In this document: in pieces, positions 1 through 64,000 of the stretch | How positions within the stretch are numbered: the first letter of the stretch is position 1 | Layout of the letters: the number at the start of each line of letters is the position of its first letter | NCBI GenBank assembly: GCA_903920145.1 | Contig: CAIXKV010000184.1 | Span: forward strand, 1-64,000 | Reading direction: 5' to 3' | Length of the DNA stretch: 64,000 nucleotides | Source: an uncultured Rhodospirillales bacterium | GTDB lineage: Bacteria > Pseudomonadota > Alphaproteobacteria > Azospirillales > Azospirillaceae | Made by a program: the position numbers and the translations under genes | The notes under the pieces: model-generated | The model's database searches: none | Seen by the model: only the letters and a program-made list of their open reading frames with translations | What the model was told of the DNA's origin: nothing

Positions 1-74
1 GCCCGGCGTCTGAGGGCAGCCTTGATGAGTCACCATCAAGGCTCGATGGTATCATTGTCATGGTCCGCCGGTAC
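1..74 (+). repeat. Dispersed intergenic repeat, copy 1
   Basis: This block contains the hairpin CCTTGATG-AGTCAC-CATCAAGG preceded by GCCCGGCGTCTGAGGGCA and followed by a GGTATCATTGTCATGG block. The first 42 bases are identical, inverted, to the copy near 49973-50013. Related copies lie at 17033 and 54729, and a diverged one lies inside the gene at 36411. It is non-coding here and may continue leftwards beyond the window. It resembles the small palindromic repeats (REP or MITE-like) of other bacteria, but I do not recognise the family. Confidence 0.8.
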
Positions 75-206
75 AAGATGTCGTTTTCTGCGGGTCTGAT
101 AGAGTGTCATCATAGTTGATACCGTCAACGGGCGACGTTCGTGCTATTGCTAGGGTTGACGTTAGGGACGAATTCACCTCCCCGATGACGGTCAGGAGAA
201 CACGCC

Positions 207-1016
207 ATGCGCATTCGGCTGGGCTGCGAGCTGAGCTATGATTTCCCCAAGCCAACCCCAATGATCGTCATGCTGAATGTCCATTACTCGCGAGTCGCGA
301 GTCTTGAATATCCAGATCATCTGATCACCAATCCTCCGGTTCCCATTCAAAGCTATCGAGATTTATTCGGTAATTGGTGTTGTCGATTGGTCGCTCCGAC
401 CGGACGATTAACCCTAGGAACCGATAGTATTATTCAAGACAATGGCCAAATTGATCCTGTTTGTTTGGAAGCTATCCAGCACCCTGTTGAGGAACTACCA
501 TCCGAAACATTGATGTTCTTGCTGGGAAGTCGCTATTGTGAGACTGATTGCCTTTCCGAAGAAGCATGGAGACTATTCAGCAGCCTGCCGCTCGGCTGGC
601 CGCGTGTTCAAGCCATTTGTGATTTCGTTCACCGTCATGTGGTCTTTGGCTACGAGCATTCCAGAGCCACTAGAACTGCTGCCGAGACCTATGCTGAGGG
701 CCGTGGCGTCTGCCGTGATTATGCTCACCTTGCCATCGCATTCTGTCGCTGTATGAATATCCCGGCTCGTTATTGTATGGGTTACATTAGCGATGTGGGA
801 TTACCCCCTCCTTATGCTCCAAATGACTTTGCAGCATGGATTGAAGTTTACCTGAGCGGACGGTGGTGGGTTTTCGATCCCCGAAACAACGCCCCTCGAA
901 TCGGTCGCGTCATGATCGCCCAAGGCCGCGATGCTGCCGATGTCCCCCTAACCCACACATTTGGGCCCAACATGTTACTCGGTTTCCGAGTCTGGACCGA
1001 CGAGTTGGCAAATTAA
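207..1016 (+). CDS. Transglutaminase-like family protein
   Basis: The 269-residue product has an N-terminal beta-rich region (about 1-110) followed by a transglutaminase/protease-like core. The nucleophile motif GVCRDYAH is at about residue 167. The third core motif, FDPRNN, follows a W-x-E-V-Y strand at about 213-229. The position before A-W-x-E-V-Y, which is His in classical transglutaminase cores, is Ala here (NDFAAW). The start is supported by GGAG upstream (gtcaggagaacacgcc). There is no signal peptide, so it is probably cytoplasmic. The family includes peptidases, amidases and catalytically altered members, and the substrate is unknown. It is monocistronic, follows repeat copy 1, and converges on the histidine kinase gene downstream. 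Confidence 0.85.
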   Translation: MRIRLGCELSYDFPKPTPMIVMLNVHYSRVASLEYPDHLITNPPVPIQSYRDLFGNWCCRLVAPTGRLTLGTDSIIQDNGQIDPVCLEAIQHPVEELPSETLMFLLGSRYCETDCLSEEAWRLFSSLPLGWPRVQAICDFVHRHVVFGYEHSRATRTAAETYAEGRGVCRDYAHLAIAFCRCMNIPARYCMGYISDVGLPPPYAPNDFAAWIEVYLSGRWWVFDPRNNAPRIGRVMIAQGRDAADVPLTHTFGPNMLLGFRVWTDELAN

Positions 1017-1194
1017 AACACCAATAAAACAAATCACATCACTCTGCACCTAGTTACTGTCTGCGATTTTATTATAGACCACAGCCCCAACAAAGAGAAA
1101 ATCGGAGGAAGTCTTGTTGGGAGTTGTGATCACTATATATCAAGCATTAACTATTAAATAAATATAGGAAAAAATAAAAAAAGATTAAGAAAAT

Positions 1195-3942
1195 TTACTT
1201 GATAATCATCTCCATTTCCAATATAGTTTTATTTATTAAAATTATCAATTCATCTGATAAAATTTTACTACGACAAAGATTGTCACACAACAATAACTCT
1301 TGTGCTTTATTCGCAACTAGATATCCACCAAAATTAGAAAACACCCCCTTTAAAGAATGAGCAAGATTATGAATCATGGAAAGATTGTCATTATCACTTA
1401 CTTCTTTAAGTCTATAAGATTCTTTTTTACTACTAGCAATAAAGTCCATAATAAGTTGATTAAAATTATCTTTAGGCATGATTTCTCTAATTTCAGAAAA
1501 TCGTACATGATCGATTAATGGAAGATCAAATCCCTTAACATATTGATTATTGTTGATATTTATATCAGAATTTTTCTTATTTTCGGGATTAAGATGCGCT
1601 AAAACAGCATCAACATTGTCCCATTCAATTGGTTTTGTTAAAAAATCAGTTAACCCTGCGGTCATATAGGCCATCCGATGCTCAGTCAAGGCATCAGCCG
1701 TCAAGGCCACGATCGGGACATCGGAAAAGGGAGAGGGTAGCGCCCGAATCAGGCGCGTTGCCTCAACCCCATCCATAACCGGCATCTGCATATCCATTAA
1801 GATCACATCATACTGCCGAGCTGCGGCTGCCTGATAAGCCTGAGCCCCATTTTCCACCACCACAACCTGATGGCCACGGTGTTCCAGCCCTTTCTTTACA
1901 ATCATACGATTGATTGGATTGTCTTCTGCTAATAAAATAATCATCGACTGCCCAAAAGAAATTTTTTCCGGTTCGGCATGAGGAACCTCATAGTCCACAG
2001 ACTCCACAAAACATGTGAAATAAAATCGAGAGCCATAACCAGGACGGCTCATAGCACCAATTTCGCCTCCCATCAACTCAACCAAACGCTTACTAATCGC
2101 CAATCCCAATCCGGTACCGCCAAATTTCCGCGTTGCCTCGATATCAACCTGAGAAAATGGCTTGAACAAACGAGATAAATCCTCATCTGAAATGCCAATT
2201 CCAGAATCTTCGACTTCAAACCTTAATAATTGACGCTGATCAATTGTATTATAAGTTAATGTAATTTCGATAGAACCATTTCGAGTAAATTTCACGGAGT
2301 TTCCAATCAAATTGCTGAGAATTTGCCTAATTCTGATTGCATCTCCACGCACTAACAGACGATCAATGTCATGAGTATTAAACTTTAATAAATTTAGACT
2401 CTCTTCGGCCCTCGGAGAAAAGAGGCTAATAGTTGCTTTTACTACATCAATCACATCAAATATGCTATATTCCAATGTTAATTTATCCGCTTCAATTTTT
2501 GAATAATCCAATATATCATTAAGAATTGTTAAAAGCCCGATAGCGGACGTGTACATAATATCAATATATTTTTTTTGTTCAACATCGATAAATGATCTTT
2601 TTAATATTTCAGATATACCAATAATTCCTGTCATTGGGGTTCTTATTTCATGGCTCATCATAGCTAGAAAAGCTGATTTTGCATGATTCGCAGCTTCAGC
2701 AACTTTTTTTGCCTCCAACAATCGTTGACTTTCTTGAGCCAATTCGGCGGTACGTTCCTGCACCCGATCAGCCAGCAACAAGCGGTCTTCGGCCAACATA
2801 CGGACCGCAACATTTCTTTGAACTACAGTTCTTGCAAGAAGTAGTAATATTATCACCATTAAAATAATAAAAGAAATAATAAATAATATCTGAATACGAT
2901 ATTGTTCAAATAATGTAACCTGACGGTATCTAATAATACTATTTACAGGTAGCATGTTTTGTGATAAATTCCAGCGAGTAATTTGTCTCCAGTCATACAC
3001 ATGATCAAAGTTACTTTCAAAATAAGTATTTTTATTAATAATAATATTTCCTATTGACTCCCCAACTTTTTCACTGCTAAGAACATAACCGCCAACAATT
3101 CCACTTCCTATGAGCGACTCCCATTGACTAAAAATGGGTGCAGATGCCCTTTCTGATAATTTTTCTGCTACACTATAAGGAGCTAGACTATGACCATGGC
3201 CATCATTAAAAATAAAAAGATAATAAATTATTGTCTTAGCAGGAAGTATAGATACCTTATCTAGCAATTCATCTAAATCTATATCTAAAAAATACTCAAT
3301 ATGAGTAGGTATTTGTATTTTTTTAATCGCTTCTCTAAATGCCGATATCCGTATTTGTCCAGATGGACTTTTTGTTTCTCCGGCAACAATTATTTGATCA
3401 GCACCACTCACTGTTAAAGCTTCTTGTATTGAAGTCAAATAGTCGGTCTGAGCTAAAATAACTTCAGCGCTAACATCTGCTTTTTGAAGGCGCTCCAGGT
3501 CAGTTGTTGATATTTCAGCATAAATACGCCGTGCGGCTCCAAAAACAGCCTGATGCTTAGCAACGAATGCAGCCGCAGGCCATCCATGACCAACCACAAC
3601 ATCAAAGTGTATACTCGCATATTTTGTAATAATAAAATTTGTCAATCCACTTTCAACGTCAGCAGAAGGCAGTCGTGCTCCATCAAGATATTCGTAATAA
3701 ACATTATGATACCCTGATCTATAATTAAGAATATTATTTAATCCGTCTTCTATTTTTATCTGATTTGGCAAATCCTTTGCATATGATGAAATATAAATAA
3801 TGTTAAGGGGGTGATCGACACTGGCTTTTACAGCATTTTCCATCATCAATACAATGCATAATGAGAAAAATATAAATAATCCCACCAACTTTGAACTGAT
3901 GGAATACTTTCTAAGTTTATCTGTGAAATTTTTTTTATTCAT
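1195..3942 (-). CDS. Hybrid sensor histidine kinase with periplasmic ABC-type sensor domain
   Basis: The 915-residue membrane kinase has an N-terminal membrane segment (about 17-40). A periplasmic region of about 310 residues follows, resembling the substrate-binding domain of PF04392-type sensors. A second membrane segment (351-370) leads into a short coiled coil. The HisKA domain carries SHEIRTP with the phospho-His at 431. The HATPase has its N-box at IGNSVKFT (546-553) and G boxes at DSGIGI and GGTGLGL. A receiver domain has the acidic pocket AEDN and phospho-Asp 717 (LMDMQMP). A C-terminal Hpt domain carries His862 (AHSLKG). The phosphorelay would run H431-D717-H862 to an unseen regulator. 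The coding DNA is strikingly AT-rich outside the receiver segment (about 1660-1960). No dedicated response regulator is adjacent. Confidence 0.93.
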   Translation of the reverse strand: MNKKNFTDKLRKYSISSKLVGLFIFFSLCIVLMMENAVKASVDHPLNIIYISSYAKDLPNQIKIEDGLNNILNYRSGYHNVYYEYLDGARLPSADVESGLTNFIITKYASIHFDVVVGHGWPAAAFVAKHQAVFGAARRIYAEISTTDLERLQKADVSAEVILAQTDYLTSIQEALTVSGADQIIVAGETKSPSGQIRISAFREAIKKIQIPTHIEYFLDIDLDELLDKVSILPAKTIIYYLFIFNDGHGHSLAPYSVAEKLSERASAPIFSQWESLIGSGIVGGYVLSSEKVGESIGNIIINKNTYFESNFDHVYDWRQITRWNLSQNMLPVNSIIRYRQVTLFEQYRIQILFIISFIILMVIILLLLARTVVQRNVAVRMLAEDRLLLADRVQERTAELAQESQRLLEAKKVAEAANHAKSAFLAMMSHEIRTPMTGIIGISEILKRSFIDVEQKKYIDIMYTSAIGLLTILNDILDYSKIEADKLTLEYSIFDVIDVVKATISLFSPRAEESLNLLKFNTHDIDRLLVRGDAIRIRQILSNLIGNSVKFTRNGSIEITLTYNTIDQRQLLRFEVEDSGIGISDEDLSRLFKPFSQVDIEATRKFGGTGLGLAISKRLVELMGGEIGAMSRPGYGSRFYFTCFVESVDYEVPHAEPEKISFGQSMIILLAEDNPINRMIVKKGLEHRGHQVVVVENGAQAYQAAAARQYDVILMDMQMPVMDGVEATRLIRALPSPFSDVPIVALTADALTEHRMAYMTAGLTDFLTKPIEWDNVDAVLAHLNPENKKNSDININNNQYVKGFDLPLIDHVRFSEIREIMPKDNFNQLIMDFIASSKKESYRLKEVSDNDNLSMIHNLAHSLKGVFSNFGGYLVANKAQELLLCDNLCRSKILSDELIILINKTILEMEMIIK

Positions 3943-4088
3943 AGCCTGAAATTCACAATTTCATATATATAATAATGTTAAATTATAATTAATAAAAATA
4001 ATAATTTCTTGGATATTGACATTTTTTTGCATAATCTCCACTCCTATAATAAAAATAGAATCCTAACTCGTCCATAATATTTTGCTCT

Positions 4089-4769
4089 CTACCGATAAGA
4101 TGCGACATTTTGCATCATTTCCTCATAATCACCGTCTCGCTCCAACATTTTACGACAAGGCGGTATCCACATGAGGCGTGACTGAATTTTTTCACCCTTT
4201 TCCCAAACTAGCCAAGCATAACCCGTTGCTGTTGATGCTTTTTGATTAAGTCGTCCCTTTACCATAGGTACACGTTCGGCAAATTGCGCAAATTTTGTTG
4301 GAGGAAGAGACTCAAATAATCGTTGGTATCGACCAATACTTTCAATAAATACTGTTCTAGCTAAAATTGCTACGCCTTCATTAGCAATTTTTAACGCATG
4401 AATAATAAATTCTTCACTAAGACGAAAAGGAGGATTAGTAACAATCCAATCAATATCTTTTTTACCAATAGGATAGCTCATAAAATCATTGACTTGCCCG
4501 CAACCATAATCAAAAATATCCGAATAGAAAACATTTCCAAAGTACTCTTTTAACACTTTCACCATATGACCAGCACCACAAGCAGGCTCTAAGCAAGTTT
4601 TTTCTATAAATTTATTTTTATCACTAACAACATATTCCATTAGAGCACGAGTTGCCCACGGCGGCGTTGGAAAATCATCTAAGCTATCTTTAGACTCGAC
4701 GCGCTGTGCCATGACTGCATATGACACATTACCAGCTTCTGGTCTACGAATAAACATTACTTTTTTCAT
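4089..4769 (-). CDS. DNA methyltransferase-like protein (N6-adenine type)
   Basis: The 226-residue class I SAM-dependent methyltransferase fold has an SAM-binding motif EPACGAGHM (61-69) and the catalytic motif IV TNPPF (111-115). These are typical of amino-group DNA methyltransferases. The early segment FPTPPWATRAL is typical of phage-type enzymes. The start at 4769 is preceded only by a weak AGAAG; Met20 (4712) is a plausible alternative because similarity to the family begins just after it. No restriction endonuclease partner is visible, so it looks like an orphan methylase, possibly phage-derived. The AT-rich composition, shared with the kinase downstream on the same strand, fits acquisition by transfer, although that is inferred. 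Confidence 0.75.
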   Translation of the reverse strand: MKKVMFIRRPEAGNVSYAVMAQRVESKDSLDDFPTPPWATRALMEYVVSDKNKFIEKTCLEPACGAGHMVKVLKEYFGNVFYSDIFDYGCGQVNDFMSYPIGKKDIDWIVTNPPFRLSEEFIIHALKIANEGVAILARTVFIESIGRYQRLFESLPPTKFAQFAERVPMVKGRLNQKASTATGYAWLVWEKGEKIQSRLMWIPPCRKMLERDGDYEEMMQNVASYR

Positions 4770-5100
4770 CTTCTAAAGCCGTATGTTGGCCACATGAACA
4801 ACGTTCTGAAGTTTACCCTCCTTTATGAGGAGCTGCTAGTGTTTTGAACGACTCCAACATTTGACACCGATATAGGGATATTCCCTAATGGATCACCGTC
4901 GCCAGAATCGCATAGTTCCTGGGAGCGCGGCTATATCCTAGCCCCACAAGCCGCCGAAATGCCTGCGCTCCTGTCAAATAAACGAACACAACCCACGAGA
5001 AGAGTCTTTCCACCCATCCCATAAGGCTCGCATCCGTGTTACCCTGACGGGGTATGGGCCTGTCCACCAATAACAGCCCTAGCGATATACCGGAGGACCA
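4770..5100. other. Divergent intergenic region
   Basis: This lies between the methyltransferase (minus) and the DUF4337 gene (plus). It must hold promoters for both, but I see no confident -35/-10 pair, operator or small gene. A clear ribosome binding site (GGAGG, 5 bases before the ATG) sits at its right end and supports the start at 5101. Confidence 0.5.
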
Positions 5101-5769
5101 ATGGAAGCGACCGAAATTCATGAGACCGTAACCGAACTTCAGGAAGATGAAGGTGAAGGTAAAGACGAGCACAAAGCAGCCGCTACCCACCACCATAGCC
5201 AGCACCACCACGAACATGCGGACGCGGAATCACGGCAATGGGTTGCTATTTTTATATCTGTTTTAGCTGTCATACTTGCAATAACTTCCATGGCAGGAGG
5301 AAATGCCACAAAAGATATGATGAATGCAAATATTATTGCTAGTGATACTTACTCTTTTTATCAATCCAAAGTTATCCGTCAAACAGACTATCGATTAGCA
5401 GCCGATGAACTTGCTACTATTCGAGCCTCTTCTGTATGGCTTCCAACAGCAGCTGACACTTTAATCAACGAACGGATCAATACGTACAAGGCAGCCATCG
5501 CGAAGTACGAATCGGAACCTGCGACTGGAGAAGGCAAAAACGAACTTATCGCAAAGGCTCGCCAATACGAAGCCATTCGCGACCACGCCGCCCGGCAAGA
5601 CCCGTTTTTTGATTATGCAGAAGCTTTATTGCAAATTTCAATTGTCTTAGCTTCTGCCAGTATTGTTGCACGTCGACGTTGGGTGTTATGGTTAGGTTAT
5701 CTATTTGCCACAAGCGGCGTATTTCTTTTGATCAACGCATACCTTCTACTCTTTGATCTTCCATTCTAA
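5101..5769 (+). CDS. DUF4337 family membrane protein
   Basis: The 222-residue protein opens with a charged, His-rich tail (TTHHHSQHHHEHA region, about 28-40). A membrane segment (about 46-66) is followed by the family-typical stretch ANIIASDTYSFYQSK, then a coiled-coil soluble domain. Two closely spaced C-terminal membrane segments complete it (about 178-195 and 200-220). This layout matches DUF4337 proteins, small inner-membrane proteins of unknown function. The start has a strong GGAGG. The His-rich N-terminus could bind metal, but that is only suggested by composition. It converges on the phosphatase gene 53 bases downstream. Confidence 0.85.
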   Translation: MEATEIHETVTELQEDEGEGKDEHKAAATHHHSQHHHEHADAESRQWVAIFISVLAVILAITSMAGGNATKDMMNANIIASDTYSFYQSKVIRQTDYRLAADELATIRASSVWLPTAADTLINERINTYKAAIAKYESEPATGEGKNELIAKARQYEAIRDHAARQDPFFDYAEALLQISIVLASASIVARRRWVLWLGYLFATSGVFLLINAYLLLFDLPF

Positions 5770-5821
5770 GAGAAACTCTGACTGCTTGCGATACCATCCT
5801 TCTCCACGACTTTTCTCGCCT

Positions 5822-6598
5822 TTACAACAACCCCAATACCTCACCATGGAGTCGCGTATCGCAAGCCGCAACGACCCGCCCATCACTGTGAATATCGAGT
5901 GCTCGCCCTTGCCAATCACTCATCTGTCCGCCAGCCCCCAAAATCACGGGAACCAATGCCGCAAAATCGTAAAGATTAAGGCTAGCTTCAATGACCAGAT
6001 CCTGGAAACCAGAAGCAAGCAATCCGTAGGCGTAACAGTCTCCCCCATAAAGTGTGAGTTTGGCCGCCCTCGCGATTCGCTTGAACGCTTCGAGATCGTT
6101 GGCGTTGCAGAACATGTCTGGGGTGGTGGCGCTGAGAGTCGCGATGGCCAATCCACCACAAGCGCGAACCTTGGCGGCAACACCATTAAAGGTTGTTCCA
6201 CGTCCGGCAGCCCCAACCCAACGATCGCCAAGGACAGGCTGATCAATAATCCCCAAGATAGGCCGCCCCCGATATAGTAAACCAACTAAAGTCCCAAAAG
6301 TTGGGCGCCCTGTCATAAATGCTTTAGTCCCATCAATTGGATCAATGACCCAAATATATTCTGCATCTAAATTTTTATGACCATATTCTTCGCCAATAAT
6401 CCCATCTTCTGGCCGTCTTGATTCTATAATAGTTCTAATTATACTCTCAGCCTCGCGATCAGCAACAGTTACCGGCGATAAATCTGCCTTATCGATCACC
6501 GCTAACCGTGATCGAAAATAACGTCTTACGACGGCACCGCTTGCATCTACCAAGCGCTCGGCTAAGGCAATAAGATGAGTCGGACAGGTGTCAATCAT
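5822..6598 (-). CDS. hisN: Inositol-monophosphatase family phosphatase, HisN-type
   Basis: The 258-residue Mg-dependent phosphatase of the IMPase superfamily carries the metal-binding GEEYG at about 78-82. The DPIDGTKAF motif is at about 94-102, and there is an F-A-A-L segment in the C-terminal half. Alphaproteobacterial proteins of this length and N-terminal pattern (LIALAERLVDASG) are usually annotated as histidinol-phosphatase HisN. Substrate cannot be decided from sequence, and inositol-phosphate or 3'-phosphoadenosine phosphatase are alternatives. The reading frame is open up to 6802, but family length and alignment place the start at 6598. A start at 6640 is possible. The gene is divergent from nudC, with the two starts about 100 bases apart. 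Confidence 0.8.
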   Translation of the reverse strand: MIDTCPTHLIALAERLVDASGAVVRRYFRSRLAVIDKADLSPVTVADREAESIIRTIIESRRPEDGIIGEEYGHKNLDAEYIWVIDPIDGTKAFMTGRPTFGTLVGLLYRGRPILGIIDQPVLGDRWVGAAGRGTTFNGVAAKVRACGGLAIATLSATTPDMFCNANDLEAFKRIARAAKLTLYGGDCYAYGLLASGFQDLVIEASLNLYDFAALVPVILGAGGQMSDWQGRALDIHSDGRVVAACDTRLHGEVLGLL

Positions 6599-6700
6599 GA
6601 TCCATTGCGCCCAGAATTGCGATGATGGGATAGTATCCATTGGTGGCGGCAGCGGAAACGAAAAACGCTGGCCGATGCCACAGGGAATGGCGGGGCATCC

Positions 6701-7627
6701 ATGACAATTAAAAGTAACCTCTATGCCGGTTGTGGGCTTGATCGAATGGCTCCTCGGCGTAAAGATGCCGTTTGGATTGCAGAAAAACAGAGCGGCATCC
6801 ATTCAAGAATCTTACCCGTCTGGCGGAGCCAGACTTTGATCGACATCACCAATCCTAAAGAGCCGCGTCTTGGCTGGCTACCAGCTCATCAGATCGGCGT
6901 CGATCTGACGAAAGCTCCTGAAACTGAGTTAACCTTGCTGGGTCTGGAGGAAGACACAGTATGGTTTGCGCTCGATGTCTCAGAATTCGATGATCCCCAA
7001 CAGCACCTCCCCCCAATCGCACCTAGCACTTTTTTAGAACTACGAACAGTCGGATCATTGCTACCCAGAAGCGAAGCAAATATCGCAGCCTATGCTCGGG
7101 GATTAATGTGGTGGCATCAGCGCCACCGCTATTGCGGCGTCTGTGGACACCTTACCATAGCGAGAGAAGCTGGGCATGTTCGTGTATGCTCTTCTTCTCT
7201 GTGTGCCACCCAACATTTTCCACGCACAGATCCAGCAGTTATCATGCTGGTTCATGATGGGAATCGCTGCTTGTTGGGGCGACAGCCACGCTTTCCCCCT
7301 GGTCTTTATTCGACATTAGCTGGATTCGTTGAACCTGGTGAAAGCATCGAAGACGCTGTAGCCAGGGAAGTTTTTGAAGAGACGGGAATACGGATCACCG
7401 ATATCGAATACAACTCTTCCCAACCCTGGCCTTTTCCGTCTTCCTTGATGCTGGGTTTCTTTGCCCGAGCCGTAAGCACGGAAATTACGCTTCAGCCAGA
7501 GGAAATGGAGGATGCCCGCTGGTTTACCCGCGAAGAACTTCTGGCACCCACGGATACAGGCTTTGCTCTTTTTCCTAGAGCCGATTCGATTTCTCGGCAC
7601 TTAATCGAACAGTGGCTCGCCCGCTGA
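6701..7627 (+). CDS. nudC: NAD(+) diphosphatase NudC
   Basis: The 308-residue protein has the full NudC layout: an N-terminal domain starting with the typical L-x-A-G-x-x-L-D-R pattern, a four-Cys zinc ribbon (C145, C148, C163, C168), and a Nudix box from G208 to I230 with the core REVFEETGI. The NudC signature SQPWPFPSS is at 240-248. The family hydrolyses NAD(H) to NMN(H) and AMP and removes NAD caps from RNA. The start at 6701 keeps the family N-terminus and has GGGG a few bases upstream. It is divergent from the HisN-type gene and convergent with the peptide-binding protein gene, with a shared hairpin between. Confidence 0.95.
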   Translation: MTIKSNLYAGCGLDRMAPRRKDAVWIAEKQSGIHSRILPVWRSQTLIDITNPKEPRLGWLPAHQIGVDLTKAPETELTLLGLEEDTVWFALDVSEFDDPQQHLPPIAPSTFLELRTVGSLLPRSEANIAAYARGLMWWHQRHRYCGVCGHLTIAREAGHVRVCSSSLCATQHFPRTDPAVIMLVHDGNRCLLGRQPRFPPGLYSTLAGFVEPGESIEDAVAREVFEETGIRITDIEYNSSQPWPFPSSLMLGFFARAVSTEITLQPEEMEDARWFTREELLAPTDTGFALFPRADSISRHLIEQWLAR

Positions 7628-7634
7628 TCTTTTC

Positions 7635-7663
7635 CGCCTCCCGCCGCCGAACGACGGGAGGCG
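7635..7663. terminator. Hairpin between convergent genes
   Basis: The perfect 9-bp inverted repeat CGCCTCCCG/CGGGAGGCG with an 11-base loop sits between the convergent nudC and peptide-binding protein genes. It is well placed to act in both directions. No T-run follows on either strand, so it is not a canonical intrinsic terminator. Confidence 0.55.
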
Positions 7664-7675
7664 AACGATCAACTC

Positions 7676-9286
7676 TCAATCAGCCAAATCCAAGAACCGA
7701 CTAGGGTGAACGTCCCTGATGTTGAACACAAGCCCCCTCACCCTTTCACTAACCATAGACTTAGCCGCGAAATGATAAATCGGGATGATTGCATACTCGT
7801 TCAACAAAAGATGTTCCGCTTGCTGAAGCAAAACCGACCGCTCTGCCGAATCACTGGTCACTCCAGCTTTTTCCAAAAGGTCATCATAGACAGCATTTTT
7901 AAAGCCAGGATCGTTCCGTGGCGGCGTAGAGCGAGACAACATCAAGTTAAGAAAAGCCGTAGGGTCCACATATTCGCCAATCCAAGCCGCCCGAACCACC
8001 TGAAATTGCCGACGCTTCCGACGATCGAGATACTCGGTTCGTTCAAGATTGACCGTATTGACCATCAACCCCTTACCGAAAGCATCCTGCCACATACTGA
8101 TGATGGCGTCTGCAATCTTCCGATCGTTATCATTGGTGTTGTTCAAAAGCTCGATCGTCAGCGGTTGAGCCGGGCTATAGCCAGCTTCGGCAAATAAACG
8201 CCGCGCTTCTTCCAAGCGATCTTCATAAGTCTGGTCAATAAAGGGCAGGACTTGGCGCTTATATCCAGCAATTAGGGGCGGAACCAAGCTATAACCAGGC
8301 AACTCACCGGCTCGTGTAACCTTTTCAACCAAGGACTCACGATTGATGGCCAAGGCAAGGGCCTTCCTCAGGTTTAGATTTCCTTTGAAAGGCTCTGCCG
8401 TCAGATTAAAAGCGTAATAATAGGTTGCAAGATAAGGCTTATTCCAAAATTCCTTGGGATCGCTAAGCGAAACCCATTTGACTTGTTCTTGAGGGACCTG
8501 GAAAGTCATGTCCAACTTTCCGGCTTTAAACAGCTTCAATTCCTCAGTTGCGCTTGTGTACGGATAATAAACAACTTTATCAATTTTAACACTACCATTA
8601 CCATAGTAGTTTTGATTGCGAACAAGTGTTACCTGTTTTTGCGGCTGCCAATCCTCCAGAATATAGGCGCCGTCAGTAACCATCTTACCTGGCTCGGCCC
8701 AATGCTGACCGTATTTTTCAATGACAGAACGAGGAACCGGCAGCGCGTTATTGTCCGAAGACAATAGTGCTAAGAAATACGGGGTCGGACCACGCAACGT
8801 AATCCGTAATGTAAGCGGATCCAGGGCTTCAACCGCTAAGTCTGTAGCAGGTTTCTCACCTTTCATTACAGCTTCGGCATTACGGATCACTGCCATATTA
8901 AAGGCTGTATCTTTGCCGGGCTGCGGCGCGATAGAACGCCGAAAACTATAAACAAAATCTTCGGCAGTAATCGAGTCTCCATTTGACCATTTTGCATTGG
9001 GGCGCAAATGGAATGTATACACTAAATTATCTTCAGAGATATCCCAAGACTCGGCAATCCCAGGGTCAATTTTTCCGTAAGGACGGTACACGACCAATCC
9101 TTCGAAAAGATCACGAAAAATGTTTGATTCAGTTCGACCATCGGTAAAATGCGGGTCCAAGGTCTTGGGCTCGCCGCCATTGCCTCGTGTTAAAACTTTG
9201 TCCGCCAGCACCGGCGCGGTTCCCCCCGTCACCAGTGCAGCGACCAACCCCACACCGATAAACAGACGATAAATCAATTTCCGCAT
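7676..9286 (-). CDS. Oligopeptide ABC transporter substrate-binding protein (OppA-like, SBP_bac_5)
   Basis: The 536-residue secreted binding protein begins with a Sec signal peptide (MRKLIYRLF, hydrophobic core, cleavage after about residue 28, APVLA). The mature part has the solute-binding family 5 pattern: EPKTLDPHFTDG near the N-terminus, then FHLRPNAKWSNGD at about 95-107, and a long C-terminal lobe. This matches OppA/MppA-type periplasmic peptide receptors. The start is chosen at 9286, where GGAGGAAG lies just upstream; the reading frame extends to 9334 without such support. No permease or ATPase genes are adjacent, so it probably works with a transporter encoded elsewhere. Confidence 0.92.
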   Translation of the reverse strand: MRKLIYRLFIGVGLVAALVTGGTAPVLADKVLTRGNGGEPKTLDPHFTDGRTESNIFRDLFEGLVVYRPYGKIDPGIAESWDISEDNLVYTFHLRPNAKWSNGDSITAEDFVYSFRRSIAPQPGKDTAFNMAVIRNAEAVMKGEKPATDLAVEALDPLTLRITLRGPTPYFLALLSSDNNALPVPRSVIEKYGQHWAEPGKMVTDGAYILEDWQPQKQVTLVRNQNYYGNGSVKIDKVVYYPYTSATEELKLFKAGKLDMTFQVPQEQVKWVSLSDPKEFWNKPYLATYYYAFNLTAEPFKGNLNLRKALALAINRESLVEKVTRAGELPGYSLVPPLIAGYKRQVLPFIDQTYEDRLEEARRLFAEAGYSPAQPLTIELLNNTNDNDRKIADAIISMWQDAFGKGLMVNTVNLERTEYLDRRKRRQFQVVRAAWIGEYVDPTAFLNLMLSRSTPPRNDPGFKNAVYDDLLEKAGVTSDSAERSVLLQQAEHLLLNEYAIIPIYHFAAKSMVSERVRGLVFNIRDVHPSRFLDLAD

Positions 9287-9579
9287 CAGGCGCTTCCTCC
9301 GCAAAATGTCTCGGGCAACGCTGCCCCAGCACACTCCAACACCAAGCTAGGCTATGAGATAGCCGCTTCGAGACCGCGAAATCAAGAGCAAATCCCTATG
9401 ACGATCGTGATATCCTGGATGCTCCCAAGGTTGCTCTTTCGCAACTCGATCTCGTTGCAAACCCGCCAAACATAAGCGTTGTTGCGTTGGCTGAACCAAT
9501 ACCGTACCATGGGACGCGCTGTTTTTTTGATTTCTATGGCTAGGTACGCGGTCGTGGATTCGCGGAGAGGAGCTTTCTG

Positions 9580-10668
9580 ATGGACCTGGGTATTTTGACC
9601 CTGCCGCTGACAATGGCGGCCCTGGCGTTTGGATTCGCTGTGATTACGGATACACAAGCCGTTCATGTGGACCGAATCAACATTCCAACTGAGATCGCAT
9701 CCACCGCCGGCTATACTCCTGATGTCGTTCGCAATCGCCTCGTGGACGAAATGCACGAAATCGAGAAACAGGCGGATTCGACCGCTCAAGCCCGAGGCAT
9801 TCAGCTTCAGGGAGAGAAAGGGCCGCTTGTGGTCCTGGCGGATTATCTCAAGGTGACGCCGTTGATACGAGTCGCCCAAGAGACTGTCGGATTGATTCCC
9901 TACAGCTTCAGCGGAGAGGTTGTTGCTTACGGAAAAGATTTAGAGTTTGTCTTGCGAGGTACAGATGCCAGCAAGAATCAAACATATATCCAAGTCAGAG
10001 CGCCCAAAGAACAGATCAAGCAGCTTATTCATAACACTGCTTATGAAGCAATTCGGGCCATTGATCCTTATCTTTTAGCCGCATATCAGTTCAAAAAAGA
10101 CTTCGTAACCCGTGATTTTACATCTACAATCGAAATTATACATCGTGAGTTAGCAAAACCAGACTCCGAAGTTAGTAAGTGGATGTATAATCTCTGGGGT
10201 ATCGTCCTCTATCAGCAAGCCGATCGGGCAGGCGCCATTGAAAAATTCCAGGCGGCACTTGCTCGTGACCCGAATTTTGCCGCTCCACTTTTGAATTGGG
10301 GAGTTGTTCTGGCCCGAGAAGGAAATAATGAAGAAGCTATTGAAAAATTCCAAAAATTGGTTACCAATCCGAAAATTGAAGCTTCCAAGGTCGCTATTGC
10401 TGGTGCATACAGCGAGTGGGGATTTTCATTAGCTTTGCTCGGCCATTATGACGATGCGTTTGCTAAATTTGATCTGGCAATCAAAGCAGACCCGACCTTT
10501 GCCGACGCCTATTCAAGCTGGGCCGAGGTCTTAAGCGCCCTTGGCCGAACCGATGATGCTGCAAAAATGACCGCTCGTTCGCTTAAGATACGCAACGACG
10601 TCATCTATACCGAAAATTTAATTGGACCCGTTCAAAGGCTGCCGGCAACGGCATCCGTCATTAACTAG
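9580..10668 (+). CDS. TPR-repeat protein with N-terminal membrane anchor or signal
   Basis: The 362-residue product starts with a hydrophobic segment (about 3-26), likely a signal or anchor. A unique region (about 30-170) has no family I recognise. At least three TPR-like helical pairs follow between about 190 and 345, seen in the repeated pattern A-I-E-K-F-Q-A-A-L-x-x-D-P-x-F-A and its variants. TPR domains bind partner proteins; the partner here is unknown. GGAG upstream (gagaggagctttctg) supports the start. The divergent intergenic space to the peptide-binding gene (9287-9579) shows no clear operator. The gene ends 2 bases before a perfect hairpin. Confidence 0.75.
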   Translation: MDLGILTLPLTMAALAFGFAVITDTQAVHVDRINIPTEIASTAGYTPDVVRNRLVDEMHEIEKQADSTAQARGIQLQGEKGPLVVLADYLKVTPLIRVAQETVGLIPYSFSGEVVAYGKDLEFVLRGTDASKNQTYIQVRAPKEQIKQLIHNTAYEAIRAIDPYLLAAYQFKKDFVTRDFTSTIEIIHRELAKPDSEVSKWMYNLWGIVLYQQADRAGAIEKFQAALARDPNFAAPLLNWGVVLAREGNNEEAIEKFQKLVTNPKIEASKVAIAGAYSEWGFSLALLGHYDDAFAKFDLAIKADPTFADAYSSWAEVLSALGRTDDAAKMTARSLKIRNDVIYTENLIGPVQRLPATASVIN

Positions 10669-10670
10669 GA

Positions 10671-10711
10671 AAAGTCTGCGGCGATTGCTTGAAGCAATCG
10701 CCGCAGACTTT
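10671..10711 (+). terminator. Perfect 20-bp inverted repeat after TPR gene
   Basis: Two exact 20-base arms (10671-10690 and 10692-10711) separated by a single G form a very stable hairpin immediately after the TPR gene stop. The right arm ends in GACTTTA, so the U-tract is short. It is most simply a terminator, possibly shielding the downstream small gene, which starts 12 bases later. Confidence 0.7.
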
Positions 10712-10722
10712 AGGTATACGAA

Positions 10723-11010
10723 ATGCCTGGCTATCGAGTCGAGATATCACTGAGTGACAAGACGGCTCGCGAGTTGGCGGCCTTGGCGGAGGGTGGGGAA
10801 CGCCTCCCCCAGGACGTTGCTCGAGAAGCCGTAGAGCTATTCGTCAGCCTGCCGCACGACGTCAGACTTATTCTATCTCGCCTAACAAAAAAACGCGAAG
10901 GTTGCGACGGTTTTCTTGCTCCCAAGGATGCTGTTGGGCTTTTACGCCATGCGGAAGGATGGTTACAAGCCAAAGAATTAAATGAAATTGCTCACGAGCT
11001 TTTACCATAG
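10723..11010 (+). CDS. Small hypothetical protein
   Basis: The 95-residue protein is not recognised. It opens with MPGYRVEISLSDKTARELAALA, a strand followed by a helix that could suggest a ribbon-helix-helix DNA-binding or antitoxin-like fold. The remainder is predicted helical with a K-K-R-E turn. No partner toxin is visible. It starts 12 bases after the strong hairpin and has no clear ribosome binding site, so expression is uncertain. Confidence 0.45.
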   Translation: MPGYRVEISLSDKTARELAALAEGGERLPQDVAREAVELFVSLPHDVRLILSRLTKKREGCDGFLAPKDAVGLLRHAEGWLQAKELNEIAHELLP

Positions 11011-11147
11011 GATCGAAAACCATTGGCGATTCTTTAAACAGGGAATGCAGGGGCGTTATACACGCAGCGTTACCGTGAGTCCGTCTTGTTTTTTTGAGCA
11101 TATAGCGCCTTGGCCTACAATAAGCTGTCTACGGCCCGGCAGCTGTT

Positions 11148-12344
11148 ATGAAGGTTGCGGCCGCGATGACAACTGAACCACCTTCATTTCATTCCGTTTT
11201 GGATTTGGTTTGCACAGATGCAGACCAAGCTCGTGACGGGTTGACCTTAAGCATACGGCGAGGTAATGAATTCTGGTTCGTCTTACCCGATAATATTTTA
11301 CCTGCTGGTCCTAATTCTGATAATTGGCTTCCTTATTTAAGCCTCGACCCCAACGGACGCAGGGCCTATTTACTGGCCCGGATGGCTTTTAGTGGAACGG
11401 ACGGCACCATCGTTGATTCAACTTCCGGTAAAGTCATTCTAGTTGACTTTCAGCCCTGTGTTCTCGTCGGGCGCAATAAGGAAGGACGCGGCACCATTCG
11501 ACGTTTTGACGATGTTAAGCCGCTAAAGCCTCCTCCCCCGCCCCCACCCGAACCCGAAGGACCGACGATCCCGGATGTTGGTGCCTTGCTGACAGGACTT
11601 GAAGAAACGCGTCAAACGCTCGCAACCGTTGATTCCTTATTGGATGACCCGAATTCTTTATTAACGGAAGATGAAGAGAAGCGCCGAGAAATTCAAGGCG
11701 CAATTGCCGCCACTAAAGACCGTGCACTGATCGGCCTAGAACGGTTAGGCGAGGCCCTTTCGCTCGGCCCCAGTCAACCCACAGAGGAATGGCGTGAAAA
11801 CGTTCATAAGGCTTTGACTGAAACTATTGAAGCCATGGTTTCTTTCGAAGACTTGGCTGATGACCTTCGTGATGAGAAACGGCAAGAATTAGAAGTCCTT
11901 CATCGATCAATTGTTACGTATTTTGCACGAATTGATCCAAAATTGAATGCCGAAGCTTGTCAGCAATTTTCTAGAGGTGTTAATCAGATTATTCTTGAGG
12001 AGAGAAAATCATCACTAAACGAAAAGTGCGAACGACTTGAAGTCTCTATTGAAAAAAATTATGAGTATATTATATCAACTCTTCAAGGTTTTATTTCAAA
12101 AGGAGCAAGCTTGGCAATGATTCCCTTTCCATTTATTGAATCAATTTCAGGAACACAAATAAAACTTGTTTTTAATATGGTTCACTTAGCCATGGCCGTG
12201 CGTTTTGGCGGATTATCGATCCGGCTTGATACATCCAAATCACCCCGCCTCCACGATGAACTGCGCGGATGGGATGGATCTCACCCTCCGCGCGTTTACA
12301 TCGTTGACCGCCGTACGGATAAACACCCGCATTCTCTTGACTAA
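11148..12344 (+). CDS. Unrecognised protein with Pro-rich linker and helical middle
   Basis: The 398-residue protein has three visible parts. The first (about 7-125) is globular and beta-rich. A Pro-rich linker follows (P-run at about 127-137). A long helical, charged region runs from about 145 to 310. The C-terminal part contains a moderately hydrophobic stretch (about 315-350) and ends in basic/His-rich DRRTDKHPH. I do not recognise a family. Met7 (11166) is an equally good start. It converges on the DUF2889 gene with 9 bases between stops. The middle is more AT-rich than its surroundings. Confidence 0.6.
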   Translation: MKVAAAMTTEPPSFHSVLDLVCTDADQARDGLTLSIRRGNEFWFVLPDNILPAGPNSDNWLPYLSLDPNGRRAYLLARMAFSGTDGTIVDSTSGKVILVDFQPCVLVGRNKEGRGTIRRFDDVKPLKPPPPPPPEPEGPTIPDVGALLTGLEETRQTLATVDSLLDDPNSLLTEDEEKRREIQGAIAATKDRALIGLERLGEALSLGPSQPTEEWRENVHKALTETIEAMVSFEDLADDLRDEKRQELEVLHRSIVTYFARIDPKLNAEACQQFSRGVNQIILEERKSSLNEKCERLEVSIEKNYEYIISTLQGFISKGASLAMIPFPFIESISGTQIKLVFNMVHLAMAVRFGGLSIRLDTSKSPRLHDELRGWDGSHPPRVYIVDRRTDKHPHSLD

Positions 12345-12353
12345 GAAAAGCAG

Positions 12354-12938
12354 TTAGACATCCTGCTTCTCAATGTAATGATCCGGCCAATAACCACGCA
12401 CGAACTCACCAGAACTATCAAAAACGTGACAAACATCCAACAACGCAGGACGCTCTTTGATTCGATTTCCGTGCTGATCCTCAGTGTCAGGAGCAGGTGC
12501 ACGTTCACGGACCAAAATTGGATAGATGGTTTGAAAAGCCGTGGTCGCAATAGGACCAAGCAGCTCGGTCAGGTGGGTACACCCCTTAATTCCAGCAAGC
12601 CGTTCTTTGATCGCCCGATTCCAGCCTGCACCAATGGTCAACCCGATCATCTGCTGAAGGGCACCTGTTATTTCCCCACAGATATGGAAAGGTGATTTCA
12701 AGATCACCGCCTCGATATTCGTGACCAGAAAATCATCGGTCACGGTTAAGCGAATCATCATCTCGTGCACCGGATCACCAGGCTCTATATCGCCGCGATG
12801 AACCGTGTGAAAACTATAAGTCTTCACATCGATCAAGTGGCCTTCGACATCCCACAACCCATCTTCACGACGATAGCCGCGACAGGTAACGTGACGGGTA
12901 TGGATATGCTTGCGAGGGCTGGGATCGGATAAGGCCAT
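12354..12938 (-). CDS. DUF2889 domain-containing protein
   Basis: The 194-residue protein matches DUF2889: HTRHVTCRGYRREDGLWDVEG at the N-terminus, then GCTHLTELLGPIATTAFQT at about 130-150. The family is widespread in proteobacteria and its function is unknown. The start at 12938 is preceded by GTGGAG at good spacing; the reading frame is open to 12980 without that support. It lies directly downstream of the CBS-pair gene on the same strand, and the two may be co-transcribed. Confidence 0.88.
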   Translation of the reverse strand: MALSDPSPRKHIHTRHVTCRGYRREDGLWDVEGHLIDVKTYSFHTVHRGDIEPGDPVHEMMIRLTVTDDFLVTNIEAVILKSPFHICGEITGALQQMIGLTIGAGWNRAIKERLAGIKGCTHLTELLGPIATTAFQTIYPILVRERAPAPDTEDQHGNRIKERPALLDVCHVFDSSGEFVRGYWPDHYIEKQDV

Positions 12939-12987
12939 CGGGTCTCCACACAGGTTGGACGCCGCCACTCCAGCCACCAAGACCGCT

Positions 12988-13470
12988 TCAATGAGGGCGA
13001 TCTACGATGGTATCGACAGAATACCCAGAGCCGAAGACAATGGCCTCGCACTCGTGGACGTCCTGCACCAATTGCTCAGTGGCGACAGCAAACAGATCCC
13101 GCATCGATACCACGCCGACCACTCGATCGTCTTCCACCACCGGAAGATGGCGGTAGTGCCTTTTTCGCATGAACTGAAGCGCATCTAAAGCCCGTGCTTC
13201 TGGAGGCAAAACGTCCGGATTTTGGGTCATAACATCGCCTAATCGTACCTGGACGGCGTGTCGACCGGCCCCGACCACCCGAACTGTCAAATCTCGCTCG
13301 GTAAAGATGCCAATAATTGGGCTCTCTGTTGTCCCATCAGCGGTTACCACGACAGCACTAATGTTGTGCTCGATCATCTGTTTCACGGCCATGAGGACCG
13401 AATCTTCAGGCGCTAGAGCAACAACATCCTGATCATGAATCACATCAGGGATCAATTTCCGTAGCGCCAT
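12988..13470 (-). CDS. CBS-pair domain protein
   Basis: The 160-residue cytoplasmic protein consists essentially of two tandem CBS motifs (about 12-65 and 80-140). Family patterns seen are IIGIFTERDLTVRVV and VVGVVSMRDLFAV. Stand-alone CBS pairs bind adenine nucleotides and act as regulatory modules. The target is unknown. It sits in a minus-strand run with DUF2889 downstream and the CorC-like gene upstream (133 bases away). That upstream gene also has CBS domains but belongs to a different family. Confidence 0.9.
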   Translation of the reverse strand: MALRKLIPDVIHDQDVVALAPEDSVLMAVKQMIEHNISAVVVTADGTTESPIIGIFTERDLTVRVVGAGRHAVQVRLGDVMTQNPDVLPPEARALDALQFMRKRHYRHLPVVEDDRVVGVVSMRDLFAVATEQLVQDVHECEAIVFGSGYSVDTIVDRPH

Positions 13471-13603
13471 TGTTTGTCTCCATCGGTTCCCCTCTCCCCT
13501 TCAAAAAGGAAGTGTGTGGCGAATCCCTTTCGTCAAGCGAAGGTGCGGCCATACGCGTTTACGGCAGACATATCAGGAGGAAAGAAGGCCCCAGGGACGA
13601 GGA

Positions 13604-14926
13604 TCAGGCGACTCGAGACTCTCTGTCGTCTTCAGGTTTGACGGGGGCCACACCGCCGACTCCTGGGGGGGTCATCCGCAGCGAAGTGATTTGATGACGC
13701 TGGCGTCCCAAAATTTCAAAGCGGAAGTCGTAAAAGACAAAAGTTTGCCCAACATCGGGAATTCGCCGAGCCTCATTCAGCACCAAGCCTGCGATCGTCG
13801 AGGCGCGCTCATCAGGTAATCGCCACTCGAATTCACGGTTTAAATCTCGAATCGTGACCCAGCCATCAACAATATAAGCTCCACCCAGTTCTGCGCGAAC
13901 ACCGGCCACCTGAACATCATGTTCGTCGGCAATATCACCAACAATTTCTTCCAGAATATCTTCTAATGTCACTACGCCCATCAAGCTGCCATACTCATCG
14001 ACCACCAGGGCAAAATGCTCGCGCCGTCGTCGGAAGGCTTGAAGCTGGTCAAAAAGAGTCGTGGTGTCGGGCGTAAACCAAGGTTTTTGGGCAATTGCCA
14101 AAATGTCCATTTTATCCAATTCACCGCCATGAGCATGAACTTCCCGCAATAGGGCCTTGGCATGCAGCACACCGATAATGTTATCCGTCTCGCCTTGCCA
14201 TAATGGCACTCGGGTAAAAGGACTATTCAACACAGCATCAACAATATCGCCAGGAGGTAGCGATGCATCAATCACCACGACATTACGGCGATGTGTCATA
14301 ATTTCACTAACTTCAACATTGGTTAAATCTAGAATCGAACGCAACATCGCTCGCTCTTCCCGAATCTCCTCTTCTGTATCAACACCACGATGTAGATCGA
14401 TGGCTCCACGTAGTTCTTCTTCACTGGAAACCATACCTTGGGTTCGAATATCGGCCCCCAACAGCCGTAGCATATGCAAAACACACCACCCAACCGCCTT
14501 CGTGATGGGCGCCAACACCAGAACGGCAAAACGTACAGGCCGTGCCACAAACAACGCTGCACTATCGGCATAATTAATGGCATAGGTCTTGGGCATGACC
14601 TCGGCAAAAATCAAAATCAATCCGGTCATGATGACGGTTGCATACAGCACACCATGATCCCCAAACATCTGGATCATTAAACTGGTGGCCATCGCAGAGC
14701 TAAGAATATTAATGGCGTTATTGCCCAGCAGCAGGGCGCCAATCATTTGCTCTTTTTGTTCGCGCAGACGATTGACCATCTTTGCGCGTCGGTTCCCCTC
14801 CTGCTCCAACTGGTGCATGCGCGCCCGCGATGCCCCCGTCAGAGCGGTCTCTGCTCCAGAGAAGAATGCCGAAACCCCAACCAGGACCAGGATCGTACCG
14901 ACCGTGACCCACACCGCCATGTCCAT
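13604..14926 (-). CDS. CorC/HlyC-type (CNNM/DUF21) transporter-like protein
   Basis: The 440-residue membrane protein has an N-terminal DUF21 region with about four membrane segments (residues 1-190). It includes the FFSGAETAL signature at about 22-30. A CBS pair (about 205-330) and a C-terminal CorC_HlyC/transporter-associated domain (about 345-425) follow. The family is linked to Mg/Co homeostasis, and older names call it hemolysin-like. The aroK-aroB-corC order on one strand, with 117 bases between aroB and this gene, is common in alphaproteobacteria. That suggests a shared transcript. Confidence 0.92.
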   Translation of the reverse strand: MDMAVWVTVGTILVLVGVSAFFSGAETALTGASRARMHQLEQEGNRRAKMVNRLREQKEQMIGALLLGNNAINILSSAMATSLMIQMFGDHGVLYATVIMTGLILIFAEVMPKTYAINYADSAALFVARPVRFAVLVLAPITKAVGWCVLHMLRLLGADIRTQGMVSSEEELRGAIDLHRGVDTEEEIREERAMLRSILDLTNVEVSEIMTHRRNVVVIDASLPPGDIVDAVLNSPFTRVPLWQGETDNIIGVLHAKALLREVHAHGGELDKMDILAIAQKPWFTPDTTTLFDQLQAFRRRREHFALVVDEYGSLMGVVTLEDILEEIVGDIADEHDVQVAGVRAELGGAYIVDGWVTIRDLNREFEWRLPDERASTIAGLVLNEARRIPDVGQTFVFYDFRFEILGRQRHQITSLRMTPPGVGGVAPVKPEDDRESRVA

Positions 14927-15043
14927 CGCTTCCGCCCGCTCGAAGGCAACCGCCCTGCCCTAACCCGCAGCCGCGCCTCACAGGCCGGTAGCATACCGCC
15001 CACCACGAGTCCAAGCAATGATCACAAACGAAAATGTTAACCG

Positions 15044-16162
15044 CTACGGCCTCGACTGTAACGCTAATATTTTCAGAACATCGGCTGAATCAACGTCAGC
15101 GGCTAGGAATGCTTGACCGATTCCTCGCGTCAAAACAAACGTAATGCGCCCGTCGCGAACTTTTTTGTCTCGGCTCATATGGGCCAGAAGATGTTCAGGA
15201 TGCCAAGGCAATCCGGGCACATCGGCAGGGCCGCAAGGCAAGCCGACTTCGAACAAATGCCGACGAACCCGCAGTGCGTCGGCGGCTGGGGCCAATCCCA
15301 ACATCACCGACAGGTCAAAGGCCAGAACCATACCGATAGCCACGGCTTCGCCATGGGTTAGGGTGTCACCAAAATCGCAGGCCGCCTCCAATGCGTGCCC
15401 AAAGGTATGGCCAAGATTCAAGAGGGCCCGCGAGCCGGCTTCCCGTTCATCCGCCCCCACGATCCGGGCCTTGGCCTGACAACTGACCCGAACAGCATAA
15501 CGACGAGCATCGGACTCCCCCGCAACCACGGCAGTGCCCTTTTGCTCCAACCACTCAAAAAAACAGGGATCGCCAATCAGCCCGTATTTGACGACTTCGG
15601 CATAACCGGACAGCACATCTCGTTTCGGCAAGGTATCCATCACCTGGGTATCGGCCAGCACCAATCGAGGCTGATGAAAGGCGCCAATCAAATTTTTCCC
15701 GTGGCGACTATTGATGCCGGTCTTTCCTCCTACAGAACTGTCTACTTGAGCCAGCAACGTCGTGGGTATCTGGATGAAATCTAATCCACGCAAAGCAATA
15801 GCTGCCGTGAAACCAACCAGATCACCGACGACTCCTCCTCCTAATGCCACCAAGACTGTGGAGCGTTCGATGCCGCGCCCCAGCACAGCCTCTAATAATT
15901 GCTCTAAATGCTCAAAGCTCTTGGTCCGTTCTCCCGGCGGGAGAAGAATTGCTGACCCGCCGTCAGCCAGTCCTTCCCGATCCAGCGCATGCTCCAGCGC
16001 CGGCAGATGCCGCTTGGCCACGGTCTGGTCCGTCACGACGATCAACCGACGACGCTTTCCGATGGTCTCGGCAATCAGGCGCCCCGCCGAAGCCATCACA
16101 CCGGGGCCAACGATGATATCGTAACCACGATGGTCGAGTTCAACACGAACGATCTCTTTCAT
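15044..16162 (-). CDS. aroB: 3-dehydroquinate synthase
   Basis: The 372-residue enzyme of the shikimate pathway converts DAHP to 3-dehydroquinate using NAD and a divalent metal. The NAD-binding GGGVVGDLVGF (about 108-118) and DSSVGGKTGIN (about 141-151) are present. The metal-ligand segments GHTFGHALEA and THGEAVAIGM lie in the C-terminal half. The length matches the family. Its start overlaps the aroK stop by 4 bases (ATGA), indicating translational coupling. Confidence 0.97.
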   Translation of the reverse strand: MKEIVRVELDHRGYDIIVGPGVMASAGRLIAETIGKRRRLIVVTDQTVAKRHLPALEHALDREGLADGGSAILLPPGERTKSFEHLEQLLEAVLGRGIERSTVLVALGGGVVGDLVGFTAAIALRGLDFIQIPTTLLAQVDSSVGGKTGINSRHGKNLIGAFHQPRLVLADTQVMDTLPKRDVLSGYAEVVKYGLIGDPCFFEWLEQKGTAVVAGESDARRYAVRVSCQAKARIVGADEREAGSRALLNLGHTFGHALEAACDFGDTLTHGEAVAIGMVLAFDLSVMLGLAPAADALRVRRHLFEVGLPCGPADVPGLPWHPEHLLAHMSRDKKVRDGRITFVLTRGIGQAFLAADVDSADVLKILALQSRP

Positions 16163-16821
16163 GGCTTCGGCCTCGCGGTTTTGCTGCTCTCTTCGACCAA
16201 TTCGGGAACGGGACTGCTAACGGCCAGTGATTGTCCTAAATGACGCTCGACTGCGGCCAATACTCGATCCACCATATCTTCGACCGAGCAATCATCACTA
16301 TTTACAGTGAGATCAGCTTCAGTGTAAATCGGATATCGGTGAGCAATCAAACCTTCAAGAACGTCCCGTGGAGACTTCCCTTGCTTAAGCAGCGGGCGAT
16401 TGTTTCGACGAGCCGTCCGGGCGACCAGAACGTCAAGATCGGCCCGCAGCCACACTGTGATGACCCGACCGCGCATCAATCCTCGCGTGATTGGATCAAT
16501 AAAAGCACCGCCACCAGTAGCTAAAATATGGGCTGGCTGCTCTAACAATCGAGCGATGACCCGCCGTTCGCCATCCCGAAAGGCGGCCTCCCCATGAGCC
16601 AGAAAATATTCCTCGATGGTACATCCAGCAGCGACCTCGATCTCTTCGTCGGCATCAACAAAGCGCAACCCCAATCGGGCTGCCAGTCGCTTACCCACTG
16701 CCGTCTTACCGGCCCCCATCAAGCCGACCAGGGCCACCGTTCGTGGGAGAACAGCTCCCTCCGGCCTGGTGGCGGGACCAAGCGCCGATACCGACCGGCG
16801 TTGTGGAGAAAACAAAGACAT
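16159..16821 (-). CDS. aroK: Shikimate kinase
   Basis: The 220-residue kinase phosphorylates shikimate at the 3-OH. The P-loop GLMGAGKTAVGK, the shikimate-binding D-A-D-E-E-I-E and the GGGAF motif are all present, along with the lid segment R-x-x-x-R-R-N-N-R-P-L-L. The start is placed at MSLFSPQRR (16821). The frame extends to 16905, but that extension is unusual for the family. A C-terminal tail of about 20 residues beyond the typical fold ends in TARPKP. It is the first gene of the aroK-aroB-corC cluster. Confidence 0.95.
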   Translation of the reverse strand: MSLFSPQRRSVSALGPATRPEGAVLPRTVALVGLMGAGKTAVGKRLAARLGLRFVDADEEIEVAAGCTIEEYFLAHGEAAFRDGERRVIARLLEQPAHILATGGGAFIDPITRGLMRGRVITVWLRADLDVLVARTARRNNRPLLKQGKSPRDVLEGLIAHRYPIYTEADLTVNSDDCSVEDMVDRVLAAVERHLGQSLAVSSPVPELVEESSKTARPKP

Positions 16822-17032
16822 TCGAGCCCCAAGCCCCGCCAAGAATTCCCTTAACCGCAGGGGCGCCACGCCGCCACGCCGCAACGGCGGCACCAAGACC
16901 GCCACACCTAACTCTCACACCATGGCACAGCGGCGCCGCCGCTGCCAAGAGGCATCGAAAGCCGTAAGACAAGCCACAAACAGCCCCACACGCCAACAGG
17001 ATTAGAGCAGCCTACCACTCATTGCCCTCGAA

Positions 17033-17092
17033 CCGTTGATGCCGACACATCAAGGCTCGAGGGTATCATCGTCATGGCTCGCCGGTATCACA
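17033..17092 (+). repeat. Dispersed intergenic repeat, copy 2 (half element)
   Basis: The hairpin TTGATG-CCGACA-CATCAA is followed by GGCTCGAGGGTATCATCG and TCATGGCTCGCCGGTATCA. The order and spacing match copy 1, but the GTCTGAGGGC flank is missing. On the minus strand the block reads TGATACCGGCGAGCC, and its TGA is the stop codon of the mutase gene. Confidence 0.8.
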
Positions 17093-20000
17093 TATTACGC
17101 CGATAGCACCCTCCCACTTCGAACAACGCTTCAGTGATTTGCCCAAGAGAACACAATCTTACCGCGTCCATTAAGACACCAAACAAATTTTGGCCATTGA
17201 TCGCGGCCTCTTTCAGGCGAGCCAAAACAATCGGCGCAGAGTCGGCGTGACGACGCTGAAAATCGGCCAACCGCTGAAGTTGATTTTGCTTTTCTTCGTC
17301 CGAAGACCGTTGCAGCTTGGGCACCACTGCCGGCCCCGGTTCCGGGTTTAGGAAGGTATTGACGCCGATAATAGGCAACCGCCCATCATGTTTCAGAGTC
17401 TCGTAGAGTAAAGACTCATCTTGAATGCGGCCCCGCTGATACCCCGTTTCCATGGCTCCTAGGACACCGCCGCGCTCGGAAAGGCGTTCGAACTCCGCCA
17501 GAACGGCCTCTTCAACCAAATCCGTTAATTCCTCGATGATGAAAGAACCCTGGTTAGGGTTTTCATTCATAGCCACGCCCCATTCGCGGTTGATGACCAT
17601 TTGAATGGCTAGGGCTCGACGCACACTTTCGGCAGTTGGGGTTGTAAAGGCCTCGTCATGGGCGTTGGTGTGCAAGCTGTTGCAGTTATCGTAAACCGCA
17701 ATCAGGGCTTGCAGCGTGGTCCGAATATCATTGAAGTCCATTTCTTGAGCGTGAAGTGAACGCCCAGACGTCTGGATGTGATATTTAAGCTTCTGGGAAC
17801 GCTCGTTGGCACCATAGCGAAAGCGTAACGCGGTAGACCAAATCCGGCGAGCCACCCGGCCCATCACCGAGTATTCAGGCTCCATCCCGTTGGAAAAGAA
17901 GAAGGATAGATTCGGCGCAAAATCATCGATCTTCATCCCACGCGCAAGATAGGCTTCAACATAGGTAAAGCCGTTAGCAAGGGTGAAAGCCAATTGCGAG
18001 ATCGGGTTGGCGCCCGCTTCGGCAATATGGTAGCCCGAAATTGATACCGAATAGAAATTTCGGACATTATGCTGAACAAACCACTCCTGAATATCAGCCA
18101 TCATTCTGAGGGCAAATTCAGTTGAGAAAATACAGGTATTTTGCCCTTGATCTTCTTTTAAGATATCAGCCTGAACAGTTCCCCGAACATTTTCCAGAAC
18201 CCAGGCTCGAACCTTGACGGCCTCTTCAGGGGTTGGTAACCGCCCACTCTCTTTCTCAAAGCGGTCAAGCTGACGATCGATAGCAGTGTTCAGGAACATG
18301 GCAAGGATTGACGGAGCGGGCCCATTGATGGTCATCGACACCGATGTCATCGGATCGCACAGCTCAAAGCCATCGTACAACACCTTAAGATCATCCAGAG
18401 TCGCGATCGACACCCCGGAATTTCCGACTTTTCCATAGATATCGGGCCGCAAATCGGGATCAAATCCGTAAAGCGTGACCGAATCGAAGGCGGTTGAGAG
18501 CCGCTTTGACTTGGTATCCTTGGACAGATATTTGAAACGGTGATTGGTCCGAAAAGCGTCCCCCTCACCTGCGAACATCCGGGTCGGGTCTTCATTCTCG
18601 CGTTTAAAAGCAAACACGCCGGCAGTATAGGGAAATTCTCCCGGCAGATTCTCCAACAACAACCACCGTAAAATCTCGCCCTCATCCTCGAATCTCGGCA
18701 AGACGACCTTAGGAATGCGCGTTCCCGAGATCGACTGACGGGTCAGATGAGTCCTGATCTCACGATCTCGAACCCGCACGACATGCTGATCTCCAGAATA
18801 ATTCTCTCGCATTTTAGGCCAATTAGCCAACAGCTCTCGACAGCGCGCTTCCAAGGCCGCATCGCGGGCTTCAGCCAACGTCTCGACATCTTCGGCAGGC
18901 CGTCCGGCGGCACGCAGCAACGCCGCCGCCGCCCGCAACTGGTGACGCTCCCGAGCGACACTCACCTGCTGCCGGACCTCGGCATGATACGTCCGCACCG
19001 TGCCCGCAATTTCCGCCAGATAACGCTGGCGCGATGGTGGCACAATGGCTTGACCAGGGTCCGAAGCCCGCACGGCAACCGGCACCAAGGTGGTTTGCGG
19101 CAGCCGAGTAAACCCTTTGGTGGCCAAGAGCCTCAGCACCTCCTGATAAACCGCTGTAACACCAGGATCACTGAAACGGGCAGCGATGGCGCCAAAAACC
19201 GGCATCTGATCGCTCAGAACATCAAAGGCTTCCCGATTGCGCTGAACCTGTTTGCGGACATCCCGCAAAGCATCGGACGCGCCTTTGCGATCAAATTTAT
19301 TGATCACGACCACCTGCGCGAAGTCGAGCATATCGATCTTCTCGAGTTGGCTGGCGGCGCCATATTCAGGAGTCATGACGTAAATTGGAATATCCACATA
19401 CGGGACAATGCCGGTATCGCCTTGGCCAATGCCCGGTGTTTCCACCACCACCAGATCAAAGCCCGCTATCTTACAAGCGGCGATGATATCCGTGATGGTC
19501 GCCGGCACTTCGTTTCCGGCATGGCGAGTGGCGAGCGAGCGCATGAACACATTGGGCGCGCCAATGGCATTCATACGAATGCGATCTCCCAGCAAGGCGC
19601 CGCCGGTACGCCGCCGGGTTGGGTCGACCGCGATCACGGCGATTCTTGGCTCTCCGCTATAGAGCCGGAAACGCCGGATCAACTCATCGGTCAGCGACGA
19701 TTTGCCGGCACCGCCGGTTCCGGTGACACCCAAGACCGGCACGCCACAAGCCGCCGCCGATGCTCGCAGGGCCTGACGCTGGTCTTCGGGCAACAACCCG
19801 GCCTCGATCATCGAAATCAATCGCGCCAAAAAGACTCCGCCCGAGGCCATCAAGCCCTGGGGATCACGGAAATCCGGCATCGTTCCTGCGGTTAGGTCGC
19901 CATCGGCTTGACGCAGCATATCCGCGATGATTCCCTGCAACCCCAAGCGTAGCCCGTCTTCTGGAGAATAGAGCCGGGTTACGCCGTAGCCATGCAGCTC

Positions 20001-20360
20001 GGCCAATTCGTCGGGCACAATCACGCCACCGCCGCCGCCAAAAATTTTTAGGTCTGGTCGTCCCCGCTCGCGCAAGAGGTCAACCATATATTTAAAGTAT
20101 TCAACATGCCCTCCCTGGTAGGAACTGACCGCTATGGCATGAGCATCTTCTTGAATGGCGGCCGTCACCACTTCATCGACTGAGCGATTATGCCCCAAAT
20201 GAATGACTTCGGCCCCACCGGCCTGAAGCATGCGCCGAAACAGGTTGATCGCGGCGTCGTGGCCATCGAACAAGCTGGTCGCGGTTACAAACCGCAGAAT
20301 GTTTCGGGGAGGGGTCTGGTCGCGAGTCGGCAAGGACTCCAAAGCGATATCGTCGGGCAC
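17088..20360 (-). CDS. icmF: Fused B12-dependent acyl-CoA mutase (isobutyryl-CoA mutase type, IcmF)
   Basis: The 1090-residue fusion has three parts in IcmF order. The N-terminal cobalamin-binding domain carries D-G-H-D at 32-35 with the lower-ligand His34. A MeaB-like G-protein chaperone domain has its P-loop GTGGAGKS at 214-221. The C-terminal substrate-binding TIM-barrel half runs from about 540 to 1090. IcmF enzymes interconvert isobutyryl-CoA and n-butyryl-CoA with adenosylcobalamin, and some also accept isovaleryl- or pivalyl-CoA. GTPase activity protects or loads the cofactor. Methylmalonyl-CoA mutase is less likely because that enzyme is not fused this way. Its TGA stop lies in repeat copy 2. 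No other acyl-CoA genes flank it. Confidence 0.95.
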   Translation of the reverse strand: MPDDIALESLPTRDQTPPRNILRFVTATSLFDGHDAAINLFRRMLQAGGAEVIHLGHNRSVDEVVTAAIQEDAHAIAVSSYQGGHVEYFKYMVDLLRERGRPDLKIFGGGGGVIVPDELAELHGYGVTRLYSPEDGLRLGLQGIIADMLRQADGDLTAGTMPDFRDPQGLMASGGVFLARLISMIEAGLLPEDQRQALRASAAACGVPVLGVTGTGGAGKSSLTDELIRRFRLYSGEPRIAVIAVDPTRRRTGGALLGDRIRMNAIGAPNVFMRSLATRHAGNEVPATITDIIAACKIAGFDLVVVETPGIGQGDTGIVPYVDIPIYVMTPEYGAASQLEKIDMLDFAQVVVINKFDRKGASDALRDVRKQVQRNREAFDVLSDQMPVFGAIAARFSDPGVTAVYQEVLRLLATKGFTRLPQTTLVPVAVRASDPGQAIVPPSRQRYLAEIAGTVRTYHAEVRQQVSVARERHQLRAAAALLRAAGRPAEDVETLAEARDAALEARCRELLANWPKMRENYSGDQHVVRVRDREIRTHLTRQSISGTRIPKVVLPRFEDEGEILRWLLLENLPGEFPYTAGVFAFKRENEDPTRMFAGEGDAFRTNHRFKYLSKDTKSKRLSTAFDSVTLYGFDPDLRPDIYGKVGNSGVSIATLDDLKVLYDGFELCDPMTSVSMTINGPAPSILAMFLNTAIDRQLDRFEKESGRLPTPEEAVKVRAWVLENVRGTVQADILKEDQGQNTCIFSTEFALRMMADIQEWFVQHNVRNFYSVSISGYHIAEAGANPISQLAFTLANGFTYVEAYLARGMKIDDFAPNLSFFFSNGMEPEYSVMGRVARRIWSTALRFRYGANERSQKLKYHIQTSGRSLHAQEMDFNDIRTTLQALIAVYDNCNSLHTNAHDEAFTTPTAESVRRALAIQMVINREWGVAMNENPNQGSFIIEELTDLVEEAVLAEFERLSERGGVLGAMETGYQRGRIQDESLLYETLKHDGRLPIIGVNTFLNPEPGPAVVPKLQRSSDEEKQNQLQRLADFQRRHADSAPIVLARLKEAAINGQNLFGVLMDAVRLCSLGQITEALFEVGGCYRRNM

Positions 20361-20754
20361 GTATTCCTCCGGGATTTAAAGCAACAAGGGGGCGGAGCGT
20401 GGTTTCGTCGGCTGCGAGCCAAACGCCCACGCTTCCAGTGTTTTATTGTGGGACTCGACATTAAAATCTGTTATTCAGAGGGCTTATATTAGAAACAACT
20501 GTTAACTCTGCATGAACATGGGCTCTTACCTCGATAATAACCCTGGCTCTGAGTTTGGCATGAAAATGGACAAGCGGGATAGTCCCAAGGGTTAGCGAAA
20601 AACGCCGACCTGGGTCCACAATTCCGTCATGGGTTCAAAAAAGAGCCTTTGCGGGCTTGATGCCCACATATCAAGGAGGAAAAAGCGAAGAAGCTTTCTC
20701 ATCCTTAGTTGCAATGATGAAGAGAGCTATCTGATAAAAAGTAAAAACCTTTTA
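20361..20754. other. Intergenic region upstream of icmF
   Basis: This 394-base stretch separates the icmF start from the end of the next receptor gene (both minus). It should hold the icmF promoter. I see no gene. A weak hairpin, TGATAAAA/TTTTATCA (20732-20757), overlaps the receptor stop codon and could help termination on the minus strand. A short CTTGATG...ATATCAAGG stretch at about 20665 vaguely resembles the repeat hairpin, but the flanks do not match. Confidence 0.4.
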
Positions 20755-22788
20755 TCAAGCCTGCCTAACTGCCGCAAGAAATGACCGCACATCCACCTGA
20801 AGGCGGTCTGATTGTCCCGCTACATCGCTTGCTACGGATCGAACCTGAGTCGCAGCCGCCCCTGTGGCCGCAGCAGCACGGGTCACATCACCAATGTTGG
20901 TCGTGACTTCATGGGTTCCATTGGCAGCCTGCATCACATTGCGAGAAATTTCCTGCGTGGCCGCCCCTTGCTCTTCGACGGCCGCAGCGATGGCCGTCGA
21001 AATTTGATTGATTTCGATGATGACTTTACTGACGCCCTCAATGGCAAGCACGGCTTCCCGTGTAGACTCCTGGATATTGTTGATCTGCTGCGTGATATCT
21101 TCGGTGGCACGGGCCGTCTGGTTGGCTAGAGCCTTGACCTCGCTTGCCACCACGGCAAACCCCTTGCCGGCATCCCCCGCCCGTGCAGCCTCGATGGTCG
21201 CGTTCAACGCCAACAGATTGGTTTGGCTGGCAATATCGCTGATCAAACGCACCACCTCGCCGATACGATGGGCACCGTCAGCCAAATGAGACACCACAGC
21301 CCCGGCTCGCTTGGCACTGTTGACCGCCTCACTTGCGACCGACGTCGACTGACCAACTTGGCGAGCGATTTCGTTAATAGAACTGGATAACTCTTCGGCA
21401 GCCGCCGCGACGGTTTCAACATTGGCGGATGCCTGTTCCGACGCCGAAGCCACCGCAAGGCTGCGGCCATTGGCTTGTTCCGCCGTCACCGATAAAGAAC
21501 CGGCGGCTTCCTGCATCTGGCGCGCGGCATCCGACAAACTATCCACTAGCTTTGTGACTTTACTGTCAAACTCGGCGGTCAAATGATCGATCCGCTGCCC
21601 TCGGACTAATTTAGTCTGCTGCTCGGCGGCCTGGACGGCAGCCGCTTGCCGAGCGGCCAGACCATTCTGTTTAAAGACTTCGACCGCGCCCGCCATCGAA
21701 CCGATCTCATCTCGATTCTCGCTAAAGGGGACTTCGACGTCAAGATCACCATCGGCCATGTGGCTCATGGTTCCCGTCAGCACAATCACCGGCCTTGAGA
21801 TCATCCGGCCAATCCCCCATAAGGCCACCATGATCAGGACTAAAGAGATCGCACCAACCACCATCATCATGGTCATCGTCGATTCAGCATGATCAGAAAC
21901 GTTACCAACGATAATTTCTTCTTCTTTAGCAATTTGATTAGCTAATGCATCGAGCTTATCACCAGCTTTGTCACGCAATTTCGGAGCTTGTTTAAAATAG
22001 ACATCCTGTGCTATGTGGGAAAATTTTACAACATCATCACCTGATTGATTGTATCTATCACTGAGTTGTTTAACATTATCTAAACTTTCTTTAAGCTTAT
22101 CACTCAGTCCACTAACTTTTAATTGGTTGACGAGAACATCGAATAGAGCGATCTGTTGATGAAACTCCTCGAACTGGCTGTCATTAAATACCGCCAAATA
22201 CCGCCAAATAGCAATCCGACGTTTAATAAGAGCTTCATCCACTTGCCGAACCAAAGCCACAACCTCCTGTTTTTCAGGAGCGGTTTCTGCAATTGTACGA
22301 TTAAGGAATGCATCCATGGCATTTGTTAACTCGGGCCCTTCCTTAAAAAATTGCTCCCGAACCATAAGCTTATTCAACGAGGCATCAATGACCACCTTCA
22401 AGAGAGCATCATATTCGCTCCACAATGCCCTAATCGCGTCCAATTCATCCCTTTGATCCGCCCGCAAATTACGAGCTTGCAGCTCCTGAAGCTTGTTATT
22501 AACAGTTGTATCAAAGACTCGAGTTTTTTCCGAAGCCTTTGTCGCGCTTTCCTTGGTCTGAGCAAAAATCACGTCGCGAATAGTCACACCAATATCTTTA
22601 CTCGCAATCTGGGCCGATCTTGCCACTTCAGCGGTAATGCGAGAGGAGTCAATGAGTTCCACGTTGGAGATTGTTCTGCTAAACCCGTCAATTGCCCACC
22701 ACGCCGTGATAGAAAATAGAAGAGTAACAACAACTCCAATCATTCCCAGTTTGTACGAAATTGGAGCATTTCTTAGCAATGAAATCAT
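20755..22788 (-). CDS. Methyl-accepting chemotaxis protein
   Basis: The 677-residue transmembrane chemoreceptor has membrane segments at about 14-32 and 305-325. They enclose a roughly 270-residue helical periplasmic sensor. A HAMP domain (about 326-380) and the methyl-accepting coiled coil follow, with the conserved tip [18 protein letters not shown]. The helical sensor could be a 4HB- or HBM-type domain; the ligand is unknown. It lacks a C-terminal CheR-tethering peptide, ending VRQA. It lies downstream of the soluble receptor-like gene on the same strand, 165 bases away, so it may have its own promoter. Confidence 0.95.
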
Positions 22789-22953
22789 AATCCACCTCCG
22801 CTAAAACCCACCACTCTTGTCCGATTAACTTGAACAATGAGCCGTTGGATCAAGAGGAGAAAATCATATCAGGGAAAAAAGCTCTTTCATTAAATTTATG
22901 GACTCTTATGTCAATTTTTATTTAAACCATATTTTGCTCATTGAATAGCTGTT

Positions 22954-24759
22954 CTAAAAGAGCATGTCTGAAATATCCGGTGTTTTTTCCCCTTCGGGAT
23001 GGACAAGCCCGCCAACTTGGGCTTGATCTGCCCCTGTCAAGAGGTCGACCAGACCGCGCCCACCAACCACAGCGCCATGAATAGAGCGCTCACTGGCCAT
23101 GGTATAGTGGGCCTCGGTAAAGGCTAAGACTTCTTGACGAGCCGCTTCCAAAGCGGCACCACTCAGATTGGGAGCGCTGTCGGTAGCCAAAGCTTTCAGC
23201 TCGGTAACACACCGATCTAAGGGCTCCCGACAGTGGGCGCCACCGGCGAACCCTTCTGCCACCACGCGCGTACTCTCGACCAACGCTCCCCCTCGGCTCT
23301 GAATCCGCCCCAACACCGTTGCAGCCTCGGCGCCAGTGCGACGCAACCGATCCACGGCTTGATCCAAAGCGCCTCTGAGGGCCACCACGTCCCTGGTCCC
23401 TTCGGCACCAATCGTGGTACGGGTGCTAATATCCCCCGCCGTTGCAACCACTCGTCCCAAATTAGCCGCCACGGCCTCCACCTGAGCGCGGGTGAGCGAG
23501 GCGTAGGCTTGCAATTGCTGGGCGATCACGTTCAAAGCCCGTCCCTTGACCCCCATATTGCCGCATTTAATTGAGGCATTGAGCCCCATCAGTCGCATGT
23601 CACCATTAACGCCGTTCAGTCCCCGCATCAGCTCCCCGGCCCGCCCTGCCGCTTCGGCCACCTGCCGAAGGCTCTGTTCGGCCTGTTCACGACTGCTCGC
23701 GAATTTGGCAAACAGCGCGCTTGCGGTTTCCAGGTCTTTTTCAATGTCAAGAAGGGTCAGACCGTCACCACCGAAGCTCTGCTCACAGGCCGCGCCGACC
23801 GCTGGCACGCCTGCCGCCATGGCTGCGAGATTCCGCCCCACGTCATTGACGGCGGTTCGATACCCCTCTTCTGCAAAGGATACCTGCCGCGCCTGAAGAT
23901 CGGCAATGCCATTGACAAAGACCGGACGCTGACCGGAACCCAGCCCAGACGCATCGGGAGCCTCAATCATCTCGGCAGCCACGATCAACGCCCGTTCCAC
24001 ATGCTCGAGTCTTTGACGGGTGATGTCGTAAATCTGCAAGTCTGAAACCAAATCGGCAATATGGGCAAACAGCGAACGCAACCGATCGGGAATATCTCGA
24101 ACCCCGAGCTTGGCCCGCCGCTGCCGCTCGCGCATCTCGGCCATGGCGACGGTCAGACGACCGGCCACGGCGTCCAACTCGCGCAACCCTTCGGCTTCAA
24201 CTGTGCTTTGCAGCGACAGGGCATGGGACGCCGCAAGCCTTAGCGCGCTCAACTCGGTACCGACTGCCGCAATTGTTCGCTCACCACTGAGAGCCAGACG
24301 AGCGATTTCCCGCGTAAACACCGAAAAGTCGACGCCGCTATCATTCAGTTGCGCCGATTCAATTTTGGCATTAATGGCCAGCACCCGAACATCGAACATC
24401 ACGCGAGTCAGGGCCGTCAAGGCCTTCAGCATGACATCGGTGGTGGCCACCATTTCCGCCAAGGATTCGGCCAACCCATCCCGGCGATGCCGCAAGCTGC
24501 CAACCTGATTGGCGGCCTCGGTCAGGCCGGACACCATGGCCTCGAACTCTGTCGACGCCAGCAGCGCGCCTGCGGTTTCGGCATCAGCGGAAAGGGCCGC
24601 AACTCGACCATGAAGATCGCGCAACCGATCGCCTGTGGCCAAAAAAACCTTTTCCAGAGGCGGAAAAAGAACGGCGAAACGCCCAGCAACCGTTCGCAGT
24701 TGCTGGGCCCAAGCCGACAGGGAGTCGCTACGGACAGGGCTCCAGGTATCGGCACTCAT
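22954..24759 (-). CDS. Soluble receptor-like chemotaxis protein with two degenerate hairpin tips
   Basis: The 601-residue, almost entirely helical protein has no membrane segment. Two stretches resemble the receptor tip: VLAINAKIESAQL...VFTREIARLA (about 127-156) and LMGLNASIKCGNMGVKGRAL (about 390-409). Both lack the normal A-A-R-A-G-E core, so canonical receptor signalling is doubtful. Between them is LQIYDITRQRLEHV, with D245 and Q249 spaced like the CheZ phosphatase pair D-x-T-G-Q. The last residues, PDISDMLF, resemble a CheY-docking peptide. The start at 24759 overlaps the cheD stop by 4 bases (ATGA), so the two are translationally coupled. I infer an adaptor or CheY-P phosphatase role in this pathway, but the family is not one I can name. 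Confidence 0.7.
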   Translation of the reverse strand: MSADTWSPVRSDSLSAWAQQLRTVAGRFAVLFPPLEKVFLATGDRLRDLHGRVAALSADAETAGALLASTEFEAMVSGLTEAANQVGSLRHRRDGLAESLAEMVATTDVMLKALTALTRVMFDVRVLAINAKIESAQLNDSGVDFSVFTREIARLALSGERTIAAVGTELSALRLAASHALSLQSTVEAEGLRELDAVAGRLTVAMAEMRERQRRAKLGVRDIPDRLRSLFAHIADLVSDLQIYDITRQRLEHVERALIVAAEMIEAPDASGLGSGQRPVFVNGIADLQARQVSFAEEGYRTAVNDVGRNLAAMAAGVPAVGAACEQSFGGDGLTLLDIEKDLETASALFAKFASSREQAEQSLRQVAEAAGRAGELMRGLNGVNGDMRLMGLNASIKCGNMGVKGRALNVIAQQLQAYASLTRAQVEAVAANLGRVVATAGDISTRTTIGAEGTRDVVALRGALDQAVDRLRRTGAEAATVLGRIQSRGGALVESTRVVAEGFAGGAHCREPLDRCVTELKALATDSAPNLSGAALEAARQEVLAFTEAHYTMASERSIHGAVVGGRGLVDLLTGADQAQVGGLVHPEGEKTPDISDMLF

Positions 24760-25400
24760 GACGGTTCCCCATTTCGCGTGACCGTCCCGCAGGTCGGGCA
24801 TGGTTCACTCCGGTTATTCCCGACGGATTCCCCAGAGGCCCCCCCCCGACTCACCCGCCGCCGCAACAACCGCCGCCGAGGTCCGGCGGCCGCAGCCACC
24901 GCAACCGCAGCGGCTCCTGTACTCACAATCGGTCGTACCCAAACATCGCCACACGCAGTACATTGCAACAGGACAATCCCTTGATCCCCGGCCAATCGTC
25001 CAGCCACAATGGGAATCCGCTGTCGACGCAGCTCCCGCACCGCCAGCCTCAAATTACGGCGTCCGATGGATACGCCTCCGGCTTCCGCCACCAAGACGCT
25101 AGCGCCACCAAAGACCTTGGCTTGCAGGTCTTCGATTTGGCTGCCCAGACTGACCATAGACTCCACCAGCGCCGGAATCGCCACATCACCAAACCGAACC
25201 GAAGGGGCCTCGGTACTTGGCCGAATCGGCAACAAAAAATGATTCATACCCCCAAAACGCAAACGTCGATCCCACAGGCAAACTGCAACACAAGAGCCTA
25301 AAATTGTACTAATCAGGTGCGGCTCACGCTCACAAAAGACTTGCCCCGGCAATAGCCTCAGAGTCGGTCGATCAGGAGGAGCAGGCGGAGCGTAAGACAT
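24756..25400 (-). CDS. cheD: CheD chemoreceptor deamidase with C-terminal Cys-rich extension
   Basis: The CheD core has the nucleophile in TILGSCVAVCLWD, the catalytic His in GGMNHFLLP and the Thr in TILGS. The AKVFGGA segment follows. CheD deamidates receptor glutamines and can interact with CheC-type phosphatases. Beyond the usual end there is CTACGDVWV, an Ala/Arg-rich stretch and CPTCG near the C-terminus. This CxxC...CxxC arrangement suggests a small zinc ribbon. The start at 25400 gives 214 residues. A GTG at 25463 would give 235, and neither has a strong ribosome binding site. The 254-base gap to the upstream receptor gene may hold a promoter. Confidence 0.9.
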   Translation of the reverse strand: MSYAPPAPPDRPTLRLLPGQVFCEREPHLISTILGSCVAVCLWDRRLRFGGMNHFLLPIRPSTEAPSVRFGDVAIPALVESMVSLGSQIEDLQAKVFGGASVLVAEAGGVSIGRRNLRLAVRELRRQRIPIVAGRLAGDQGIVLLQCTACGDVWVRPIVSTGAAAVAVAAAAGPRRRLLRRRVSRGGASGESVGNNRSEPCPTCGTVTRNGEPS

Positions 25401-25653
25401 CACGGAAATCTTTGGTGTGCTTTTGCGCTGGGAAGGACAAGGAAAAGGCGAGATTTTTCCCACCTTTCAAAATCCGAGGCGGGAAACGAGGCTAAGAAGA
25501 CCCAAGGGGTAAGCCAACCGACGCACTCCCAACCTAGCGGTCACTGTAAGGGAACGCCCACCCCTAGACAAGAGAGGTTGTCAACCACAGATCGCTATTC
25601 CGTGGACGTCTCCGCACCCCGTCCAAGACCGCATGCCTCCTTTTGGCTCGGCT

Positions 25654-27801
25654 TCAATAGCGTTCGAAAGCGGCGTCTTCGGAATCTTTATGCGAAGCAT
25701 GCTCATCAAGCTTGAGTTGAAAGCCCTTGCCCCCACTGCTCGCCCCGGCCAGCGGACGCCCGGCCGTCGCCCCCCGGTGGCCGGGCTCGGAACGACGGGG
25801 CGGCTCGGCGGGGATCCGACGAACGAGCCGTTCGGCCCGGTTTCCCGAACGTTCGGGCAATGATGGACGCTCAGGCGGTAAGGCCGTAGGCCGTTGATGG
25901 CCGTTGCCGTTATTTTTCCCTCCCACTCCAACCGCAGCCACGGAAAAGAACGAAATCGTAGCCTGGAGCCGTTGAGCCTGTGCCGCTAATTCCTCAGACG
26001 TTGACGACATCTCTTCGGCGCTGGCGGCATTTTGTTGGGTCACTTGATCGAGCTGTTGAATCGCAACATTAATTTGTTCGGCCCCAGCATTTTGCTCGCG
26101 CGAAGCCGACGTGATTTCCGCCACTAAACTTGCCGTATGTTGAATATCCGGAACCAATTTGGTTAGCATTTGCCCGGCCTGTTCCGAAACCCCCAAGGTT
26201 TGAATCGACAAAGCACCGATCTCAGCCGCTGCCAACTGGCTACGCTCGGCCAATTTGCGAACTTCCGACGCCACCACGGCAAAGCCGCGCCCGTGCTCCC
26301 CGGCCCGCGCCGCCTCAATGGCAGCATTCAGCGCCAGCAAGTCGGTTTGGCGGGCGATTTCCTGAACGATGGTAATCTTTTCGGCGATGGTCTTCATGGC
26401 CGCGACGGCTTTGGCCACAGCTTCGCCACTTTTGCTGGCATCGGCTGCCGATTGGCGAGCAGTCTTCTCGGTTTCAGTGGCGTTATCAGCGTTCTGGCGA
26501 ATGTTAGCTGCCATCTCCTCCATGGAACTGGACGCTTCTTCGGTGGAGGCCGCCTGTTCCGAAACCCCCTGGGACAAGCTATCGGCGCTGGCACTGAGTT
26601 GCTCACTTCCCGCTGCAACATTCTCAGCCGCAGAGCGCACATCGCCTACCACATCGCGCAACCTCTCAACCATCACATTGAGATGATCGATCAAATCGCC
26701 GATCTCTTCCCGTCCGCGATATTCGACTGTTGCGCCCAGATCTCCATCGGCCACGGCGCGAGCCAAACCGGCTGCCCGCCCTAATCCTCGGGCAATCGTC
26801 AAGGAAATCCAAAGGGCGACCCCAATTCCGATGACAATCGAGGCCAAGGCCATAATCATCAACGAGGTCCGCGAAGTGGTATAGGTCTGTCCAGACTCGT
26901 CCACAGCCTCTTGCAAGGATTGACGGTTGAGTTGAATGATGCTGTCTAACGATCCTTCAATTCGCTTGATCAACTCACTATCGCGCCCGGCTGACAAAAC
27001 TCTCGCTTTTTCATCGCCATTTTCGATGGCCAAATCCCGAACCTGTCGATCAAGCGCAACAAACCCGTCCCAACCTCCGGCAAATCGTTGAAATTCAGCC
27101 CGAGGCCCGACGGCGAGGTGATCCCGCACCGCTGCGATCGTTGTCTGGATTGCGCGAAGCTCGCTCTCAATATGTTGATTCTGATCTTTGAGTGCAGCAT
27201 CGTCTTCGACCAATAGAAAGGCCCGTTCTTCGCCCTGAATTCGCAATAGATTTTCCGGCAACTCCGTTAAAACCGTCAACGTTGCGGCATCTGTTCCCGA
27301 TGTTACCGTTCGAATTATATCTTTAAGGGCATTGAAAGCGACCACAAAGGCTTCATCAGCCTTACCAAGCGATAACGCGATTGCCTTAGCACTCGAATTC
27401 AAAGTTGCAAGCTGGACAACTTCATCTTCTGACTTAATCAGATCATCATGAAATTGGGCTATTTCTTCTAATTTTTTACGAATATCTCCTAAAGAAATGC
27501 CAAGCAGGCGTGTCATTTCGTCTTGAATATCGGCTCTTTTCTTCTTAAGGTCGTTCGCAAAATGAGCAATTTTTTGATCATCGGTTTCATTAACTAAATT
27601 CTTCTCGGATCTTGCGAGCAATGAAAAGTCATTCTCAAGCCGCAAAATTAACCGTTGGCTTAACACCGGCCCGCTCACGGCCACATCGAATCGTTGGTTA
27701 ACGACCCCCAGATTATCCACTGCGAGATAGGCCGAAACCGCCGCCAATATCAGCAGTGCTGCAAAAGAAGCCGCCAGCCGAGCCCTGATGGTAAAACGCA
27801 T
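25654..27801 (-). CDS. Methyl-accepting chemotaxis protein with C-terminal pentapeptide
   Basis: The 715-residue receptor has membrane segments at about 9-27 and 313-334 with a roughly 285-residue helical periplasmic sensor. A HAMP domain (about 335-388) and the signalling hairpin follow, with the tip [19 protein letters not shown] (E502 near the turn). A Pro/Arg-rich flexible tail (about 622-690) ends in AFERY, which fits the CheR/CheB-tethering pattern x-[HFYW]-x-x-[HFYW]. It is a close paralogue of the receptor at 28937-31261, with long nearly identical hairpin DNA but a shorter coiled coil. GGGAGAG upstream supports the start. The gene follows cheW by 48 bases. Confidence 0.96.
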
Positions 27802-27849
27802 GGTGGGAACTCTCCCCGTTTCATCCAGGCAATGGCGGTGTCTGATCGA

Positions 27850-28392
27850 TCAGCCGCCCTGGGTTAGATCGTCCAGAGTAAACACTCGGTTAAGGTTAAG
27901 CACAATGACGAACTGATCATGCCGGCGGCCAATCCCCCGAATAATCTCGGAACGCCAGCGCGTTCCAATCTCGGGTGGCGGCCCCATTTCGCCGGCATCC
28001 AGAGTCGTCACCTCGTGGACGCGATCGGTCAGGGCACCCAACACCAGCGGACGCCCCTCCACCACCACTTCCAACACCACGATTCGCGAACGGTCGGTGG
28101 GTTCGGCAGGCGGCATTCCAAACTTGATCCGCAGATCGATAACCGGGACTGCTTTTCCCCGGACATCAATCATACCGCGCACCCACGGCGGCATATTTGG
28201 AACCCGGCTAAACGGACACAGATCGAGCACTTCTCTGACCTGAGCAACGGTAATGGCAAAAGTTTCGTCGCCAACGCCACAGGTCAAATACTGAACGGCA
28301 TCATCCAAAAGGGCCGGACGGGCAACGGCATGACGTGGGCGGGATGAGGCAAGCTGGGACGTCACCAACGGAGACGTTACGGGCTGGGGCAT
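27850..28392 (-). CDS. cheW: CheW-type coupling protein (copy 1)
   Basis: The 180-residue CheW links receptors to CheA in the array. The CheW domain spans about 32-172, with the typical YLTCGVGDETFAI opening, the PWVRGMIDVRGKAVPVIDLR segment and the GIGRRHDQFVIVLN end. The N-terminal tail of about 30 residues is Pro/Ala-rich and unrelated to the other CheW in this cluster. AAGGA lies about 10 bases upstream of the start. It is 27 bases after the other cheW gene. Confidence 0.95.
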   Translation of the reverse strand: MPQPVTSPLVTSQLASSRPRHAVARPALLDDAVQYLTCGVGDETFAITVAQVREVLDLCPFSRVPNMPPWVRGMIDVRGKAVPVIDLRIKFGMPPAEPTDRSRIVVLEVVVEGRPLVLGALTDRVHEVTTLDAGEMGPPPEIGTRWRSEIIRGIGRRHDQFVIVLNLNRVFTLDDLTQGG

Positions 28393-28419
28393 GGCCGCGA
28401 GATCCTTCTGGAAAGCCGT

Positions 28420-28959
28420 TTACGATAAGGCCAACAGATCAGGACGGATCGGCGCATCCGCACGAATACCGGTCCAGGCTGACTCCTCGGATGCAAACAC
28501 TTGATCGATATTGGCAATAATGATGAAGTCATCACCACGTTTTCCGATCGCCTGGATAAAATCCGTGCGCCAACGCATACCAATCCGGGGCACCTCTTCC
28601 AAAGCCGCCGCCGCCACTTCGGTCACTTCATATACTTTGTCTGCCAGCGCCCCCACCATCGTCGGTTCATCATCGATCCGCACCTCCAGCACGACAATAC
28701 GGGTGTCGCGCGTGTGCGTAATAGAGGGCATTCCGAATTTAGTGCGAAGGTCAGTCACGGTAATGACCTTGCCTCGAACATTAATCAACCCCTTAATAAA
28801 AGGGCGACTGTTGGGAATACGGGTAATCGGCATCAAATCGAGCACTTCATGAACACGCTCGGTTGCGATGGCAAAAATCTCGTCCGCAAGCCCCAAGGTT
28901 AAAACCTGAAGGGAATCGCGACCTCCGGTGGCAGCCTCAATAGCGCTCGAAAGCGGCAT
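28420..28959 (-). CDS. cheW: CheW-type coupling protein (copy 2)
   Basis: The 179-residue CheW domain protein carries [21 protein letters not shown], the [12 protein letters not shown] segment and [16 protein letters not shown]-type end strands. The start at 28959 is chosen because AAGGA lies 8 bases upstream; Met codons at 28968 and 28992 are alternatives. With this start the gene overlaps the last 23 bases of the upstream receptor gene in another frame. The receptor's pentapeptide codons therefore double as the CheW N-terminus, and translational coupling is likely. Confidence 0.94.
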
Positions 28960-31261
28960 CGTCGGCATCCTTATGGTGGGCGGTGGTGGCATCTAATTTC
29001 AGGGCAAAGCCCTTAACCGGACCCAAGGCATGAGATACGCGGTGGGTGTCGGCAATCGCATCATATTTGCTCCCCCCCCCCGCCGGCTTGGCAGCGGCGT
29101 TAGAGGGTCGTCCCGTGGCTGGGCGAACCGGCGGTCGCTGCCGCCCGACCGGCTCTCCTCCCGGCCTCCGGTTTGGCCGTTCTGGCGGAGGCGGAGACGG
29201 AGGCGGAGGCGACGATGGCGTCTGGGCTGGCTGGCGCGGAGCCACTCCCCAGCCATTCTGGGAGACATCAGCTAGAGTGAAGAAGGCAATGGTCTCACGC
29301 AATTGCTGGGCCTGAGCCGACAATTGCTCGGATGTTGCCGACAATTGCGTTGAGATTTCGGATAACTGTGCCGATGTTGCGGATAACTCTTCGGTGGTTG
29401 AAGACATTTCTTCGGCACCGGCGGCATTCTGTTGCGTGACCTGATCAAGCTGCTGAATTGCGATATTAATTTGTTCGGCTCCAGCATTTTGCTCACGCGA
29501 GGCCGAGGTAATTTCAGCCACCAGTGTCGCTGTTCGCTGGATATCAGGAACCAATTTGGTCAGCATTTGCCCGGCCTGTTCCGAAACCCCTAGGGTTTGA
29601 GTCGACAGGGCGCCAATTTCAGCCGCTGCCAACTGGCTACGCTCGGCCAATTTGCGAACTTCCGACGCCACCACGGCAAAGCCGCGCCCGTGCTCCCCGG
29701 CCCGCGCCGCCTCAATGGCAGCATTCAGCGCCAGCAGGTCGGTTTGGCGAGCGATTTCCTGAACGATGGTAATCTTCTCGGCGATGGTTTTCATGGCCGC
29801 CACCGCTTTGGCCACAGCCTCACCGCTCTTGTCAGCATCAACCGCCGATTGACGAGCAATCTTTTCGGTTTCGGTGGCATTATCGGCGTTCTGGCGAATG
29901 TTAGCCGCCATCTGCTCCATGGAACTGGACGCTTCTTCGGTGGAAGCTGCCTGTTCCGAAACCCCTTGGGATAAACTGTCGGCACTTGCGCTTAACTGTT
30001 GACTGCCGGTTGCGACATTGCTGGCTCCAGACGAAACGCTTTCCGCACCCGAGGCCACACTTCCCGCCCCTGCCGCAACATTTTCAGCGCCAGTCACAAT
30101 ATCTTCAACCACTTGACGCAAACGATCGACCATTCCATTCAAATGATTGATGAGATCGCCAATTTCTTCCCGACCTCGATAATCCACGGTGGCGCTTAGA
30201 TTGCCTTCAGACACCGCTTGGGCCAAGCTGCTCGCTCGGTTCAATCCCCGAGAAATAGTCAGGGAAATCCATAACGCCACCCCAAAACCAACAATGATCG
30301 ACGCCAAGGCCATAATCAGCAAATTGATCCGAGAGGTCTCAAATGTATTACCGGCAGCAGCCACGGCCTCTTTCAAAAGGCCATGATTCATGTCGATGAT
30401 CGATTTGATCACGGCGTCGATCTTATCTTGAAGCTCTTGGTTCCGGCCCGATAATAAATCCGTGGCATGGGCCGTACCGTTTTCCACGCCATAGGCCACC
30501 GCTTTTTTATGAAGCGGCAAAAAAGCCTCCCAGGCGGTTTGGAATTGCTGGAATGACGCGCGCTGTGCTGGACTGACATGCTCGCCCAAGGCAACCAATT
30601 GATTCTGAATAGCCTGAAGCAAATGATCGTGATGCTGATTATACTCGGCAATAACTTTGTCATCTGTTAAAAGAATTAACAGAGATTCGTAATATTGAAT
30701 GCGCTGAATTTCGGCAGGAAGCTGTGCCAGAATAGCGGCCCCTTGGGGGTCGGCAGCGCCGCCGCCAGCGTCCCCAACTGCCGACAACCGCTGTATAACC
30801 AGATCAAAGGCATCTCCGGCCTTGCCAACCAAAAGCTCTGTTCCACGAGCTGTCGAATTTTGCATGGCGTAACGGATCAAATTGTCTTGTGATTTTATCA
30901 ATTCCGCATAAAGAGGCTCCATTTCATCCAATTTTTTACGTCCTAAGTCCGTTCCGACCTCGCGCAAATACGTTATTTGCCCCTGTATTTCGGCACGCTG
31001 CGCAATAATTTGATCTGTAATTCGTTTTATTTTATCATCCTCGGTTTGCAGCACCAACTGTTTTTCGAGGGCTGAAAGATTTAAGAAGTCTTTCCGCAAC
31101 TTTTCTTCAATTAAAGCTCGAGTAACCGGACCATCAACGGTTTTATTAAAGCTTTCATTTACAGCCCCAAGATTATTAACGCCAAGATATGCAGAAATGG
31201 CGCTAAGAAATAACACCAACCCGAATGCCGCCGCCAGCCTTGCTTTGATGGTAAAGCGCAT
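28937..31261 (-). CDS. Methyl-accepting chemotaxis protein with lengthened signalling coiled coil
   Basis: The 774-residue receptor is paralogous to the one at 25654-27801 and aligns with it residue for residue to about position 398. It has membrane segments at about 10-28 and 313-334, a helical periplasmic sensor and a HAMP domain. Relative to the paralogue it has two insertions of exactly 21 residues, 399-419 and 627-647, one on each arm of the hairpin. A Pro-rich tail ends in AFERY, a CheR/CheB-tethering-type pentapeptide. AAGGAG 8 bases upstream supports the start. It lies between cheA and cheW. Confidence 0.96.
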
Positions 31262-31323
31262 TTTTTCTTCTCCTTATTTCGAACCGACAGCGGCCCAAGG
31301 CATAACCAAGAGTATAATGAACC

Positions 31324-33462
31324 CTAGAATGCTCTAGCACTGGCCTCACGATCACGAGCAAATTTGATCAAATGGGGAATGTCTAAGATAAGCGCCACCG
31401 CCCCATCGCCGAGAATCGTTGCTCCCGAAAAACCTTCAAGATCGCGATGCATCCGTGACAGTGATTTGATCACGGTCTGATGTTGGCCGATGACCTGATC
31501 CACCACCAACCCGACGCGGGCTTCACCCATGGTGACAATCACTACTTTTTGAATCAACTCAGGCTCGCCGGGAACGTCAAACAATCGGCGCAGGCGAATA
31601 AAAGCAACAATCTCCCCGCGAATATTTAAGAAACTCCGACCGCCCGAGCGGATATCTTCTAAGCGAGTCAATTCAACGCACTCTTCAACCGCCGACAGCG
31701 GCACCACATAACGTTCATCACCAACCCGAACCAACAAGCCGTCAATGATGGCCAAGGTTAATGGCAGCTTCAGGGTGATGGCCGTGCCCTGCCCTAGGGT
31801 GCTGGCCACCTCGATGGAGCCGCGCAAACCATCGATGGTGCGCTTGACCACATCCATGCCAACCCCCCGACCAGAAACGCTGGTGACGGCGGCGGCGGTA
31901 GAAAAGCCGGCTTGAAAGATACAGCCAAACAGCTCGGCATCGCTCACATCCTGCCCCGCCTGAAGCAATCCACGCTCCTCGGCCTTGGCTCGGATTGCGG
32001 CCCGATCCAGCCCATGGCCATCGTCTTCGATGGTGATCAAGACCTGGGCCCCGGAATGAACGGCCGATAGATGAACCAGCCCATTTTCGGACTTCCCTGC
32101 GACGGCCCGCCGTTCCCGATCTTCGATACCGTGATCAATGGCATTACGAATCAAATGAACCAACGGATCATTCAGGGATTCGATGACCGTTTTGTCCAAC
32201 TCGGTCTCTTCGCCAGCGGTGGTCAACTCGACCGCTTTGCCCAACTCCCTGGATAGGTCATGCACCACCCGCCGGAATCGACCGAACAAGGTGCCGATCG
32301 GCAACATTCGGATGCTCATGGTGGTATCACGCAATTCCGAAGCCAATCGTTCGATGTCTTCGGAAATGGACTTCAAAAGCGGATTGGCTTCGGCAATGGC
32401 CACTTGCACCAAGCGGGCCTGAGCAATCACCAGTTCGCCGACCTGATCCATCAAGCTATCCAAACGCTCGGCGGGCACCCGAATGGTTCCGCCTGATACC
32501 GTGCTCTCCCGCGCCCGACTGACCTCTCGCAGATGCCGCTGTTCCCCAAGCGCCGAGGCCACCCGGTCTTCGGACACTTTTCCGGACTTGACCAGCAATG
32601 ACCCCAACCGCTCCTGCCGACCCAACCCTTCGTCGACATCTGCCGGAGCAACATCACCGCGCTCGACCAAAATTTCGCCGAGCTTCCGACCAACAGCCCC
32701 GTCGTCTTCGATGGGAATTTCATTGATGCTCAGGTCGGATTGGTCTGCAACGAACAAAAAAATCTCTTCAATGGCCGACTGAGCCGCCGTAGTGGTCAAC
32801 AGCACATCCCAAGCCAAATAGCAGCTAACGGCCTCCATCTCTTCCAAAGTCGGAACGCCATCGGTAATCGGCAGCACGGTGCAGGTTCCCAGCGCCCGCA
32901 ATTCATCCAGTAATGGCAAAGGATTACAGCCAATGGTCAGAACATTCTGACCAGGACGAAAGCGAATGCGAAACACATGCTCGTGCGGAGGCGACACCAC
33001 CTTCGGCGCCGCCGCAGATTTGGTCAGGGGGGACTTGGCCGGGGTCGACTTGAGGGCGGACGATGCATCCCGGTTCTGGTGGCCGCTACTGCCTACGAAA
33101 TCACGAATCGAGGCCAGCAGCGCCTCCCCCCGCAGCCGATCGGCGGTCTCTGGCCGTTCCAGTAGAACCCGAATATGGTCGGCGGCAGCCAGGGTCAGAG
33201 ACACCAACTCTCGGGTGACCTGAAGCTCGCCATTTCTCACTAAGGCAAACGTGCTTTCGATATGATGGGTAAAGGCAGCCAGAGCGTCCCACCCGAACAT
33301 GGCACCCGACCCTTTTAGGGTGTGCAACGCGCGGAAAGCCTGATCAACCAGCGAACGGTCATCTGGAGCCGCTTCCAGGTCGAGCAACGCCCCCTCAAGC
33401 TGGACCAACAGATCAACCGCTTCCTGCCTAAAAATATCCGCTGGATCGGTTCCGCCCATCAT
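31324..33462 (-). CDS. cheA: Chemotaxis histidine kinase CheA with MshEN-like linker
   Basis: The 712-residue kinase has an Hpt domain with phospho-His47 (ALHTLKGSG). Instead of a plain P2/linker, residues 260-308 contain two 24-residue units, KLGEILVERG...GRQ and RLGSLLVKSG...GEQ. These fit the MshEN c-di-GMP-binding pattern. The dimerisation helices come next, then the HATPase with N-box LVHLIRNAIDHG and G box SGRGVGMDVV. The CheW-like C-terminal domain completes it. The start at 33462 is chosen for GGGGAGAG just upstream; the frame extends to 33495. It autophosphorylates in receptor arrays and passes phosphate to CheY, encoded 59 bases upstream. Confidence 0.96.
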   Translation of the reverse strand: MMGGTDPADIFRQEAVDLLVQLEGALLDLEAAPDDRSLVDQAFRALHTLKGSGAMFGWDALAAFTHHIESTFALVRNGELQVTRELVSLTLAAADHIRVLLERPETADRLRGEALLASIRDFVGSSGHQNRDASSALKSTPAKSPLTKSAAAPKVVSPPHEHVFRIRFRPGQNVLTIGCNPLPLLDELRALGTCTVLPITDGVPTLEEMEAVSCYLAWDVLLTTTAAQSAIEEIFLFVADQSDLSINEIPIEDDGAVGRKLGEILVERGDVAPADVDEGLGRQERLGSLLVKSGKVSEDRVASALGEQRHLREVSRARESTVSGGTIRVPAERLDSLMDQVGELVIAQARLVQVAIAEANPLLKSISEDIERLASELRDTTMSIRMLPIGTLFGRFRRVVHDLSRELGKAVELTTAGEETELDKTVIESLNDPLVHLIRNAIDHGIEDRERRAVAGKSENGLVHLSAVHSGAQVLITIEDDGHGLDRAAIRAKAEERGLLQAGQDVSDAELFGCIFQAGFSTAAAVTSVSGRGVGMDVVKRTIDGLRGSIEVASTLGQGTAITLKLPLTLAIIDGLLVRVGDERYVVPLSAVEECVELTRLEDIRSGGRSFLNIRGEIVAFIRLRRLFDVPGEPELIQKVVIVTMGEARVGLVVDQVIGQHQTVIKSLSRMHRDLEGFSGATILGDGAVALILDIPHLIKFARDREASARAF

Positions 33463-33521
33463 CGCGCTCTCCCCCCTTGCCACTTGGGTCTCCACCGCGC
33501 GCGACTTCAGAGGAGCTGTCT

Positions 33522-33887
33522 TTAACCAAGCACCCTCTTGATCACCGCCAGCAATTGATCCTGTTTAAACGGTTTGACGATCCAGCCAGTGGCACCGGCG
33601 GCCCGCCCCTCCTGCTTACGAGTCTCTTCGGACTCGGTCGTCAATAAAACGATCGGCAGGAATTTGAAAGCCGGCATGGCGCGCACCTGCCGAACCAATT
33701 CTATCCCGTCCAGGTTAGGCATATTGAGGTCAGTGACGATCAGGTCAACCGGTACCGCTTTCAATCGCACCAGAGCATCGCGTCCGTCAACCGCTGACAC
33801 CACGTCATAACCGGCGGCCTCCAGCGTGAACGTCACCATTTGACGCACGCTTGCCGAATCATCAACGCACAAAATCTTCTTCTTCAT
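33522..33887 (-). CDS. cheY: CheY-type response regulator
   Basis: The 121-residue single-domain receiver has its acidic pocket at CVDDS, the phospho-Asp in IVTDLNMPNLDG, the switch residue in LLTTES and the conserved Lys in VKPF. It would receive phosphate from CheA and act on the flagellar switch or another output. The start at MKKKILC (33887) removes an implausible 56-residue upstream extension. It sits 7 bases after the STAS gene and 59 bases before cheA. Receiver proteins at the head of such clusters are sometimes phosphate sinks rather than motor-binding CheY, and that cannot be decided here. Confidence 0.93.
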   Translation of the reverse strand: MKKKILCVDDSASVRQMVTFTLEAAGYDVVSAVDGRDALVRLKAVPVDLIVTDLNMPNLDGIELVRQVRAMPAFKFLPIVLLTTESEETRKQEGRAAGATGWIVKPFKQDQLLAVIKRVLG

Positions 33888-33894
33888 GGTCCGG

Positions 33895-34269
33895 TCAACC
33901 CTCTCCGCGCCAGAACCGATCATGAGAGACGATGGCTTTGCCGCTCCCCCCCTCGACGAACCCCGCAGTGACCAGCGCCGCGCGCAAGGCCCCTTCGGGT
34001 GACCGCGCCAGCCGGACGGCTTTTCCGGCCCGTTCGGCGCTATGCCGCAAAGCAATCAATAGCTGAAGGCCCGCCGCGTCCACAACGTCTAGGCCCGAGC
34101 AGTCAAGCTCGATCGGATCGGTTCCGGCCAAGACCGACAAGAACTCGGCCCGTCGCTCTTCGGCCTCCCGCAACGTCAACCGCCCCGTCAGAGCCAAACG
34201 CCGCCACCCCGTCGAAGCTCCCGCCGCCACTTGACCGACGCGCGTGTCGCCGCTGTCATTCTGTCCCAT
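33895..34269 (-). CDS. STAS-domain protein (anti-sigma-antagonist fold)
   Basis: The 124-residue product has one STAS domain (about 20-110): LALTGRLTLREA, then ELDCSGLDVVDAAGLQLLIAL. In SpoIIAA-type antagonists a Ser or Thr in D-[ST]-[AS]-G is phosphorylated; here the segment is D-A-A-G, so that site is absent. It leads the cheY-cheA transcript, suggesting a structural or partner-binding role in the chemosensory system. The start at 34269 (MGQND) has GGTGA upstream. A GTG at 34278 is possible. Confidence 0.85.
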   Translation of the reverse strand: MGQNDSGDTRVGQVAAGASTGWRRLALTGRLTLREAEERRAEFLSVLAGTDPIELDCSGLDVVDAAGLQLLIALRHSAERAGKAVRLARSPEGALRAALVTAGFVEGGSGKAIVSHDRFWRGEG

Positions 34270-34645
34270 AGCGATCACCCATCGTTCGACCCCATGGCGC
34301 CATTACCCTTGAAGAGCGCCGCACAATCGAACGCCAGCTATACCTGCCCAAACAATCCAGGCAAGCTGTCATGGAGCGCCCAATTCGTCAATCACATTCT
34401 TTTGAATTCGTTACTAATGCTACCTATCCATCGCTTCAGCCGAAATATGAGCTTGCAGATGAATTTTTATGAAAAATAAACTCTAACCATTACAGCGTAT
34501 CTCTGTTTCATCTTCAACCTTACCAATATCAAATCAAGCTTCTATCCGAACGAACGAACGCAGACTCAGGCCAACGACCGATGACCCGGCCCGCCACGCC
34601 TCGAAACTGACCACAAGAGTGTTTTAAAAGCCCGGCGTGTTTATT
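34270..34645. other. Intergenic region upstream of STAS-cheY-cheA
   Basis: This stretch of about 375 bases probably holds the promoter of the chemotaxis operon. I see no gene, no strong hairpin and no promoter pair I would defend. A short CGAA tandem (CGAACGAACGAACG, about 34549-34562) is the only local irregularity. Confidence 0.4.
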
Positions 34646-34985
34646 CTAGCTCCGCCCAATCACGCCGGCAACCCAGACCGATAACCGCCGGGCTGGAGCG
34701 GCAATCAAAGCGGCACTAGCCGACGCGCCACCGCGCACCAACGCCTGAGCCGCCCGACCGGACAGGCCATCCCCGGCGATCCACAACCGCCGCTCGGAGA
34801 TTTCAGCCGACAGGCGAACTCGACCACACTCTCCTGGATTATCTCTCTGGCTGCTGTCAATCAGTCGGTCGAGCATCGCCCCCACACTCCCCCAGTCCCG
34901 CGTTGCCCTTCAGGGTGTAGCGCAAAAGACCCTCACGACGCCAGCTTAATTGATAGGAATCAACCAGTTCAAGCGTCGTTTTCAT
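34646..34985 (-). pseudogene. Probable frameshifted small gene, unrecognised
   Basis: A start at 34985 with AAGG 6 bases upstream opens a frame beginning MKTTLELVDSYQLSW. It runs only 42 codons before TGA at 34857. An overlapping frame in the +1 register is open from the region of GTG 34885 to TAG at 34646, encoding AMLDRLIDSSQRD...VIGRS (79 residues). Joining them within the G-rich stretch GGGGGAGTGTGGGGG would give one protein of about 110 residues. This looks like one gene broken by a single-base change or by a sequencing error in the G-run. Two separate small genes or programmed frameshifting are alternatives. It is divergent from bioF. Confidence 0.5.
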
Positions 34986-35205
34986 TCATCGCCTTATCCA
35001 GATCAGCGAACATCCCAGAGCGTTGCACAGACACCAACGAAACCAGGGGTGTAACGCCCTCCGAATCTCCCAAATTGTGTTTTTTAAGCCACAACCCATC
35101 TCATGGTTCAGCGGCGATCGGCTACCCCACCGGGCGACATCCGGGTATAGTGAGGCCGATCGGGGCGCCCCTCCCCGCGACCACTCTTTCAACTGCTCCG
35201 CCCCC

Positions 35206-36414
35206 ATGTCCCGATTCGACTCCATTTTCGCCGCCCATCTCGACGCCCTAGCCTCCACCCGCAGGCTCCGTGCCTCACACCCGTTGTCTCCGGCGGATCC
35301 AGGGCGGGTCTGGCGCAGCGGGCGCTTGCTACTGAATTTCTCGACCAACGACTATCTTGGCTTATCTCGCCATCCAATGCTGATCGAACGATCCCGAGAC
35401 TGGACTGAGCGTTGGGGCACTGGGGCCGGCGCATCGCGGCTGGTTTCAGGAACCCTTGATGCTCACCTCCAGGTAGAAGCCAAGTTGGCCCGTCTCAAGG
35501 GAACCGAAGCGGCGCTGCTGTTGGCCTCCGGCTGGCAGGCCAACGCTGCGATCCCTCGGGCCTTGTTTGATCGGGAGGTTCTGGGGACCGAAGCCCTCGT
35601 CTTCACTGACCGCCTGATCCATGCCAGCCTGCATCACGGATGCCAAGCGGCGGGTGTCCGGCAAATCCGCTTTCGCCATAACGACCTGAATCACCTGGAA
35701 GACCTACTGAAGGCTCGCTCTGGTCAAGCGGGACGGCGCTTCATCATCACCGAAAGCGTGTTCAGCATGGATGGCGATCGGGTTGACTTGGCGGCTCTGA
35801 CGGCTTTAGCCGACCGCCACGATGCCTTCCTTTATCTGGACGAAGCCCACGCCACCGGCGTTCTCGGCCCCGGCGGCATGGGGCTGGCGGCAGCCTTTCC
35901 CGGTCGGGTCGATCTGGCGATGGGCACGTTCAGCAAAGCGTTGGGCGGGTTCGGCGCCTATGTCGCGGGTTCACGCGCTCTTTGCGACCTTTTGACCAAC
36001 CGTTGCTCGGGTTTCATCCATGCCACAGCGCCTCCACCGGCTCTTTTGGGGGCCATGGACGCCGCTTTAGACCTCATCCCAACCCTGGATACCGAACGGG
36101 CGCATCTCATGACTCAGGCCGGACGACTGCGGGCCGCTCTGACGGCCATAGGCGTCGATACCGGCGGCTCCAGCACTCAAATCGTACCGGCTGTGATCGG
36201 GGACACGGGGGCGGCCTTGGACGCAGGACACATGTTGGAAGAGGCCGGTATTCTGGGTATTGCCATTCGTCCACCCACCGTTCCTGCTGGCACCAGCCGC
36301 CTGCGCTTTGCCCTGTCTGCGGTTCACCAACCTGCTGATTTGGATCAATTAATTGCCGCTGTTACTGCCATTCTCCCGGCCTTCCTCTTCACCCGTCCAA
36401 AAGGACCGTCATGA
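35206..36414 (+). CDS. bioF: 8-amino-7-oxononanoate synthase
   Basis: The 402-residue PLP enzyme condenses pimeloyl-ACP (or -CoA) with L-alanine, the first ring-forming step of biotin synthesis. Family features are NDYLGLSRHP near residue 46, GTGAGASRLVSGT, the DEAHATGVLGPGG segment and the PLP-lysine motif TFSKALGG. The start at MSRFDSIF (35206) fits the family length; the frame is open from 35023 but that part is not family-like. The stop overlaps the next gene by 4 bases. Confidence 0.95.
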   Translation: MSRFDSIFAAHLDALASTRRLRASHPLSPADPGRVWRSGRLLLNFSTNDYLGLSRHPMLIERSRDWTERWGTGAGASRLVSGTLDAHLQVEAKLARLKGTEAALLLASGWQANAAIPRALFDREVLGTEALVFTDRLIHASLHHGCQAAGVRQIRFRHNDLNHLEDLLKARSGQAGRRFIITESVFSMDGDRVDLAALTALADRHDAFLYLDEAHATGVLGPGGMGLAAAFPGRVDLAMGTFSKALGGFGAYVAGSRALCDLLTNRCSGFIHATAPPPALLGAMDAALDLIPTLDTERAHLMTQAGRLRAALTAIGVDTGGSSTQIVPAVIGDTGAALDAGHMLEEAGILGIAIRPPTVPAGTSRLRFALSAVHQPADLDQLIAAVTAILPAFLFTRPKGPS

Positions 36415-37133
36415 GTCACGTCACCACCCGAAGCGGGCCAAGGCTGGTCCTGGTTCACGGCTGGGGCTTTGATCACCGGCTTTGGCAGGGACTGTGCTCG
36501 GCCTTGCCCGACCTGGACGCGGTGACGATTGACCTCGGTTTCTTCGATCCCCCCAACTGCCCGGCCTTCGCCCCGGATCGCCCGGTGGTGGCCATCGGCC
36601 ATTCCTTGGGGGTTCTCTGGCTGCTGCACACCCGCCCCTTTCCTTGGTGCGGACTGGTTTCGATCAACGGCTTTCCCCGCTTTACCGAAGCCCCTGGTTA
36701 CAGCCCAGCGGTACCAGCCCGACTGCTTGACCGTATGATCCGCCGACTTCCGGCAGACCCGGCTGGCGTCACCCAAGAGTTCCGGCGACGCTGCGGAGAT
36801 TCGGATCCTCTCCCGGATCGCCCAGTTCCTGACAGCCTGCTGGCGGGCCTGACTTGGCTGCGGGATTGGGACGCCCGCCCGGCGCCTGAGGGCAATCTTA
36901 AAGGGTCACTATCAAGAATACTCGCCCTTTCAGGCGATTCTGACCCAATTCTGCCCGCTGGTATGGGAGATCACTGCTTTAGCGCCTTCCCGATGGTGAC
37001 ATCAATCCGCTGCGAGGGAGGCGGGCACCTTCTGCCTCTAACCGCCCCCACATGGTGTGCCGGGCACATTCGCACTTTCCTGAAAGCTCTGCCGATCGGC
37101 GACGACGCGCAGCCTCTGGCCCTTGATCGTTGA
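36411..37133 (+). CDS. bioH: Alpha/beta hydrolase, BioH-like pimeloyl-ACP methyl ester carboxylesterase
   Basis: The 240-residue hydrolase has the oxyanion segment VHGWGFDHRLW, the nucleophile elbow G-H-S-L-G, an acid in SGDSDPILP and the catalytic His in GGGHLLPLTAP. Position in the operon (4-base overlap with bioF) and fold make it the likely esterase that releases pimeloyl-ACP from its methyl ester, complementing bioC further along. Sequence identity to E. coli BioH looks low by eye. A diverged copy of the dispersed repeat (36871-36917) lies inside the reading frame and encodes part of the cap-to-acid loop (about 154-170). Confidence 0.82.
   Translation: MSHVTTRSGPRLVLVHGWGFDHRLWQGLCSALPDLDAVTIDLGFFDPPNCPAFAPDRPVVAIGHSLGVLWLLHTRPFPWCGLVSINGFPRFTEAPGYSPAVPARLLDRMIRRLPADPAGVTQEFRRRCGDSDPLPDRPVPDSLLAGLTWLRDWDARPAPEGNLKGSLSRILALSGDSDPILPAGMGDHCFSAFPMVTSIRCEGGGHLLPLTAPTWCAGHIRTFLKALPIGDDAQPLALDR
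36871..36917 (+). repeat. Intragenic diverged copy of the dispersed repeat
   Basis: Aligned without gaps to the minus-strand copy at about 49985-50015 and to copy 1, 38 of 47 bases match by my hand count. The shared core is CGCCCGCCCGGCG-y-CTGAGGGCA followed by CTT...GTCACyATCAAG. The left flank CGCCCGCCC, shared with the 49941 copy, argues against chance. It is in frame within the bioH-like gene. Confidence 0.6.
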
Positions 37134-37339
37134 GCGTGTTTCCAGACCTCTATAAATCAAGATGCTGCCGCGCATGCCTGCCTCCCAGTCGCTAACATCG
37201 CCGGCAAATTGACAGCTCGTCACCAACCGACTATCCCCGGTTAGCCTCTTAGGCTTATCTTCAGCCCGCCGTGCCGTCCGCTGGAAAACGGGGGCTAGGG
37301 GGTTGTTCCCGCCGTCCTTATCATTACGCGCCACGCCCC

Positions 37340-38515
37340 ATGCCCGCCCCTGCTCCTGCGTCTCTGTCTTCGCCTTTGGCCCTAGGCCTTGTCGCCATCG
37401 TCGCCCTGCTGGGGCTTGGTGGCTGTCACGACCAGCCCCAACAAACAAGTGGAGTGCCCTCGGCGCCACCACCACCGCCCGTCACCGTGGCCAAGCCGGT
37501 AACAAAGACGGTGCAGGAGTTTGATGAATTCACGGGTCGCTTTGACGCCGTGGCTTCGGTGGAGATCCGCGCGCGGGTTGGGGGCAGCCTGGACCAGGTC
37601 CATTTCAAGGATGGCGCCGAAGTCAAGGAAGGCGACCTGCTGTTTGTGATCGATCAGCGGCCCTTCCGGGCAACCCTGGATGCGGCGGTGGCGGCGGTGG
37701 CCTCGATCCAGACCCGGCTGGACTTCGCCAAACTGGAGTTGGAGCGCGCCGATCAGTTAAGTCGAACCGGAGCCGCCGCTGGCAGAACCCTCGACCAAGC
37801 CCGCCAACAATTCCTTCAGGCTCAGGCAGATATTGTCGGAGCCAAAGCGGCGGTGGAAACGGCTAAACTTAATCTGGGATTCACCGAAATCCGAGCCCCA
37901 ATTTCGGGCCGGATCGGTCGGAAGCTGGTGACCGAAGGCAATCTGATCGACGCCAACACCACCTTGCTGACCAGCATCGTGGCGCTTGATCCCATCGACT
38001 TCTACTTCGACATCGACGAAAAATCCTTTCTCAACCAAGCCCGCGCGGTTGACGATACCAGCCAACTGACGGTGATTCCATTAGGCACCGAAGTTGAAGT
38101 CGCTCTGGCCGACGAGGCCCAAGCCAAACACCGGGGCCGATTGGACTTCGTGGATAACCGGATCGATCAGGCCACCGGCACTTTGCGCGCCCGAGCGGTT
38201 CTGGACAATCCGAGCCGACTGCTGTTGCCAGGACTATTCGGACGCATCCGGGTGCCACGCCCCAGTCATGGCGTTACCATTTTGATTCCCGATGAGGCCA
38301 TTGCGGCAGACCTTGACCGCCGCACCGTCACGCTCATTGCCCCGGATGGAACGGCGTCATCCCGAGCTGTTGTCCTTGGCCCCCGAATCGACGGGTATCG
38401 GGTTGTCCGCCAAGGCCTGACCGGCGATGAATTGGTCGTCATCGCCGGCATCCAGCGGGCTCGACCGGGCGGCAAAGTCACCCCCCAGGTTACAACGCTT
38501 CCGCCCTCACGCTAG
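37340..38515 (+). CDS. RND efflux periplasmic adaptor (membrane fusion) lipoprotein
   Basis: The 391-residue protein has a signal peptide ending in a lipobox L-G-G-C (Cys about 28), then a Pro-rich spacer. The membrane-fusion-protein layout follows: VEIRARVGGSLDQVHFKDG lipoyl half, a helical hairpin (about 115-170), then LNLGFTEIRAPISGRIG and beta-barrel domains. It would connect the inner-membrane RND pump encoded next to an outer-membrane channel not found here. The start at 37340 gives a proper signal peptide; the frame is open from 37271. The pump gene follows 89 bases later. Confidence 0.94.
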   Translation: MPAPAPASLSSPLALGLVAIVALLGLGGCHDQPQQTSGVPSAPPPPPVTVAKPVTKTVQEFDEFTGRFDAVASVEIRARVGGSLDQVHFKDGAEVKEGDLLFVIDQRPFRATLDAAVAAVASIQTRLDFAKLELERADQLSRTGAAAGRTLDQARQQFLQAQADIVGAKAAVETAKLNLGFTEIRAPISGRIGRKLVTEGNLIDANTTLLTSIVALDPIDFYFDIDEKSFLNQARAVDDTSQLTVIPLGTEVEVALADEAQAKHRGRLDFVDNRIDQATGTLRARAVLDNPSRLLLPGLFGRIRVPRPSHGVTILIPDEAIAADLDRRTVTLIAPDGTASSRAVVLGPRIDGYRVVRQGLTGDELVVIAGIQRARPGGKVTPQVTTLPPSR

Positions 38516-38604
38516 GGATCGACGGCCAGCGCCCTCCCTGGCGCTGGCGTCCCCCTTGCGGCCATCTCTTTTGACTCAAAGCCGATCGCGCAGAGGCTAC
38601 CCCC

Positions 38605-41600
38605 GTGAAGTTATCCCATTTCTTCATTGATCGCCCAATCTTCGCCTCGGTTTTGTCCCTGGTGGTTCTGCTGGTGGGCGCGATCACCCTGGTCGGGCTG
38701 CCCATTGCCCAATATGCGGATATCGCACCGCCGACCATTGTGGTGCGCGCCAGCTATCCCGGCGCCACCGCCGAGACCGCTGCGGCCACGGTGGCCACGC
38801 CACTGGAACAGGAAATCAACGGCGTCGAGAACATGCTTTACATGTCCTCGTATGCGGCAGGCGACGGCTCCATCACCATCACCATCACATTCCGGGTTGG
38901 CACCAACCTGGATATGGCCCAAGTGTTGGTCCAGAATCGGGTGGCGGTGGCCGAGCCCAAGCTTCCCGACGACGTGCGCCGGTTGGGCATTACCACGCGC
39001 AAAAGCTCGCCCGACCTGATGATGGTCGTGCATATGTTGTCGCCGGACGATACTTACGACCAGCTCTATATCTCCAACTACGCCTTGGTGCGGGTCCGCG
39101 ACGTGCTGATGCGGCTTGACGGCGTGGGTGATCTCACGGTCTTCGGAGCCCGCGAGTTCTCTTTGCGGGTATGGCTGGACCCGGACAAGCTCGCCGCCTA
39201 CGGGCTGGCTTCCAGTGACGTGGTGTCGGCACTGCGGGAGCAGAATGTGCAGGTCAGCGGCGGCAGCCTCGGCCAGATGCCCGCAGCCTCCAACACCGCC
39301 TTCCAGTTGGATATCACCACCCAAGGCCGCCTGGCGGACCCGGAACAGTTCCGCCAGGTCATCGTCAAGTCTGGGCAGGACGGCCGGTTGATCCGGGTGG
39401 GTGACGTGGCACGGGTTGAGATGGGCGCTAAGGAGTATGTCACCAACAGCTATCTTGACGGCAAACCAGCGGTGGCGCTGGCCATTTACCAGCGACCGGG
39501 CAGCAATGCCCTCGAAGGGGCCCGTGACGTCATTCGGACCATGGACCGGCTGAAAGCCGACTTTCCCGCCGGGCTGGCGTACCGGATCGTCTACAATCCG
39601 ACCGAATTCATCGCAGCTTCGGTCAGCGCGGTCGAAGACACCATCTTCAAGGCGGTGGCGCTGGTGGTGCTGGTCATCATCGCCTTTTTGCACAGTTGGC
39701 GCGCCTCGATTATCCCGATCATCTCGATTCCAGTCTCTTTGATCGGTACCTGCGCCATCATGGGGTCATTTGGCTTTTCGCTCAATACCTTGACCCTATT
39801 CGGCCTCGTGCTGGCGGTGGGGATCGTGGTGGATGACGCCATCGTCGTCGTAGAAAATGTCGAGCGCAACATTGCCGCTGGCCTCTCGCCCAGAGATGCC
39901 GCCCACGAAACCATGGACGAAGTGGGAACTGCCGTTATCGCCATTGCCTTGGTGCTGATGGCGGTGTTTCTGCCCACCGCGTTCATTCCCGGCATATCCG
40001 GCCAATTCTACCGACAATTTGCCCTGACCATTGCTTCGGCAACCTTGATCTCGGCATTCAACTCGCTCACCCTGTCTCCAGCCCTGTGCGCGCTGCTGCT
40101 CAAGCCCCATAGCAGCCATCCGCCCCAATCCCTGATCAGCCGCTTGTTGTGGCGGTTCGGCCATGGCTTCAATCGTACCTTTGATCGGATCGGGTCTCGC
40201 TATAGCCGTCTTGTCAATGTCATCGTCCGACGCAGAGTCGTGATGCTGGCCATTTTCGGAGGGCTCCTAGTGGCCACGGTCCATCTGGTCCAAACCGTAC
40301 CGCGCGGCTTTATCCCAACTCTCGACCAGGGCTATTGTATCGTGGTGATTCAATTGCCCGATGGCGCGTCGCTCAACCGAACCGATGCCGTAACGCAACG
40401 AGCTTCAGAGATCATCGCCCATACGCCGGGCGTCACCGACGCAGTGGCATTTGCCGGCTTTTCCGGAGCCACCTTTACCAACGCTTCCAACGCAGGCGTG
40501 GTTTTTGCCAAATTCGCGCCGTTTGATGATCGATTGGCGGCAGGCCAAAGCGCCGGGCATATTATTTCAGACCTGATCGGGCGTCTCCAGGTGATTCAGG
40601 ATGCCTTTATCATCGCAGTCCCACCGCCGCCGGTTCGTGGCATTGGCAGTGCTGGCGGCTTTAAGCTCGAGGTTGAAGACCATACGGGCGGCCCCATTAC
40701 CGATCTGGTCGCAGCCGCCAATCATTTGGTGGCGCAAGCCCGCACAACGCCGGGACTGGCGGGAGTCTACACGACCTTCAGCGCCAATACACCGCAGCTT
40801 TATCTCGACATAGACCGGGTTAAGGCCGAGATGTTAAATGTTCCGATCTCAAACATCTTTGATGCCCTTCAGGTTAATTTAGGCTCCTCGTATGTAAATG
40901 ACTTTAATGCGTATGGCCGGATTTATCAGGTCCGAGCACAGGCCGATGAAAACTTCCGCGTTGACCCTGAAACCATCTCGCGGTTAAAGGTTCGCAGCGC
41001 CACCGGGGCGTTGGTGCCATTGGGAACGCTGGTCACCATTGTCAATGTCACCGGCCCCGATCTGGTCCAACGCTACAACATGTTCACGGCGGTTCCGGTC
41101 CAAGGCAACGCCGCCCCTGGCGTCTCGTCTGAACAGGCCCTAACCCTGATGGAAAAACTGGCTGCCGAGACGCTGCCGCCGGGCATGTCCATTGAATGGA
41201 CCGACTTGGCCTTTCAACAGAAATCCGCCGCCGACAGTGCCGGAGCGATTTTTGGTCTTTCAGTGTTATTCGTGTTCTTGGTCCTGGCGGCTCAATATGA
41301 AAGCTGGGCCTTGCCGCTTTCGATCATCCTGATCGTTCCTATGAGCGTGTTGTCGGCCATGATCGGCGTGTTGAGCCGTGGTCTTGATAACAACATTCTG
41401 GTTCAAGTCGGATTGGTGGTTCTGGTCGGTTTGGCGGCTAAGAACGCCATTCTGATTGTCGAATTCGCCCGACAAAATGAACTCGATGGCCACGACACCA
41501 TAGCCTCGGTGGTCCAAGCCTGCCGAACCCGCCTCCGCCCGATCCTCATGACCGCCTTGGCGTTTGTCCTAGGGGTGCTGCCATTGGTCCTGGCCACCGG

Positions 41601-41775
41601 CCCTGGTGCCGAGATGCGTCAATCCCTGGGCACCGCCGTCTTCTCGGGCATGTTGGGGGTGACTCTGTTCGGCCTGATCCTAACGCCGGTGTTCTTCGTG
41701 GTGATCCGGGCTCTGACCCGACGCGCGAAGCTACCGACGGGCACGCTCCCGGCCTTGCATAAGGCTGAAGAATAA
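38605..41775 (+). CDS. RND multidrug efflux permease (HAE-1/AcrB type)
   Basis: The 1056-residue inner-membrane pump has the RND pattern: FFIDRPIFASVLS at the N-terminus, two large periplasmic loops and about twelve membrane segments. The HAE-1 motif GLVLAVGIVVDDAIVVVENVER contains the proton-relay Asp pair in helix 4, and GLAAKNAILIVEFA lies in helix 10. It exports hydrophobic or amphiphilic compounds using the proton gradient; specificity is unknown. The start codon is GTG (38605). It pairs with the adaptor gene upstream. No repressor of TetR or MarR type is adjacent. Confidence 0.96.
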   Translation: MKLSHFFIDRPIFASVLSLVVLLVGAITLVGLPIAQYADIAPPTIVVRASYPGATAETAAATVATPLEQEINGVENMLYMSSYAAGDGSITITITFRVGTNLDMAQVLVQNRVAVAEPKLPDDVRRLGITTRKSSPDLMMVVHMLSPDDTYDQLYISNYALVRVRDVLMRLDGVGDLTVFGAREFSLRVWLDPDKLAAYGLASSDVVSALREQNVQVSGGSLGQMPAASNTAFQLDITTQGRLADPEQFRQVIVKSGQDGRLIRVGDVARVEMGAKEYVTNSYLDGKPAVALAIYQRPGSNALEGARDVIRTMDRLKADFPAGLAYRIVYNPTEFIAASVSAVEDTIFKAVALVVLVIIAFLHSWRASIIPIISIPVSLIGTCAIMGSFGFSLNTLTLFGLVLAVGIVVDDAIVVVENVERNIAAGLSPRDAAHETMDEVGTAVIAIALVLMAVFLPTAFIPGISGQFYRQFALTIASATLISAFNSLTLSPALCALLLKPHSSHPPQSLISRLLWRFGHGFNRTFDRIGSRYSRLVNVIVRRRVVMLAIFGGLLVATVHLVQTVPRGFIPTLDQGYCIVVIQLPDGASLNRTDAVTQRASEIIAHTPGVTDAVAFAGFSGATFTNASNAGVVFAKFAPFDDRLAAGQSAGHIISDLIGRLQVIQDAFIIAVPPPPVRGIGSAGGFKLEVEDHTGGPITDLVAAANHLVAQARTTPGLAGVYTTFSANTPQLYLDIDRVKAEMLNVPISNIFDALQVNLGSSYVNDFNAYGRIYQVRAQADENFRVDPETISRLKVRSATGALVPLGTLVTIVNVTGPDLVQRYNMFTAVPVQGNAAPGVSSEQALTLMEKLAAETLPPGMSIEWTDLAFQQKSAADSAGAIFGLSVLFVFLVLAAQYESWALPLSIILIVPMSVLSAMIGVLSRGLDNNILVQVGLVVLVGLAAKNAILIVEFARQNELDGHDTIASVVQACRTRLRPILMTALAFVLGVLPLVLATGPGAEMRQSLGTAVFSGMLGVTLFGLILTPVFFVVIRALTRRAKLPTGTLPALHKAEE

Positions 41776-41952
41776 ATCATTGGTTGCGCCACTGGAGCTG
41801 TGCTAAAATTAACCATTCTTGATTTCAAGACCAAAGCACCGCTCGTCATCTCACGATGGCGGGCGGGTGCCTTCAGTCTGTAGGATTGAAAGGCTGTGGA
41901 ATTGGCGACAAGGATGTGTCATCAGTCATCAGATTAAAGATTGAATAGCGGT

Positions 41953-43176
41953 ATGTCTTACGATCAAGCGAGAGTCACTGAGAGTCTGGGTGCCGAACAT
42001 AACGGCCTTTGCGAGTCTCTCACTCATGACGCTGAGGCCTACCATCTAATCATTGAGCATATAGACCAAGGCGCGGCAATTTTAGCGGCCAATGGCACGA
42101 TCCTTTATGCCAATCGCCGTCTGGCCACCATGCTTGGCCTTTCTTTAAAAGATTTAATGGGGTCTTCCCTACTCCAACACCTCCCGCCCCCTGACCCAGC
42201 CTTATTGACCAAGCGAATTCATGGCTCTTGCCGTCAAAAGGAGCATGTTGTCTGGCGGTTTCCGTCCGAAGCCATGGATAAAGCCAAACTTCATGTGGTC
42301 CTGATGCCTCTTGAACCAGGCGGCAGGGCATCCTATTCGGTGCTGGTGACCGATATGGCCCCGGCCTTGGAACAGGAGGCTTTGCGCCGCAGCCAAACCA
42401 CTCTCGAACAAGAAACCGCCAATCTCACTGCTGCCAAGCAGATCGCAGAACAAGCCAGTCGCACGAAAAATATCTTTCTTGCGACCATGAGTCATGAACT
42501 ACGGACTCCGATGAATGCCATCATCGGATTTAACGAATTACTCCTCATGACGGAGAAAGACGATAATAGACGCAATCAAATGAATATTATAAAAGAAGCT
42601 GGAAATAGCTTACTCCAACTAATACGCAACATGCTGGACCTATCAAAAATTGAAGCTGGACAGACGACGATTTATGAAGAAAATTTTGTCTTATCTGAAC
42701 TTATTTACGCTGTTGTATCAATGTTCGAAGCCCAGGCTTCTAGCAAAAAGATCGCATTATCAACAATAATTGATCCAGAACTTCCATTGCAAATATATAG
42801 CGATTCTGGTCTATTAAAGCAAATTTTAATAAACCTAATTGGTAATGCTGTTAAATTTACAAATTCAGGATCCGTTCTGATAACGGTTGGATACAGTGAC
42901 GAGTCGCCTGAAAAAGTAGTAAATAAATTAATTATTTTTTATGTGGAAGATACTGGCATTGGTATAAAACCAGAAAATATCGACAGAATATTTGAGGTCT
43001 TTGAGCAAGAAGACGGTTCACTCACAAGGCGATTTGGTGGCTCTGGATTGGGATTATCAATCTCTAAACGATTAGTAACACTTTTAGGTGGTAAAATTAA
43101 TGTCAAATCAACTCCAGGCGTTGGCTCTCATTTCTCATTCTTTATTCCCTGCAAGGTCAAGGAAAACAAGGGGTAG
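41953..43176 (+). CDS. Cytoplasmic PAS sensor histidine kinase
   Basis: The 407-residue protein has no membrane segment. A PAS domain (about 32-140) carries the usual A-I-L-A-A-N-G-T-I-L-Y-A-N pattern, followed by a short coiled coil. HisKA has the phospho-His in SHELRTPMNA (about 183). The HATPase has LIGNAVKFT, DTGIGI and GGSGLGLSIS boxes. It has no receiver domain, and no response regulator is next to it. The 3' half (from about 42530) is far more AT-rich than the 5' half. The ATG at 41953 is preferred over a TTG at 41941; neither has a strong ribosome binding site. It separates the efflux genes from a hemerythrin gene. Confidence 0.9.
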   Translation: MSYDQARVTESLGAEHNGLCESLTHDAEAYHLIIEHIDQGAAILAANGTILYANRRLATMLGLSLKDLMGSSLLQHLPPPDPALLTKRIHGSCRQKEHVVWRFPSEAMDKAKLHVVLMPLEPGGRASYSVLVTDMAPALEQEALRRSQTTLEQETANLTAAKQIAEQASRTKNIFLATMSHELRTPMNAIIGFNELLLMTEKDDNRRNQMNIIKEAGNSLLQLIRNMLDLSKIEAGQTTIYEENFVLSELIYAVVSMFEAQASSKKIALSTIIDPELPLQIYSDSGLLKQILINLIGNAVKFTNSGSVLITVGYSDESPEKVVNKLIIFYVEDTGIGIKPENIDRIFEVFEQEDGSLTRRFGGSGLGLSISKRLVTLLGGKINVKSTPGVGSHFSFFIPCKVKENKG

Positions 43177-43372
43177 CAGATCATTAGAGATTAACCTTTT
43201 TATCTTTTTGTAACTTTCCTGTGCTTGGATACGAGAACAGTGCGTCTGGGGTGGCTTGTGGCTGGTTTTGCCTCATATTTTGGGTGTCTTCGATAGCACA
43301 CGCCCCTCCTTGGCGGCGCGCGCTACCAAAGACTAGAACAAATCTACTATATTTATCATCGGGAGTTCGGCT

Positions 43373-43759
43373 ATGACCAAGGCTCATGCCTATCTTTCAA
43401 TCAATCGAGAGGATCATAATTTCATAGATGCCATTGGCGATGAGTTAACCAAACGGTTGATTGATGACCCAATCAATCTACCGGCGATTTCTAATTCTTT
43501 AATGATCTTACGGTCGATTTTGGCCAGTCATTTTGACCATGAAGAATCAATCATGAAGGAACAAAAATATCCAGATTGCTCAAAACATAAAAATAGTCAT
43601 GATTATATTATCACATTAATCTCATCATCGATTTCATCTTTGAGCCAAGAATGCCAAGAATCCCCAACAGAACTTTGGCTGACGCTCAAAAAGACCCTTG
43701 AAACCCATATCAAAAAATATGATGACCTCCTAGTTCTCTACTTGGATACCTGTCCTTGA
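43373..43759 (+). CDS. Bacteriohemerythrin-like protein (variant)
   Basis: The 128-residue four-helix hemerythrin fold has candidate iron ligands in REDHNF, HFDHEESIM (the H-x-x-x-E helix) and HKNSHDY. In the last helix the usual H-x-x-x-x-D is HIKKYDD, which still offers His and Asp. The first helix is unusual because the I-D-x-E/Q-H consensus is altered. Hemerythrins bind O2 at a di-iron site and serve in oxygen sensing or delivery. GGGAG lies about 8 bases upstream of the start. It lies between the PAS kinase and bioC. Confidence 0.82.
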   Translation: MTKAHAYLSINREDHNFIDAIGDELTKRLIDDPINLPAISNSLMILRSILASHFDHEESIMKEQKYPDCSKHKNSHDYIITLISSSISSLSQECQESPTELWLTLKKTLETHIKKYDDLLVLYLDTCP

Positions 43760-43805
43760 TCCTGATCTGCCGGATATAGCCCTGGTGATGATCACCCTTC
43801 CGACG

Positions 43806-44609
43806 ATGGCCTCCGCCACGCGCAAAACGGTGGTCTCCTCCGCCTTTGGAGGCGCGGCCGAAACCTATGATGCCGATGCCCATTTACAACGCTTGGTTGC
43901 AGCACGTTTGGCGCAGGATATCGCTGCCCTTCCTCTGGCTGCCGTGCCCCGCCTCCTTGAAATCGGCTGCGGGACTGGCTTTCTAAGCCATCACCTCCTG
44001 ACTGACCGCCCCGCCGCCCGCGCCACCATCACCGACCTGTCGCCGCTGATGGTGGCACGATGCCGTCGACGGTTGGACGCAATGTCGCCGCAGGCCCGCT
44101 TCCTGGCGATGGACGGCGAAAGGCCCTGCCTTCGCCCAGACGGCGACGGTGAGGGCTTTGACCTGATCTGTAGCAGTCTGGCGTTACAGTGGTTCGACAG
44201 CCCTGGCGATGCCCTTGCGGGCTGGGTCGAGTTGCTGCGACCGGGTGGATACGTGGTTTTTGCCACTCTGGCCGCTGGCAGTCTGATCGAATGGCAAAAC
44301 GCCCACAGCGCGCTGGGATTGGGAGCCGGAGTGGCCAGCTATCCAAGTGCCGAACATTTGGGCGCTCTGTGGCCCCCCAATGGACGCGGACGGATTCTCA
44401 TCGAGCCGAGTCCCTGCACCTATCCCGATGGCCATGCCTTTCTGGATGGGCTACGCCGGATCGGCGCCCGTGTAGCAGCAGCGAACCGTCGCCCCCTGTC
44501 TCCCGGAGCGTTGCGTCAAGTCTTGCGGCGTGTCAATCAACCCGATGGCTTCACCGTCACCTACCAAATTGCCTATGGCTGTTTTCAAAAGGACGCGGGC
44601 TGCTCATGA
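43806..44609 (+). CDS. bioC: Malonyl-ACP O-methyltransferase
   Basis: The 267-residue class I methyltransferase has SAM motif I LLEIGCGTGFLS (about 45-56). The family N-terminus V-V-S-S-A-F-G-G-A-A-E-T-Y-D-A marks BioC, and the ICSSLALQWFDSP segment is also BioC-like. BioC methylates malonyl-ACP to start pimeloyl synthesis. Position directly before bioD, with a 4-base overlap, supports the call. The frame opens at GTG 43785; ATG 43806 fits the family start. Confidence 0.92.
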   Translation: MASATRKTVVSSAFGGAAETYDADAHLQRLVAARLAQDIAALPLAAVPRLLEIGCGTGFLSHHLLTDRPAARATITDLSPLMVARCRRRLDAMSPQARFLAMDGERPCLRPDGDGEGFDLICSSLALQWFDSPGDALAGWVELLRPGGYVVFATLAAGSLIEWQNAHSALGLGAGVASYPSAEHLGALWPPNGRGRILIEPSPCTYPDGHAFLDGLRRIGARVAAANRRPLSPGALRQVLRRVNQPDGFTVTYQIAYGCFQKDAGCS

Positions 44610-45259
44610 CCTCAAAAGCCACAGAGATTCAGGGCGTCTTTGTCACCGGAACCGACACGGGAATTGGCAAGACCTTGGTTTCAGCCTGTCTGGTACGAGC
44701 TTGGAATGCCGGCTATTGGAAGCCAGTTCAGACAGGTTTGGCTTCCGAGCCCGATGACACCGCAACCGTAACGACCTTGGCGGCTCTCTCCCCCGATCGC
44801 GTCCAGGCCCCTCGGCATGCCCTCCAAACGCCGCTTTCCCCCCAGGCAGCGGCGGCGCTGGAACAGGTTACGATCACCCTCGACGACTTTACCCTGCCCG
44901 CCATGGCGTCGCCGCTGGTGGTCGAGGGCGCCGGCGGTGTCCTGGTTCCGTTGTCGGAAACCACCCTGATGATCGACTTGATCGCCCGCCTGGGGTTACC
45001 CGTGGTGGTGGTGGCGCGGAGCGGACTCGGCACGATCAATCACACGCTTCTGACTTTGGCGGCCCTGCGCGGACGCCAATTGCCCATTGCCGGGGTGATT
45101 CTCAGCGGTCCGCCCAACCCCGGAAATCGCTTGGCCATCCAACGATTGGGTGGGGTTCCAGTGCTGGCTGAACTGCCCTGGTTGGATTTGGTGGATAGCG
45201 ATGCCATCAGCCATCTTGCCACAGAGCGGATTCCCGCTTTAACGTCGGTACTACCATGA
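44606..45259 (+). CDS. bioD: Dethiobiotin synthetase
   Basis: The 217-residue ATP-dependent carboxylase closes the ureido ring, turning 7,8-diaminopelargonate into dethiobiotin. The P-loop GTDTGIGKT (about 14-22), the YWKPVQTG segment and VEGAGGVLVPL are visible. The start overlaps bioC by 4 bases and the stop overlaps bioA by 4 bases, so all three are coupled. Confidence 0.96.
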   Translation: MTSKATEIQGVFVTGTDTGIGKTLVSACLVRAWNAGYWKPVQTGLASEPDDTATVTTLAALSPDRVQAPRHALQTPLSPQAAAALEQVTITLDDFTLPAMASPLVVEGAGGVLVPLSETTLMIDLIARLGLPVVVVARSGLGTINHTLLTLAALRGRQLPIAGVILSGPPNPGNRLAIQRLGGVPVLAELPWLDLVDSDAISHLATERIPALTSVLP

Positions 45260-46638
45260 CCGACACGCCCCCCTCTCCTTTGCCGCTGCCATCTGCCGAG
45301 CCGCTGTCCACCGAGGCGCTGGTTGCCCTGGACCGTCGTCATCTCTGGCACCCTTTCACCCAGGCTCAAACCGCACCGCCGCCGCTTCCTGTGGCCAGCG
45401 GACGGGGAGCCAGCCTATTTTTGACCGATGGCCGTGAAATCATCGACCTGATTTCTTCGTGGTGGGTAACTCTGCATGGCCATGCCGAGCCCACCATTGC
45501 CCGAGCCATTGCCGAACAGGCGGGACGACTGGAACAGGTCATCTTCGCCGATTTTACCCATGCACCCGCGACCCAACTGGCCGCGCGGCTGGCGGCTGTG
45601 CTTCCCGAGGGACTTGATCGGGTCTTTTTCTCGGATGACGGATCGACCAGCGTCGAAGTTGCCCTGAAGATTGCTTATCAATACTGGCGCAATCGCGGTC
45701 AAATCCATCGCACTCGTTTCCTGGCCTTCGAAGGCGGCTATCACGGCGACACCTTTGGCGCCATGGCTGCGGGTCAGGGCTCGGGTTTTTATCACCCGTT
45801 TCACGACCTGCTCTTCCCGGTCACTCTACTGCCATTCCCAACCACATGGCTTGGCGATGATCAAGTCGCAGCCAAAGAAGCCGCCAGTCTCGACATGTTG
45901 GACCGCTGGCTTGAACATCATGGCGAGGACACAGCGGCGCTCATCATGGAACCGCTGGTGCAAGGAGCCGGCGGTATGCGGATGTGCCGACCCAGCTTTT
46001 TGCAAGATTTGGTGTTGCGCCTGCGCCGGGCGGGGGTCTTGCTGATCTTTGACGAGGTGATGACAGGCTTTGGCCGTACTGGCGAGCTGTTTGCCTGTCA
46101 GCGAGCTGGGGTCACTCCCGATCTGATCTGTTTGTCCAAGGGCCTCACTGGCGGTTTTCTGCCGCTTTCCGCCACCGTATGCCGGGATGAACTATACCAA
46201 GCCTTTCTTGGCGGTGGCTTTGACCGCGCCTTCGCTCATGGCCATTCCTTCACCGCCAACCCGCTGGGCTGTGCGGCGGCTCTGGCGTCGTTGGACCTGC
46301 TGGAAGCGCCGGAAACCGCTCCCCGCATCAAAGCCATCGAGCGGCGCCATCGGGCCTGGATCCAAAGCCTGCACGACCACCCGTCCTTGCGCCGTCCTCG
46401 GGTTCTTGGCACCATCGCCGCTGTTGATTTGGACACCGAAGAAGTCGGCTACAGCGCTGCCATCGTTCCTCGGCTCAAGGCGTTTTTCCTCGACCGTGGC
46501 TTGCTGATTCGGCCTTTGGGTCCGACGATTTACCTGCTTCCGCCCTTGTGTATCACTGATGAACAGCTTGATTTGGCCTATCGCACCATTGAAGAGGCGG
46601 CTGAAGCTCTTTTGACGCCAGACGTGACGCCAGAGTAG
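45256..46638 (+). CDS. bioA: Adenosylmethionine-8-amino-7-oxononanoate aminotransferase
   Basis: The 460-residue class III PLP aminotransferase uses SAM as amino donor to make 7,8-diaminopelargonate. Family features are HLWHPFTQ near residue 30, the SWWVTLHGHAEP segment and FSDDGSTSVEVALK. LIFDEVMTGFGRTG precedes the PLP lysine in LSKGLTGGFLPL. It is the last gene of the bioC-bioD-bioA block. bioB is not in the window. Confidence 0.97.
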   Translation: MTDTPPSPLPLPSAEPLSTEALVALDRRHLWHPFTQAQTAPPPLPVASGRGASLFLTDGREIIDLISSWWVTLHGHAEPTIARAIAEQAGRLEQVIFADFTHAPATQLAARLAAVLPEGLDRVFFSDDGSTSVEVALKIAYQYWRNRGQIHRTRFLAFEGGYHGDTFGAMAAGQGSGFYHPFHDLLFPVTLLPFPTTWLGDDQVAAKEAASLDMLDRWLEHHGEDTAALIMEPLVQGAGGMRMCRPSFLQDLVLRLRRAGVLLIFDEVMTGFGRTGELFACQRAGVTPDLICLSKGLTGGFLPLSATVCRDELYQAFLGGGFDRAFAHGHSFTANPLGCAAALASLDLLEAPETAPRIKAIERRHRAWIQSLHDHPSLRRPRVLGTIAAVDLDTEEVGYSAAIVPRLKAFFLDRGLLIRPLGPTIYLLPPLCITDEQLDLAYRTIEEAAEALLTPDVTPE

Positions 46639-46776
46639 TACTATTTGCCCCATAGGCGCCGGTTTTCGCAAGGCTCCGCCCTCACCCGTGGGCAGAGCCC
46701 ACGAAAGGCCTTATCCTTGCGCCGATAGGGCTCTATCGCCCCACCAGGACAAAAAGACCAAAGGAGCCCGGACTCC

Positions 46777-48747
46777 GTGGCAACGGCGGACCCCGCACCC
46801 GACGCCCTCGCCGCCCGACGAGAACGGTCTCGAGCGGCCCTCGTGGCTCGTTTTCCTGATCTGGCACCGTCATTGGCCGCTTCCTCGCTGGTCACGCCTA
46901 TCCTGGATGACGGAGAGGTGGTTGATTTCGGTTTAGGCGACAGACGTTTTTACCGAACCGATGGGCGATCCTTTGCGCTCCGGCAGGTCAATGACTTTAT
47001 GGCCCGTCCAGAGCGTTTCCTGCCCGACTTTGGCGCCGCCAACCCCACCGCCGGTATGGTCGAGCGGAGGATCCTGGAGGCGCTTCGAACCGAAAGCCGA
47101 CGCCTGGGCCTTTCACCCACCGGCTTCTCAACCGCTCCCGACCCCCAAAACGGCATGCTGGTGGTGTTGGGCGTTGGCTTGGGCCACCACTTGGCGCCCG
47201 TGGTGGCGCGCACCCAGGCCCGCCATGTTCTGGTGGTGGAAAGTGAAGCCGAGTTCCTGCGCCAATCCCTGGCCGCCATCGAATGGTCAGAGCTGCTGGA
47301 TAGGATTGAACGTGACGGTGGCGTTGTTCGGCTGTTTCTGGGGCGTGATGCTGAAGCCATCCTGACCGCCCTGCGTCAAACCTTCGGCATGATCGGGGTT
47401 CCCTATTTAGAAGGGGCGTATTTCTACCGGCATTATGCCAATCCCATCCTGGATGAGACCGCCCGCCGGCTGCCCGAAGCGGCTCGACTGGCGTTTCAGG
47501 GGCGAGGCTTTTACGAAGACGAGCGGTTGATGATCACCAACGCCGTCGCCAATCTGACACGATGCGCTTTTCATTTGTTGGACACGCACCCCAAACCGCG
47601 TCGCCGGGAGCCCGCCCTGGTTATCGGCTCGGGGCCATCCCTGGACGGTGCGATTGGCGACATCAAACGGATTCGAAACAGCGCGATCGTGTTTTCCTGT
47701 GGCACGGCCTTAGAAGTCTGTCTTCGCCACGGCATCATTCCCGACTTTCACTGTGAAAGTGAAAACAGCGATGACCGCTACCGCCTGCTTGCAGCCATCG
47801 CTGCCAAGGATCATGGCCTCGCTGGAATCGCTTTGCTGTCTTCGATCACAGTGGACCCACGCGTCCCGCCGCTGTTCGAGCAAAGCTTTTTCTGTTTCCG
47901 GGAAATGTCGATTTCAACCCGGCTGTTGGCCACGGCTGACCAGGAAATAGGCTTCGCGGCACCCATCGTCGGCAATCTGGCCGTGCGCCTGGTCGCGGCT
48001 CTGGGGTTCCAAACCCTTTATATGTTCGGCCTGGACTGCGGCTCTCGTTCGGCAGACCGCAAGCACGCCGGCGGCAGCGTTTACGAGATTCACGATGACC
48101 TGCGCCAACGCGAACAGGCGCTTCGCTACGATCTGAGCGTACCCGGCAATTTTGGCGGAACCGTCGTGACCGATCCACTCTTCAACTGGTCGCGATTGAG
48201 GCACCAAGCCTTCATCAGCTCTGCCGGGTTGCGGGTCTTTAATTGCAGCGATGGCGCCCGAATCATCGGCGCCAAGCCCCAAGCCCCCCGCAGCGTCCGA
48301 CTTGGCCGTTCGCTGCCTGATCGCTCACGCATCCGGGCTGAAATCGCCGCCGCACATCCGGCCTATGAGGCCGGTGCTTTTCTCGAAGACTATTCTTTCG
48401 CACCGGCTCAAGCCGATGTCCGACGATTTTTCGCCGAACTCGACGCCGCTTTGGCAGCAGCGGCGGCAATCGAAGCCCTCGACCTTTTCAAACTCTGGCA
48501 CCATCTGGCGCCCCTGGCCGCAGAGAATCCCGAAGGTCATGGTGGCATCGCAACCATTGCCTTCGGCTCAATTCGTTATTTTCTCAAAGTCGTCGGCACT
48601 GTAACCCGCCGAGTTCCAGACCACACCGCCCGCCGCCATCTTCTGATTCGCGCTATCACGGAGTTCCGGGTGATCATCGCCGAGATGAGCGATGACACGG
48701 TCGCTCTGCTTGACGACCTTTCGAGCCGTTCGACACCCTCGGGGTGA
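46777..48747 (+). CDS. Maf/DUF115 family motility-associated glycosyltransferase-like protein
   Basis: The 656-residue protein has the MptE-like DUF115 core. VIGSGPSLDGAIGDIK begins at about 282, then FSCGTALEVCLRHGIIPDFHCESE. The layout (variable N-terminal third, DUF115 centre, helical C-terminus) matches Maf-type motility accessory factors. These transfer nonulosonic acids to flagellin in other bacteria. The role here is inferred from family and from the abundance of motility genes nearby. GTG start with AAGGAG about 10 bases upstream. Confidence 0.85.
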   Translation: MATADPAPDALAARRERSRAALVARFPDLAPSLAASSLVTPILDDGEVVDFGLGDRRFYRTDGRSFALRQVNDFMARPERFLPDFGAANPTAGMVERRILEALRTESRRLGLSPTGFSTAPDPQNGMLVVLGVGLGHHLAPVVARTQARHVLVVESEAEFLRQSLAAIEWSELLDRIERDGGVVRLFLGRDAEAILTALRQTFGMIGVPYLEGAYFYRHYANPILDETARRLPEAARLAFQGRGFYEDERLMITNAVANLTRCAFHLLDTHPKPRRREPALVIGSGPSLDGAIGDIKRIRNSAIVFSCGTALEVCLRHGIIPDFHCESENSDDRYRLLAAIAAKDHGLAGIALLSSITVDPRVPPLFEQSFFCFREMSISTRLLATADQEIGFAAPIVGNLAVRLVAALGFQTLYMFGLDCGSRSADRKHAGGSVYEIHDDLRQREQALRYDLSVPGNFGGTVVTDPLFNWSRLRHQAFISSAGLRVFNCSDGARIIGAKPQAPRSVRLGRSLPDRSRIRAEIAAAHPAYEAGAFLEDYSFAPAQADVRRFFAELDAALAAAAAIEALDLFKLWHHLAPLAAENPEGHGGIATIAFGSIRYFLKVVGTVTRRVPDHTARRHLLIRAITEFRVIIAEMSDDTVALLDDLSSRSTPSG

Positions 48748-48843
48748 ACATCAGTATCGGGATGAGGTGTTCGCCGATGAAAAAAGCGGCTATGGTGCCG
48801 ATCTCGGCCAGCCGGCCAACCGATAAAGCAGGGAACAAAAACC

Positions 48844-49107
48844 ATGTCGAACGTCCGCAAACGCGCCATGGAAGCGGTGCTGGAAGCCGCAGAGCAGGAC
48901 ATTGAGGAAACGTTTCAAGAAAATAAGATCAGTGATCGCGATAGCGAAGAAGCCGACGAGGCTGTGTTCGATGTAGCGATCCTTTATGCCTATCGAGTCT
49001 TCGTCAGAATTTGTGAACAGCAAGGCATCCCGGCGGATGTCCAATTATTCGCTGAACTCAGCGCCGACCTTGCGGAAGAGATGGAGGCGGACGGAGACCA
49101 GGAGTAG
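48844..49107 (+). CDS. Small acidic helical protein, unrecognised
   Basis: The 87-residue, strongly acidic, helical protein (EAAEQDIEETFQEN, ELSADLAEEMEADGDQE) has no family I recognise. AGGGAA lies about 9 bases upstream of the start. It follows the Maf-like gene by about 97 bases and precedes a clear intrinsic terminator, suggesting it is the last gene of that transcript. Confidence 0.65.
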   Translation: MSNVRKRAMEAVLEAAEQDIEETFQENKISDRDSEEADEAVFDVAILYAYRVFVRICEQQGIPADVQLFAELSADLAEEMEADGDQE

Positions 49108-49148
49108 ATTTTTATAGTCGTGCGTATGACGAATGCCCCCTGACCCTC

Positions 49149-49177
49149 GCCAGGACCGTGATGATCCTGGCTTTTTT
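49149..49177 (+). terminator. Intrinsic terminator
   Basis: GCCAGGA (49149-49155) pairs with TCCTGGC (49165-49171) across a 9-base loop and is followed at once by six T residues. This is a textbook Rho-independent terminator, 42 bases after the small acidic protein gene. Confidence 0.9.
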
Positions 49178-49196
49178 CTGGGGTTCTGAGTCCCTA

Positions 49197-49236
49197 AAGG
49201 CCCCATAGACGCGGGGCCTTCCTTGCGTCTATGGGG
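49197..49236 (+). promoter_or_regulatory. Two mutually exclusive hairpins upstream of a hemerythrin gene
   Basis: One hairpin pairs AAGGCCCC (49197-49204) with GGGGCCTT (49213-49220). The other pairs CCCCATAGACGC (49201-49212) with GCGTCTATGGGG (49225-49236), a perfect 12-bp stem. They share the bases 49201-49204, and the right arm of the first lies in the loop of the second, so both cannot form together. It lies between the terminator and the hemerythrin start at 49430. It could be a leader switch, an attenuator or simply a compact palindrome cluster. Confidence 0.5.
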
Positions 49237-49429
49237 GGAATAGCCATAGGGGCTTTGAATAAGGTCAGAAAGATCGTCTTGGAAGCGCGGGTGCCCCGCC
49301 CGCCTTCGCGGTCTGCCGTCGCCCTCTCGGCACGGGATCGCGACTGACTGTCGCACCCTGCCTTCTCGACATTCCCTATAGCCATAACCCACGTTATGTC
49401 ATGCGCGCTTTTATCGGGGAATGCTGGAC

Positions 49430-49840
49430 ATGCTCATTGAGTGGCAGGATGGCCTACTGGTCGGCTTTGAGGCAATCGATCAAGAACATAGGGACTTGGT
49501 CTCTATGATCAATCAACTCTATGATCAAGTCAGAAATGGCCAAACAAAAGAAACAATCGAAAATACGCTTTTCACTCTGGCCGATCAGGTTGCGGCACAC
49601 TTCACCCATGAAGATGAACTAATGCGCACCCATGGCTATCCTCATCGGGCTAGTCACCTGCTCGAGCACCGGAAGTTAATTGATCAACTTGACACTTTGC
49701 TTGATGGAATCGACCTGCTAACGTCTCCAATGTTATTGAACGCCATTGGGTTCATGGATCATTGGTTCACGGATCACGTCGTTAACAGTGATGCCCGGTT
49801 GGGTGAATATCTCAGAGACCATGGCGGCACGAAACGATGA
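49430..49840 (+). CDS. Bacteriohemerythrin
   Basis: The 136-residue oxygen-binding di-iron protein retains all the usual ligand motifs: I-D-x-E-H (IDQEH), HFTHEDELM, HLLEH and HWFTDHVVNSD. It is closer to canonical than the variant at 43373. Such single-domain proteins bind or shuttle O2, often in aerotactic and microaerophilic bacteria. The start at 49430 is preferred because GGGGA lies 9 bases upstream. The ATG at 49421 abuts that site. Confidence 0.93.
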   Translation: MLIEWQDGLLVGFEAIDQEHRDLVSMINQLYDQVRNGQTKETIENTLFTLADQVAAHFTHEDELMRTHGYPHRASHLLEHRKLIDQLDTLLDGIDLLTSPMLLNAIGFMDHWFTDHVVNSDARLGEYLRDHGGTKR

Positions 49841-49910
49841 GGCGCGAGAGCGTGTTCCGATTCCGCCGGCAACTCCCTGTATGTTGACAAGTCCCCATAT
49901 TGAAACCCAG

Positions 49911-49932
49911 CCGGTCGTTGGCCAACGACCGG
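49911..49932. repeat. Perfect 22-bp palindrome
   Basis: CCGGTCGTTGGCCAACGACCGG is an exact self-complementary sequence 70 bases after the hemerythrin stop. It has no loop and no T-run, so it could be a cruciform or protein-binding site or an unusual terminator. It directly precedes repeat copy 3. Confidence 0.6.
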
Positions 49933-49940
49933 GGATGAGG

Positions 49941-50113
49941 CATTGTTGTGGCTCGCCAGTATCATAATCGAACCTTGATGGTGACTCATCAAGGCTGCCC
50001 TCAGACGCCGGGCGGGCGCATCCGCGCCCTTGGCTTCGCGTCCACGAGGACGCGGGGCCGCCGTCGCGGCCCGATACCGGCGATGTGTCAGTGTCAGGGC
50101 TCGCCGGTGTCAT
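49941..50113 (-). repeat. Dispersed intergenic repeat, copy 3 (long form)
   Basis: On the plus strand it has GGCTCGCCAGTATCA, then the hairpin CCTTGATG-GTGACT-CATCAAGG (49973-49994). Then comes CTGCCCTCAGACGCCGGGC, a GC-rich middle, CCCGATACCGGCGA and a closing GGCTCGCCGGTGTCA. The closing block ends 4 bases before the ATG of the next gene. The long form is parallel, in reverse orientation, to the copy at 54729-54858. Confidence 0.8.
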
Positions 50114-50117
50114 TCGA

Positions 50118-50912
50118 ATGACCAACCTTGAGGATGTGACTCGGCAGTTGACCGACGTGGCTTGGGCCGTGGGGTCGGTGCTGCTGGAGATGCAAGATGG
50201 GGCGCTGGGGGTGCGGCTCAAGGGGCCGGCGCAGGTGGTGACGGCAGCCGACGAACGGTCTCACGAGATGATGGTTGCTGAATTATCCCGGCGCTTTCCC
50301 GGCGTGCCGATGGTTCTGGAGGAACAGGAAAATCCGGTGGTCTTGCCATCCCGTTATTTGGTTGCCGACGAATTGGATGGTACGGCGATTTACGCCTGCG
50401 GGTTGTCCGATTGGGGGGTCACTTTGGCCTTGGTCGAAGGCGGGCAGCCGGTGGCTGGCGTGCTGCATCAACCGATCCGGGGCGAGACGGTGGCGGCGTG
50501 GCGCGGTGGCGGAGCGTGGCGGAATGGAGGCCGCGTGCATTTAAATCCCGGCCTGAGCGTGGCGGACAGTGTGGCCTTGGTGGAATTTAATCGGTTTTTG
50601 GATGCGGATGCGGTGGTTTGGCTGGACCGTTTGGCTCGCCAGTCGTTGACCTTGCGGGCATTGGGGACCGCCGTTGGTGCCGCCATCGAGATGCTGGCTG
50701 GTCATGCCAGTGTCTATCTGAATTGCCAGGGCGCGAAGGTTTGGGATTTTGCGGCGGCGGCGGTGGCGGTGGCGGAAGCCGGCGGGGTGGCGGTGGCGTT
50801 GAATGGCAGCGCGCCGGATTGGTCGGTGGTCCCCCAAGGAGTCCTCTTTGCGGCCAATCCGGCTGTGGCTGCGGAGGTGTTGAGGCTCAGAAAGGTTGCT
50901 GCTCCTCTATAG
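50118..50912 (+). CDS. Inositol monophosphatase family protein (second copy)
   Basis: The 264-residue protein of the IMPase superfamily has a metal-binding L-E-E-Q-E segment (about 69) and D-E-L-D-G-T (replacing the usual D-P-I/L-D-G-T). The C-terminal W-D-F-A-A-A motif is also present. It is distinct from the HisN-type gene at 5822. The substrate is unknown. The start at MTNLEDV (50118) has no clear ribosome binding site and immediately follows repeat copy 3, so translation initiation may be unusual. It converges on the receptor gene, with 16 bases between the stop codons. Confidence 0.85.
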   Translation: MTNLEDVTRQLTDVAWAVGSVLLEMQDGALGVRLKGPAQVVTAADERSHEMMVAELSRRFPGVPMVLEEQENPVVLPSRYLVADELDGTAIYACGLSDWGVTLALVEGGQPVAGVLHQPIRGETVAAWRGGGAWRNGGRVHLNPGLSVADSVALVEFNRFLDADAVVWLDRLARQSLTLRALGTAVGAAIEMLAGHASVYLNCQGAKVWDFAAAAVAVAEAGGVAVALNGSAPDWSVVPQGVLFAANPAVAAEVLRLRKVAAPL

Positions 50913-50928
50913 GCTTAAGCCGTTCCGG

Positions 50929-53298
50929 TCATGCCCGGATTGAGGCCAAGAAATGCTCGGCTTCGCTTTGGAGGGCGGTGAATTCTTCAGCCAACCGACC
51001 CGCCGAGGCCATCATCTCCATGGCCGAGCATCCAGTGTTTTCGGCAGACCCGGCCATAACGTCAACGCTGTCGGCCACTTCGCGGGAGGTGGCTGAAGCG
51101 TCGCCGACGGCAGCCACGATCTCTCGTGTATGGCCGAGCTGGTCGGACACCGACGCCGCAACCTGGATGGAGAGGGTTTCAACCTCGCCGATGGTTTCGC
51201 GGATCGAACCGATGGCGCCCACCACATCATCGGTGGCGCCCTGGATGGCTAAAATCTGATTGCCGATGTCTTCGGTGGCCTTGGCCGTTTGATTGGCAAG
51301 GCTTTTGACCTCGCCCGCCACCACGGCAAAGCCCTTGCCAGCCTCACCAGCCCGCGCGGCCTCGATGGTGGCATTCAGCGCCAGCAAATTGGTCTGGCTG
51401 GCGATCCCGCTGATCAGTTTAACGATTTCGCCGATCCGGCGGGAGCTTTCGGTGAGGGCCTGAACCGCCACATCGCTGGTTTCGGCCCGGTCGGCGGCGC
51501 GCTTGATGGCAGTGCCCGAGGCGGCTACCCGGTCGCCAATCTCTCCGATAGAGGTTGACAGGCGTTGTGAAACGTCAGTGACCACGCCCACCACTTCGGC
51601 GGCGCGGCGGGCCATGGACGACGATTGGGCGGCCTGGTGCCCGACATGGGCGGCGGTGGTCCAGAGACCGAGGGCGGCATCTCGGATTTGCTGGCTATTC
51701 GCGCCGACCGAGGTCAGCGCCTTGCCGAAAGCCGCGTTGAAGTCGTGGGCCACGGTGGCCAGTGCCTCCTGGCGTTGTGCGGCGGCGCGCTGTTCGGCCT
51801 CTCGGGCTTCGGCCTCTAATGAGCGCCCCCGGATCATCTCGTCCTTGAACACCTCCACCGCCTGGACCATTTCCCCGATCTCGCCCGTGTGTGTCCGGTC
51901 GGGTATCGCTGCGTTCAGATCGCCATGGGCCAACCGATCCATTACGCCCGTGATGCTGCGCAAGGCGCGGATGATCGAGCGGGCCTGGAAGAAGCCAAAC
52001 AGGCTAGCCAGGGCCAAAGCCAACGTTCCGCCGAACACCAGAATAAGAGTGGTGGTGTTCCGCATCTCGGTTCGCCGCTGGTCAAGCTGGCGCTGAAGGT
52101 CGGTGGTTTGGGTCAGCAAGGCGGCGCTCTCCCGCTGATTCGCGGCGGAGATTTCGGCTTGCTGGCGCGTGATGTCGACGATCCGTGGAAAGGCGTCAGT
52201 GAACTGCTTGAGAGCGGTCCGCATGCTGGCAACCACGGCTGGCGCGCGAACCCGTTCGGGCAAGGTCATCAATTGGTTGAGTTGGTCATCGATGGCGGCG
52301 GCGGCAGCCAGGATGGTTTCGCCCGAACCATGGGCGCCTCGGGAGCCAACGTAATCGGTCTCGGTGATCTGGATCACCGCCAACTGACGCAGAATCTCGC
52401 GCATGGCGTCTTCCGCGTGGGTGGCTTCGAACAGTGTGGTCCGGGCGTCGTTGGCGGCTCCGACGGCGCTTTCGTAATCGGCGGCGGCGGCGTTGGCGAC
52501 GTTAAAAACCCGAACCGAGAGCCTCTTAAAACTGTCCTCAACGCGCGTCCGGGCTTCGGCAGTGTTGGAGTCGGCGGGTTTGCCCAAAGCTTCGATCAAA
52601 GACAGGAGCGCCTGTTGATAATCGAGGATCATGGGGGGCAATTCTGGATCGGCGCCCGCCGTTCCGGTCATTGCCGCCAGTTTAGCCCCTTGGCGCGCCA
52701 TTAATGTTGTGTAGGCTCGGGCGGTGTTAGCCTGGGTGGCTTCTTGGGTGAAGCCGTAAACAGTTTGGGCCAAGCGCGCGTTGAGCATGGCCTTGGCCAC
52801 CGCTGCGCTGGTTTCACTGGCGGCCAGGCTGTTTCTCATTTCGGTGTCAGTCTGAGCCAGCCGGGATTCGAGGGCGCTGCGTTGTTCGATTTGCTGTCGG
52901 CTGGCCTCTTGAATGGCGGCGGACAGGTCGCTGGTGGCGTGTTTGGCGCGGGTGGCTAGATCAATTCGGACGGCTTCCATGCGGCGATACTCAGCAAAAG
53001 CCGCTTGGTGCTCTTCGAGTCCTTGCTGAATGTCCCGTGCTGCCACAGCCGTTGTTTCGGCGATGGCCGCTTTAAGGTTGCCATCAACACGGTCGGCGAC
53101 TTTGGACTCGCTGTTGGCCCGGAACTCGGCCTCGGCCAAGAAGGCCGATTGCGCTGAAAGTGCCGCATGGTCGGCCCGAAGCGCCCGCTCGGCGCTGGAA
53201 TTAAGCACACTGATGCCAACGTAGGCGCAGACAACCAGGATTGCGCCATTCAGGACGGGAATTCCGGCGGCAACGCCGATCCTTGTAGCGATATTCAT
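50929..53298 (-). CDS. Methyl-accepting chemotaxis protein with large periplasmic domain
   Basis: The 789-residue receptor has an N-terminal membrane segment (about 8-30). A very long helical periplasmic region follows to about 415, then a second membrane segment (LVFGGTLALALASLFGFF). A HAMP domain and the hairpin complete it, with the tip [18 protein letters not shown]. There is no C-terminal pentapeptide (ends LASIRA). The start at 53298 (MNIATR) has AGGAA 5 bases upstream; the frame extends to 53379. It is divergent from a periplasmic binding protein gene, a possible ligand partner. Confidence 0.94.
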   Translation of the reverse strand: MNIATRIGVAAGIPVLNGAILVVCAYVGISVLNSSAERALRADHAALSAQSAFLAEAEFRANSESKVADRVDGNLKAAIAETTAVAARDIQQGLEEHQAAFAEYRRMEAVRIDLATRAKHATSDLSAAIQEASRQQIEQRSALESRLAQTDTEMRNSLAASETSAAVAKAMLNARLAQTVYGFTQEATQANTARAYTTLMARQGAKLAAMTGTAGADPELPPMILDYQQALLSLIEALGKPADSNTAEARTRVEDSFKRLSVRVFNVANAAAADYESAVGAANDARTTLFEATHAEDAMREILRQLAVIQITETDYVGSRGAHGSGETILAAAAAIDDQLNQLMTLPERVRAPAVVASMRTALKQFTDAFPRIVDITRQQAEISAANQRESAALLTQTTDLQRQLDQRRTEMRNTTTLILVFGGTLALALASLFGFFQARSIIRALRSITGVMDRLAHGDLNAAIPDRTHTGEIGEMVQAVEVFKDEMIRGRSLEAEAREAEQRAAAQRQEALATVAHDFNAAFGKALTSVGANSQQIRDAALGLWTTAAHVGHQAAQSSSMARRAAEVVGVVTDVSQRLSTSIGEIGDRVAASGTAIKRAADRAETSDVAVQALTESSRRIGEIVKLISGIASQTNLLALNATIEAARAGEAGKGFAVVAGEVKSLANQTAKATEDIGNQILAIQGATDDVVGAIGSIRETIGEVETLSIQVAASVSDQLGHTREIVAAVGDASATSREVADSVDVMAGSAENTGCSAMEMMASAGRLAEEFTALQSEAEHFLASIRA

Positions 53299-53525
53299 GG
53301 TTCCTGATCCCGCTTCCATGCCGACAGTTCGACCGTAAACGGAATTTAGTGCAAAGCGATAAAAAAATACAGTATCCATTGGATAGTAAGCGAAGCGAGG
53401 CCATCATCGCTATAACATGCGGTGGCTCCCCGGCAAAAAAGAGGGCTGAAATAAGCCACTTGGTGATCGTTTCGCAGATCCATTCGCATTCTGCGGGCAA
53501 GAAATAACCAGAGAAAGGGCATGGG

Positions 53526-54731
53526 ATGAGGAAAGGGTTGGGATTAACGCTGGCAGTGGCGTTGACCTTGGGTTCGGTTGGTTCGGCACTGGCCGATCAG
53601 ACGGTCAAGATCGGTGTCTTGACGGATCTGTCCGGCCTTTATTCGGAGCTGGCCGGCGCTGGTTCGGTCCTGGCAGCCCGGATGGCGATCGAGGATTTCG
53701 GGGCCGAGGCCAAGGGATTAAAGGTCGAATTGGTCTCCGCCGACCATCAAAATAAGCCTGATATTGGCGTTGCGATTGCTCAAAAATGGTACGATCAGGA
53801 CGGCGTTGATTTGATTGTCGACATTCCCAATTCAGGGGTGGCATTGGCAGTTAACCAAGTTGCGCGGGACAAGAACAAGGTTTTGATGGTTTCCGGAGCC
53901 GGATCCTCGGACCTGACCGGCAAATCCTGCTCTCCGAACACTGTCCATTGGACCTATGATACTTGGGCGCTGGCCAATGGTACGGCTAATGCGGTGGTTG
54001 CTTCCGGCGGTAAGAGCTGGTTCTTTTTGACGGCGGATTATAAATTTGGTCGTGATCTAGAACATGACACCAGCGCGGTGGTGACGGCTACCGGGGGGCG
54101 GGTGTTGGGCGACGTGACGTTTCCGCTCAATACCCCGGATTTCTCGTCGTTTCTGGTCCAGGCTCAGACCTCGGATGCCAATGTCGTCGGACTGGCCATG
54201 GCCGGCGGTGACGTGTCCAACGCCGTCAAGCAAGCCGCCGAGTTCGGTATCGTCGAGGGGGGGCAGCGGTTGGTTGGGATGTTGGTGTTTATCACCGACA
54301 TTCATGCATTGGGTCTCCATGCGGCTCAAGGATTACAGTTCACCGCCGCGTTTTACTGGGACAAAGACGACCGGACTCGCGCCTTTGCGACGCGCTTTGC
54401 CGAGGCGAATCACGGCATTCATCCGACCATGGTTCATGCTGGAGTCTATGCGTCGGTGCTCCATTATTTGAAGGCCGTGGTGGCTCTCCAGGATAAAAGC
54501 GACGGCAGCAAAGTTGTTGCAAAGATGAAGGCGCTGCCCACCGATGATCCTCTGTTTGGCCAGGGATCAATTCGGATCGATGGTCGGGCTTTACATTCTT
54601 TGTACCTGTATCAGGTCAAGAAGCCGGAGGAGTCCAAAGGGCCGTGGGATTATTATAAATTGGTTGAAACCATTCCGGCGGATCGCGCTTTCCGTCCATT
54701 GGACCAGGGCGGTTGTTCATTGGTCAAGTGA
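53526..54731 (+). CDS. ABC transporter substrate-binding protein (branched-chain amino acid type)
   Basis: The 401-residue periplasmic protein has a signal peptide (cleavage after SALA, about residue 23) and a Peripla_BP_6/LivK-like fold. Family segments include VKIGVLTDLSGLYSELAG, NKPDIGVAIAQKWYD and WFFLTADYKFGRDLEHD. It binds amino acids, amides or similar small molecules. No permease genes follow, so it may serve the divergent chemoreceptor as well as, or instead of, transport. Its stop codon TGA is the first three bases of repeat copy 4. Confidence 0.93.
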   Translation: MRKGLGLTLAVALTLGSVGSALADQTVKIGVLTDLSGLYSELAGAGSVLAARMAIEDFGAEAKGLKVELVSADHQNKPDIGVAIAQKWYDQDGVDLIVDIPNSGVALAVNQVARDKNKVLMVSGAGSSDLTGKSCSPNTVHWTYDTWALANGTANAVVASGGKSWFFLTADYKFGRDLEHDTSAVVTATGGRVLGDVTFPLNTPDFSSFLVQAQTSDANVVGLAMAGGDVSNAVKQAAEFGIVEGGQRLVGMLVFITDIHALGLHAAQGLQFTAAFYWDKDDRTRAFATRFAEANHGIHPTMVHAGVYASVLHYLKAVVALQDKSDGSKVVAKMKALPTDDPLFGQGSIRIDGRALHSLYLYQVKKPEESKGPWDYYKLVETIPADRAFRPLDQGGCSLVK

Positions 54732-54858
54732 TACCGGCGAGCCATAACAATGACGCAACGCCGGTATCGGGCTGCGGCGGCGGTCGGTTCGCCCGTGCAT
54801 GCTCGTCCGGCATCTGAGGGTGGCCCTGATGAGCCAACATCAAGGCCCAGTGTTATGG
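54729..54858 (+). repeat. Dispersed intergenic repeat, copy 4 (long form)
   Basis: It starts TGATACCGGCGAGCC, whose TGA is the stop of the preceding gene. Then come CGCCGGTATCGGGCTGCGG, a GC-rich middle and CCGGCATCTGAGGG. The hairpin region CCCTGATGAGCCAACATCAAGGCC closes the element. The order matches copy 3 read in reverse. The hairpin arms have diverged slightly. Confidence 0.75.
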
Positions 54859-54916
54859 TCCAAGTTTGGTAACAGTCTGGGAATAAAAAACCCTCTTTTT
54901 CAGCATGCCACCCCCC

Positions 54917-54950
54917 AAGCACCGGCCCCGCGCGCGGGGGGCTGGTGCTT
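54917..54950 (+). terminator. GC-rich hairpin before fliL
   Basis: AAGCACC (54917-54923) pairs with GGTGCTT (54944-54950), and GCCCC/GGGGC pairs inside, with one mismatch and slippage in a G-run. It is a stable stem without a T-tract. It could end the binding-protein transcript or lie in the fliL leader. The region from here to 55102 has no other gene; the fliL promoter should be in it. Confidence 0.45.
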
Positions 54951-55102
54951 GTTAAGAAAACCAGGGTTAAGGTATGCTGGAAACCGGAGGCGGGCTTATT
55001 GAGAGCGAGGGGTGGTGGGATTCGTCGGTCGGACATGTCCGCCGTCGGTTCGCTCTGTGTGAGCCCTGGCTCCGATGATTCATAGATTTTGAGGCGGCGG
55101 CA

Positions 55103-55621
55103 ATGGCGGGTAAGGCGGACGACGATATCGCCGATGAGGGCGACGAAGGCAGGCCGCGTAAAAAATTCAGCGGCAAGAAGTTGGTGTTGTTTATTATTCT
55201 GCCGCTGCTGCTGTTGATCCTAGCCGCCGGTGGTGTGTTTTTCAGCGGGATTCTGACTCCGAAGCCGACCGAGGCGCCGCCGGAGGAGCAAAAGCCGGAA
55301 GAGAAGGAAAGCGCGGTTCCGATCTTTTATGATGTTCCTGATATGTTGATTAATTTGAATACAACAGGACGTCGACCGACTTTTTTGAAAATTAGTATCA
55401 GTCTACAGATCTCCCGCGAAATTGATCGGGCCGAATTGGATCGGATCATGCCGCGTATTATTGACAACTTCCAGGTCTATTTGCGCGAATTACGGTTGGA
55501 AGATTTACGTGGGTCAGCCGGCATGTATCGGTTGCGCGAAGAGTTGTTGACGCGGGTGGTGGCGGCGGCGCAGCCGGTGCGGGTTAAGGACGTGCTCTTC
55601 AAGGAAATGCTGATTCAGTGA
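55103..55621 (+). CDS. fliL: Flagellar basal body-associated protein FliL
   Basis: The 172-residue inner-membrane protein has a charged cytoplasmic N-terminus, one membrane segment (about 28-50) and a Pro/Glu-rich spacer. The periplasmic FliL domain includes the FLKISISLQ strand and ends K-D-V-L-F-K-E-M-L-I-Q. FliL sits around the MotA/MotB stator and affects torque. It leads the motor operon, and fliM follows 9 bases later. Confidence 0.96.
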   Translation: MAGKADDDIADEGDEGRPRKKFSGKKLVLFIILPLLLLILAAGGVFFSGILTPKPTEAPPEEQKPEEKESAVPIFYDVPDMLINLNTTGRRPTFLKISISLQISREIDRAELDRIMPRIIDNFQVYLRELRLEDLRGSAGMYRLREELLTRVVAAAQPVRVKDVLFKEMLIQ

Positions 55622-55630
55622 GGTCCGGCC

Positions 55631-56695
55631 ATGGCTGCGGGGAGCGAAGACGATCGGCTGGCGGCGGAATGGGCGGCCTTGGCCGAAGAGAGCACGGGGG
55701 GGGAGTCCGCCGCTGGCGCTACGGGCTCGACTCGGGTTCTTAATCAAGACGAAATCGACAGCCTGCTTGGATTCGATCAGGAAGCCGGAGGGGATGGTGA
55801 AAACTCCGGCATTATGGCCTTGGTCAACAGTGCGCTCGTTAATTACGAGCGGCTGCCGATGCTTGAGGTCGTGTTTGATCGTTTGGTTCGTATGATGTCG
55901 ACTTCTTTGCGTAATTTTACCTCTGATAACGTTGAAGTGAGTTTGGACCAGATTTCCAGCGTGCGTTTCGGTGATTATCTCAACTCGATCCCGCTACCGG
56001 CCATGCTGTCGGTTTTCAAGGCCGAGGAATGGGATAACTTTGGTTTGCTGGTGGTCGACAGCGCACTAATTTACTCAATCGTCGACGTTCTGCTGGGGGG
56101 ACGGCGTGGGACTGCCGCCATGCGGATTGAAGGCCGGCCCTACACCACCATCGAGCGGAATTTGGTCGAGCGCATGGTGCATGTTGTGTTGAGCGATCTA
56201 TCGGCTTCCTTTGATCCATTGTCGCCGGTGACCTTCCGGTTTGATCGGCTGGAAACCAATCCGCGTTTTGCCACCATTGCTCGCCCGGCTAACGCTGCGG
56301 TGTTGGTCAAGCTGCGGGTCGATATGGAAGATCGCGGCGGTCGCCTGGAACTGATGATCCCCTATGCTACCCTGGAGCCGGTACGCGAACTGTTGCTTCA
56401 GATGTTCATGGGTGAAAAATTTGGCCGGGATTCCATTTGGGAAACCCATTTGGCTTCGGAATTGATGGTGACCGATGTCGATCTTCTCGCCGTGCTGGAC
56501 GAGATGACGCTGTCGCTTCACGAGGTGCTGGATTGGAAAGTCGGAAGCCGCATTCTATTGAATGCCAGCGCCGACGGAGTCATCGAGCTGCGGTGCGGTG
56601 AAGTGCCAATGTTCCAGGGCCGAATGGGGCGTAAGGGCGGTAACATCGCCGTTCGCATCGACAAAGAGCTGCCGAAACAGGAGATATCCCACTGA
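55631..56695 (+). CDS. fliM: Flagellar motor switch protein FliM
   Basis: The 354-residue switch protein has its CheY-binding peptide at LNQDEIDSLLGF (37-48), after an N-terminal extension of about 36 acidic residues. The CheC-like middle domain has GDYLNSIPLPAML. The C-terminal SpoA (FliN-like) domain is near 290-345. It forms the C-ring with FliG and FliN; those genes are not in the window. It shares the last base of its stop with the next start (TGATG). Confidence 0.97.
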   Translation: MAAGSEDDRLAAEWAALAEESTGGESAAGATGSTRVLNQDEIDSLLGFDQEAGGDGENSGIMALVNSALVNYERLPMLEVVFDRLVRMMSTSLRNFTSDNVEVSLDQISSVRFGDYLNSIPLPAMLSVFKAEEWDNFGLLVVDSALIYSIVDVLLGGRRGTAAMRIEGRPYTTIERNLVERMVHVVLSDLSASFDPLSPVTFRFDRLETNPRFATIARPANAAVLVKLRVDMEDRGGRLELMIPYATLEPVRELLLQMFMGEKFGRDSIWETHLASELMVTDVDLLAVLDEMTLSLHEVLDWKVGSRILLNASADGVIELRCGEVPMFQGRMGRKGGNIAVRIDKELPKQEISH

Positions 56696-57729
56696 TGGCT
56701 CCAACCATCGCCCTGATTCTCGATCTGCTGGTCGCTGGGCTGCTGATCGCAACCATCATCTACGCGGTCACGCTGAATCGCCGGCTGATCGAGCTTCAGG
56801 AGAGCCGCAGCGAACTGGAAGGGCTGATTCGCAGTTTCGGCGAAGCGACCGCTCGGGCCGAAGCCGGAACCAAGGCGATGAAGCGCACCGCTGCGGAAAC
56901 CGGCGAGGCTTTGCAGAAGAATTTAGAGCGGGGCAAGGCTCTACGCGACGAACTGCAATTCATGATCGAAGCCGCTGACGCGCTGGCCCAACGGTTGGCA
57001 GAAGCCCCGACGGCGGCGCGTGGGCCGGTTTCGCCGATTCCCGCCCGGCGTCCGGTTACGGAATCGCCCCGTATGGATTCGTCGCGCTCGGATTCACCGC
57101 GTCCCGATCCGCCCCGTCCCGAGCCATCTCGCTTGGACACCCTTCGTTCAGATACTCTTCGGTCGGACGCTCTTCGCGCCGATCCGCCCCGTTTTGAGCC
57201 GTCGCGGGCGGAGGTGCGGCGTCCGCCAGCTCTTGATCTGGATGGCGGTGGTGATTTGCCCCGTGGTCGGGGAGCCTTGGCCCGTCTTGAGTCGTTCGTC
57301 TCGGACCCGCCCAAGGCCGAGCCACCCCGTCCCGAGCCGCCTCGCTTGGAACCGTCGCGCTCGGAACCATCCCGATCAGGGGCGCGGCCATCTTTAGATC
57401 TGGATGGCGGTGGTGATTTGCCCCGTGGTCGGGGGGCCTTGGCGCGCCTTGAGTCGTTTGTTGCCGAGTCGTCCCGAGCCGAGGGGCCCTCATTGTCCGA
57501 GCCCGATGAAGGGCGAGAGTCTCGAGGCTGGGGGCCACCGCCTCGGACTGATTCGGCTGCGAGCGAATCTCCACGCCGTTCCAGTGGCAAGCCGGATGCC
57601 GTCGAGCGGGGGGCGGTGCCTTCCGGGGTCACTTTGGCCGATGAATCGCGACCGGCGCGCCGGGAAGGAACCGAGGGATTGTCTCGGGCAGAGCGGGAGC
57701 TGTTGGAAGCAATGGAAAACCGCCGCTAG
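56695..57729 (+). CDS. DUF6468-type flagellar-operon protein with tandem repeats
   Basis: The 344-residue protein has an N-terminal membrane segment (about 3-25) and a DUF6468-like coiled coil (about 28-105). A long Pro/Arg/Ser-rich tail follows. The tail contains many P-R-x-E/D-P-S-R units. It also has two exact 23-residue repeats beginning LDLDGGGDLPRGRG, encoded at 57232-57300 and 57394-57462. The family occurs next to fliM in alphaproteobacteria; its function is not established. It is translationally coupled to fliM. Confidence 0.85.
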   Translation: MAPTIALILDLLVAGLLIATIIYAVTLNRRLIELQESRSELEGLIRSFGEATARAEAGTKAMKRTAAETGEALQKNLERGKALRDELQFMIEAADALAQRLAEAPTAARGPVSPIPARRPVTESPRMDSSRSDSPRPDPPRPEPSRLDTLRSDTLRSDALRADPPRFEPSRAEVRRPPALDLDGGGDLPRGRGALARLESFVSDPPKAEPPRPEPPRLEPSRSEPSRSGARPSLDLDGGGDLPRGRGALARLESFVAESSRAEGPSLSEPDEGRESRGWGPPPRTDSAASESPRRSSGKPDAVERGAVPSGVTLADESRPARREGTEGLSRAERELLEAMENRR

Positions 57730-57777
57730 AGCAAGGCCGGCTGGCATCGGTGCGGAGCACCAGATGCAGGAGATTAG

Positions 57778-58962
57778 GTGGAATCGGTCATGGTTGAAAA
57801 ATCTGAGGGGCAGGGGTTGGGAGGGCGGGGAGGGGCGGCACCCGGTCGGGGGGGCTCGACGCCCGGCAAGCCCGCCCATGACCCGGCGACGCGAAGCGCG
57901 CTGGCCCACAGTTTGTTCGCCCAACTCAAGGCCGCAGCGGAAGCCGAAGGCGCCGGGCCATCGGCTTCATCCCCAGCGGCCAAGGCCGCGCCAGGGGCGG
58001 CGATGTCACCTTCTTCAGCGCCCCCGTCTCCGGTTGGATTTTCGCCCGGCATTCAACCCACCACGGTTGGTGGCATTCGGGTGGTCGGCCCTGCCGCTCA
58101 GGCACGAGTCGCGGCAGCCGCTGCCGCGCAGGGGCGGCCTGCGGGGGCTGTTCCGGTTCAGGCGTCGGCTCCGGCTTTGGCTCGGGTTCCGGCGCGGGCA
58201 CCGACGTCGACGACTCCTGTTCGTCAGGCAGCGGGTGCGAAACCGTCTGCCAAGCCCCTGGTGCGACGGCGCCCCCGTTTTCGCTTACTGCCAATCACCA
58301 TTTTCCTTCTGGTGCTGATGTTGGGGGTGCGGGTTGGTGACAGTTGGCGGGTCTTGACCCGAGGCGGTGGGCTGCCCGAAGTCGCGCCGCTTCAGGCGCA
58401 AACGCCGTCGCCGCCAGCCTCGCCAGGGGGGGCGGCTCCCAAAGCCAAAGAACCGGCGGCGGGAGCCGCAGGCAAAGCGCCTCCCGCCAAGGAGGATGCG
58501 GATCCGTCGGCAGCCGATGCCAATGATGCGAGTCGTCCTCCTCGGCCTGAGACCGTCGATTTGGAGTTGGTTAAACACCTGACCGATCGGCGCGAGGAGT
58601 TGGATGGGCGTGCGCGCCAGTTGGACCAACGTGAGGCCCTGATGGTCGCGGCGGAAAAGCGCCTTGATCAAAAACTCGCAGAATTAGAAGGTGTGCGTAA
58701 CGAAATCCAATCGCTGTTGAAGCAGATTGACGATAAGCAGAAAGCCCAATTGGAAAGTTTGGTCCGTATCTATGAGACCATGAAACCAAAGGACGCGGCT
58801 CGGATTTTCGAAGCGCTGGAGATGCCGGTTCTTCTGGAGGTGGTCGAGCGAATGAAAGAGGCCAAGACCGCGTTGATCTTGGGAGCGATGGATCCAATCA
58901 AGGCGAAAGATCTGACGACGGCTCTGGCGGAACGGCGCCGTTTGCCGACGGTGCCTCAGTGA
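57778..58962 (+). CDS. motE: MotE-like protein (MgtE N-domain-like, flagellar operon)
   Basis: The 394-residue protein has a long Pro/Ala-rich cytoplasmic N-terminus, one membrane segment (about 168-186) and a periplasmic coiled coil (about 265-325). The C-terminal MgtE_N-like segment is KPKDAARIFEALEMPVLLEV. In alphaproteobacteria MotE proteins are periplasmic chaperones for the stator partner MotC. This protein has a similar layout but a much longer N-terminus, so the exact role is inferred. GTG start with AGGAG 5 bases before; ATG 57790 is an alternative. Confidence 0.8.
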   Translation: MESVMVEKSEGQGLGGRGGAAPGRGGSTPGKPAHDPATRSALAHSLFAQLKAAAEAEGAGPSASSPAAKAAPGAAMSPSSAPPSPVGFSPGIQPTTVGGIRVVGPAAQARVAAAAAAQGRPAGAVPVQASAPALARVPARAPTSTTPVRQAAGAKPSAKPLVRRRPRFRLLPITIFLLVLMLGVRVGDSWRVLTRGGGLPEVAPLQAQTPSPPASPGGAAPKAKEPAAGAAGKAPPAKEDADPSAADANDASRPPRPETVDLELVKHLTDRREELDGRARQLDQREALMVAAEKRLDQKLAELEGVRNEIQSLLKQIDDKQKAQLESLVRIYETMKPKDAARIFEALEMPVLLEVVERMKEAKTALILGAMDPIKAKDLTTALAERRRLPTVPQ

Positions 58963-59115
58963 AGCCGGACCGAGCGGATCGCATTGCCATTCGTCACGTA
59001 TTAACGATAAATCATCGCCATGGACGTCAAGTTACCGGCCCGTTGTGGTAGAGTCGGCGGCCTTGGAAGGAGCCGACCCTTTCCGGATCTCTCAGGATAG
59101 CCCGCCAGGAGTGCC

Positions 59116-59814
59116 ATGTCGAACCTTGCGATCAACCCGAGCGCCGACAAGTCGTTTCGTCTGCGTCTCGATCAGGCCCGAGTCGAGGCGCTGACGCCGT
59201 TAAGTCTCGACGATGTGAGCGGGATCGTTCACCAGATTCTGGCGAGCCTGGGCGGCGATGTCTCAGCCAGCGACATCAAACTTTATAAAGAGCTGGAAGG
59301 GCTGGCGCGCTACATCCAGCACGCTAAGGCGGAAATTGCCGCCATCCGGCCCAATGAGATTCGGGAAAACCATATTCCCTCAGCCACCGACGAATTGGAT
59401 GCGGTGGTCGGCGCCACCGAAGCCGCCACCAACACCATCATGGACGCGTGCGATGTGATTGGTGCGCTGGCTTCGGCGTTGGAGCCGGACAAAGGGGCGG
59501 TGTTGATTGATGCTGTGACTCGCGTGTTCGAAGCCTGCAACTTTCAGGACGTGACCGGCCAACGCATCACCAAGGTCGTGCGGACCTTGAAGACCATCGA
59601 GGCTCGAGTGGATGCCCTGATCGTGGCATTTGGCGAGCAGACGGCAGGGTTCGAGGCGGTGGCGACGCGGGCGAGCGCCGTAACTGCTCCGGTGGCGATG
59701 GTCGAAGCCACCACGGCCTTTGACCCTGATGTTGCTTTGCTTCACGGGCCGTCGCTGCCAGGCGCGGCGATCGATCAGGACGAGATTGATCGGTTGTTGG
59801 CGTCCTTCGATTAG
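59116..59814 (+). CDS. cheZ: CheZ-type CheY-phosphate phosphatase
   Basis: The 232-residue helical protein has the CheZ active-site motif FQDVTGQ, with D145 and Q149. In E. coli CheZ, Asp143 and Gln147 of D-x-T-G-Q attack CheY-P. The C-terminus IDQDEIDRLLASFD matches the FliM CheY-docking peptide encoded 3 kb upstream. This is as expected for a protein that competes for the same CheY surface. AGGAG upstream of the start is good. The 150-base gap to the motE-like gene may hold a promoter. Confidence 0.93.
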   Translation: MSNLAINPSADKSFRLRLDQARVEALTPLSLDDVSGIVHQILASLGGDVSASDIKLYKELEGLARYIQHAKAEIAAIRPNEIRENHIPSATDELDAVVGATEAATNTIMDACDVIGALASALEPDKGAVLIDAVTRVFEACNFQDVTGQRITKVVRTLKTIEARVDALIVAFGEQTAGFEAVATRASAVTAPVAMVEATTAFDPDVALLHGPSLPGAAIDQDEIDRLLASFD

Positions 59815-59824
59815 GCGGCGGGTT

Positions 59825-60580
59825 ATGCTATCCTCGCGCCATCCGGCGGTGCGGGCAGTGCGGGCGACGTCGGCGTCTGCGGTCGGCGCGCCCTCCGGGG
59901 GGGCCTCTGGGACGTCGCCTTCGGTGTCGTCGTCTTCGGCGAATGGTACGATTCTGATTTATTTGTCGCTGTTTTTGCTGCTGTTGGTGTTTTTCATCGT
60001 GTTGAACGCGCATTCGAGTCCGCGCGACTATCGAGTGCGGGCCGTGCTGGGCAGTGTCGAGCGCACATTTGCGGCCCAACCCGCCGGAGCAGACCAGACC
60101 GAGCCGACGCCCGGACGGGGGAGCGTTGCCGCCATCGCCCTGGCTGGTTTAAAGCGGCTGGGCGACCTGTTTGAAACCGACCTTGCGATTGCCAAGGTCG
60201 ACCATGTGGTGGGCGGACGGCTGATGGTGGTTAGCATGCCCACGGCGGAGCTGTTTGAAGGGGAGAGTGCCTTTGTTCGCCCCGAGCGTTTGGGGTTACT
60301 CGACCGCATCGCCCGTGAGATTGGAAATCATGACGGGGTTCGGTTCGATATGGATTTTCTGATCGCCGTCGGGGAAGAACCGGCAGGCGCGGGGAGCGGC
60401 GGTGATCCGGTGGCGCGGGGGGCGGCCATGGCTCGTGCCTTGATTGTCGACCGGGCTCCGGCGGACGCGCTTTCGGTGGGAATCGAACCGGGGCAGGGCG
60501 GTACTGCACGGTTTTTGTTTTCCATCCGGTTGCCGGGAGAGCCGCGCGGCGGAACAGGAGGGCTTCGTGCGACGCCGTGA
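59825..60580 (+). CDS. MotB-like protein lacking the membrane Asp
   Basis: The 251-residue protein has a Ser/Ala-rich cytoplasmic N-terminus, one membrane segment (about 42-60, ILIYLSLFLLLLVFF) and a degenerate OmpA-like periplasmic domain (about 125-245). MotB-type stators need an Asp early in this helix; none is present. It therefore probably does not conduct protons itself. The frame is open from 59720, but cheZ occupies that DNA; the ATG at 59825 is 10 bases after cheZ. It forms a pair with the next gene. Confidence 0.78.
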   Translation: MLSSRHPAVRAVRATSASAVGAPSGGASGTSPSVSSSSANGTILIYLSLFLLLLVFFIVLNAHSSPRDYRVRAVLGSVERTFAAQPAGADQTEPTPGRGSVAAIALAGLKRLGDLFETDLAIAKVDHVVGGRLMVVSMPTAELFEGESAFVRPERLGLLDRIAREIGNHDGVRFDMDFLIAVGEEPAGAGSGGDPVARGAAMARALIVDRAPADALSVGIEPGQGGTARFLFSIRLPGEPRGGTGGLRATP

Positions 60581-61310
60581 GCGGTCGCCTCGGTTCCGTT
60601 TGCCCCATTTGGGGCGCTTGCGCTTGAGGGGGCGCAGCACCGGGGGGCCACGGGTCACCGGCATGACGCGGGGCGCGGTTGCGCGGAGTATCTGGCTGAT
60701 CAGTTTCACCGACCTTATTTGTTTAATGTTAGCCTTTTTCGTATTGGCCTTTTCCATGGCGGAACCGCTGCAACAGCGTTGGCAGGCGTTGGCCTCGTCT
60801 TTGGCAGCACGGCAAATCGGGGTGCGTTCGGGGGCCGTGTTCAATGTTTCGGTGTTGGACCCCCGATCGCCGATCAACCTCGACTATCTCGGGATTTTGC
60901 TGAAGGGTCAGTTTGCTGGCAATCCCGACCTTGCCGGGCTGGTGCCGGTGCGTCAGGATGATCGGGTGATCATCGGTCTTCCTGATCACCTGCTGTTTGC
61001 GGCGGACCAGGCCACATTCACCGAGAGCGGACGGGGAATCCTGTTCGTGTTGGGAGGGGTGCTGGGACGGATCGGCAATCGGATCGAGGTGGCTGGTCAT
61101 GTGGACGCCGAATCGCTTCCTGTCGCGAGTGAGCGGGATCCTTGGGAATTATCTTTGGCGCGGGCGGTGGCGGTGGGGACGGCTCTCCATCAGGCCGGCT
61201 ATCAGCGCCATCTGGTGGTGCGGAGTTTGACCGGGAATGGCGAACCCACGTCGATGGGACGGGCGCACTTGATCGATATTGTCGTGCGTGACCTCGAGGA
61301 GGGGAGCTGA
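60567..61310 (+). CDS. MotB-like protein with conserved membrane Asp
   Basis: The 247-residue protein has an Arg-rich N-terminus, a single membrane segment with Asp in the MotB position (FTDLICLMLAFFVLAF) and a periplasmic OmpA-like domain. DAESL and LSLARA match the peptidoglycan-binding fold. It could supply the proton-binding residue of a stator. Start: GTG at 60567 with GGAGG about 6 bases upstream, overlapping the preceding gene by 14 bases. Family assignment is clear. Whether it works with a MotA encoded elsewhere is unknown. Confidence 0.85.
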   Translation: MRRRERSPRFRLPHLGRLRLRGRSTGGPRVTGMTRGAVARSIWLISFTDLICLMLAFFVLAFSMAEPLQQRWQALASSLAARQIGVRSGAVFNVSVLDPRSPINLDYLGILLKGQFAGNPDLAGLVPVRQDDRVIIGLPDHLLFAADQATFTESGRGILFVLGGVLGRIGNRIEVAGHVDAESLPVASERDPWELSLARAVAVGTALHQAGYQRHLVVRSLTGNGEPTSMGRAHLIDIVVRDLEEGS

Positions 61311-61313
61311 TCC

Positions 61314-64000
61314 ATGACGCGGCACGGGCTGCGAGCGCTCCTGTTGGGCGTCGCAGCGATGACGGTGATGATGGCAACGGTGACGGCCTTGATTGTGGCG
61401 CCCGTTGCGGCTGCGGCCAGCCCGGTGCCGGTGCGGGGCGCCGATCGGGGAACCTTTGCCCGCATCGTCTTTGACTGGCCAATGCCTGGGGTTAAGGTCA
61501 ATATCTCGGTGGTTGGCAATCGCCTGTTGGTCAATTTCGACCAACCCGTGGAACCCGCCCTTCAACCGGCGCTGCAACGGCTGCCGGCGTGGTTTGCCTC
61601 TGCGGCGGTCGAACCTGACGGGCGGACGGTGAGTTTTGTCCTCAAGCACCCGGCCACGGTGATGGGGAATGGCCGTAACGGCAATTCGATCTTTCTGGAC
61701 GTCAGCGAAGATAAATCGGCCCCCCCGCCGCCAGCCGCAGCTTCTGCACCCCCAGCCAAGCCACCCGCTCGGCCCGCTCCGCCGCCCCCAGCTTTGCCGC
61801 CTCCACCAGCGGCCCCGCCGCCGGTTCCTGCTTCTAAACCTTCACCACCAGAAACGAAGGCGCCCCCTTCTGAGGCTCCGGCCTCTGCACCAGCGCCCGC
61901 TCCAACTTCGGCCCCAGCCCCGGCTCCGGCCCCAGCGTCGGTTCCGGCTCTGGCTCCGGTTTCAAATGTCCCATTGGCTCCGGCTCCGGCGGCGGCGCCG
62001 GTTGGAGCGGTATCGTCCCAACCGATCAGTGCTCCCGCACCACCTGCGGCTCCGGCGGCCATGGACCCTTCGATCATATCGGCGCCTCCGCCTTCGGCGG
62101 CAGCGGCGGCTTCGGCCATGCTGATGTTTGATCCTGGTCAACCAGCGGCGGCCGCCATTTATATTCGGTCGAATCAGCTTTATTTGGTGTTTGATCGGCC
62201 CTTGGCGATCGGGGCAGGTTCGGTGGTCGGGGCGGCCACGGGATTAATCGGCACGGTTCAGCCGGTGCTGGCGACGGGAGGAAGCGCCTTTCGGGTGACA
62301 ATTCGACCTTGGTTGCGTCCGGTCGTCGATCGTCAAGGCACAGTGTGGCGCGTGGTGTTCGTGCCCAAGGTCCAGCCCGCACGCCAAGACTTGCCGGTGG
62401 AGGCCCAGCCCGATTTCCCGTTGGGTGGGCGGGTGTTGGTTCATGCTCCAGATGCGCCATCGGTGATTGAGCTGACCGATCCCGAGATCGGTGACCGGCT
62501 GCTGGTGGTACCACTGCCGATGGCAGCCCAGGCTGTTTCAAATGCCACCCGCTTTCCCGAATTGGACTTTGTGCCGGCGCTTCAGGGCATCGTCATCCGT
62601 CCGCACGGGGACGGCGTTGCGGCCCGTTTGGTGCGAGAGGGCGTCGAAGTCACGGCGGCAGGTGGTCTGCATCTGTCGCCGGCTGCCGACATGGCGCTGG
62701 TCCGACCGGCGACGTCCGGAGCCTCCGACACCATTCTCAAGGCGCTGGGCGGCGGCAGTGATGAGGCCGCCGCTCCGGCGGCCCCCGGCAGCGATCACCG
62801 ACTGTTCGATCTGTCCGCTTGGCAACATGGCAGCATCCGCGACTTTACCAAGAATCGCCAGGAATTGCTGGAAGCGGTGGCAGACGCTGTGCCCAGGGAA
62901 CGGAATCGCGCCCGATTGGAATTGGCGCGCTTCTATTTCGCCCATGGCTACAATCAAGAGGCGATTGGTGTTCTGGACGTGCTGGCGGCCAACCAGCCGG
63001 ATGTGCAGGGATGGCCGGAATATCGGGCCTTGCGCGGCGCGGCGCGGGTTGGGGCCGGTGCGGTCCATGATGGTATGGCGGATTTGGTTGGAACCAGCCT
63101 GGATGATAACCGGGAGGCGACCTTGTGGCGCGCAGTCGGTTCGGCCATGCTTGGCGAGAACTGGCAACGGGTTGCTCACGATTTCTATCTGGCCGACGAT
63201 ATTATCGCCAGTTACCCGGATCCTTATTTTCGGCGGTTATCATTGCTGGGAGTTGAAGCCCGGATTCAAACCAATGATCCGCGTGAGGCCGATCGGATCC
63301 TGAAACGACTGGTCCGTCGCGAAGGGCCAGAAATGGAGAATAAGCCATCGGTGGAATTCTATCGCGGTGAGATCATGCGCGAGAGCGATAAAATCCCGAT
63401 GGCGATTAAACATCTTCAGGCAGCAGAAGGCGGTGATGATCGTTATTACAGGGCGCGTGCCGGTTTGGCACGAGTCAATCTAGAATTCTCAGAGAAGCGA
63501 ATCTCTGCCGCGACGGCTGCCGATCGGTTATCCCGGCTTCGATTTGCTTGGCGCGGTGATGCGTTGGAACTGAGCATCATTCAACGTCATGGAGAGTTAC
63601 AGTGGGCGGCCGGTGACTATGCCAATGGCCTTGATACTTTGCGTGAAGCCGCCAGCTATTTCCCCGACAGTCCCCAGGCCGCCGCTATTACCCAGTCCAT
63701 GTCCCAGATGTTTGGCTCGCTGTACCAGGATGGCGCATCCAAGCTGTCTCCCTTGAAGGCCATCGAACTGTATGACCAGTTTCGCGAGCTGACTCCGGTC
63801 GGGACGGCGGGCGACGAGGTGATCCGACAGTTGGCGGAACGTCTGGTCGAAGTTGACTTGTTGGGTCGGGCGGCGGAGCTGCTTCAGCATCAGGTGGAAT
63901 ACCGCCTGACCGATCTGGAGCGGACCAAGGTCGGAACCCGTTTGGCCTCGATTCGCTTGCTGGACAGTAAGCCCGATCTGGCGTTGAAGGCGCTTGAAGC
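61314..64000 (+). CDS. Large secreted TPR protein, cut by window edge
   Basis: The frame starts 3 bases after the MotB-like gene and is open to the window end (at least 895 codons). It begins with a signal peptide (about 1-36, ending AAAA). A small beta domain follows (about 40-130, RIVFDWPMP, RLLVNFDQPV). A Pro/Ala linker of about 130 residues comes next, then a second beta-rich domain. From about 500 onward come TPR-like helical repeats (ARLELARFYFAHGYNQEAIGVL and similar). It is probably periplasmic and part of the motor operon, perhaps a scaffold for stator assembly. The gene name is not certain. Confidence 0.8.
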   Translation, partial: MTRHGLRALLLGVAAMTVMMATVTALIVAPVAAAASPVPVRGADRGTFARIVFDWPMPGVKVNISVVGNRLLVNFDQPVEPALQPALQRLPAWFASAAVEPDGRTVSFVLKHPATVMGNGRNGNSIFLDVSEDKSAPPPPAAASAPPAKPPARPAPPPPALPPPPAAPPPVPASKPSPPETKAPPSEAPASAPAPAPTSAPAPAPAPASVPALAPVSNVPLAPAPAAAPVGAVSSQPISAPAPPAAPAAMDPSIISAPPPSAAAAASAMLMFDPGQPAAAAIYIRSNQLYLVFDRPLAIGAGSVVGAATGLIGTVQPVLATGGSAFRVTIRPWLRPVVDRQGTVWRVVFVPKVQPARQDLPVEAQPDFPLGGRVLVHAPDAPSVIELTDPEIGDRLLVVPLPMAAQAVSNATRFPELDFVPALQGIVIRPHGDGVAARLVREGVEVTAAGGLHLSPAADMALVRPATSGASDTILKALGGGSDEAAAPAAPGSDHRLFDLSAWQHGSIRDFTKNRQELLEAVADAVPRERNRARLELARFYFAHGYNQEAIGVLDVLAANQPDVQGWPEYRALRGAARVGAGAVHDGMADLVGTSLDDNREATLWRAVGSAMLGENWQRVAHDFYLADDIIASYPDPYFRRLSLLGVEARIQTNDPREADRILKRLVRREGPEMENKPSVEFYRGEIMRESDKIPMAIKHLQAAEGGDDRYYRARAGLARVNLEFSEKRISAATAADRLSRLRFAWRGDALELSIIQRHGELQWAAGDYANGLDTLREAASYFPDSPQAAAITQSMSQMFGSLYQDGASKLSPLKAIELYDQFRELTPVGTAGDEVIRQLAERLVEVDLLGRAAELLQHQVEYRLTDLERTKVGTRLASIRLLDSKPDLALKALE

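Follow-up and report, generated by a model that had tools for sequence, protein, structure and literature searches.

A probable non-autonomous transposable element made of a hairpin chain and flanked by 3-bp TNA duplications in an uncultured alphaproteobacterium

Introduction

Among described repeats, those closest to the present family are the Caulobacter CIR repeats, given as about 110 bp long and built of two arms and a linker, with GANTC in a loop (Delihas 2007, PMC2229807). In that 2007 review, the target duplication of CIR is tabled as "?" and its mobility is left open. Our literature search, which covered titles and abstracts and few subscription papers, returned no recognised description of the element reported here or of a TNA duplication in CIR. 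Here, we analyse a modular repeat family first noticed in a 64,000-nt stretch of DNA (the window) from an uncultured alphaproteobacterium.

Results

Element architecture and copies in the window

The complete unit is a non-coding chain of hairpins, 139-165 bp long (about 150), in the order terminal A, B, C, D, and terminal F. It runs from TACC to GGTA, and the terminal hairpins A and F, which start with TACC and often carry a TGAC/GTCA loop, are inverted relative to each other, forming short and imperfect terminal inverted repeats of the MITE kind around the three GC-rich hairpins B-C-D. The constant unpaired motifs of the core are GCCAA, GGA, and GCCCGGCGNNTGAGGG, laid out as GCCAA-D-GCCCGGCGNNTGAGGG. 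Both N positions of the tail GGCGNNTGAGGG vary, and a block of ~17 bp is optional. The median pairwise identity of 30 complete copies was 92.5%. The best-conserved part is the internal hairpin chain rather than the ends, which is unusual for a MITE. The window contains the following features.

1-51, + strand: right part of copy 1, cut by the contig start, with tail GGCGTCTGAGGG, F hairpin, and right end GGTA at 48-51 (profile match, model 97-147)
52-54: TCA, a TNA triplet beside the right end of copy 1 (read from the sequence)
55-74, - strand: degenerate terminal-block fragment TGGTCCGCCGGTA adjoining copy 1 (from the sequence; repeat D7)
17034-17065, + strand: diverged F hairpin with 1 mismatch and right end CTCGAGGGTA (repeat D7, 90% to 34-73; below profile calling)
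17066-17091, - strand: oppositely oriented left-end block TGATACCGGCGAGCC, adjoining the F hairpin (repeat I5, 92% to 54728-54753)
36871-36916, + strand: fragment with the D 3' arm, the tail, and the 5' part of the F hairpin (profile, model 91-136, E 1e-6; repeat I3)
49950-49966, - strand: left-end block of another truncated unit, abutting the copy at 49967-50108 (from the sequence)
49967-50108, - strand: nearly complete A-B-C-D-F copy with both ends decayed, left CACC for TACC (profile, model 2-143, E 8e-45)
54729-54731, + strand: TGA, the left TNA flank of the next copy, which doubles as the stop codon of ORF 53526-54731
54732-54853, + strand: copy retaining left hairpin A and the F hairpin, with its core rearranged (profile, model 1-145, E 1e-18)

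The core of the copy at 49967-50108 was also scored by the covariance model, at 49998-50074. The fragment at 36871-36916 lies inside an alpha/beta-hydrolase-like open frame (36411-37133) whose Pfam matches fall just below the curated cut-off. The ORF at 53526-54731 encodes a periplasmic binding protein, and in the same-genus genomes G001 and G003 the same gene ends in GTCAAGTGA with the same TGA, without the element. Allowing up to 3 mismatches, the hairpin occurred five times in the window, compared with 0.26 expected in shuffles; the fifth match (20655-20676), which has 2 mismatches and none of the other blocks seen beside it, is probably due to chance.

The four repeat blocks reported by the first-pass annotation were all found where it had placed them, the fragment at 36871-36916 being missing from its inventory. 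Of the features that it described as common to the blocks, the copy at 17033 has the F hairpin and end blocks only and lacks the GCGTCTGAGGGC flank. Its exact inverted recurrence of the first 42 bases at about 49973-50013 is an inverted match of 41 bases (1-41), base 42 being different, within a longer inverted repeat (I2) of 47 nt at 98%. The modularity that it proposed was borne out by complete, truncated, nested, and tandem copies in both orientations and by two alternative versions of the C hairpin.

Copy number and distribution

A profile built from 30 complete copies and searched against a 973-kb sample of the 4.26-Mb genome of the same organism identified 268 separate pieces, amounting to 3.0% of bases; some copies match the profile in both orientations, and the final counts take each copy once. 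The family is thus far larger than the "at least four copies" of the initial reading. The genome-wide consensus search suggested at that stage found the hairpin pattern in abundance (460 matches forward, 466 reverse, none in a reversed control), most copies being counted on both strands because the pattern is nearly palindromic. Such numerous, similar, and dispersed copies, including 405 strict cores in this genome, are in keeping with a MITE. The covariance model found no cores in the same-genus genomes G003 and G004, and the core was present in 27 of 385 sampled Alphaproteobacteria genomes. The element has been amplified in this species. Plasmid searches placed it in Azospirillum, Niveispirillum, and Tistrella hosts, with only short weak matches in sphingomonads and others, and a phage search gave no match.

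Over half of the examined contig ends (64 of 120, from 60 whole contigs) lay inside an element, compared with 4.9% expected, as might be seen if the repeats were an assembly artefact formed by the collapsed ends of one ordinary transposon. This explanation is refuted by the 90 complete copies located inside contigs in 1.45 Mb, each with its own flanks, and by related elements or the core in genomes of one to few contigs and in finished plasmids.

Target site duplication

Our flank analysis of these 90 copies revealed TNA on both sides in 70, the remaining 20 being without TNA on a side. The two TNA flanks were identical in 53 of the 70, compared with 31% expected from the margins (p 2e-14), and non-identical in 17. 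One copy (L061) lies within the F hairpin of an older one and has TTA on both sides. A search for paralogous empty sites with 53 complete copies gave three matches across the joint, of which only that of the nested L061 counts; the L091 match was dropped as a self-match from a tandem copy, and the L064 match contained 22 gap positions and lay in its own locus. A single solo F unit with TNA flanks was found, and its flanks were identical.

In other genomes, all six copies with both ends shared TNA, compared with one co-occurrence, which was non-identical, for six control word pairs. Outside the genus, 17 distinct elements were picked by the end hairpin; 12, from 6 genomes, were flanked by TNA on each side, and the two triplets were identical in every one of the 12 (3 of these elements overlap with the six both-end copies). 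The element therefore inserts with a 3-bp TNA duplication, its flanks being identical far above chance both in its own genome and outside the genus, and the same architecture and TNA duplication occur in several other families of the class.

This target duplication identifies the repeats as a transposable element (MITE) rather than as REPs. We consider it probable, at roughly 0.8, that they constitute a non-autonomous transposable element of about 140-170 bp with a 3-bp TNA duplication, TACC hairpin ends, and hairpins B-C-D between them. Of the REP/MITE-type placement given by the first-pass annotation, the MITE half is retained, on the strength of many copies and TNA duplications, and the REP half is not. 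Membership in the REPs or REPINs, with a RAYT (REP-associated tyrosine transposase) as the mobilising enzyme, would agree with the short palindromes, intergenic position, proximity to gene ends, high copy number, and presence of one RAYT-like gene, and the inverted end hairpins recall a REPIN; however, the 3-bp duplication, the absence of an invariant GTAG or CGTC foot (the tail GGCGNNTGAGGG is variable, and the ends are TACC), and the genomic setting of the one RAYT-like gene described below make this reading highly improbable. IS200/RAYT chemistry is not known to produce a target duplication.

Search for a mobilising enzyme

PF01797 had two matches in the genome, an IS200-type TnpA and the RAYT-like protein, the latter barely reaching the NCBIfam cut-off for REP-associated transposases (80.3 vs 80 bits). 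A scan of the 3.4 and 2.7 kb around these two genes detected no element ends, and element copies elsewhere on their contigs were at least 9 kb away. The RAYT-like gene is flanked by CTGTCACCGTAACC repeats of its own, and this different flanking repeat, together with the lack of element ends found at the locus, argues against it as the partner; the initially suggested check for a matching TnpA-REP thus gave a negative result.

The two DDE families searched genome-wide were PF01609, with 5 matches, and PF13586, with 1 that coincided with one of those five; none of the loci examined held a transposase inside matching element ends. A search of the 973 kb for an autonomous element, as TACC...GGTA pairs 0.6-3.5 kb apart, yielded 11 pairs and no candidate: ten were ends of ordinary copies, and the eleventh (L044) was no better than the controls, four control word pairs giving 1, 2, 2, and 7 pairs. 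L119, one of the PF01609/PF13586 loci, proved to be an unrelated remnant close to two ordinary copies. Across 91 loci in other genomes, no candidate mobiliser emerged among recurrent neighbours, the largest clusters comprising 8, 6, and 5 loci. The TNA-using IS5/IS1031 elements are not known to start with TACC. A DDE-type transposase encoded elsewhere and cutting with a 3-bp stagger could recognise the terminal hairpins and move the element in trans.

Placement relative to genes

Base by base across 1.45 Mb, 3.8% of element bases fell in called CDS, compared with 79% of all bases being coding. Convergent gaps held 70 pieces in 23.0 kb, and divergent gaps held 36 in 51.1 kb. The comparison with gene ends proposed by the first-pass annotation thus shows avoidance of coding sequence and a preference for gene 3' ends.

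Element ends coincided with a stop codon in 33 of 270 cases, compared with 0-3 at other offsets. Insertions occur at TGA and TAA stops, the stop being restored by the duplication. Stop codons coincided with 43 of 374 ends and occupied 13 of the 70 TNA sites (p 0.001 for the sites), compared with 6.9% among TNA sites in non-coding DNA, an excess too modest against this control for stop-codon targeting to be upheld; because only 8 of the 53 identical-flank sites were stops (p 0.03), stops appear to be tolerated rather than strongly targeted.

Structure and covariation

In the family alignment, 97.6% of cells were paired, compared with 85.0% after shuffling, and 59 cells were changed on both sides (17.6 shuffled), with 4 one-side changes. 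Hairpins B and C covary within the family, and D covaries across the class, where 35 of 55 distinct D sequences were fully Watson-Crick and these showed 28 different stems. The window had no Rfam match at the gathering score, and four element-bearing loci gave only sub-threshold matches.

The covariation around constant unpaired motifs would also be expected if the repeats were structured RNA or DNA elements that serve the host at gene 3' ends (in mRNA protection, termination, or chromosome organisation), their mobility then being secondary. Class-wide D stems have more G-T pairs than A-C mismatches (9 vs 3), and of the 10 plasmid copies whose surroundings are annotated, 9 lie no more than 140 nt from an annotated stop codon; both observations point in the same direction. 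However, relative to co-directional neighbours, 68 copies in the own genome were sense and 59 antisense, leaving an RNA strand preference unsupported, and the predominance of both-side changes is as compatible with a DNA-level palindrome as with RNA. None of the consensus hairpins is followed by the T-run that an intrinsic terminator would have, and copy number is very unequal among relatives, with 405 strict cores here and none found in G003 or G004. We therefore regard a primary host function as rather unlikely. For the MITE that we favour, the B-C-D structure may be kept either because the element needs the fold to spread or because the fold acts at mRNA 3' ends.

Discussion

Scattered intergenic repeats across many alphaproteobacteria are here joined as one modular family, which accounts for the poor assembly of such genomes and provides a covariance model usable for annotation. 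With a core that covaries while its loops stay constant, the question of which factor reads the structure becomes testable. A more speculative possibility, which we hold as doubtful, is an ancient class-wide CIR-like transposon lineage whose survival depends on a protein that reads the B-C-D core in its folded DNA or RNA form, a transposition or host-benefit mechanism unseen in other MITEs.

Compared with the GTAG/CGTC-tagged REPs, the element likewise has hairpins with a constant unpaired motif and lies mostly downstream of genes, between convergent or co-directional genes; REPs are 20-40 bp long and the GTAG type is RAYT-linked, whereas the element is about 150 bp long, with a duplication and no RAYT link (PMC3733652). 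Like the TA-type MITEs (ERIC, RUP, and Correia/NEMIS), it is <200 bp long and has many copies, terminal inverted repeats, and a target duplication, but its target is TNA (3 bp) rather than TA, its ends are hairpins, and its covarying internal chain is the best-conserved part (PMC2229807).

Like CIR, the element is an alphaproteobacterial intergenic repeat with two long inverted arms, a linker, and TA termini (PMC2229807). GANTC, which some members carry in one arm's loop, occurred in 322 of 420 own-genome F loops (each loop counted on both strands) and was no commoner than other pentamers around 116 core copies in other genomes. The form in genome G361, which is 116 bp long and two-armed (TACCAGACCTCGATGAGTCTGACTCATC...) and does not match the core pattern, fits the CIR description and alone approaches its length of about 110 bp (PMC2229807). 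Unlike CIR, the window form measures 139-165 bp and includes, besides hairpins C and D, the GCCAA-D-GCCCGGCGNNTGAGGG core. We infer that the family is an expanded, five-hairpin form of the CIR repeats. A TNA duplication is demonstrated for the present element and, with the TACC ends, supplies a mark of mobility for a kind of repeat whose duplication stood as "?" in the 2007 review (PMC2229807).

Copies and anatomy

All four repeat blocks that the first-pass annotation had described lie in the window where it placed them, and the hairpin family gave five matches there against 0.26 expected by chance. The genome-wide count that it suggested gave many more copies: in the window's own genome (4.26 Mb, 269 contigs, the window being contig C184) the hairpin pattern matched 460 times on the forward and 466 times on the reverse strand, most palindromic copies being scored once per strand, with no match for the reversed control. 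The complete element is a chain of five hairpins.

Features of the element, from left to right
Left flank: TNA, then TACC and terminal hairpin A
Hairpin B: GGGCCGC-GACG-GCGGCCC
Hairpin C: either GCGTCC/GGACGC or GCGCGC/GCGCGC
C-D interval: GAAGCCAA, in some copies lengthened by a further block (about 17 bp)
Hairpin D: GGGCGC-GGAT-GCGCCC
D-F interval: GCCCGGCGTCTGAGGG
Terminal hairpin F: GCCTTGATG-N6-CATCAAGGC
Right end: CGATGGTA, then TNA

From TACC to GGTA the element measures 139-165 bp (30 copies), mostly 147-148 or 164-165 bp, and the median pairwise identity of 30 complete copies was 92.5%. A profile built on 30 complete copies returned 272 matches in 973,354 sampled bases of the same genome (the window, C1-C38, one contig in five between C40 and C235 and, on account of their transposase hits, C169 and C266; no more than 20 kb from each). 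With each copy counted once, these amounted to 268 pieces covering 29,445 bp, or 3.0% of the sample; the window is copy-poor, with only 4 profile matches. Extrapolation to about 1,200 pieces in the whole genome is an overestimate because contig ends split copies, 64 of 120 ends (60 whole contigs) lying inside an element against 4.9% expected. The strict D core (GCCAA-stem-GGA-stem-GCCCGGCGNNTGAGGG) matched 209 and 196 times on the two strands (control 0). Other end-hairpin types (TACCAACGGCCCTAGACAATGATCCGTGCCGTTGGTA; TACCAATGGCCTTGGAC...) adjoin the same core at L099:18821-19000, L107:11781, L044:1-120 and L081:19026-19154, so that cores and ends seem to have been shuffled within this genome.

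Insertion with target duplication

The element jumps, inserting with duplication of a TNA target. Among 90 complete copies with flanks in 1.45 Mb of the window's genome, 70 carry TNA on both sides, and the two are the same in 53 (31% expected from the margins, p 2e-14; 34 of 44 in the first sample by itself); TNA is absent on at least one side in the remaining 20. One copy is nested within the F hairpin of an older one and has TTA on each flank. For the window copy at 54729, TGA serves both as the left TNA and as the stop codon of a gene for a periplasmic binding protein; in two genomes of the same genus (G001 and G003) that gene ends at the same TGA without the element, which is not an exact empty site because the sequence past TGA differs altogether.

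Other genomes showed the same behavior. Among 116 distinct core copies found there, 14 have a left TNA-TACC, 14 a right GGTA-TNA and 6 both, with equal TNA in all 6, whereas six control word pairs gave 1-5 left and 0-5 right matches and a single co-occurrence with unequal TNA; the loops of these two-ended copies read TGAC on the left in 6/6 and GTCA on the right in 4/6. An end-hairpin pattern (TACC...GATGAG...GACTCATC), not found in the window's genome, occurred in 9 of 385 class genomes (control: one match each in 2 genomes). Twenty loci with this pattern, taken together with earlier loci, gave 17 distinct elements that end in GGTA on the right. TNA stands on both sides in 12 of them and is equal in 12/12 (6 genomes, 6 families; 3 of these 12 also belong to the 6 two-ended core copies); the other five are flanked by CAA/TAA, TTG/GTC, CTA/AGG, TAA/TAG and ATT/TTA. 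Given its anatomy and target duplication, the element is a MITE.

Position relative to genes

Plotted against gene ends, as the first-pass annotation had suggested, copies favor convergent gaps and avoid coding sequence, as called by a simple codon-score gene caller made for this analysis: 79% of sampled bases are coding versus 3.8% of element bases. Of the 233 pieces (among 407) that lie between two called genes, 70 fell in 22,987 bp of convergent, 127 in 111,206 bp of co-directional and 36 in 51,142 bp of divergent gaps (elements excluded from the bp), and orientation relative to co-directional neighbors was 68 sense and 59 antisense. Stop codons occupy 43/374 TNA ends of the element, 13/70 two-sided sites and 8/53 identical-flank sites, a modest excess over the 6.9% of non-coding TNA sites outside elements; insertions at stops are harmless because of the duplication. 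On plasmids, the surroundings of 13 copies were examined and 10 had gene annotation; for nine of these an annotated stop codon is no more than 140 nt away (6 copies sense, 3 antisense), and the nearest stop to the tenth is about 680 nt off. At 36871-36916 of the window, a piece comprising the D arm, tail and F hairpin falls within open frame 36411-37133 (alpha/beta-hydrolase-like), and about 15 residues of that protein may derive from it.

Distribution and structure of the core

A covariance model of B-C-D (29 sequences, 78 positions; per-genome copy counts are minimum values) matched 62 of 82 genomes of the window's family and 27 of 289 sampled class genomes, 4 of those 27 in that family. The strict core pattern matched 27 of 385 class genomes (reversed control 0), 24 of which belong to 13 families other than the window's, and 8 of 398 phylum genomes, all of the same class. 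Named hosts include Azospirillum and Niveispirillum (Azospirillaceae), and Tistrella by a 29-nt match. In other genomes the core also occurs in tandem at about 105-130 bp spacing (G124, G384, L172, L173, L176). Two 'viral' IMG/VR contigs, L115 and L116, contain the element; L115 matches contig C5 of the window's genome at 98.4% identity across 3.9 kb and is probably a stretch of bacterial chromosome classed as viral.

The 29 alignment rows were hand-picked from 70 listed sequences: other genomes supplied 23 (of 27) and the window's own genome 6 (of 43), and the four other-genome sequences left out had B or C displaced or missing. Standard pairs fill 97.6% of cells versus 85.0% when shuffled (B and C, D included), a percentage flattered because rows were selected. 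Both-side changes numbered 59 cells versus 17.6 shuffled, with 4 one-side changes, and sliding the pairing partners gave far lower values; all these figures take in D, nearly invariant in that alignment. Class-wide, at least 55 distinct D sequences came from places listed by the strict-core searches (class and phylum), and the constancy of GCCAA, GGA and GCCCGGCGNNTGAGGG is partly imposed because the selecting pattern fixes them; the stems were free. Thirty-five are fully Watson-Crick with 28 different stems, and the other 20 hold 9 G-T, 3 A-C and 17 other mismatches, including several tandem G-A/A-G, a stable non-canonical motif (seen in G041, G124, G161, G275, G367 and G444). Within the window's genome, G-T (25) and A-C (21) deviations in the D stem are about equal. 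No Rfam family matched the window or the element-bearing loci searched. From these comparisons we infer that the core structure is under selection; the kept structure and loops suggest that something reads the core, which may be needed for transposition or be of benefit at mRNA 3' ends.

Comparison with known elements

No transposase with matching element ends was found among PF01609/PF13586 and RAYT-type loci or in a scan of 973 kb for paired element ends, and the use of TNA as in IS5/IS1031 we take to be an analogy only. A gene resembling RAYT, scoring at the NCBIfam cut-off, lies in L032 (on C169) at 1-2250 together with a second, truncated copy of its 3' part; another repeat, CTGTCACCGTAACC, flanks the two. 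L031 (on C266) encodes at 1291-1878 an IS200-type TnpA of 143 aa, accompanied by a short divergent ORF resembling the beginning of a TnpB. Two blocks of about 380 bp in the window (25981-26358 and 29378-29755; 85-98% identical) fall in two adjacent long minus-strand ORFs, methyl-accepting chemotaxis protein-like (below equivalog cut-offs).

The closest known family is CIR, the Caulobacter intergenic repeats, compared here through a review's description. Its account of CIR gives an alphaproteobacterial element of about 110 bp with two long arms and a linker, GANTC in the loop of an arm and TA at the termini, with target duplication entered as '?' and mobility unresolved (PMC2229807). Full membership is withheld partly because GANTC showed no excess around core copies in other genomes. 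A 116-bp two-armed form from another alphaproteobacterium (G361) closely fits that description (PMC2229807); like the longer forms it has the TACC arm and a B-like hairpin (GCGCGACTGCGCG), but it gave no match to the D core. Short of full membership, CIR being known here by description, the window form therefore has the look of a CIR expanded to five hairpins.

Follow-up and report, generated by a model that had tools for sequence, protein, structure and literature searches.

Our analysis of a 64,000-nucleotide stretch of DNA (the window) suggests that P0001, a receptor-like protein with a CheZ-like motif, acts as the phosphatase for CheY-P in its own F7-like operon and uses a receptor scaffold in place of that of CheZ, a function that we consider moderately likely. 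P0001 is probably a soluble, duplicated derivative of the McpA-like receptors and would work like CheZ. This CheZ-like reading is partly supported. It gains strong indirect support from an invariant motif, the predicted exposed amphipathic face on which this motif lies, an in-register CheZ profile match, a conserved acidic LF tail and the position of the gene in an operon where no CheZ is found.

Gene, operon and relatives

The gene of P0001 is located at 22954..24759 (-), as given by its open reading frame and translation (601 aa plus stop; N-terminus MSADTWSP). Its ATG at 24759 shares four bases (ATGA) with the TGA stop codon of cheD (24756..25463 (-); PF03975, 2.7e-18). The operon is arranged in the order STAS-CheY-CheA-receptor-CheW-CheW-receptor-CheD-P0001-receptor. 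Its first gene encodes a CheS-like STAS protein (33895..34278 (-); PF13466, 8.8e-16), followed by the CheY that we propose as the substrate of P0001 (33522..33887 (-); PF00072, 1.7e-26, and translation) and by CheA (31324..33495 (-)) with Hpt, H-kinase_dim, HATPase and CheW domains. Two membrane receptors with 4HB, HAMP and MCPsignal domains (28937..31261 (-) and 25654..27801 (-)) enclose two CheW proteins (28420..28992 (-) and 27850..28392 (-); both PF01584), and another membrane receptor (20755..22788 (-); HAMP, MCPsignal) lies 3' of P0001. The chemotaxis operon is adjoined by an IcmF-like fusion of a B12-binding domain, a MeaB GTPase and methylmalonyl-CoA mutase (1090 aa, 17088-20360 (-)). 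A true CheZ, used for comparison only, is encoded about 35 kb away on the opposite strand (59116..59814 (+); PF04344, 1.2e-14), and FliM is found elsewhere in the window (55631-56695). Four PF04344 matches are present in the whole genome. The genome also encodes a CheZ-like protein (locus L029, 919-2337 (-)) with about seven repeats of the (Q)S-D-I-D-A-L-F type in its C-terminal half, each of which resembles a CheY-docking peptide.

Homologues of P0001 occur in each of the four further genomes of the genus and also outside it, and the order STAS-CheY-CheA-CheW-receptor-CheW-CheR-CheB-(CheD)-P0001 homologue is conserved. Synteny is observed at 16 loci in other genomes, and none of these 16 contains a CheZ match. 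At most of the loci inspected in other genera, the homologue is the last gene in, or directly adjoins, STAS-CheY-CheA-CheW-receptor-CheW-CheR-CheB. By this gene order, which is that of stage 1 in PMC7184735, the P0001 gene lies in an F7-type cluster. At stages 1 and 2, F7 clusters are reported to have cheY but not cheZ (PMC7184735). In the window operon and at locus L025, cheR and cheB are missing between CheW and CheD, and L026 has cheR only; both genes are present at L120 and L121, which belong to the window's genus. The coupling to cheD, mentioned in the preliminary description, is real in the window, where the two genes overlap by four bases, and cheD is 5' of the gene in four of the five species of the genus. 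However, it is local to this genus. Inspection of the taxonomic spread shows that most homologues are not adjacent to cheD, and the gene elsewhere mostly follows cheB.

A transmembrane receptor form carrying the motif is encoded directly after cheB-cheD in a beta clade and directly before cheY-cheA in three alpha genomes; these stretches likewise gave no CheZ match. Some plasmid relatives (Agrobacterium, Shinella, Methylosinus) are likewise found within che clusters. The Shinella relative (locus L071, 4347-6071) is annotated as 'type VII secretion target' and is almost certainly a misannotated coiled-coil protein.

Degenerate tips, duplication and predicted structure

Searches of Pfam and NCBIfam with P0001 return no informative family, and a sequence search of the PDB gives weak receptor matches only. 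Its match to Pfam MCPsignal (PF00015) reaches 21.9 bits, under the cut-off of 34.6, while 24 of 29 relatives match this domain at E 0.1 or better. No transmembrane segment is present in P0001, since its top 19-residue hydropathy is 1.29 versus 1.8 to 2.6 in the transmembrane receptors checked.

The two receptor-tip-like segments described initially are both present, and the canonical A-A-R-A-G-E core is found in neither sequence. Tip 1 comprises about residues 120-160 (24280..24402 (-)) and contains VLAINAKIESAQLNDSGVDF (about residues 126-145). It aligns without gaps to the McpA-like tip and falls in a predicted helix-turn-helix (96-141/146-240). Tip 2 comprises about residues 385-420 (23500..23607 (-)) and includes DMRLMGLNASIKCGNMGVKGRAL (387-409); it is identified by the match of the second half to McpA-like receptors and by the predicted helices 334-401/403-507. 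This second tip is strongly conserved in altered form (D387, N394, K398, C399, G403 and G406). A near-invariant Lys-Cys (L-K-C-x-R-L-G, about 23560-23567) takes the place of the receptor E-A-A-R, and C399 is the top-scoring single column of the family alignment. The altered residues K398 and C399 suggest a specific partner instead of canonical CheA control.

The N-terminal half of P0001 aligns with its C-terminal half (E 2.4e-7); the score is 55.8, and none of 80 heptad-block permutations exceeds 38.5. P0001 is therefore an internal, tandem duplication of a unit consisting of a receptor hairpin and, 114 residues further along its returning helix, a Q-x-x-D-x-T-x-Q helix; copy 1 keeps the motif and copy 2 has lost it. 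The McpA-like receptor of F7 clusters is this unit with an intact tip and a transmembrane anchor. The AlphaFold2 model (mean pLDDT 80.8, pTM 0.56) places both hairpins, the motif helix 242-266 and a disordered region at 561-601. Foldseek searches with the full model and with residues 92-300 retrieve receptors, and CheZ is absent from the top 50. The fold is receptor-like but no more, both tips are without the canonical contact core, and an association with chemoreceptor arrays, as originally suggested, is not supported. Membership of P0001 in arrays is doubtful.

The DxxxQ motif

The CheZ-like motif LQIYDITRQRLEH (residues 241-253; 24001..24039 (-)) stands at the start of the predicted helix 242-266, a position that, by Tsr numbering, would be about that of methylation helix 2. 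The stretch LQIYDITRQ, pointed out earlier for its CheZ-like spacing of D and Q, corresponds to residues 241-249, and the numbering as D245 and Q249 is correct. A D-x-x-x-Q in one sequence proves little, because ordinary receptors carry it too; canonical receptors bear Q-M-D-E-x-T-Q in the corresponding helix. Chance is not excluded from a single sequence, and we therefore examined homologues obtained by a whole-protein search and not by a motif search. In 14 such homologues, whose identity to P0001 drops to about 25%, the invariant residues include Q242, D245, T247, Q249, R250, H253 and A257. Six of these columns (Q242, D245, T247, Q249, R250 and H253) are still invariant across an alignment of 29 sequences, 12 of which were chosen by the motif. 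Among 20 sequences, none of them motif-selected, no other 12-residue window of P0001 is as conserved as residues 242-253.

In a helical wheel, the angle to the hydrophobic face is 178 degrees for D245 and 142 degrees for Q249. Four residues apart, they would thus lie on an exposed helix face in the Q-D-x-T-x-Q context of CheZ. The proposed surface location holds in part: both residues belong to the same predicted helix and face off its hydrophobic side, but their exposure is deduced from sequence.

Relation to McpA-like receptors and CheZ

F7 clusters carry an Aer2-like receptor and a McpA-like receptor (CttP/PA0180; VCA1088) (PMC7184735, PMC7534058). The McpA-like receptor always accompanies ancestral F7 clusters, and its C-terminus is strikingly conserved with a role called unclear (PMC7184735). 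Over 192 columns, the N-terminal half of P0001 matches McpA-like receptors with E 3.6e-16, its tip and its motif each falling on their counterpart, and the C-terminal half matches them with E 9.1e-17. The match of the N-terminal half to canonical receptors is far weaker (E 2.9e-5).

The receptors with which the two halves align, a group reached via the loci L050 and L064, are transmembrane-anchored and show a canonical tip followed by LQF[QE]D...Q. Counted from the tip ALNA to the motif Q, the gamma and alpha receptors share a distance of 114 residues with P0001 and most of its homologues; one clade of P0001 homologues (110) and one beta receptor clade (116) deviate. Among 20 gammaproteobacterial cheD regions taken without use of the motif, 11 contain a cluster-adjoining receptor ending in [VI][DE]LF, and all 11 of these receptors have LQF[EQ]D...Q at the fixed distance. 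The pattern is absent from neighbouring gamma receptors ending in W-x-[EDT]-F. We identify the 11 receptors as McpA-like by position, tail and topology, and not by the sequences of PA0180 or VCA1088. The gamma receptors read LQFED and have no EH, and the pattern LQFQD.....EH matched one genome only. In an alignment of 20 McpA-like members, those beyond the 11 gamma ones having been chosen by the motif, only Q354, F355, D357, Q361 and the final L-F are invariant outside the tip.

The profile of the McpA-like receptors matches a CheZ profile built from an alphaproteobacterial set plus E. coli (E 2.3e-6, probability 89), with FQDIT.Q aligned on FQDITGQ. In the control setting, its score of 46.3 stands above all 120 column permutations (21.8 or less) and above the reversed profile (18.3), while canonical receptors, with 16.5, do not rise above permuted columns. 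For the P0001 family the match to CheZ has E 5e-4 to 5e-3 with the motif in register, and the score of 29.3 is slightly above the best permutation (25.9; reversed 22.3). On these profiles, the McpA-like group has a clear CheZ link, and that of the P0001 family by itself is suggestive; P0001 gains the link because it is homologous to the McpA-like group. Pfam CheZ (PF04344) matches none of 29 P0001 family members at E 0.1, and it matches three of 20 McpA-like proteins, all below the cut-off. By Pfam membership P0001 is not to be filed as CheZ. The comparison with CheZ and receptor tips that had been recommended turns out mixed: the profile match is in register and the fold is receptor-like, but Foldseek retrieves no CheZ.

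C-terminal segment and tail

A conserved YTMASER..H segment (residues 552-561; 23077..23106 (-)) precedes the tail, and its Y552, T553, E557 and R558 are invariant in 29 sequences. The sequence ends in TPDISDMLF, of which the acidic peptide PDISDMLF (22957..22980 (-)), behind a disordered linker (561-595), is our proposed CheY-docking tail on account of its likeness to the docking peptides of CheZ and FliM. In the AlphaFold2 model residues 561-601 have low pLDDT, with a short helix at 596-600. For comparison within the same genome, the CheZ of the window ends in DQDEIDRLLASFD and FliM begins with LNQDEIDSLLGF. When the tail pattern was run against the 191 frames of at least 100 aa in the window, P0001 alone matched. 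Relatives terminate in acidic LF or FF peptides, and the tails differ from genus to genus. The resemblance of DISDMLF to the acidic ends of FliM and CheZ, remarked on at first reading, thus seems to be borne out, the tail being similar to the same-genome docking peptides and conserved in its acidic LF kind.

Proposed function and alternatives

In the mechanism that we propose, P0001 would dimerise as receptors and CheZ do, and its acidic LF tail would capture CheY-P as the CheZ tail does. D143 and Q147 are the catalytic residues of E. coli CheZ; like them, D245 and Q249 would enter the active site of CheY and position the attacking water. The degenerate tips may keep the protein dimeric or bound to a partner, which could be CheD, CheW or a neighbouring receptor, and would not serve canonical CheA activation. 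As a counterpoint, the several true CheZ matches of the genome could serve the CheY of the operon.

P0001 might also bind CheY-P without dephosphorylating it, for docking or storage near the array or as a competitor of the motor. The acidic LF tail is kept in kind across the family, and in FliM the tail alone suffices for binding, but the most conserved stretch of P0001 is the D-x-T-x-Q helix and not the tail. Pure docking is disfavoured, because it gives no need for a D and a Q that are both exposed and invariant, and we regard this function as unlikely. It is similarly improbable that P0001 is a decoy or adaptor receptor, with tips that tune adaptation through contacts with CheD, CheW or receptors, as CheC/CheD of Bacillus do, and a motif that serves this contact. 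Translational coupling to CheD within the genus and the strong conservation of the second tip in its altered form speak for such an adaptor. CheC binds CheD and is itself a CheY-P phosphatase, so that adaptor and phosphatase roles may coexist. However, most homologues lie away from cheD, and tip decay does not explain the motif, because the motif is common to McpA-like receptors with ordinary tips.

A localisation platform for adaptation enzymes, in which the C-terminal peptide tethers CheR or CheB, is very unlikely. The P0001 gene usually follows cheR-cheB, and a CheR-type pentapeptide (EWEEF) closes the Aer2-type receptors of these clusters, but none of 49 family tails fits x-[HFYW]-x(2)-[HFYW], so that this reading of the tail was rejected, and P. 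aeruginosa McpA is reported to bind no CheR (PMC7184735). We give hardly any credence to the DxxxQ as a catalytically silent receptor inheritance from the Q-M-D-E-x-T-Q-Q-N segment. Canonical receptors do have a D-x-x-T-Q about 100 residues past the tip, and hhalign superposes the segments with a gap. Against this origin, the motif lies 114 and not 100 residues from the tip, T stands at D+2 as in CheZ whereas canonical receptors have it at D+3, and canonical receptors are without a CheZ match at that segment (16.5, noise). Its position and the control with the CheZ profile were the grounds for rejecting the motif as a mere receptor relic (QMDEVTQQN).

Its catalytic signature and tail make P0001, along with the McpA-like receptors, a good candidate for the off-switch that is missing from an old class of chemotaxis system. 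Such a role would link the cheZ-less F7 clusters to the McpA-like C-terminus, both protein groups having an acidic LF tail and a DxxxQ helix of the CheZ type. If true, this is a case of a receptor scaffold that became a response-regulator phosphatase, and one point mutant would suffice to test what McpA/CttP-type receptors do. The combination of receptor tips and CheZ motif, put forward as undescribed, is real, and no description of it was found in a literature search conducted mostly outside subscription journals; the literature searched mentions neither a phosphatase role nor a CheZ motif in McpA-like receptors. A wider scheme is rather doubtful: DxxxQ receptors would form a general class in which the F7 CheY phosphatase is a McpA-like receptor, with the motif close to its adaptation region, or the soluble duplicate P0001, signal termination takes place in or beside the array, and CheT, perhaps also CheZ, are stripped-down products of the receptor-hairpin stock.

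Comparison with known systems

In rhizobia, cheD is followed by CheT, a DXXXQ phosphatase with demonstrated activity on CheY1 (PMC12654446). Like P0001, the CheT of Sinorhizobium and Agrobacterium has a DXXXQ and a gene position after cheD; it differs by its size of about 115 aa and has no receptor hairpin. At locus L126 (992-1351 (-)), a 115-aa ORF after cheD contains QRIDHTTQ; its position, its size and the DxxxQ make it a probable CheT. Its tail DDDGDLELFG, with the shared G-D-L-E-L-F, resembles the McpA-like tail MDDGDIELF, and this tail is its sole alignment with McpA-like receptors. No CheT relatives were found on plasmids. CheT as a close homologue is not supported: there is no profile match beyond the tail, and P0001 has 601 aa versus about 115 aa. 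The CheC-CheD pair of Bacillus, in which a CheY-P phosphatase works with CheD, as is generally known (PMC3513319), differs from P0001 in fold and catalytic motif.

Receptors and CheZ are both four-helix bundles of two hairpins. CheZ (PF04344) shares with P0001 the Q-x-D-x-T-x-Q on a putatively exposed helix face, a disordered linker and a hydrophobic-acidic C-terminal peptide. As regards the dimeric four-helix bundle of CheZ, P0001 has predicted helical hairpins for which Foldseek ranks receptors. P0001 lies below Pfam membership and has a receptor scaffold from which CheZ is not retrieved. The McpA-like F7 receptors (CttP/PA0180 and VCA1088, the latter classed 24H) are homologous to P0001 over both halves and agree with it in the tip-motif distance, the cluster and the acidic LF-type end. 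Homology and cluster fit a McpA-like receptor, but the canonical tip and the transmembrane anchor are absent, with a hydropathy of 1.29 against 1.8 to 2.05, and P0001 does not qualify as one proper: the McpA-like receptors are single and transmembrane-anchored with a canonical tip, whereas P0001 is soluble and doubled with both tips degenerate.

Follow-up and report, generated by a model that had tools for sequence, protein, structure and literature searches.

A chemoreceptor lengthened by three heptads on each hairpin arm beside its shorter paralogue in a putative F8-type gene cluster

Two adjacent chemoreceptor genes, receptors A and B, encode hairpins that differ by 21 residues, or three heptads, on each arm, and sequence comparison identifies the longer one, B, as a 34H-derived receptor of 40H length and not as a canonical member of the 40H class. 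Chemoreceptor length classes differ by paired heptads, and the classes are old. What is new here is a derived and conserved change from 34H to 40H length in one of two adjacent paralogues whose tips appear to have been converted; the literature searched held no case of one receptor lineage changing class beside an unchanged sister in the same operon with a tip held by conversion. The length difference had been noticed in an earlier sequence-only reading of this DNA. The observation is real and well described at the level of sequence, and its interpretation was in part mistaken.

The gene cluster and its two receptors

Both receptors are encoded on the minus strand of the window, the whole 64,000-nt stretch of DNA that was analysed, which comes from the genome designated G000. 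The cluster is transcribed in the order STAS, CheY, CheA, receptor B, CheW2, CheW1, receptor A, CheD, a conserved 615-aa protein and a further receptor, and contains one CheA and two CheWs. By position, the genes are:

22954..24801, minus strand: conserved cluster protein of 615 aa with weak MCP-hairpin similarity
24756..25463, minus strand: CheD
25654..27801, minus strand: receptor A, 715 aa, with the architecture of B, a 34H hairpin and the C-terminus ...AFERY
27850..28392, minus strand: CheW1 (Pfam CheW, 1.8e-34), between CheW2 and receptor A
28420..28992, minus strand: CheW2 (Pfam CheW, 2.4e-28), overlapping the end of receptor B
28937..31261, minus strand: receptor B, 774 aa, with a 4HB sensor domain, two TM helices, HAMP, a long hairpin (40H length) and the C-terminus ...AFERY
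31324..33495, minus strand: CheA, with Hpt, dimerisation, ATPase and CheW-like domains
33522..34055, minus strand: CheY-like response regulator, the annotated ORF start probably too far upstream
33895..34278, minus strand: STAS-domain protein

Matches above cut-off to PF00015, PF00672 and PF12729 mark both A and B as methyl-accepting chemotaxis proteins. Receptors of the 34H class have been tied to F8 systems (PMC7184735, PMC11253619), and the gene order here places a 34H receptor together with CheA. From the 34H receptors and the neighbourhood, rather than from published class profiles, we infer that the cluster is of the F8 type. Its CheA has relatives by similarity in Bradyrhizobium, Pseudomonas and others.

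Several features of the cluster deserve mention in their own right. The C-terminal ...FERY of A (25657-25671, minus strand) and B (28940-28954, minus strand) recurs in nearly all F8 relatives of the genus and fits the aromatic-x-x-aromatic pattern of CheR/CheB docking. Neither CheR nor CheB is encoded within the stretch of the window from STAS to CheD, and in two related genomes (G002 and G004) CheR and CheB occupy the position of receptor A. Residues 271-319 of CheA, located between the Hpt region and the dimerisation domain, match an NCBIfam MshE-related cyclic di-GMP-binding domain with 35.4 bits, just below the cut-off of 38, and c-di-GMP input to the kinase is a possibility raised by this match. 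The 615-aa protein (22954-24801, minus strand) carries two stretches that resemble degenerate receptor hairpin tips (LAINAKIESAQL... and LMGLNASIKCGN...) and has an MCPsignal match below cut-off; it might be a 'methyl-accepting coiled-coil' (MAC) protein as named by MiST.

The inserts, their placement and the length classes

Global alignment of A and B opens exactly two gaps in the hairpin, of 21 residues each, with no gap between them, and the open reading frames and their lengths agree with the earlier description of two 21-residue inserts in the longer receptor. The two proteins had also been said to align without gaps up to residue 398, which holds overall, although the optimal alignment includes a compensated two-residue gap pair near residues 98-108. 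Every possible position of the inserts was scored using three B orthologues against 15 shorter relatives. Relative to the tip residue (E502 in A, E523 in B), the best N-arm placement (residues 398/399-418/419) lies 104-125 residues away; two C-arm placements, 622-642 and 629-649, are nearly tied and cover a distance of 99-126 residues. The similarity of the inserted heptads to the adjoining ones blurs the placement, and the exact C-arm insertion point cannot be fixed. The corresponding coordinates are:

30005..30067, minus strand: N-arm insert of B, residues 399-419, three heptads
29315..29398, minus strand: range that contains the 21 residues of the C-arm insert of B, residues 622-649
29321-29383, minus strand: C-arm insert as placed in the sequence-only reading, residues 627-647

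Counting residues, as opposed to using model coordinates, places the two inserts opposite each other to within about one heptad. Their proposed facing positions, 104 and 103 residues from the tip, agree with this result, and residues 627-647 fall within the C-arm range. Checking the hairpin alignment for non-facing or non-heptad indels returned only facing inserts of three whole heptads. The inserted stretches on both arms are themselves heptad repeats, as had been proposed; they are low-complexity Ala/Gly/Ser sequences near the membrane-proximal end of the hairpin. B orthologues from two more species (G001 and G003) have them too, and they are therefore not an assembly or sequencing error. 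In an AlphaFold model of B, a monomer (pTM 0.45) used solely to assess helicity, the helices run unbroken through both inserts, with pLDDT values of ~83-88 at the inserts. The best structural matches of the model are chemoreceptor cytoplasmic domains.

Two rulers, alignment to full-length E. coli Tsr (36H) and the distance from the HAMP motif to the tip, were used to assign length classes in place of class-profile scoring. The regular expression for HAMP missed most 38H receptors, and no 38H class call rests on it. Aligned to Tsr, A shows exactly one 7-residue gap on each arm and is therefore a 34H receptor, with 17 heptads per arm, one fewer than Tsr. The additional 21 residues per arm give B 20 heptads per arm and the 40H length. 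The distance from HAMP motif to tip is 137 residues in A and 158 in B, compared to 144 in several Tsr-like 36H receptors and 158 in a Pseudomonas 40H-type receptor (L101). Facing whole-heptad inserts that separate a 34H from a 40H length bear out the idea of a length-class difference by paired heptads. By descent and sequence pattern, B is not a canonical 40H receptor. The comparison points to a lengthened 34H receptor because B still has the F8 tip RAGEHGRGF and the sub-tip loss of heptads that characterises the 34H family, and because its inserts lie near the HAMP end.

The E. coli receptors Tsr and Tar (36H) have a fold in common with A and B, yet each of their arms has one heptad more than in A and two fewer than in B. 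The F8 34H receptors (such as PSPTO_0912 and Methylomicrobium F8) resemble A, as well as B in its tip and sub-tip, and have a single HAMP in common with both; they are encoded beside CheA, CheW and CheD and end in an F-x-x-Y tail that resembles CheR-docking pentapeptides, as here. The window differs from them in the three extra heptads per arm of B and in the presence of receptors of unequal length in one cluster. B equals the canonical 40H receptors of F6 systems (Pseudomonas, Vibrio) in HAMP-to-tip length, as measured in L101, but differs from them in its RAGEHGRGF tip, 34H sub-tip deletions and F8-like sensor, and in having membrane-proximal inserts found in the B lineage alone.

Descent of the long form and exchange between the hairpins

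We compared five genomes of the genus of the window (G000-G004). G003 encodes both A and B, G001 encodes B only, and G002 and G004 carry a single receptor between CheA and CheW2. Both inserts are present in all three B orthologues (G000, G001 and G003), and neither is present in A or in ~45 other F8-type receptors aligned. The insert-free set comprised all A receptors, the one receptor each of G002 and G004, the remaining F8-type receptors in these genomes, and receptors from other genera of the family and from Bradyrhizobium, Bosea, Lichenifustis, Syntrophus and Accumulibacter. When 82 genomes of the family were searched with the B hairpin, the three B orthologues alone gave full-length matches that extend across both inserts, and none of the aligned F8-type receptors had an insert on a single arm. 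The polarity from 34H to 40H length follows because A and every other related receptor aligned are 34H, and these comparisons date the gain to the B lineage before the three species split. Given that the B proteins of these species share only ~63-68% of their LBD residues, the gain is not a fresh event. What had been described as a natural snapshot of a length-class switch is a real change within one lineage, but an old one. A 46-residue stretch of the N arm is 76% identical among the B orthologues, and insert lengths stay at exactly 21 residues in all three.

The single receptor of G002 and G004 was considered as a short one-to-one orthologue of B. Gene order fits this assignment, but the LBD and CheA trees do not, as they place G002 and G004 nearer to, or unresolved from, a second cluster; the two genomes were therefore used as outgroups only.

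At the protein level, each arm of B looks as if one heptad had been expanded to four (AENVAAG and TSEELSA). A 21-bp tandem duplication was rejected as the visible origin of the inserts, since the identity of 21-bp repeats at synonymous sites showed no excess on the N arm (p 0.06-0.31) and a weak excess on the C arm (p 0.004-0.18). Among the loci collected, none of the other receptors has the inserts and could have donated them, and the inserted heptads are similar to the heptad that flanks the site in 34H relatives. The inserts are likely, though not proven, to have arisen by expansion of the adjacent heptad.

The sequence-only reading had taken A and B to be otherwise near-identical genes, which does not hold outside of the hairpin. 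The sensor domains (first 330 residues) are 39% identical and agree at 33% of four-fold sites, whereas the hairpins are 95% identical between the inserts, with a silent-site agreement of 59-96%. The synonymous sites of the sensor domains are unrelated, and A and B are old paralogues. The tracts concerned are:

29417..29992, minus strand: putatively homogenised tract, B side, residues 424-615, between the two inserts
26020..26595, minus strand: putatively homogenised tract, A side, residues 403-594
29619..29736, minus strand: exact 118-bp match at the tip of B, identical to A 26222-26339

In a quartet test with A and B from G000 and G003, grouping by species outnumbers grouping by orthology 50 to 4 at hairpin sites, but the LBD has 27 sites for species and 126 for orthology, and the tail 4 and 27 (Fisher p ~2e-23 for the site patterns). 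Quartets of non-adjacent or unlinked paralogues lacked this within-species excess (third positions 19/13/13). The trees differ in the same way: the LBD protein tree separates an A clade from a B clade, grouping by orthology, and the hairpin DNA tree joins A and B of G000 and, separately, A and B of G003. At the four-fold sites of the tip, A and B of G000 agree in 27 of 28, compared to 18 of 29 between B orthologues, 14 of 27 between A orthologues and 6 of 27 between B and an unlinked F8 receptor of G000. Silent-site similarity is higher within species than between orthologues and has sharp flanks, as in gene conversion. The near-identity of the A and B hairpins is best explained by gene conversion within each species, ongoing since the species split, and the site patterns confine it mostly to the stretch bounded by the inserts. 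It is most improbable that selection and codon preference produced this identity with no conversion at all: conservation in all such receptors is highest at the tip, and third positions agree somewhat more often in other pairs too, but the tip counts run against it, and codon preference is not the cause because the unlinked F8 receptor agrees so little with B and the unlinked quartets show no excess.

Two proposed receptor heights under one kinase

In P. syringae, a 34H receptor with 165 residues from TM to tip forms 20-nm arrays and a 40H receptor with 187 residues forms 23-nm arrays, and both arrays are visible in the wild type (PMC11253619). The corresponding TM2-to-tip counts are 160 in A and 182 in B. 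A heptad pair measures 10.5 Å and a HAMP 35 Å (PMC6628036), and receptors of different length reportedly segregate, with a 14-residue insertion being enough (PMC6759762). We propose that A and B were tandem paralogues of one F8-type cluster that would both have docked originally via a 34H-type hairpin. In the ancestor of the three species, B gained its three heptads per arm immediately on the membrane side of the methylation region. Since each arm grew by complete heptads, HAMP, methylation region and tip stay in phase, and the tip of B would lie ~3 nm farther out from the membrane. Conversion between the two genes then kept the CheA/CheW-binding tip uniform, leaving length and sensor domains distinct. 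The two receptors would have a common CheA/CheW baseplate chemistry at heights of ~20 and ~23 nm and, judging from other receptors, would form separate patches or arrays under one kinase instead of mixed trimers. One CheA/CheW set is expected for both because their tips are identical, and gene neighbourhood and tip identity together suggest that the single CheA serves A and B alike. We regard this whole account, with a lengthened B, a converted hairpin, one baseplate chemistry and two heights in separate arrays, as probable.

The height-matched or segregated arrays of Azospirillum brasilense (36H/38H, two CheAs; PMC6759762) likewise combine unequal receptors in a cell, with height differences of ~3 nm, but their classes are old and unrelated by recent descent, whereas the two lengths in the window belong to adjacent sister paralogues with putatively converted tips and one CheA. 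A strain with the A-B cluster could reveal whether stalk length alone sets the array of a receptor; with the sister in the same operon and the tips made identical by conversion, the usual confounders would be removed.

Alphaproteobacterial F8 clusters with at least two receptors nearly always combine a short one (TM2-to-tip 160-164) with a long one (199-204 or 238-242), though many of the Bradyrhizobium cases in this survey are not independent. The long partners exceed the short ones by 39-44 or 78-82 residues, resembling one or two extra HAMP-like units; the long member of the window cluster instead has 21 more residues on each arm. The pair on contig C67 of G002 is of equal length, and the receptors of two beta-proteobacterial clusters are nearly so. 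Since related clusters repeatedly pair a short with a long receptor, two heights are perhaps a working feature of these systems, and B may be the long partner of its pair, made in another way. Only tentatively can this be extended to the view that alphaproteobacterial F8 systems are built on a short/long pair with one kinase, the long member here arising through heptads and the tips being matched by conversion. Pfam was set aside as proof that the 39-residue unit is a HAMP, because, even at a lax threshold, a second HAMP stretch scored in only two of the five receptors with the extra unit.

The same survey bears on a different reading of the length gain, which we think rather unlikely, in which B is height-matched: its three heptad pairs (~3.15 nm) would replace a HAMP-like unit, and B would pack with the two-HAMP 34H receptors of the cell. 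The pairing of 160 with 182 residues in the window, beside the larger steps of other F8 clusters, is compatible with such an exchange, as are the published dimensions of HAMP and heptad pair. Receptors of A. brasilense trade linker for domain to equal height (PMC6759762), and contig C216 of G000 encodes a receptor with one extra unit. Pulling the other way are the low Pfam recovery of a second HAMP and our own estimate that each concatenated HAMP may add a length along the axis closer to 2.3-2.6 nm than to 3.5 nm. Less plausible is a neutral length difference, with A and B mixed in a single array where flexible regions or the membrane take up the 3 nm. The close match of the hairpins between the inserts and the low-complexity, membrane-proximal nature of the inserted heptads would suit it, but not the constancy of the inserts at 21 residues in three species despite sequence drift in the N arm. 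There is very little to recommend the idea that B is a genuine member of the canonical 40H class in which recombination replaced the hairpin tip with one of the F8/34H kind: hairpin conversion and a 40H length speak for it, but the sensor domain, TM and HAMP of B group with A (fair support) and with other F8 receptors (strong support), and the inserted heptads resemble those flanking the site in 34H relatives and match no other receptor collected. The lengthened 34H receptor remains our preferred reading of B.

On contig C216 of G000 (L139 12485-17418), two further F8 receptors lie in tandem together with a CheW and with no CheA seen nearby, and the counterpart of this cluster on contig C17 of G001 includes a CheA. 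The C216 pair may depend on the CheA of the window. In its 4.26 Mb, the whole G000 genome has 71 MCP-signal matches and only five matches to the CheA dimerisation domain, an extreme ratio of receptors to kinases.
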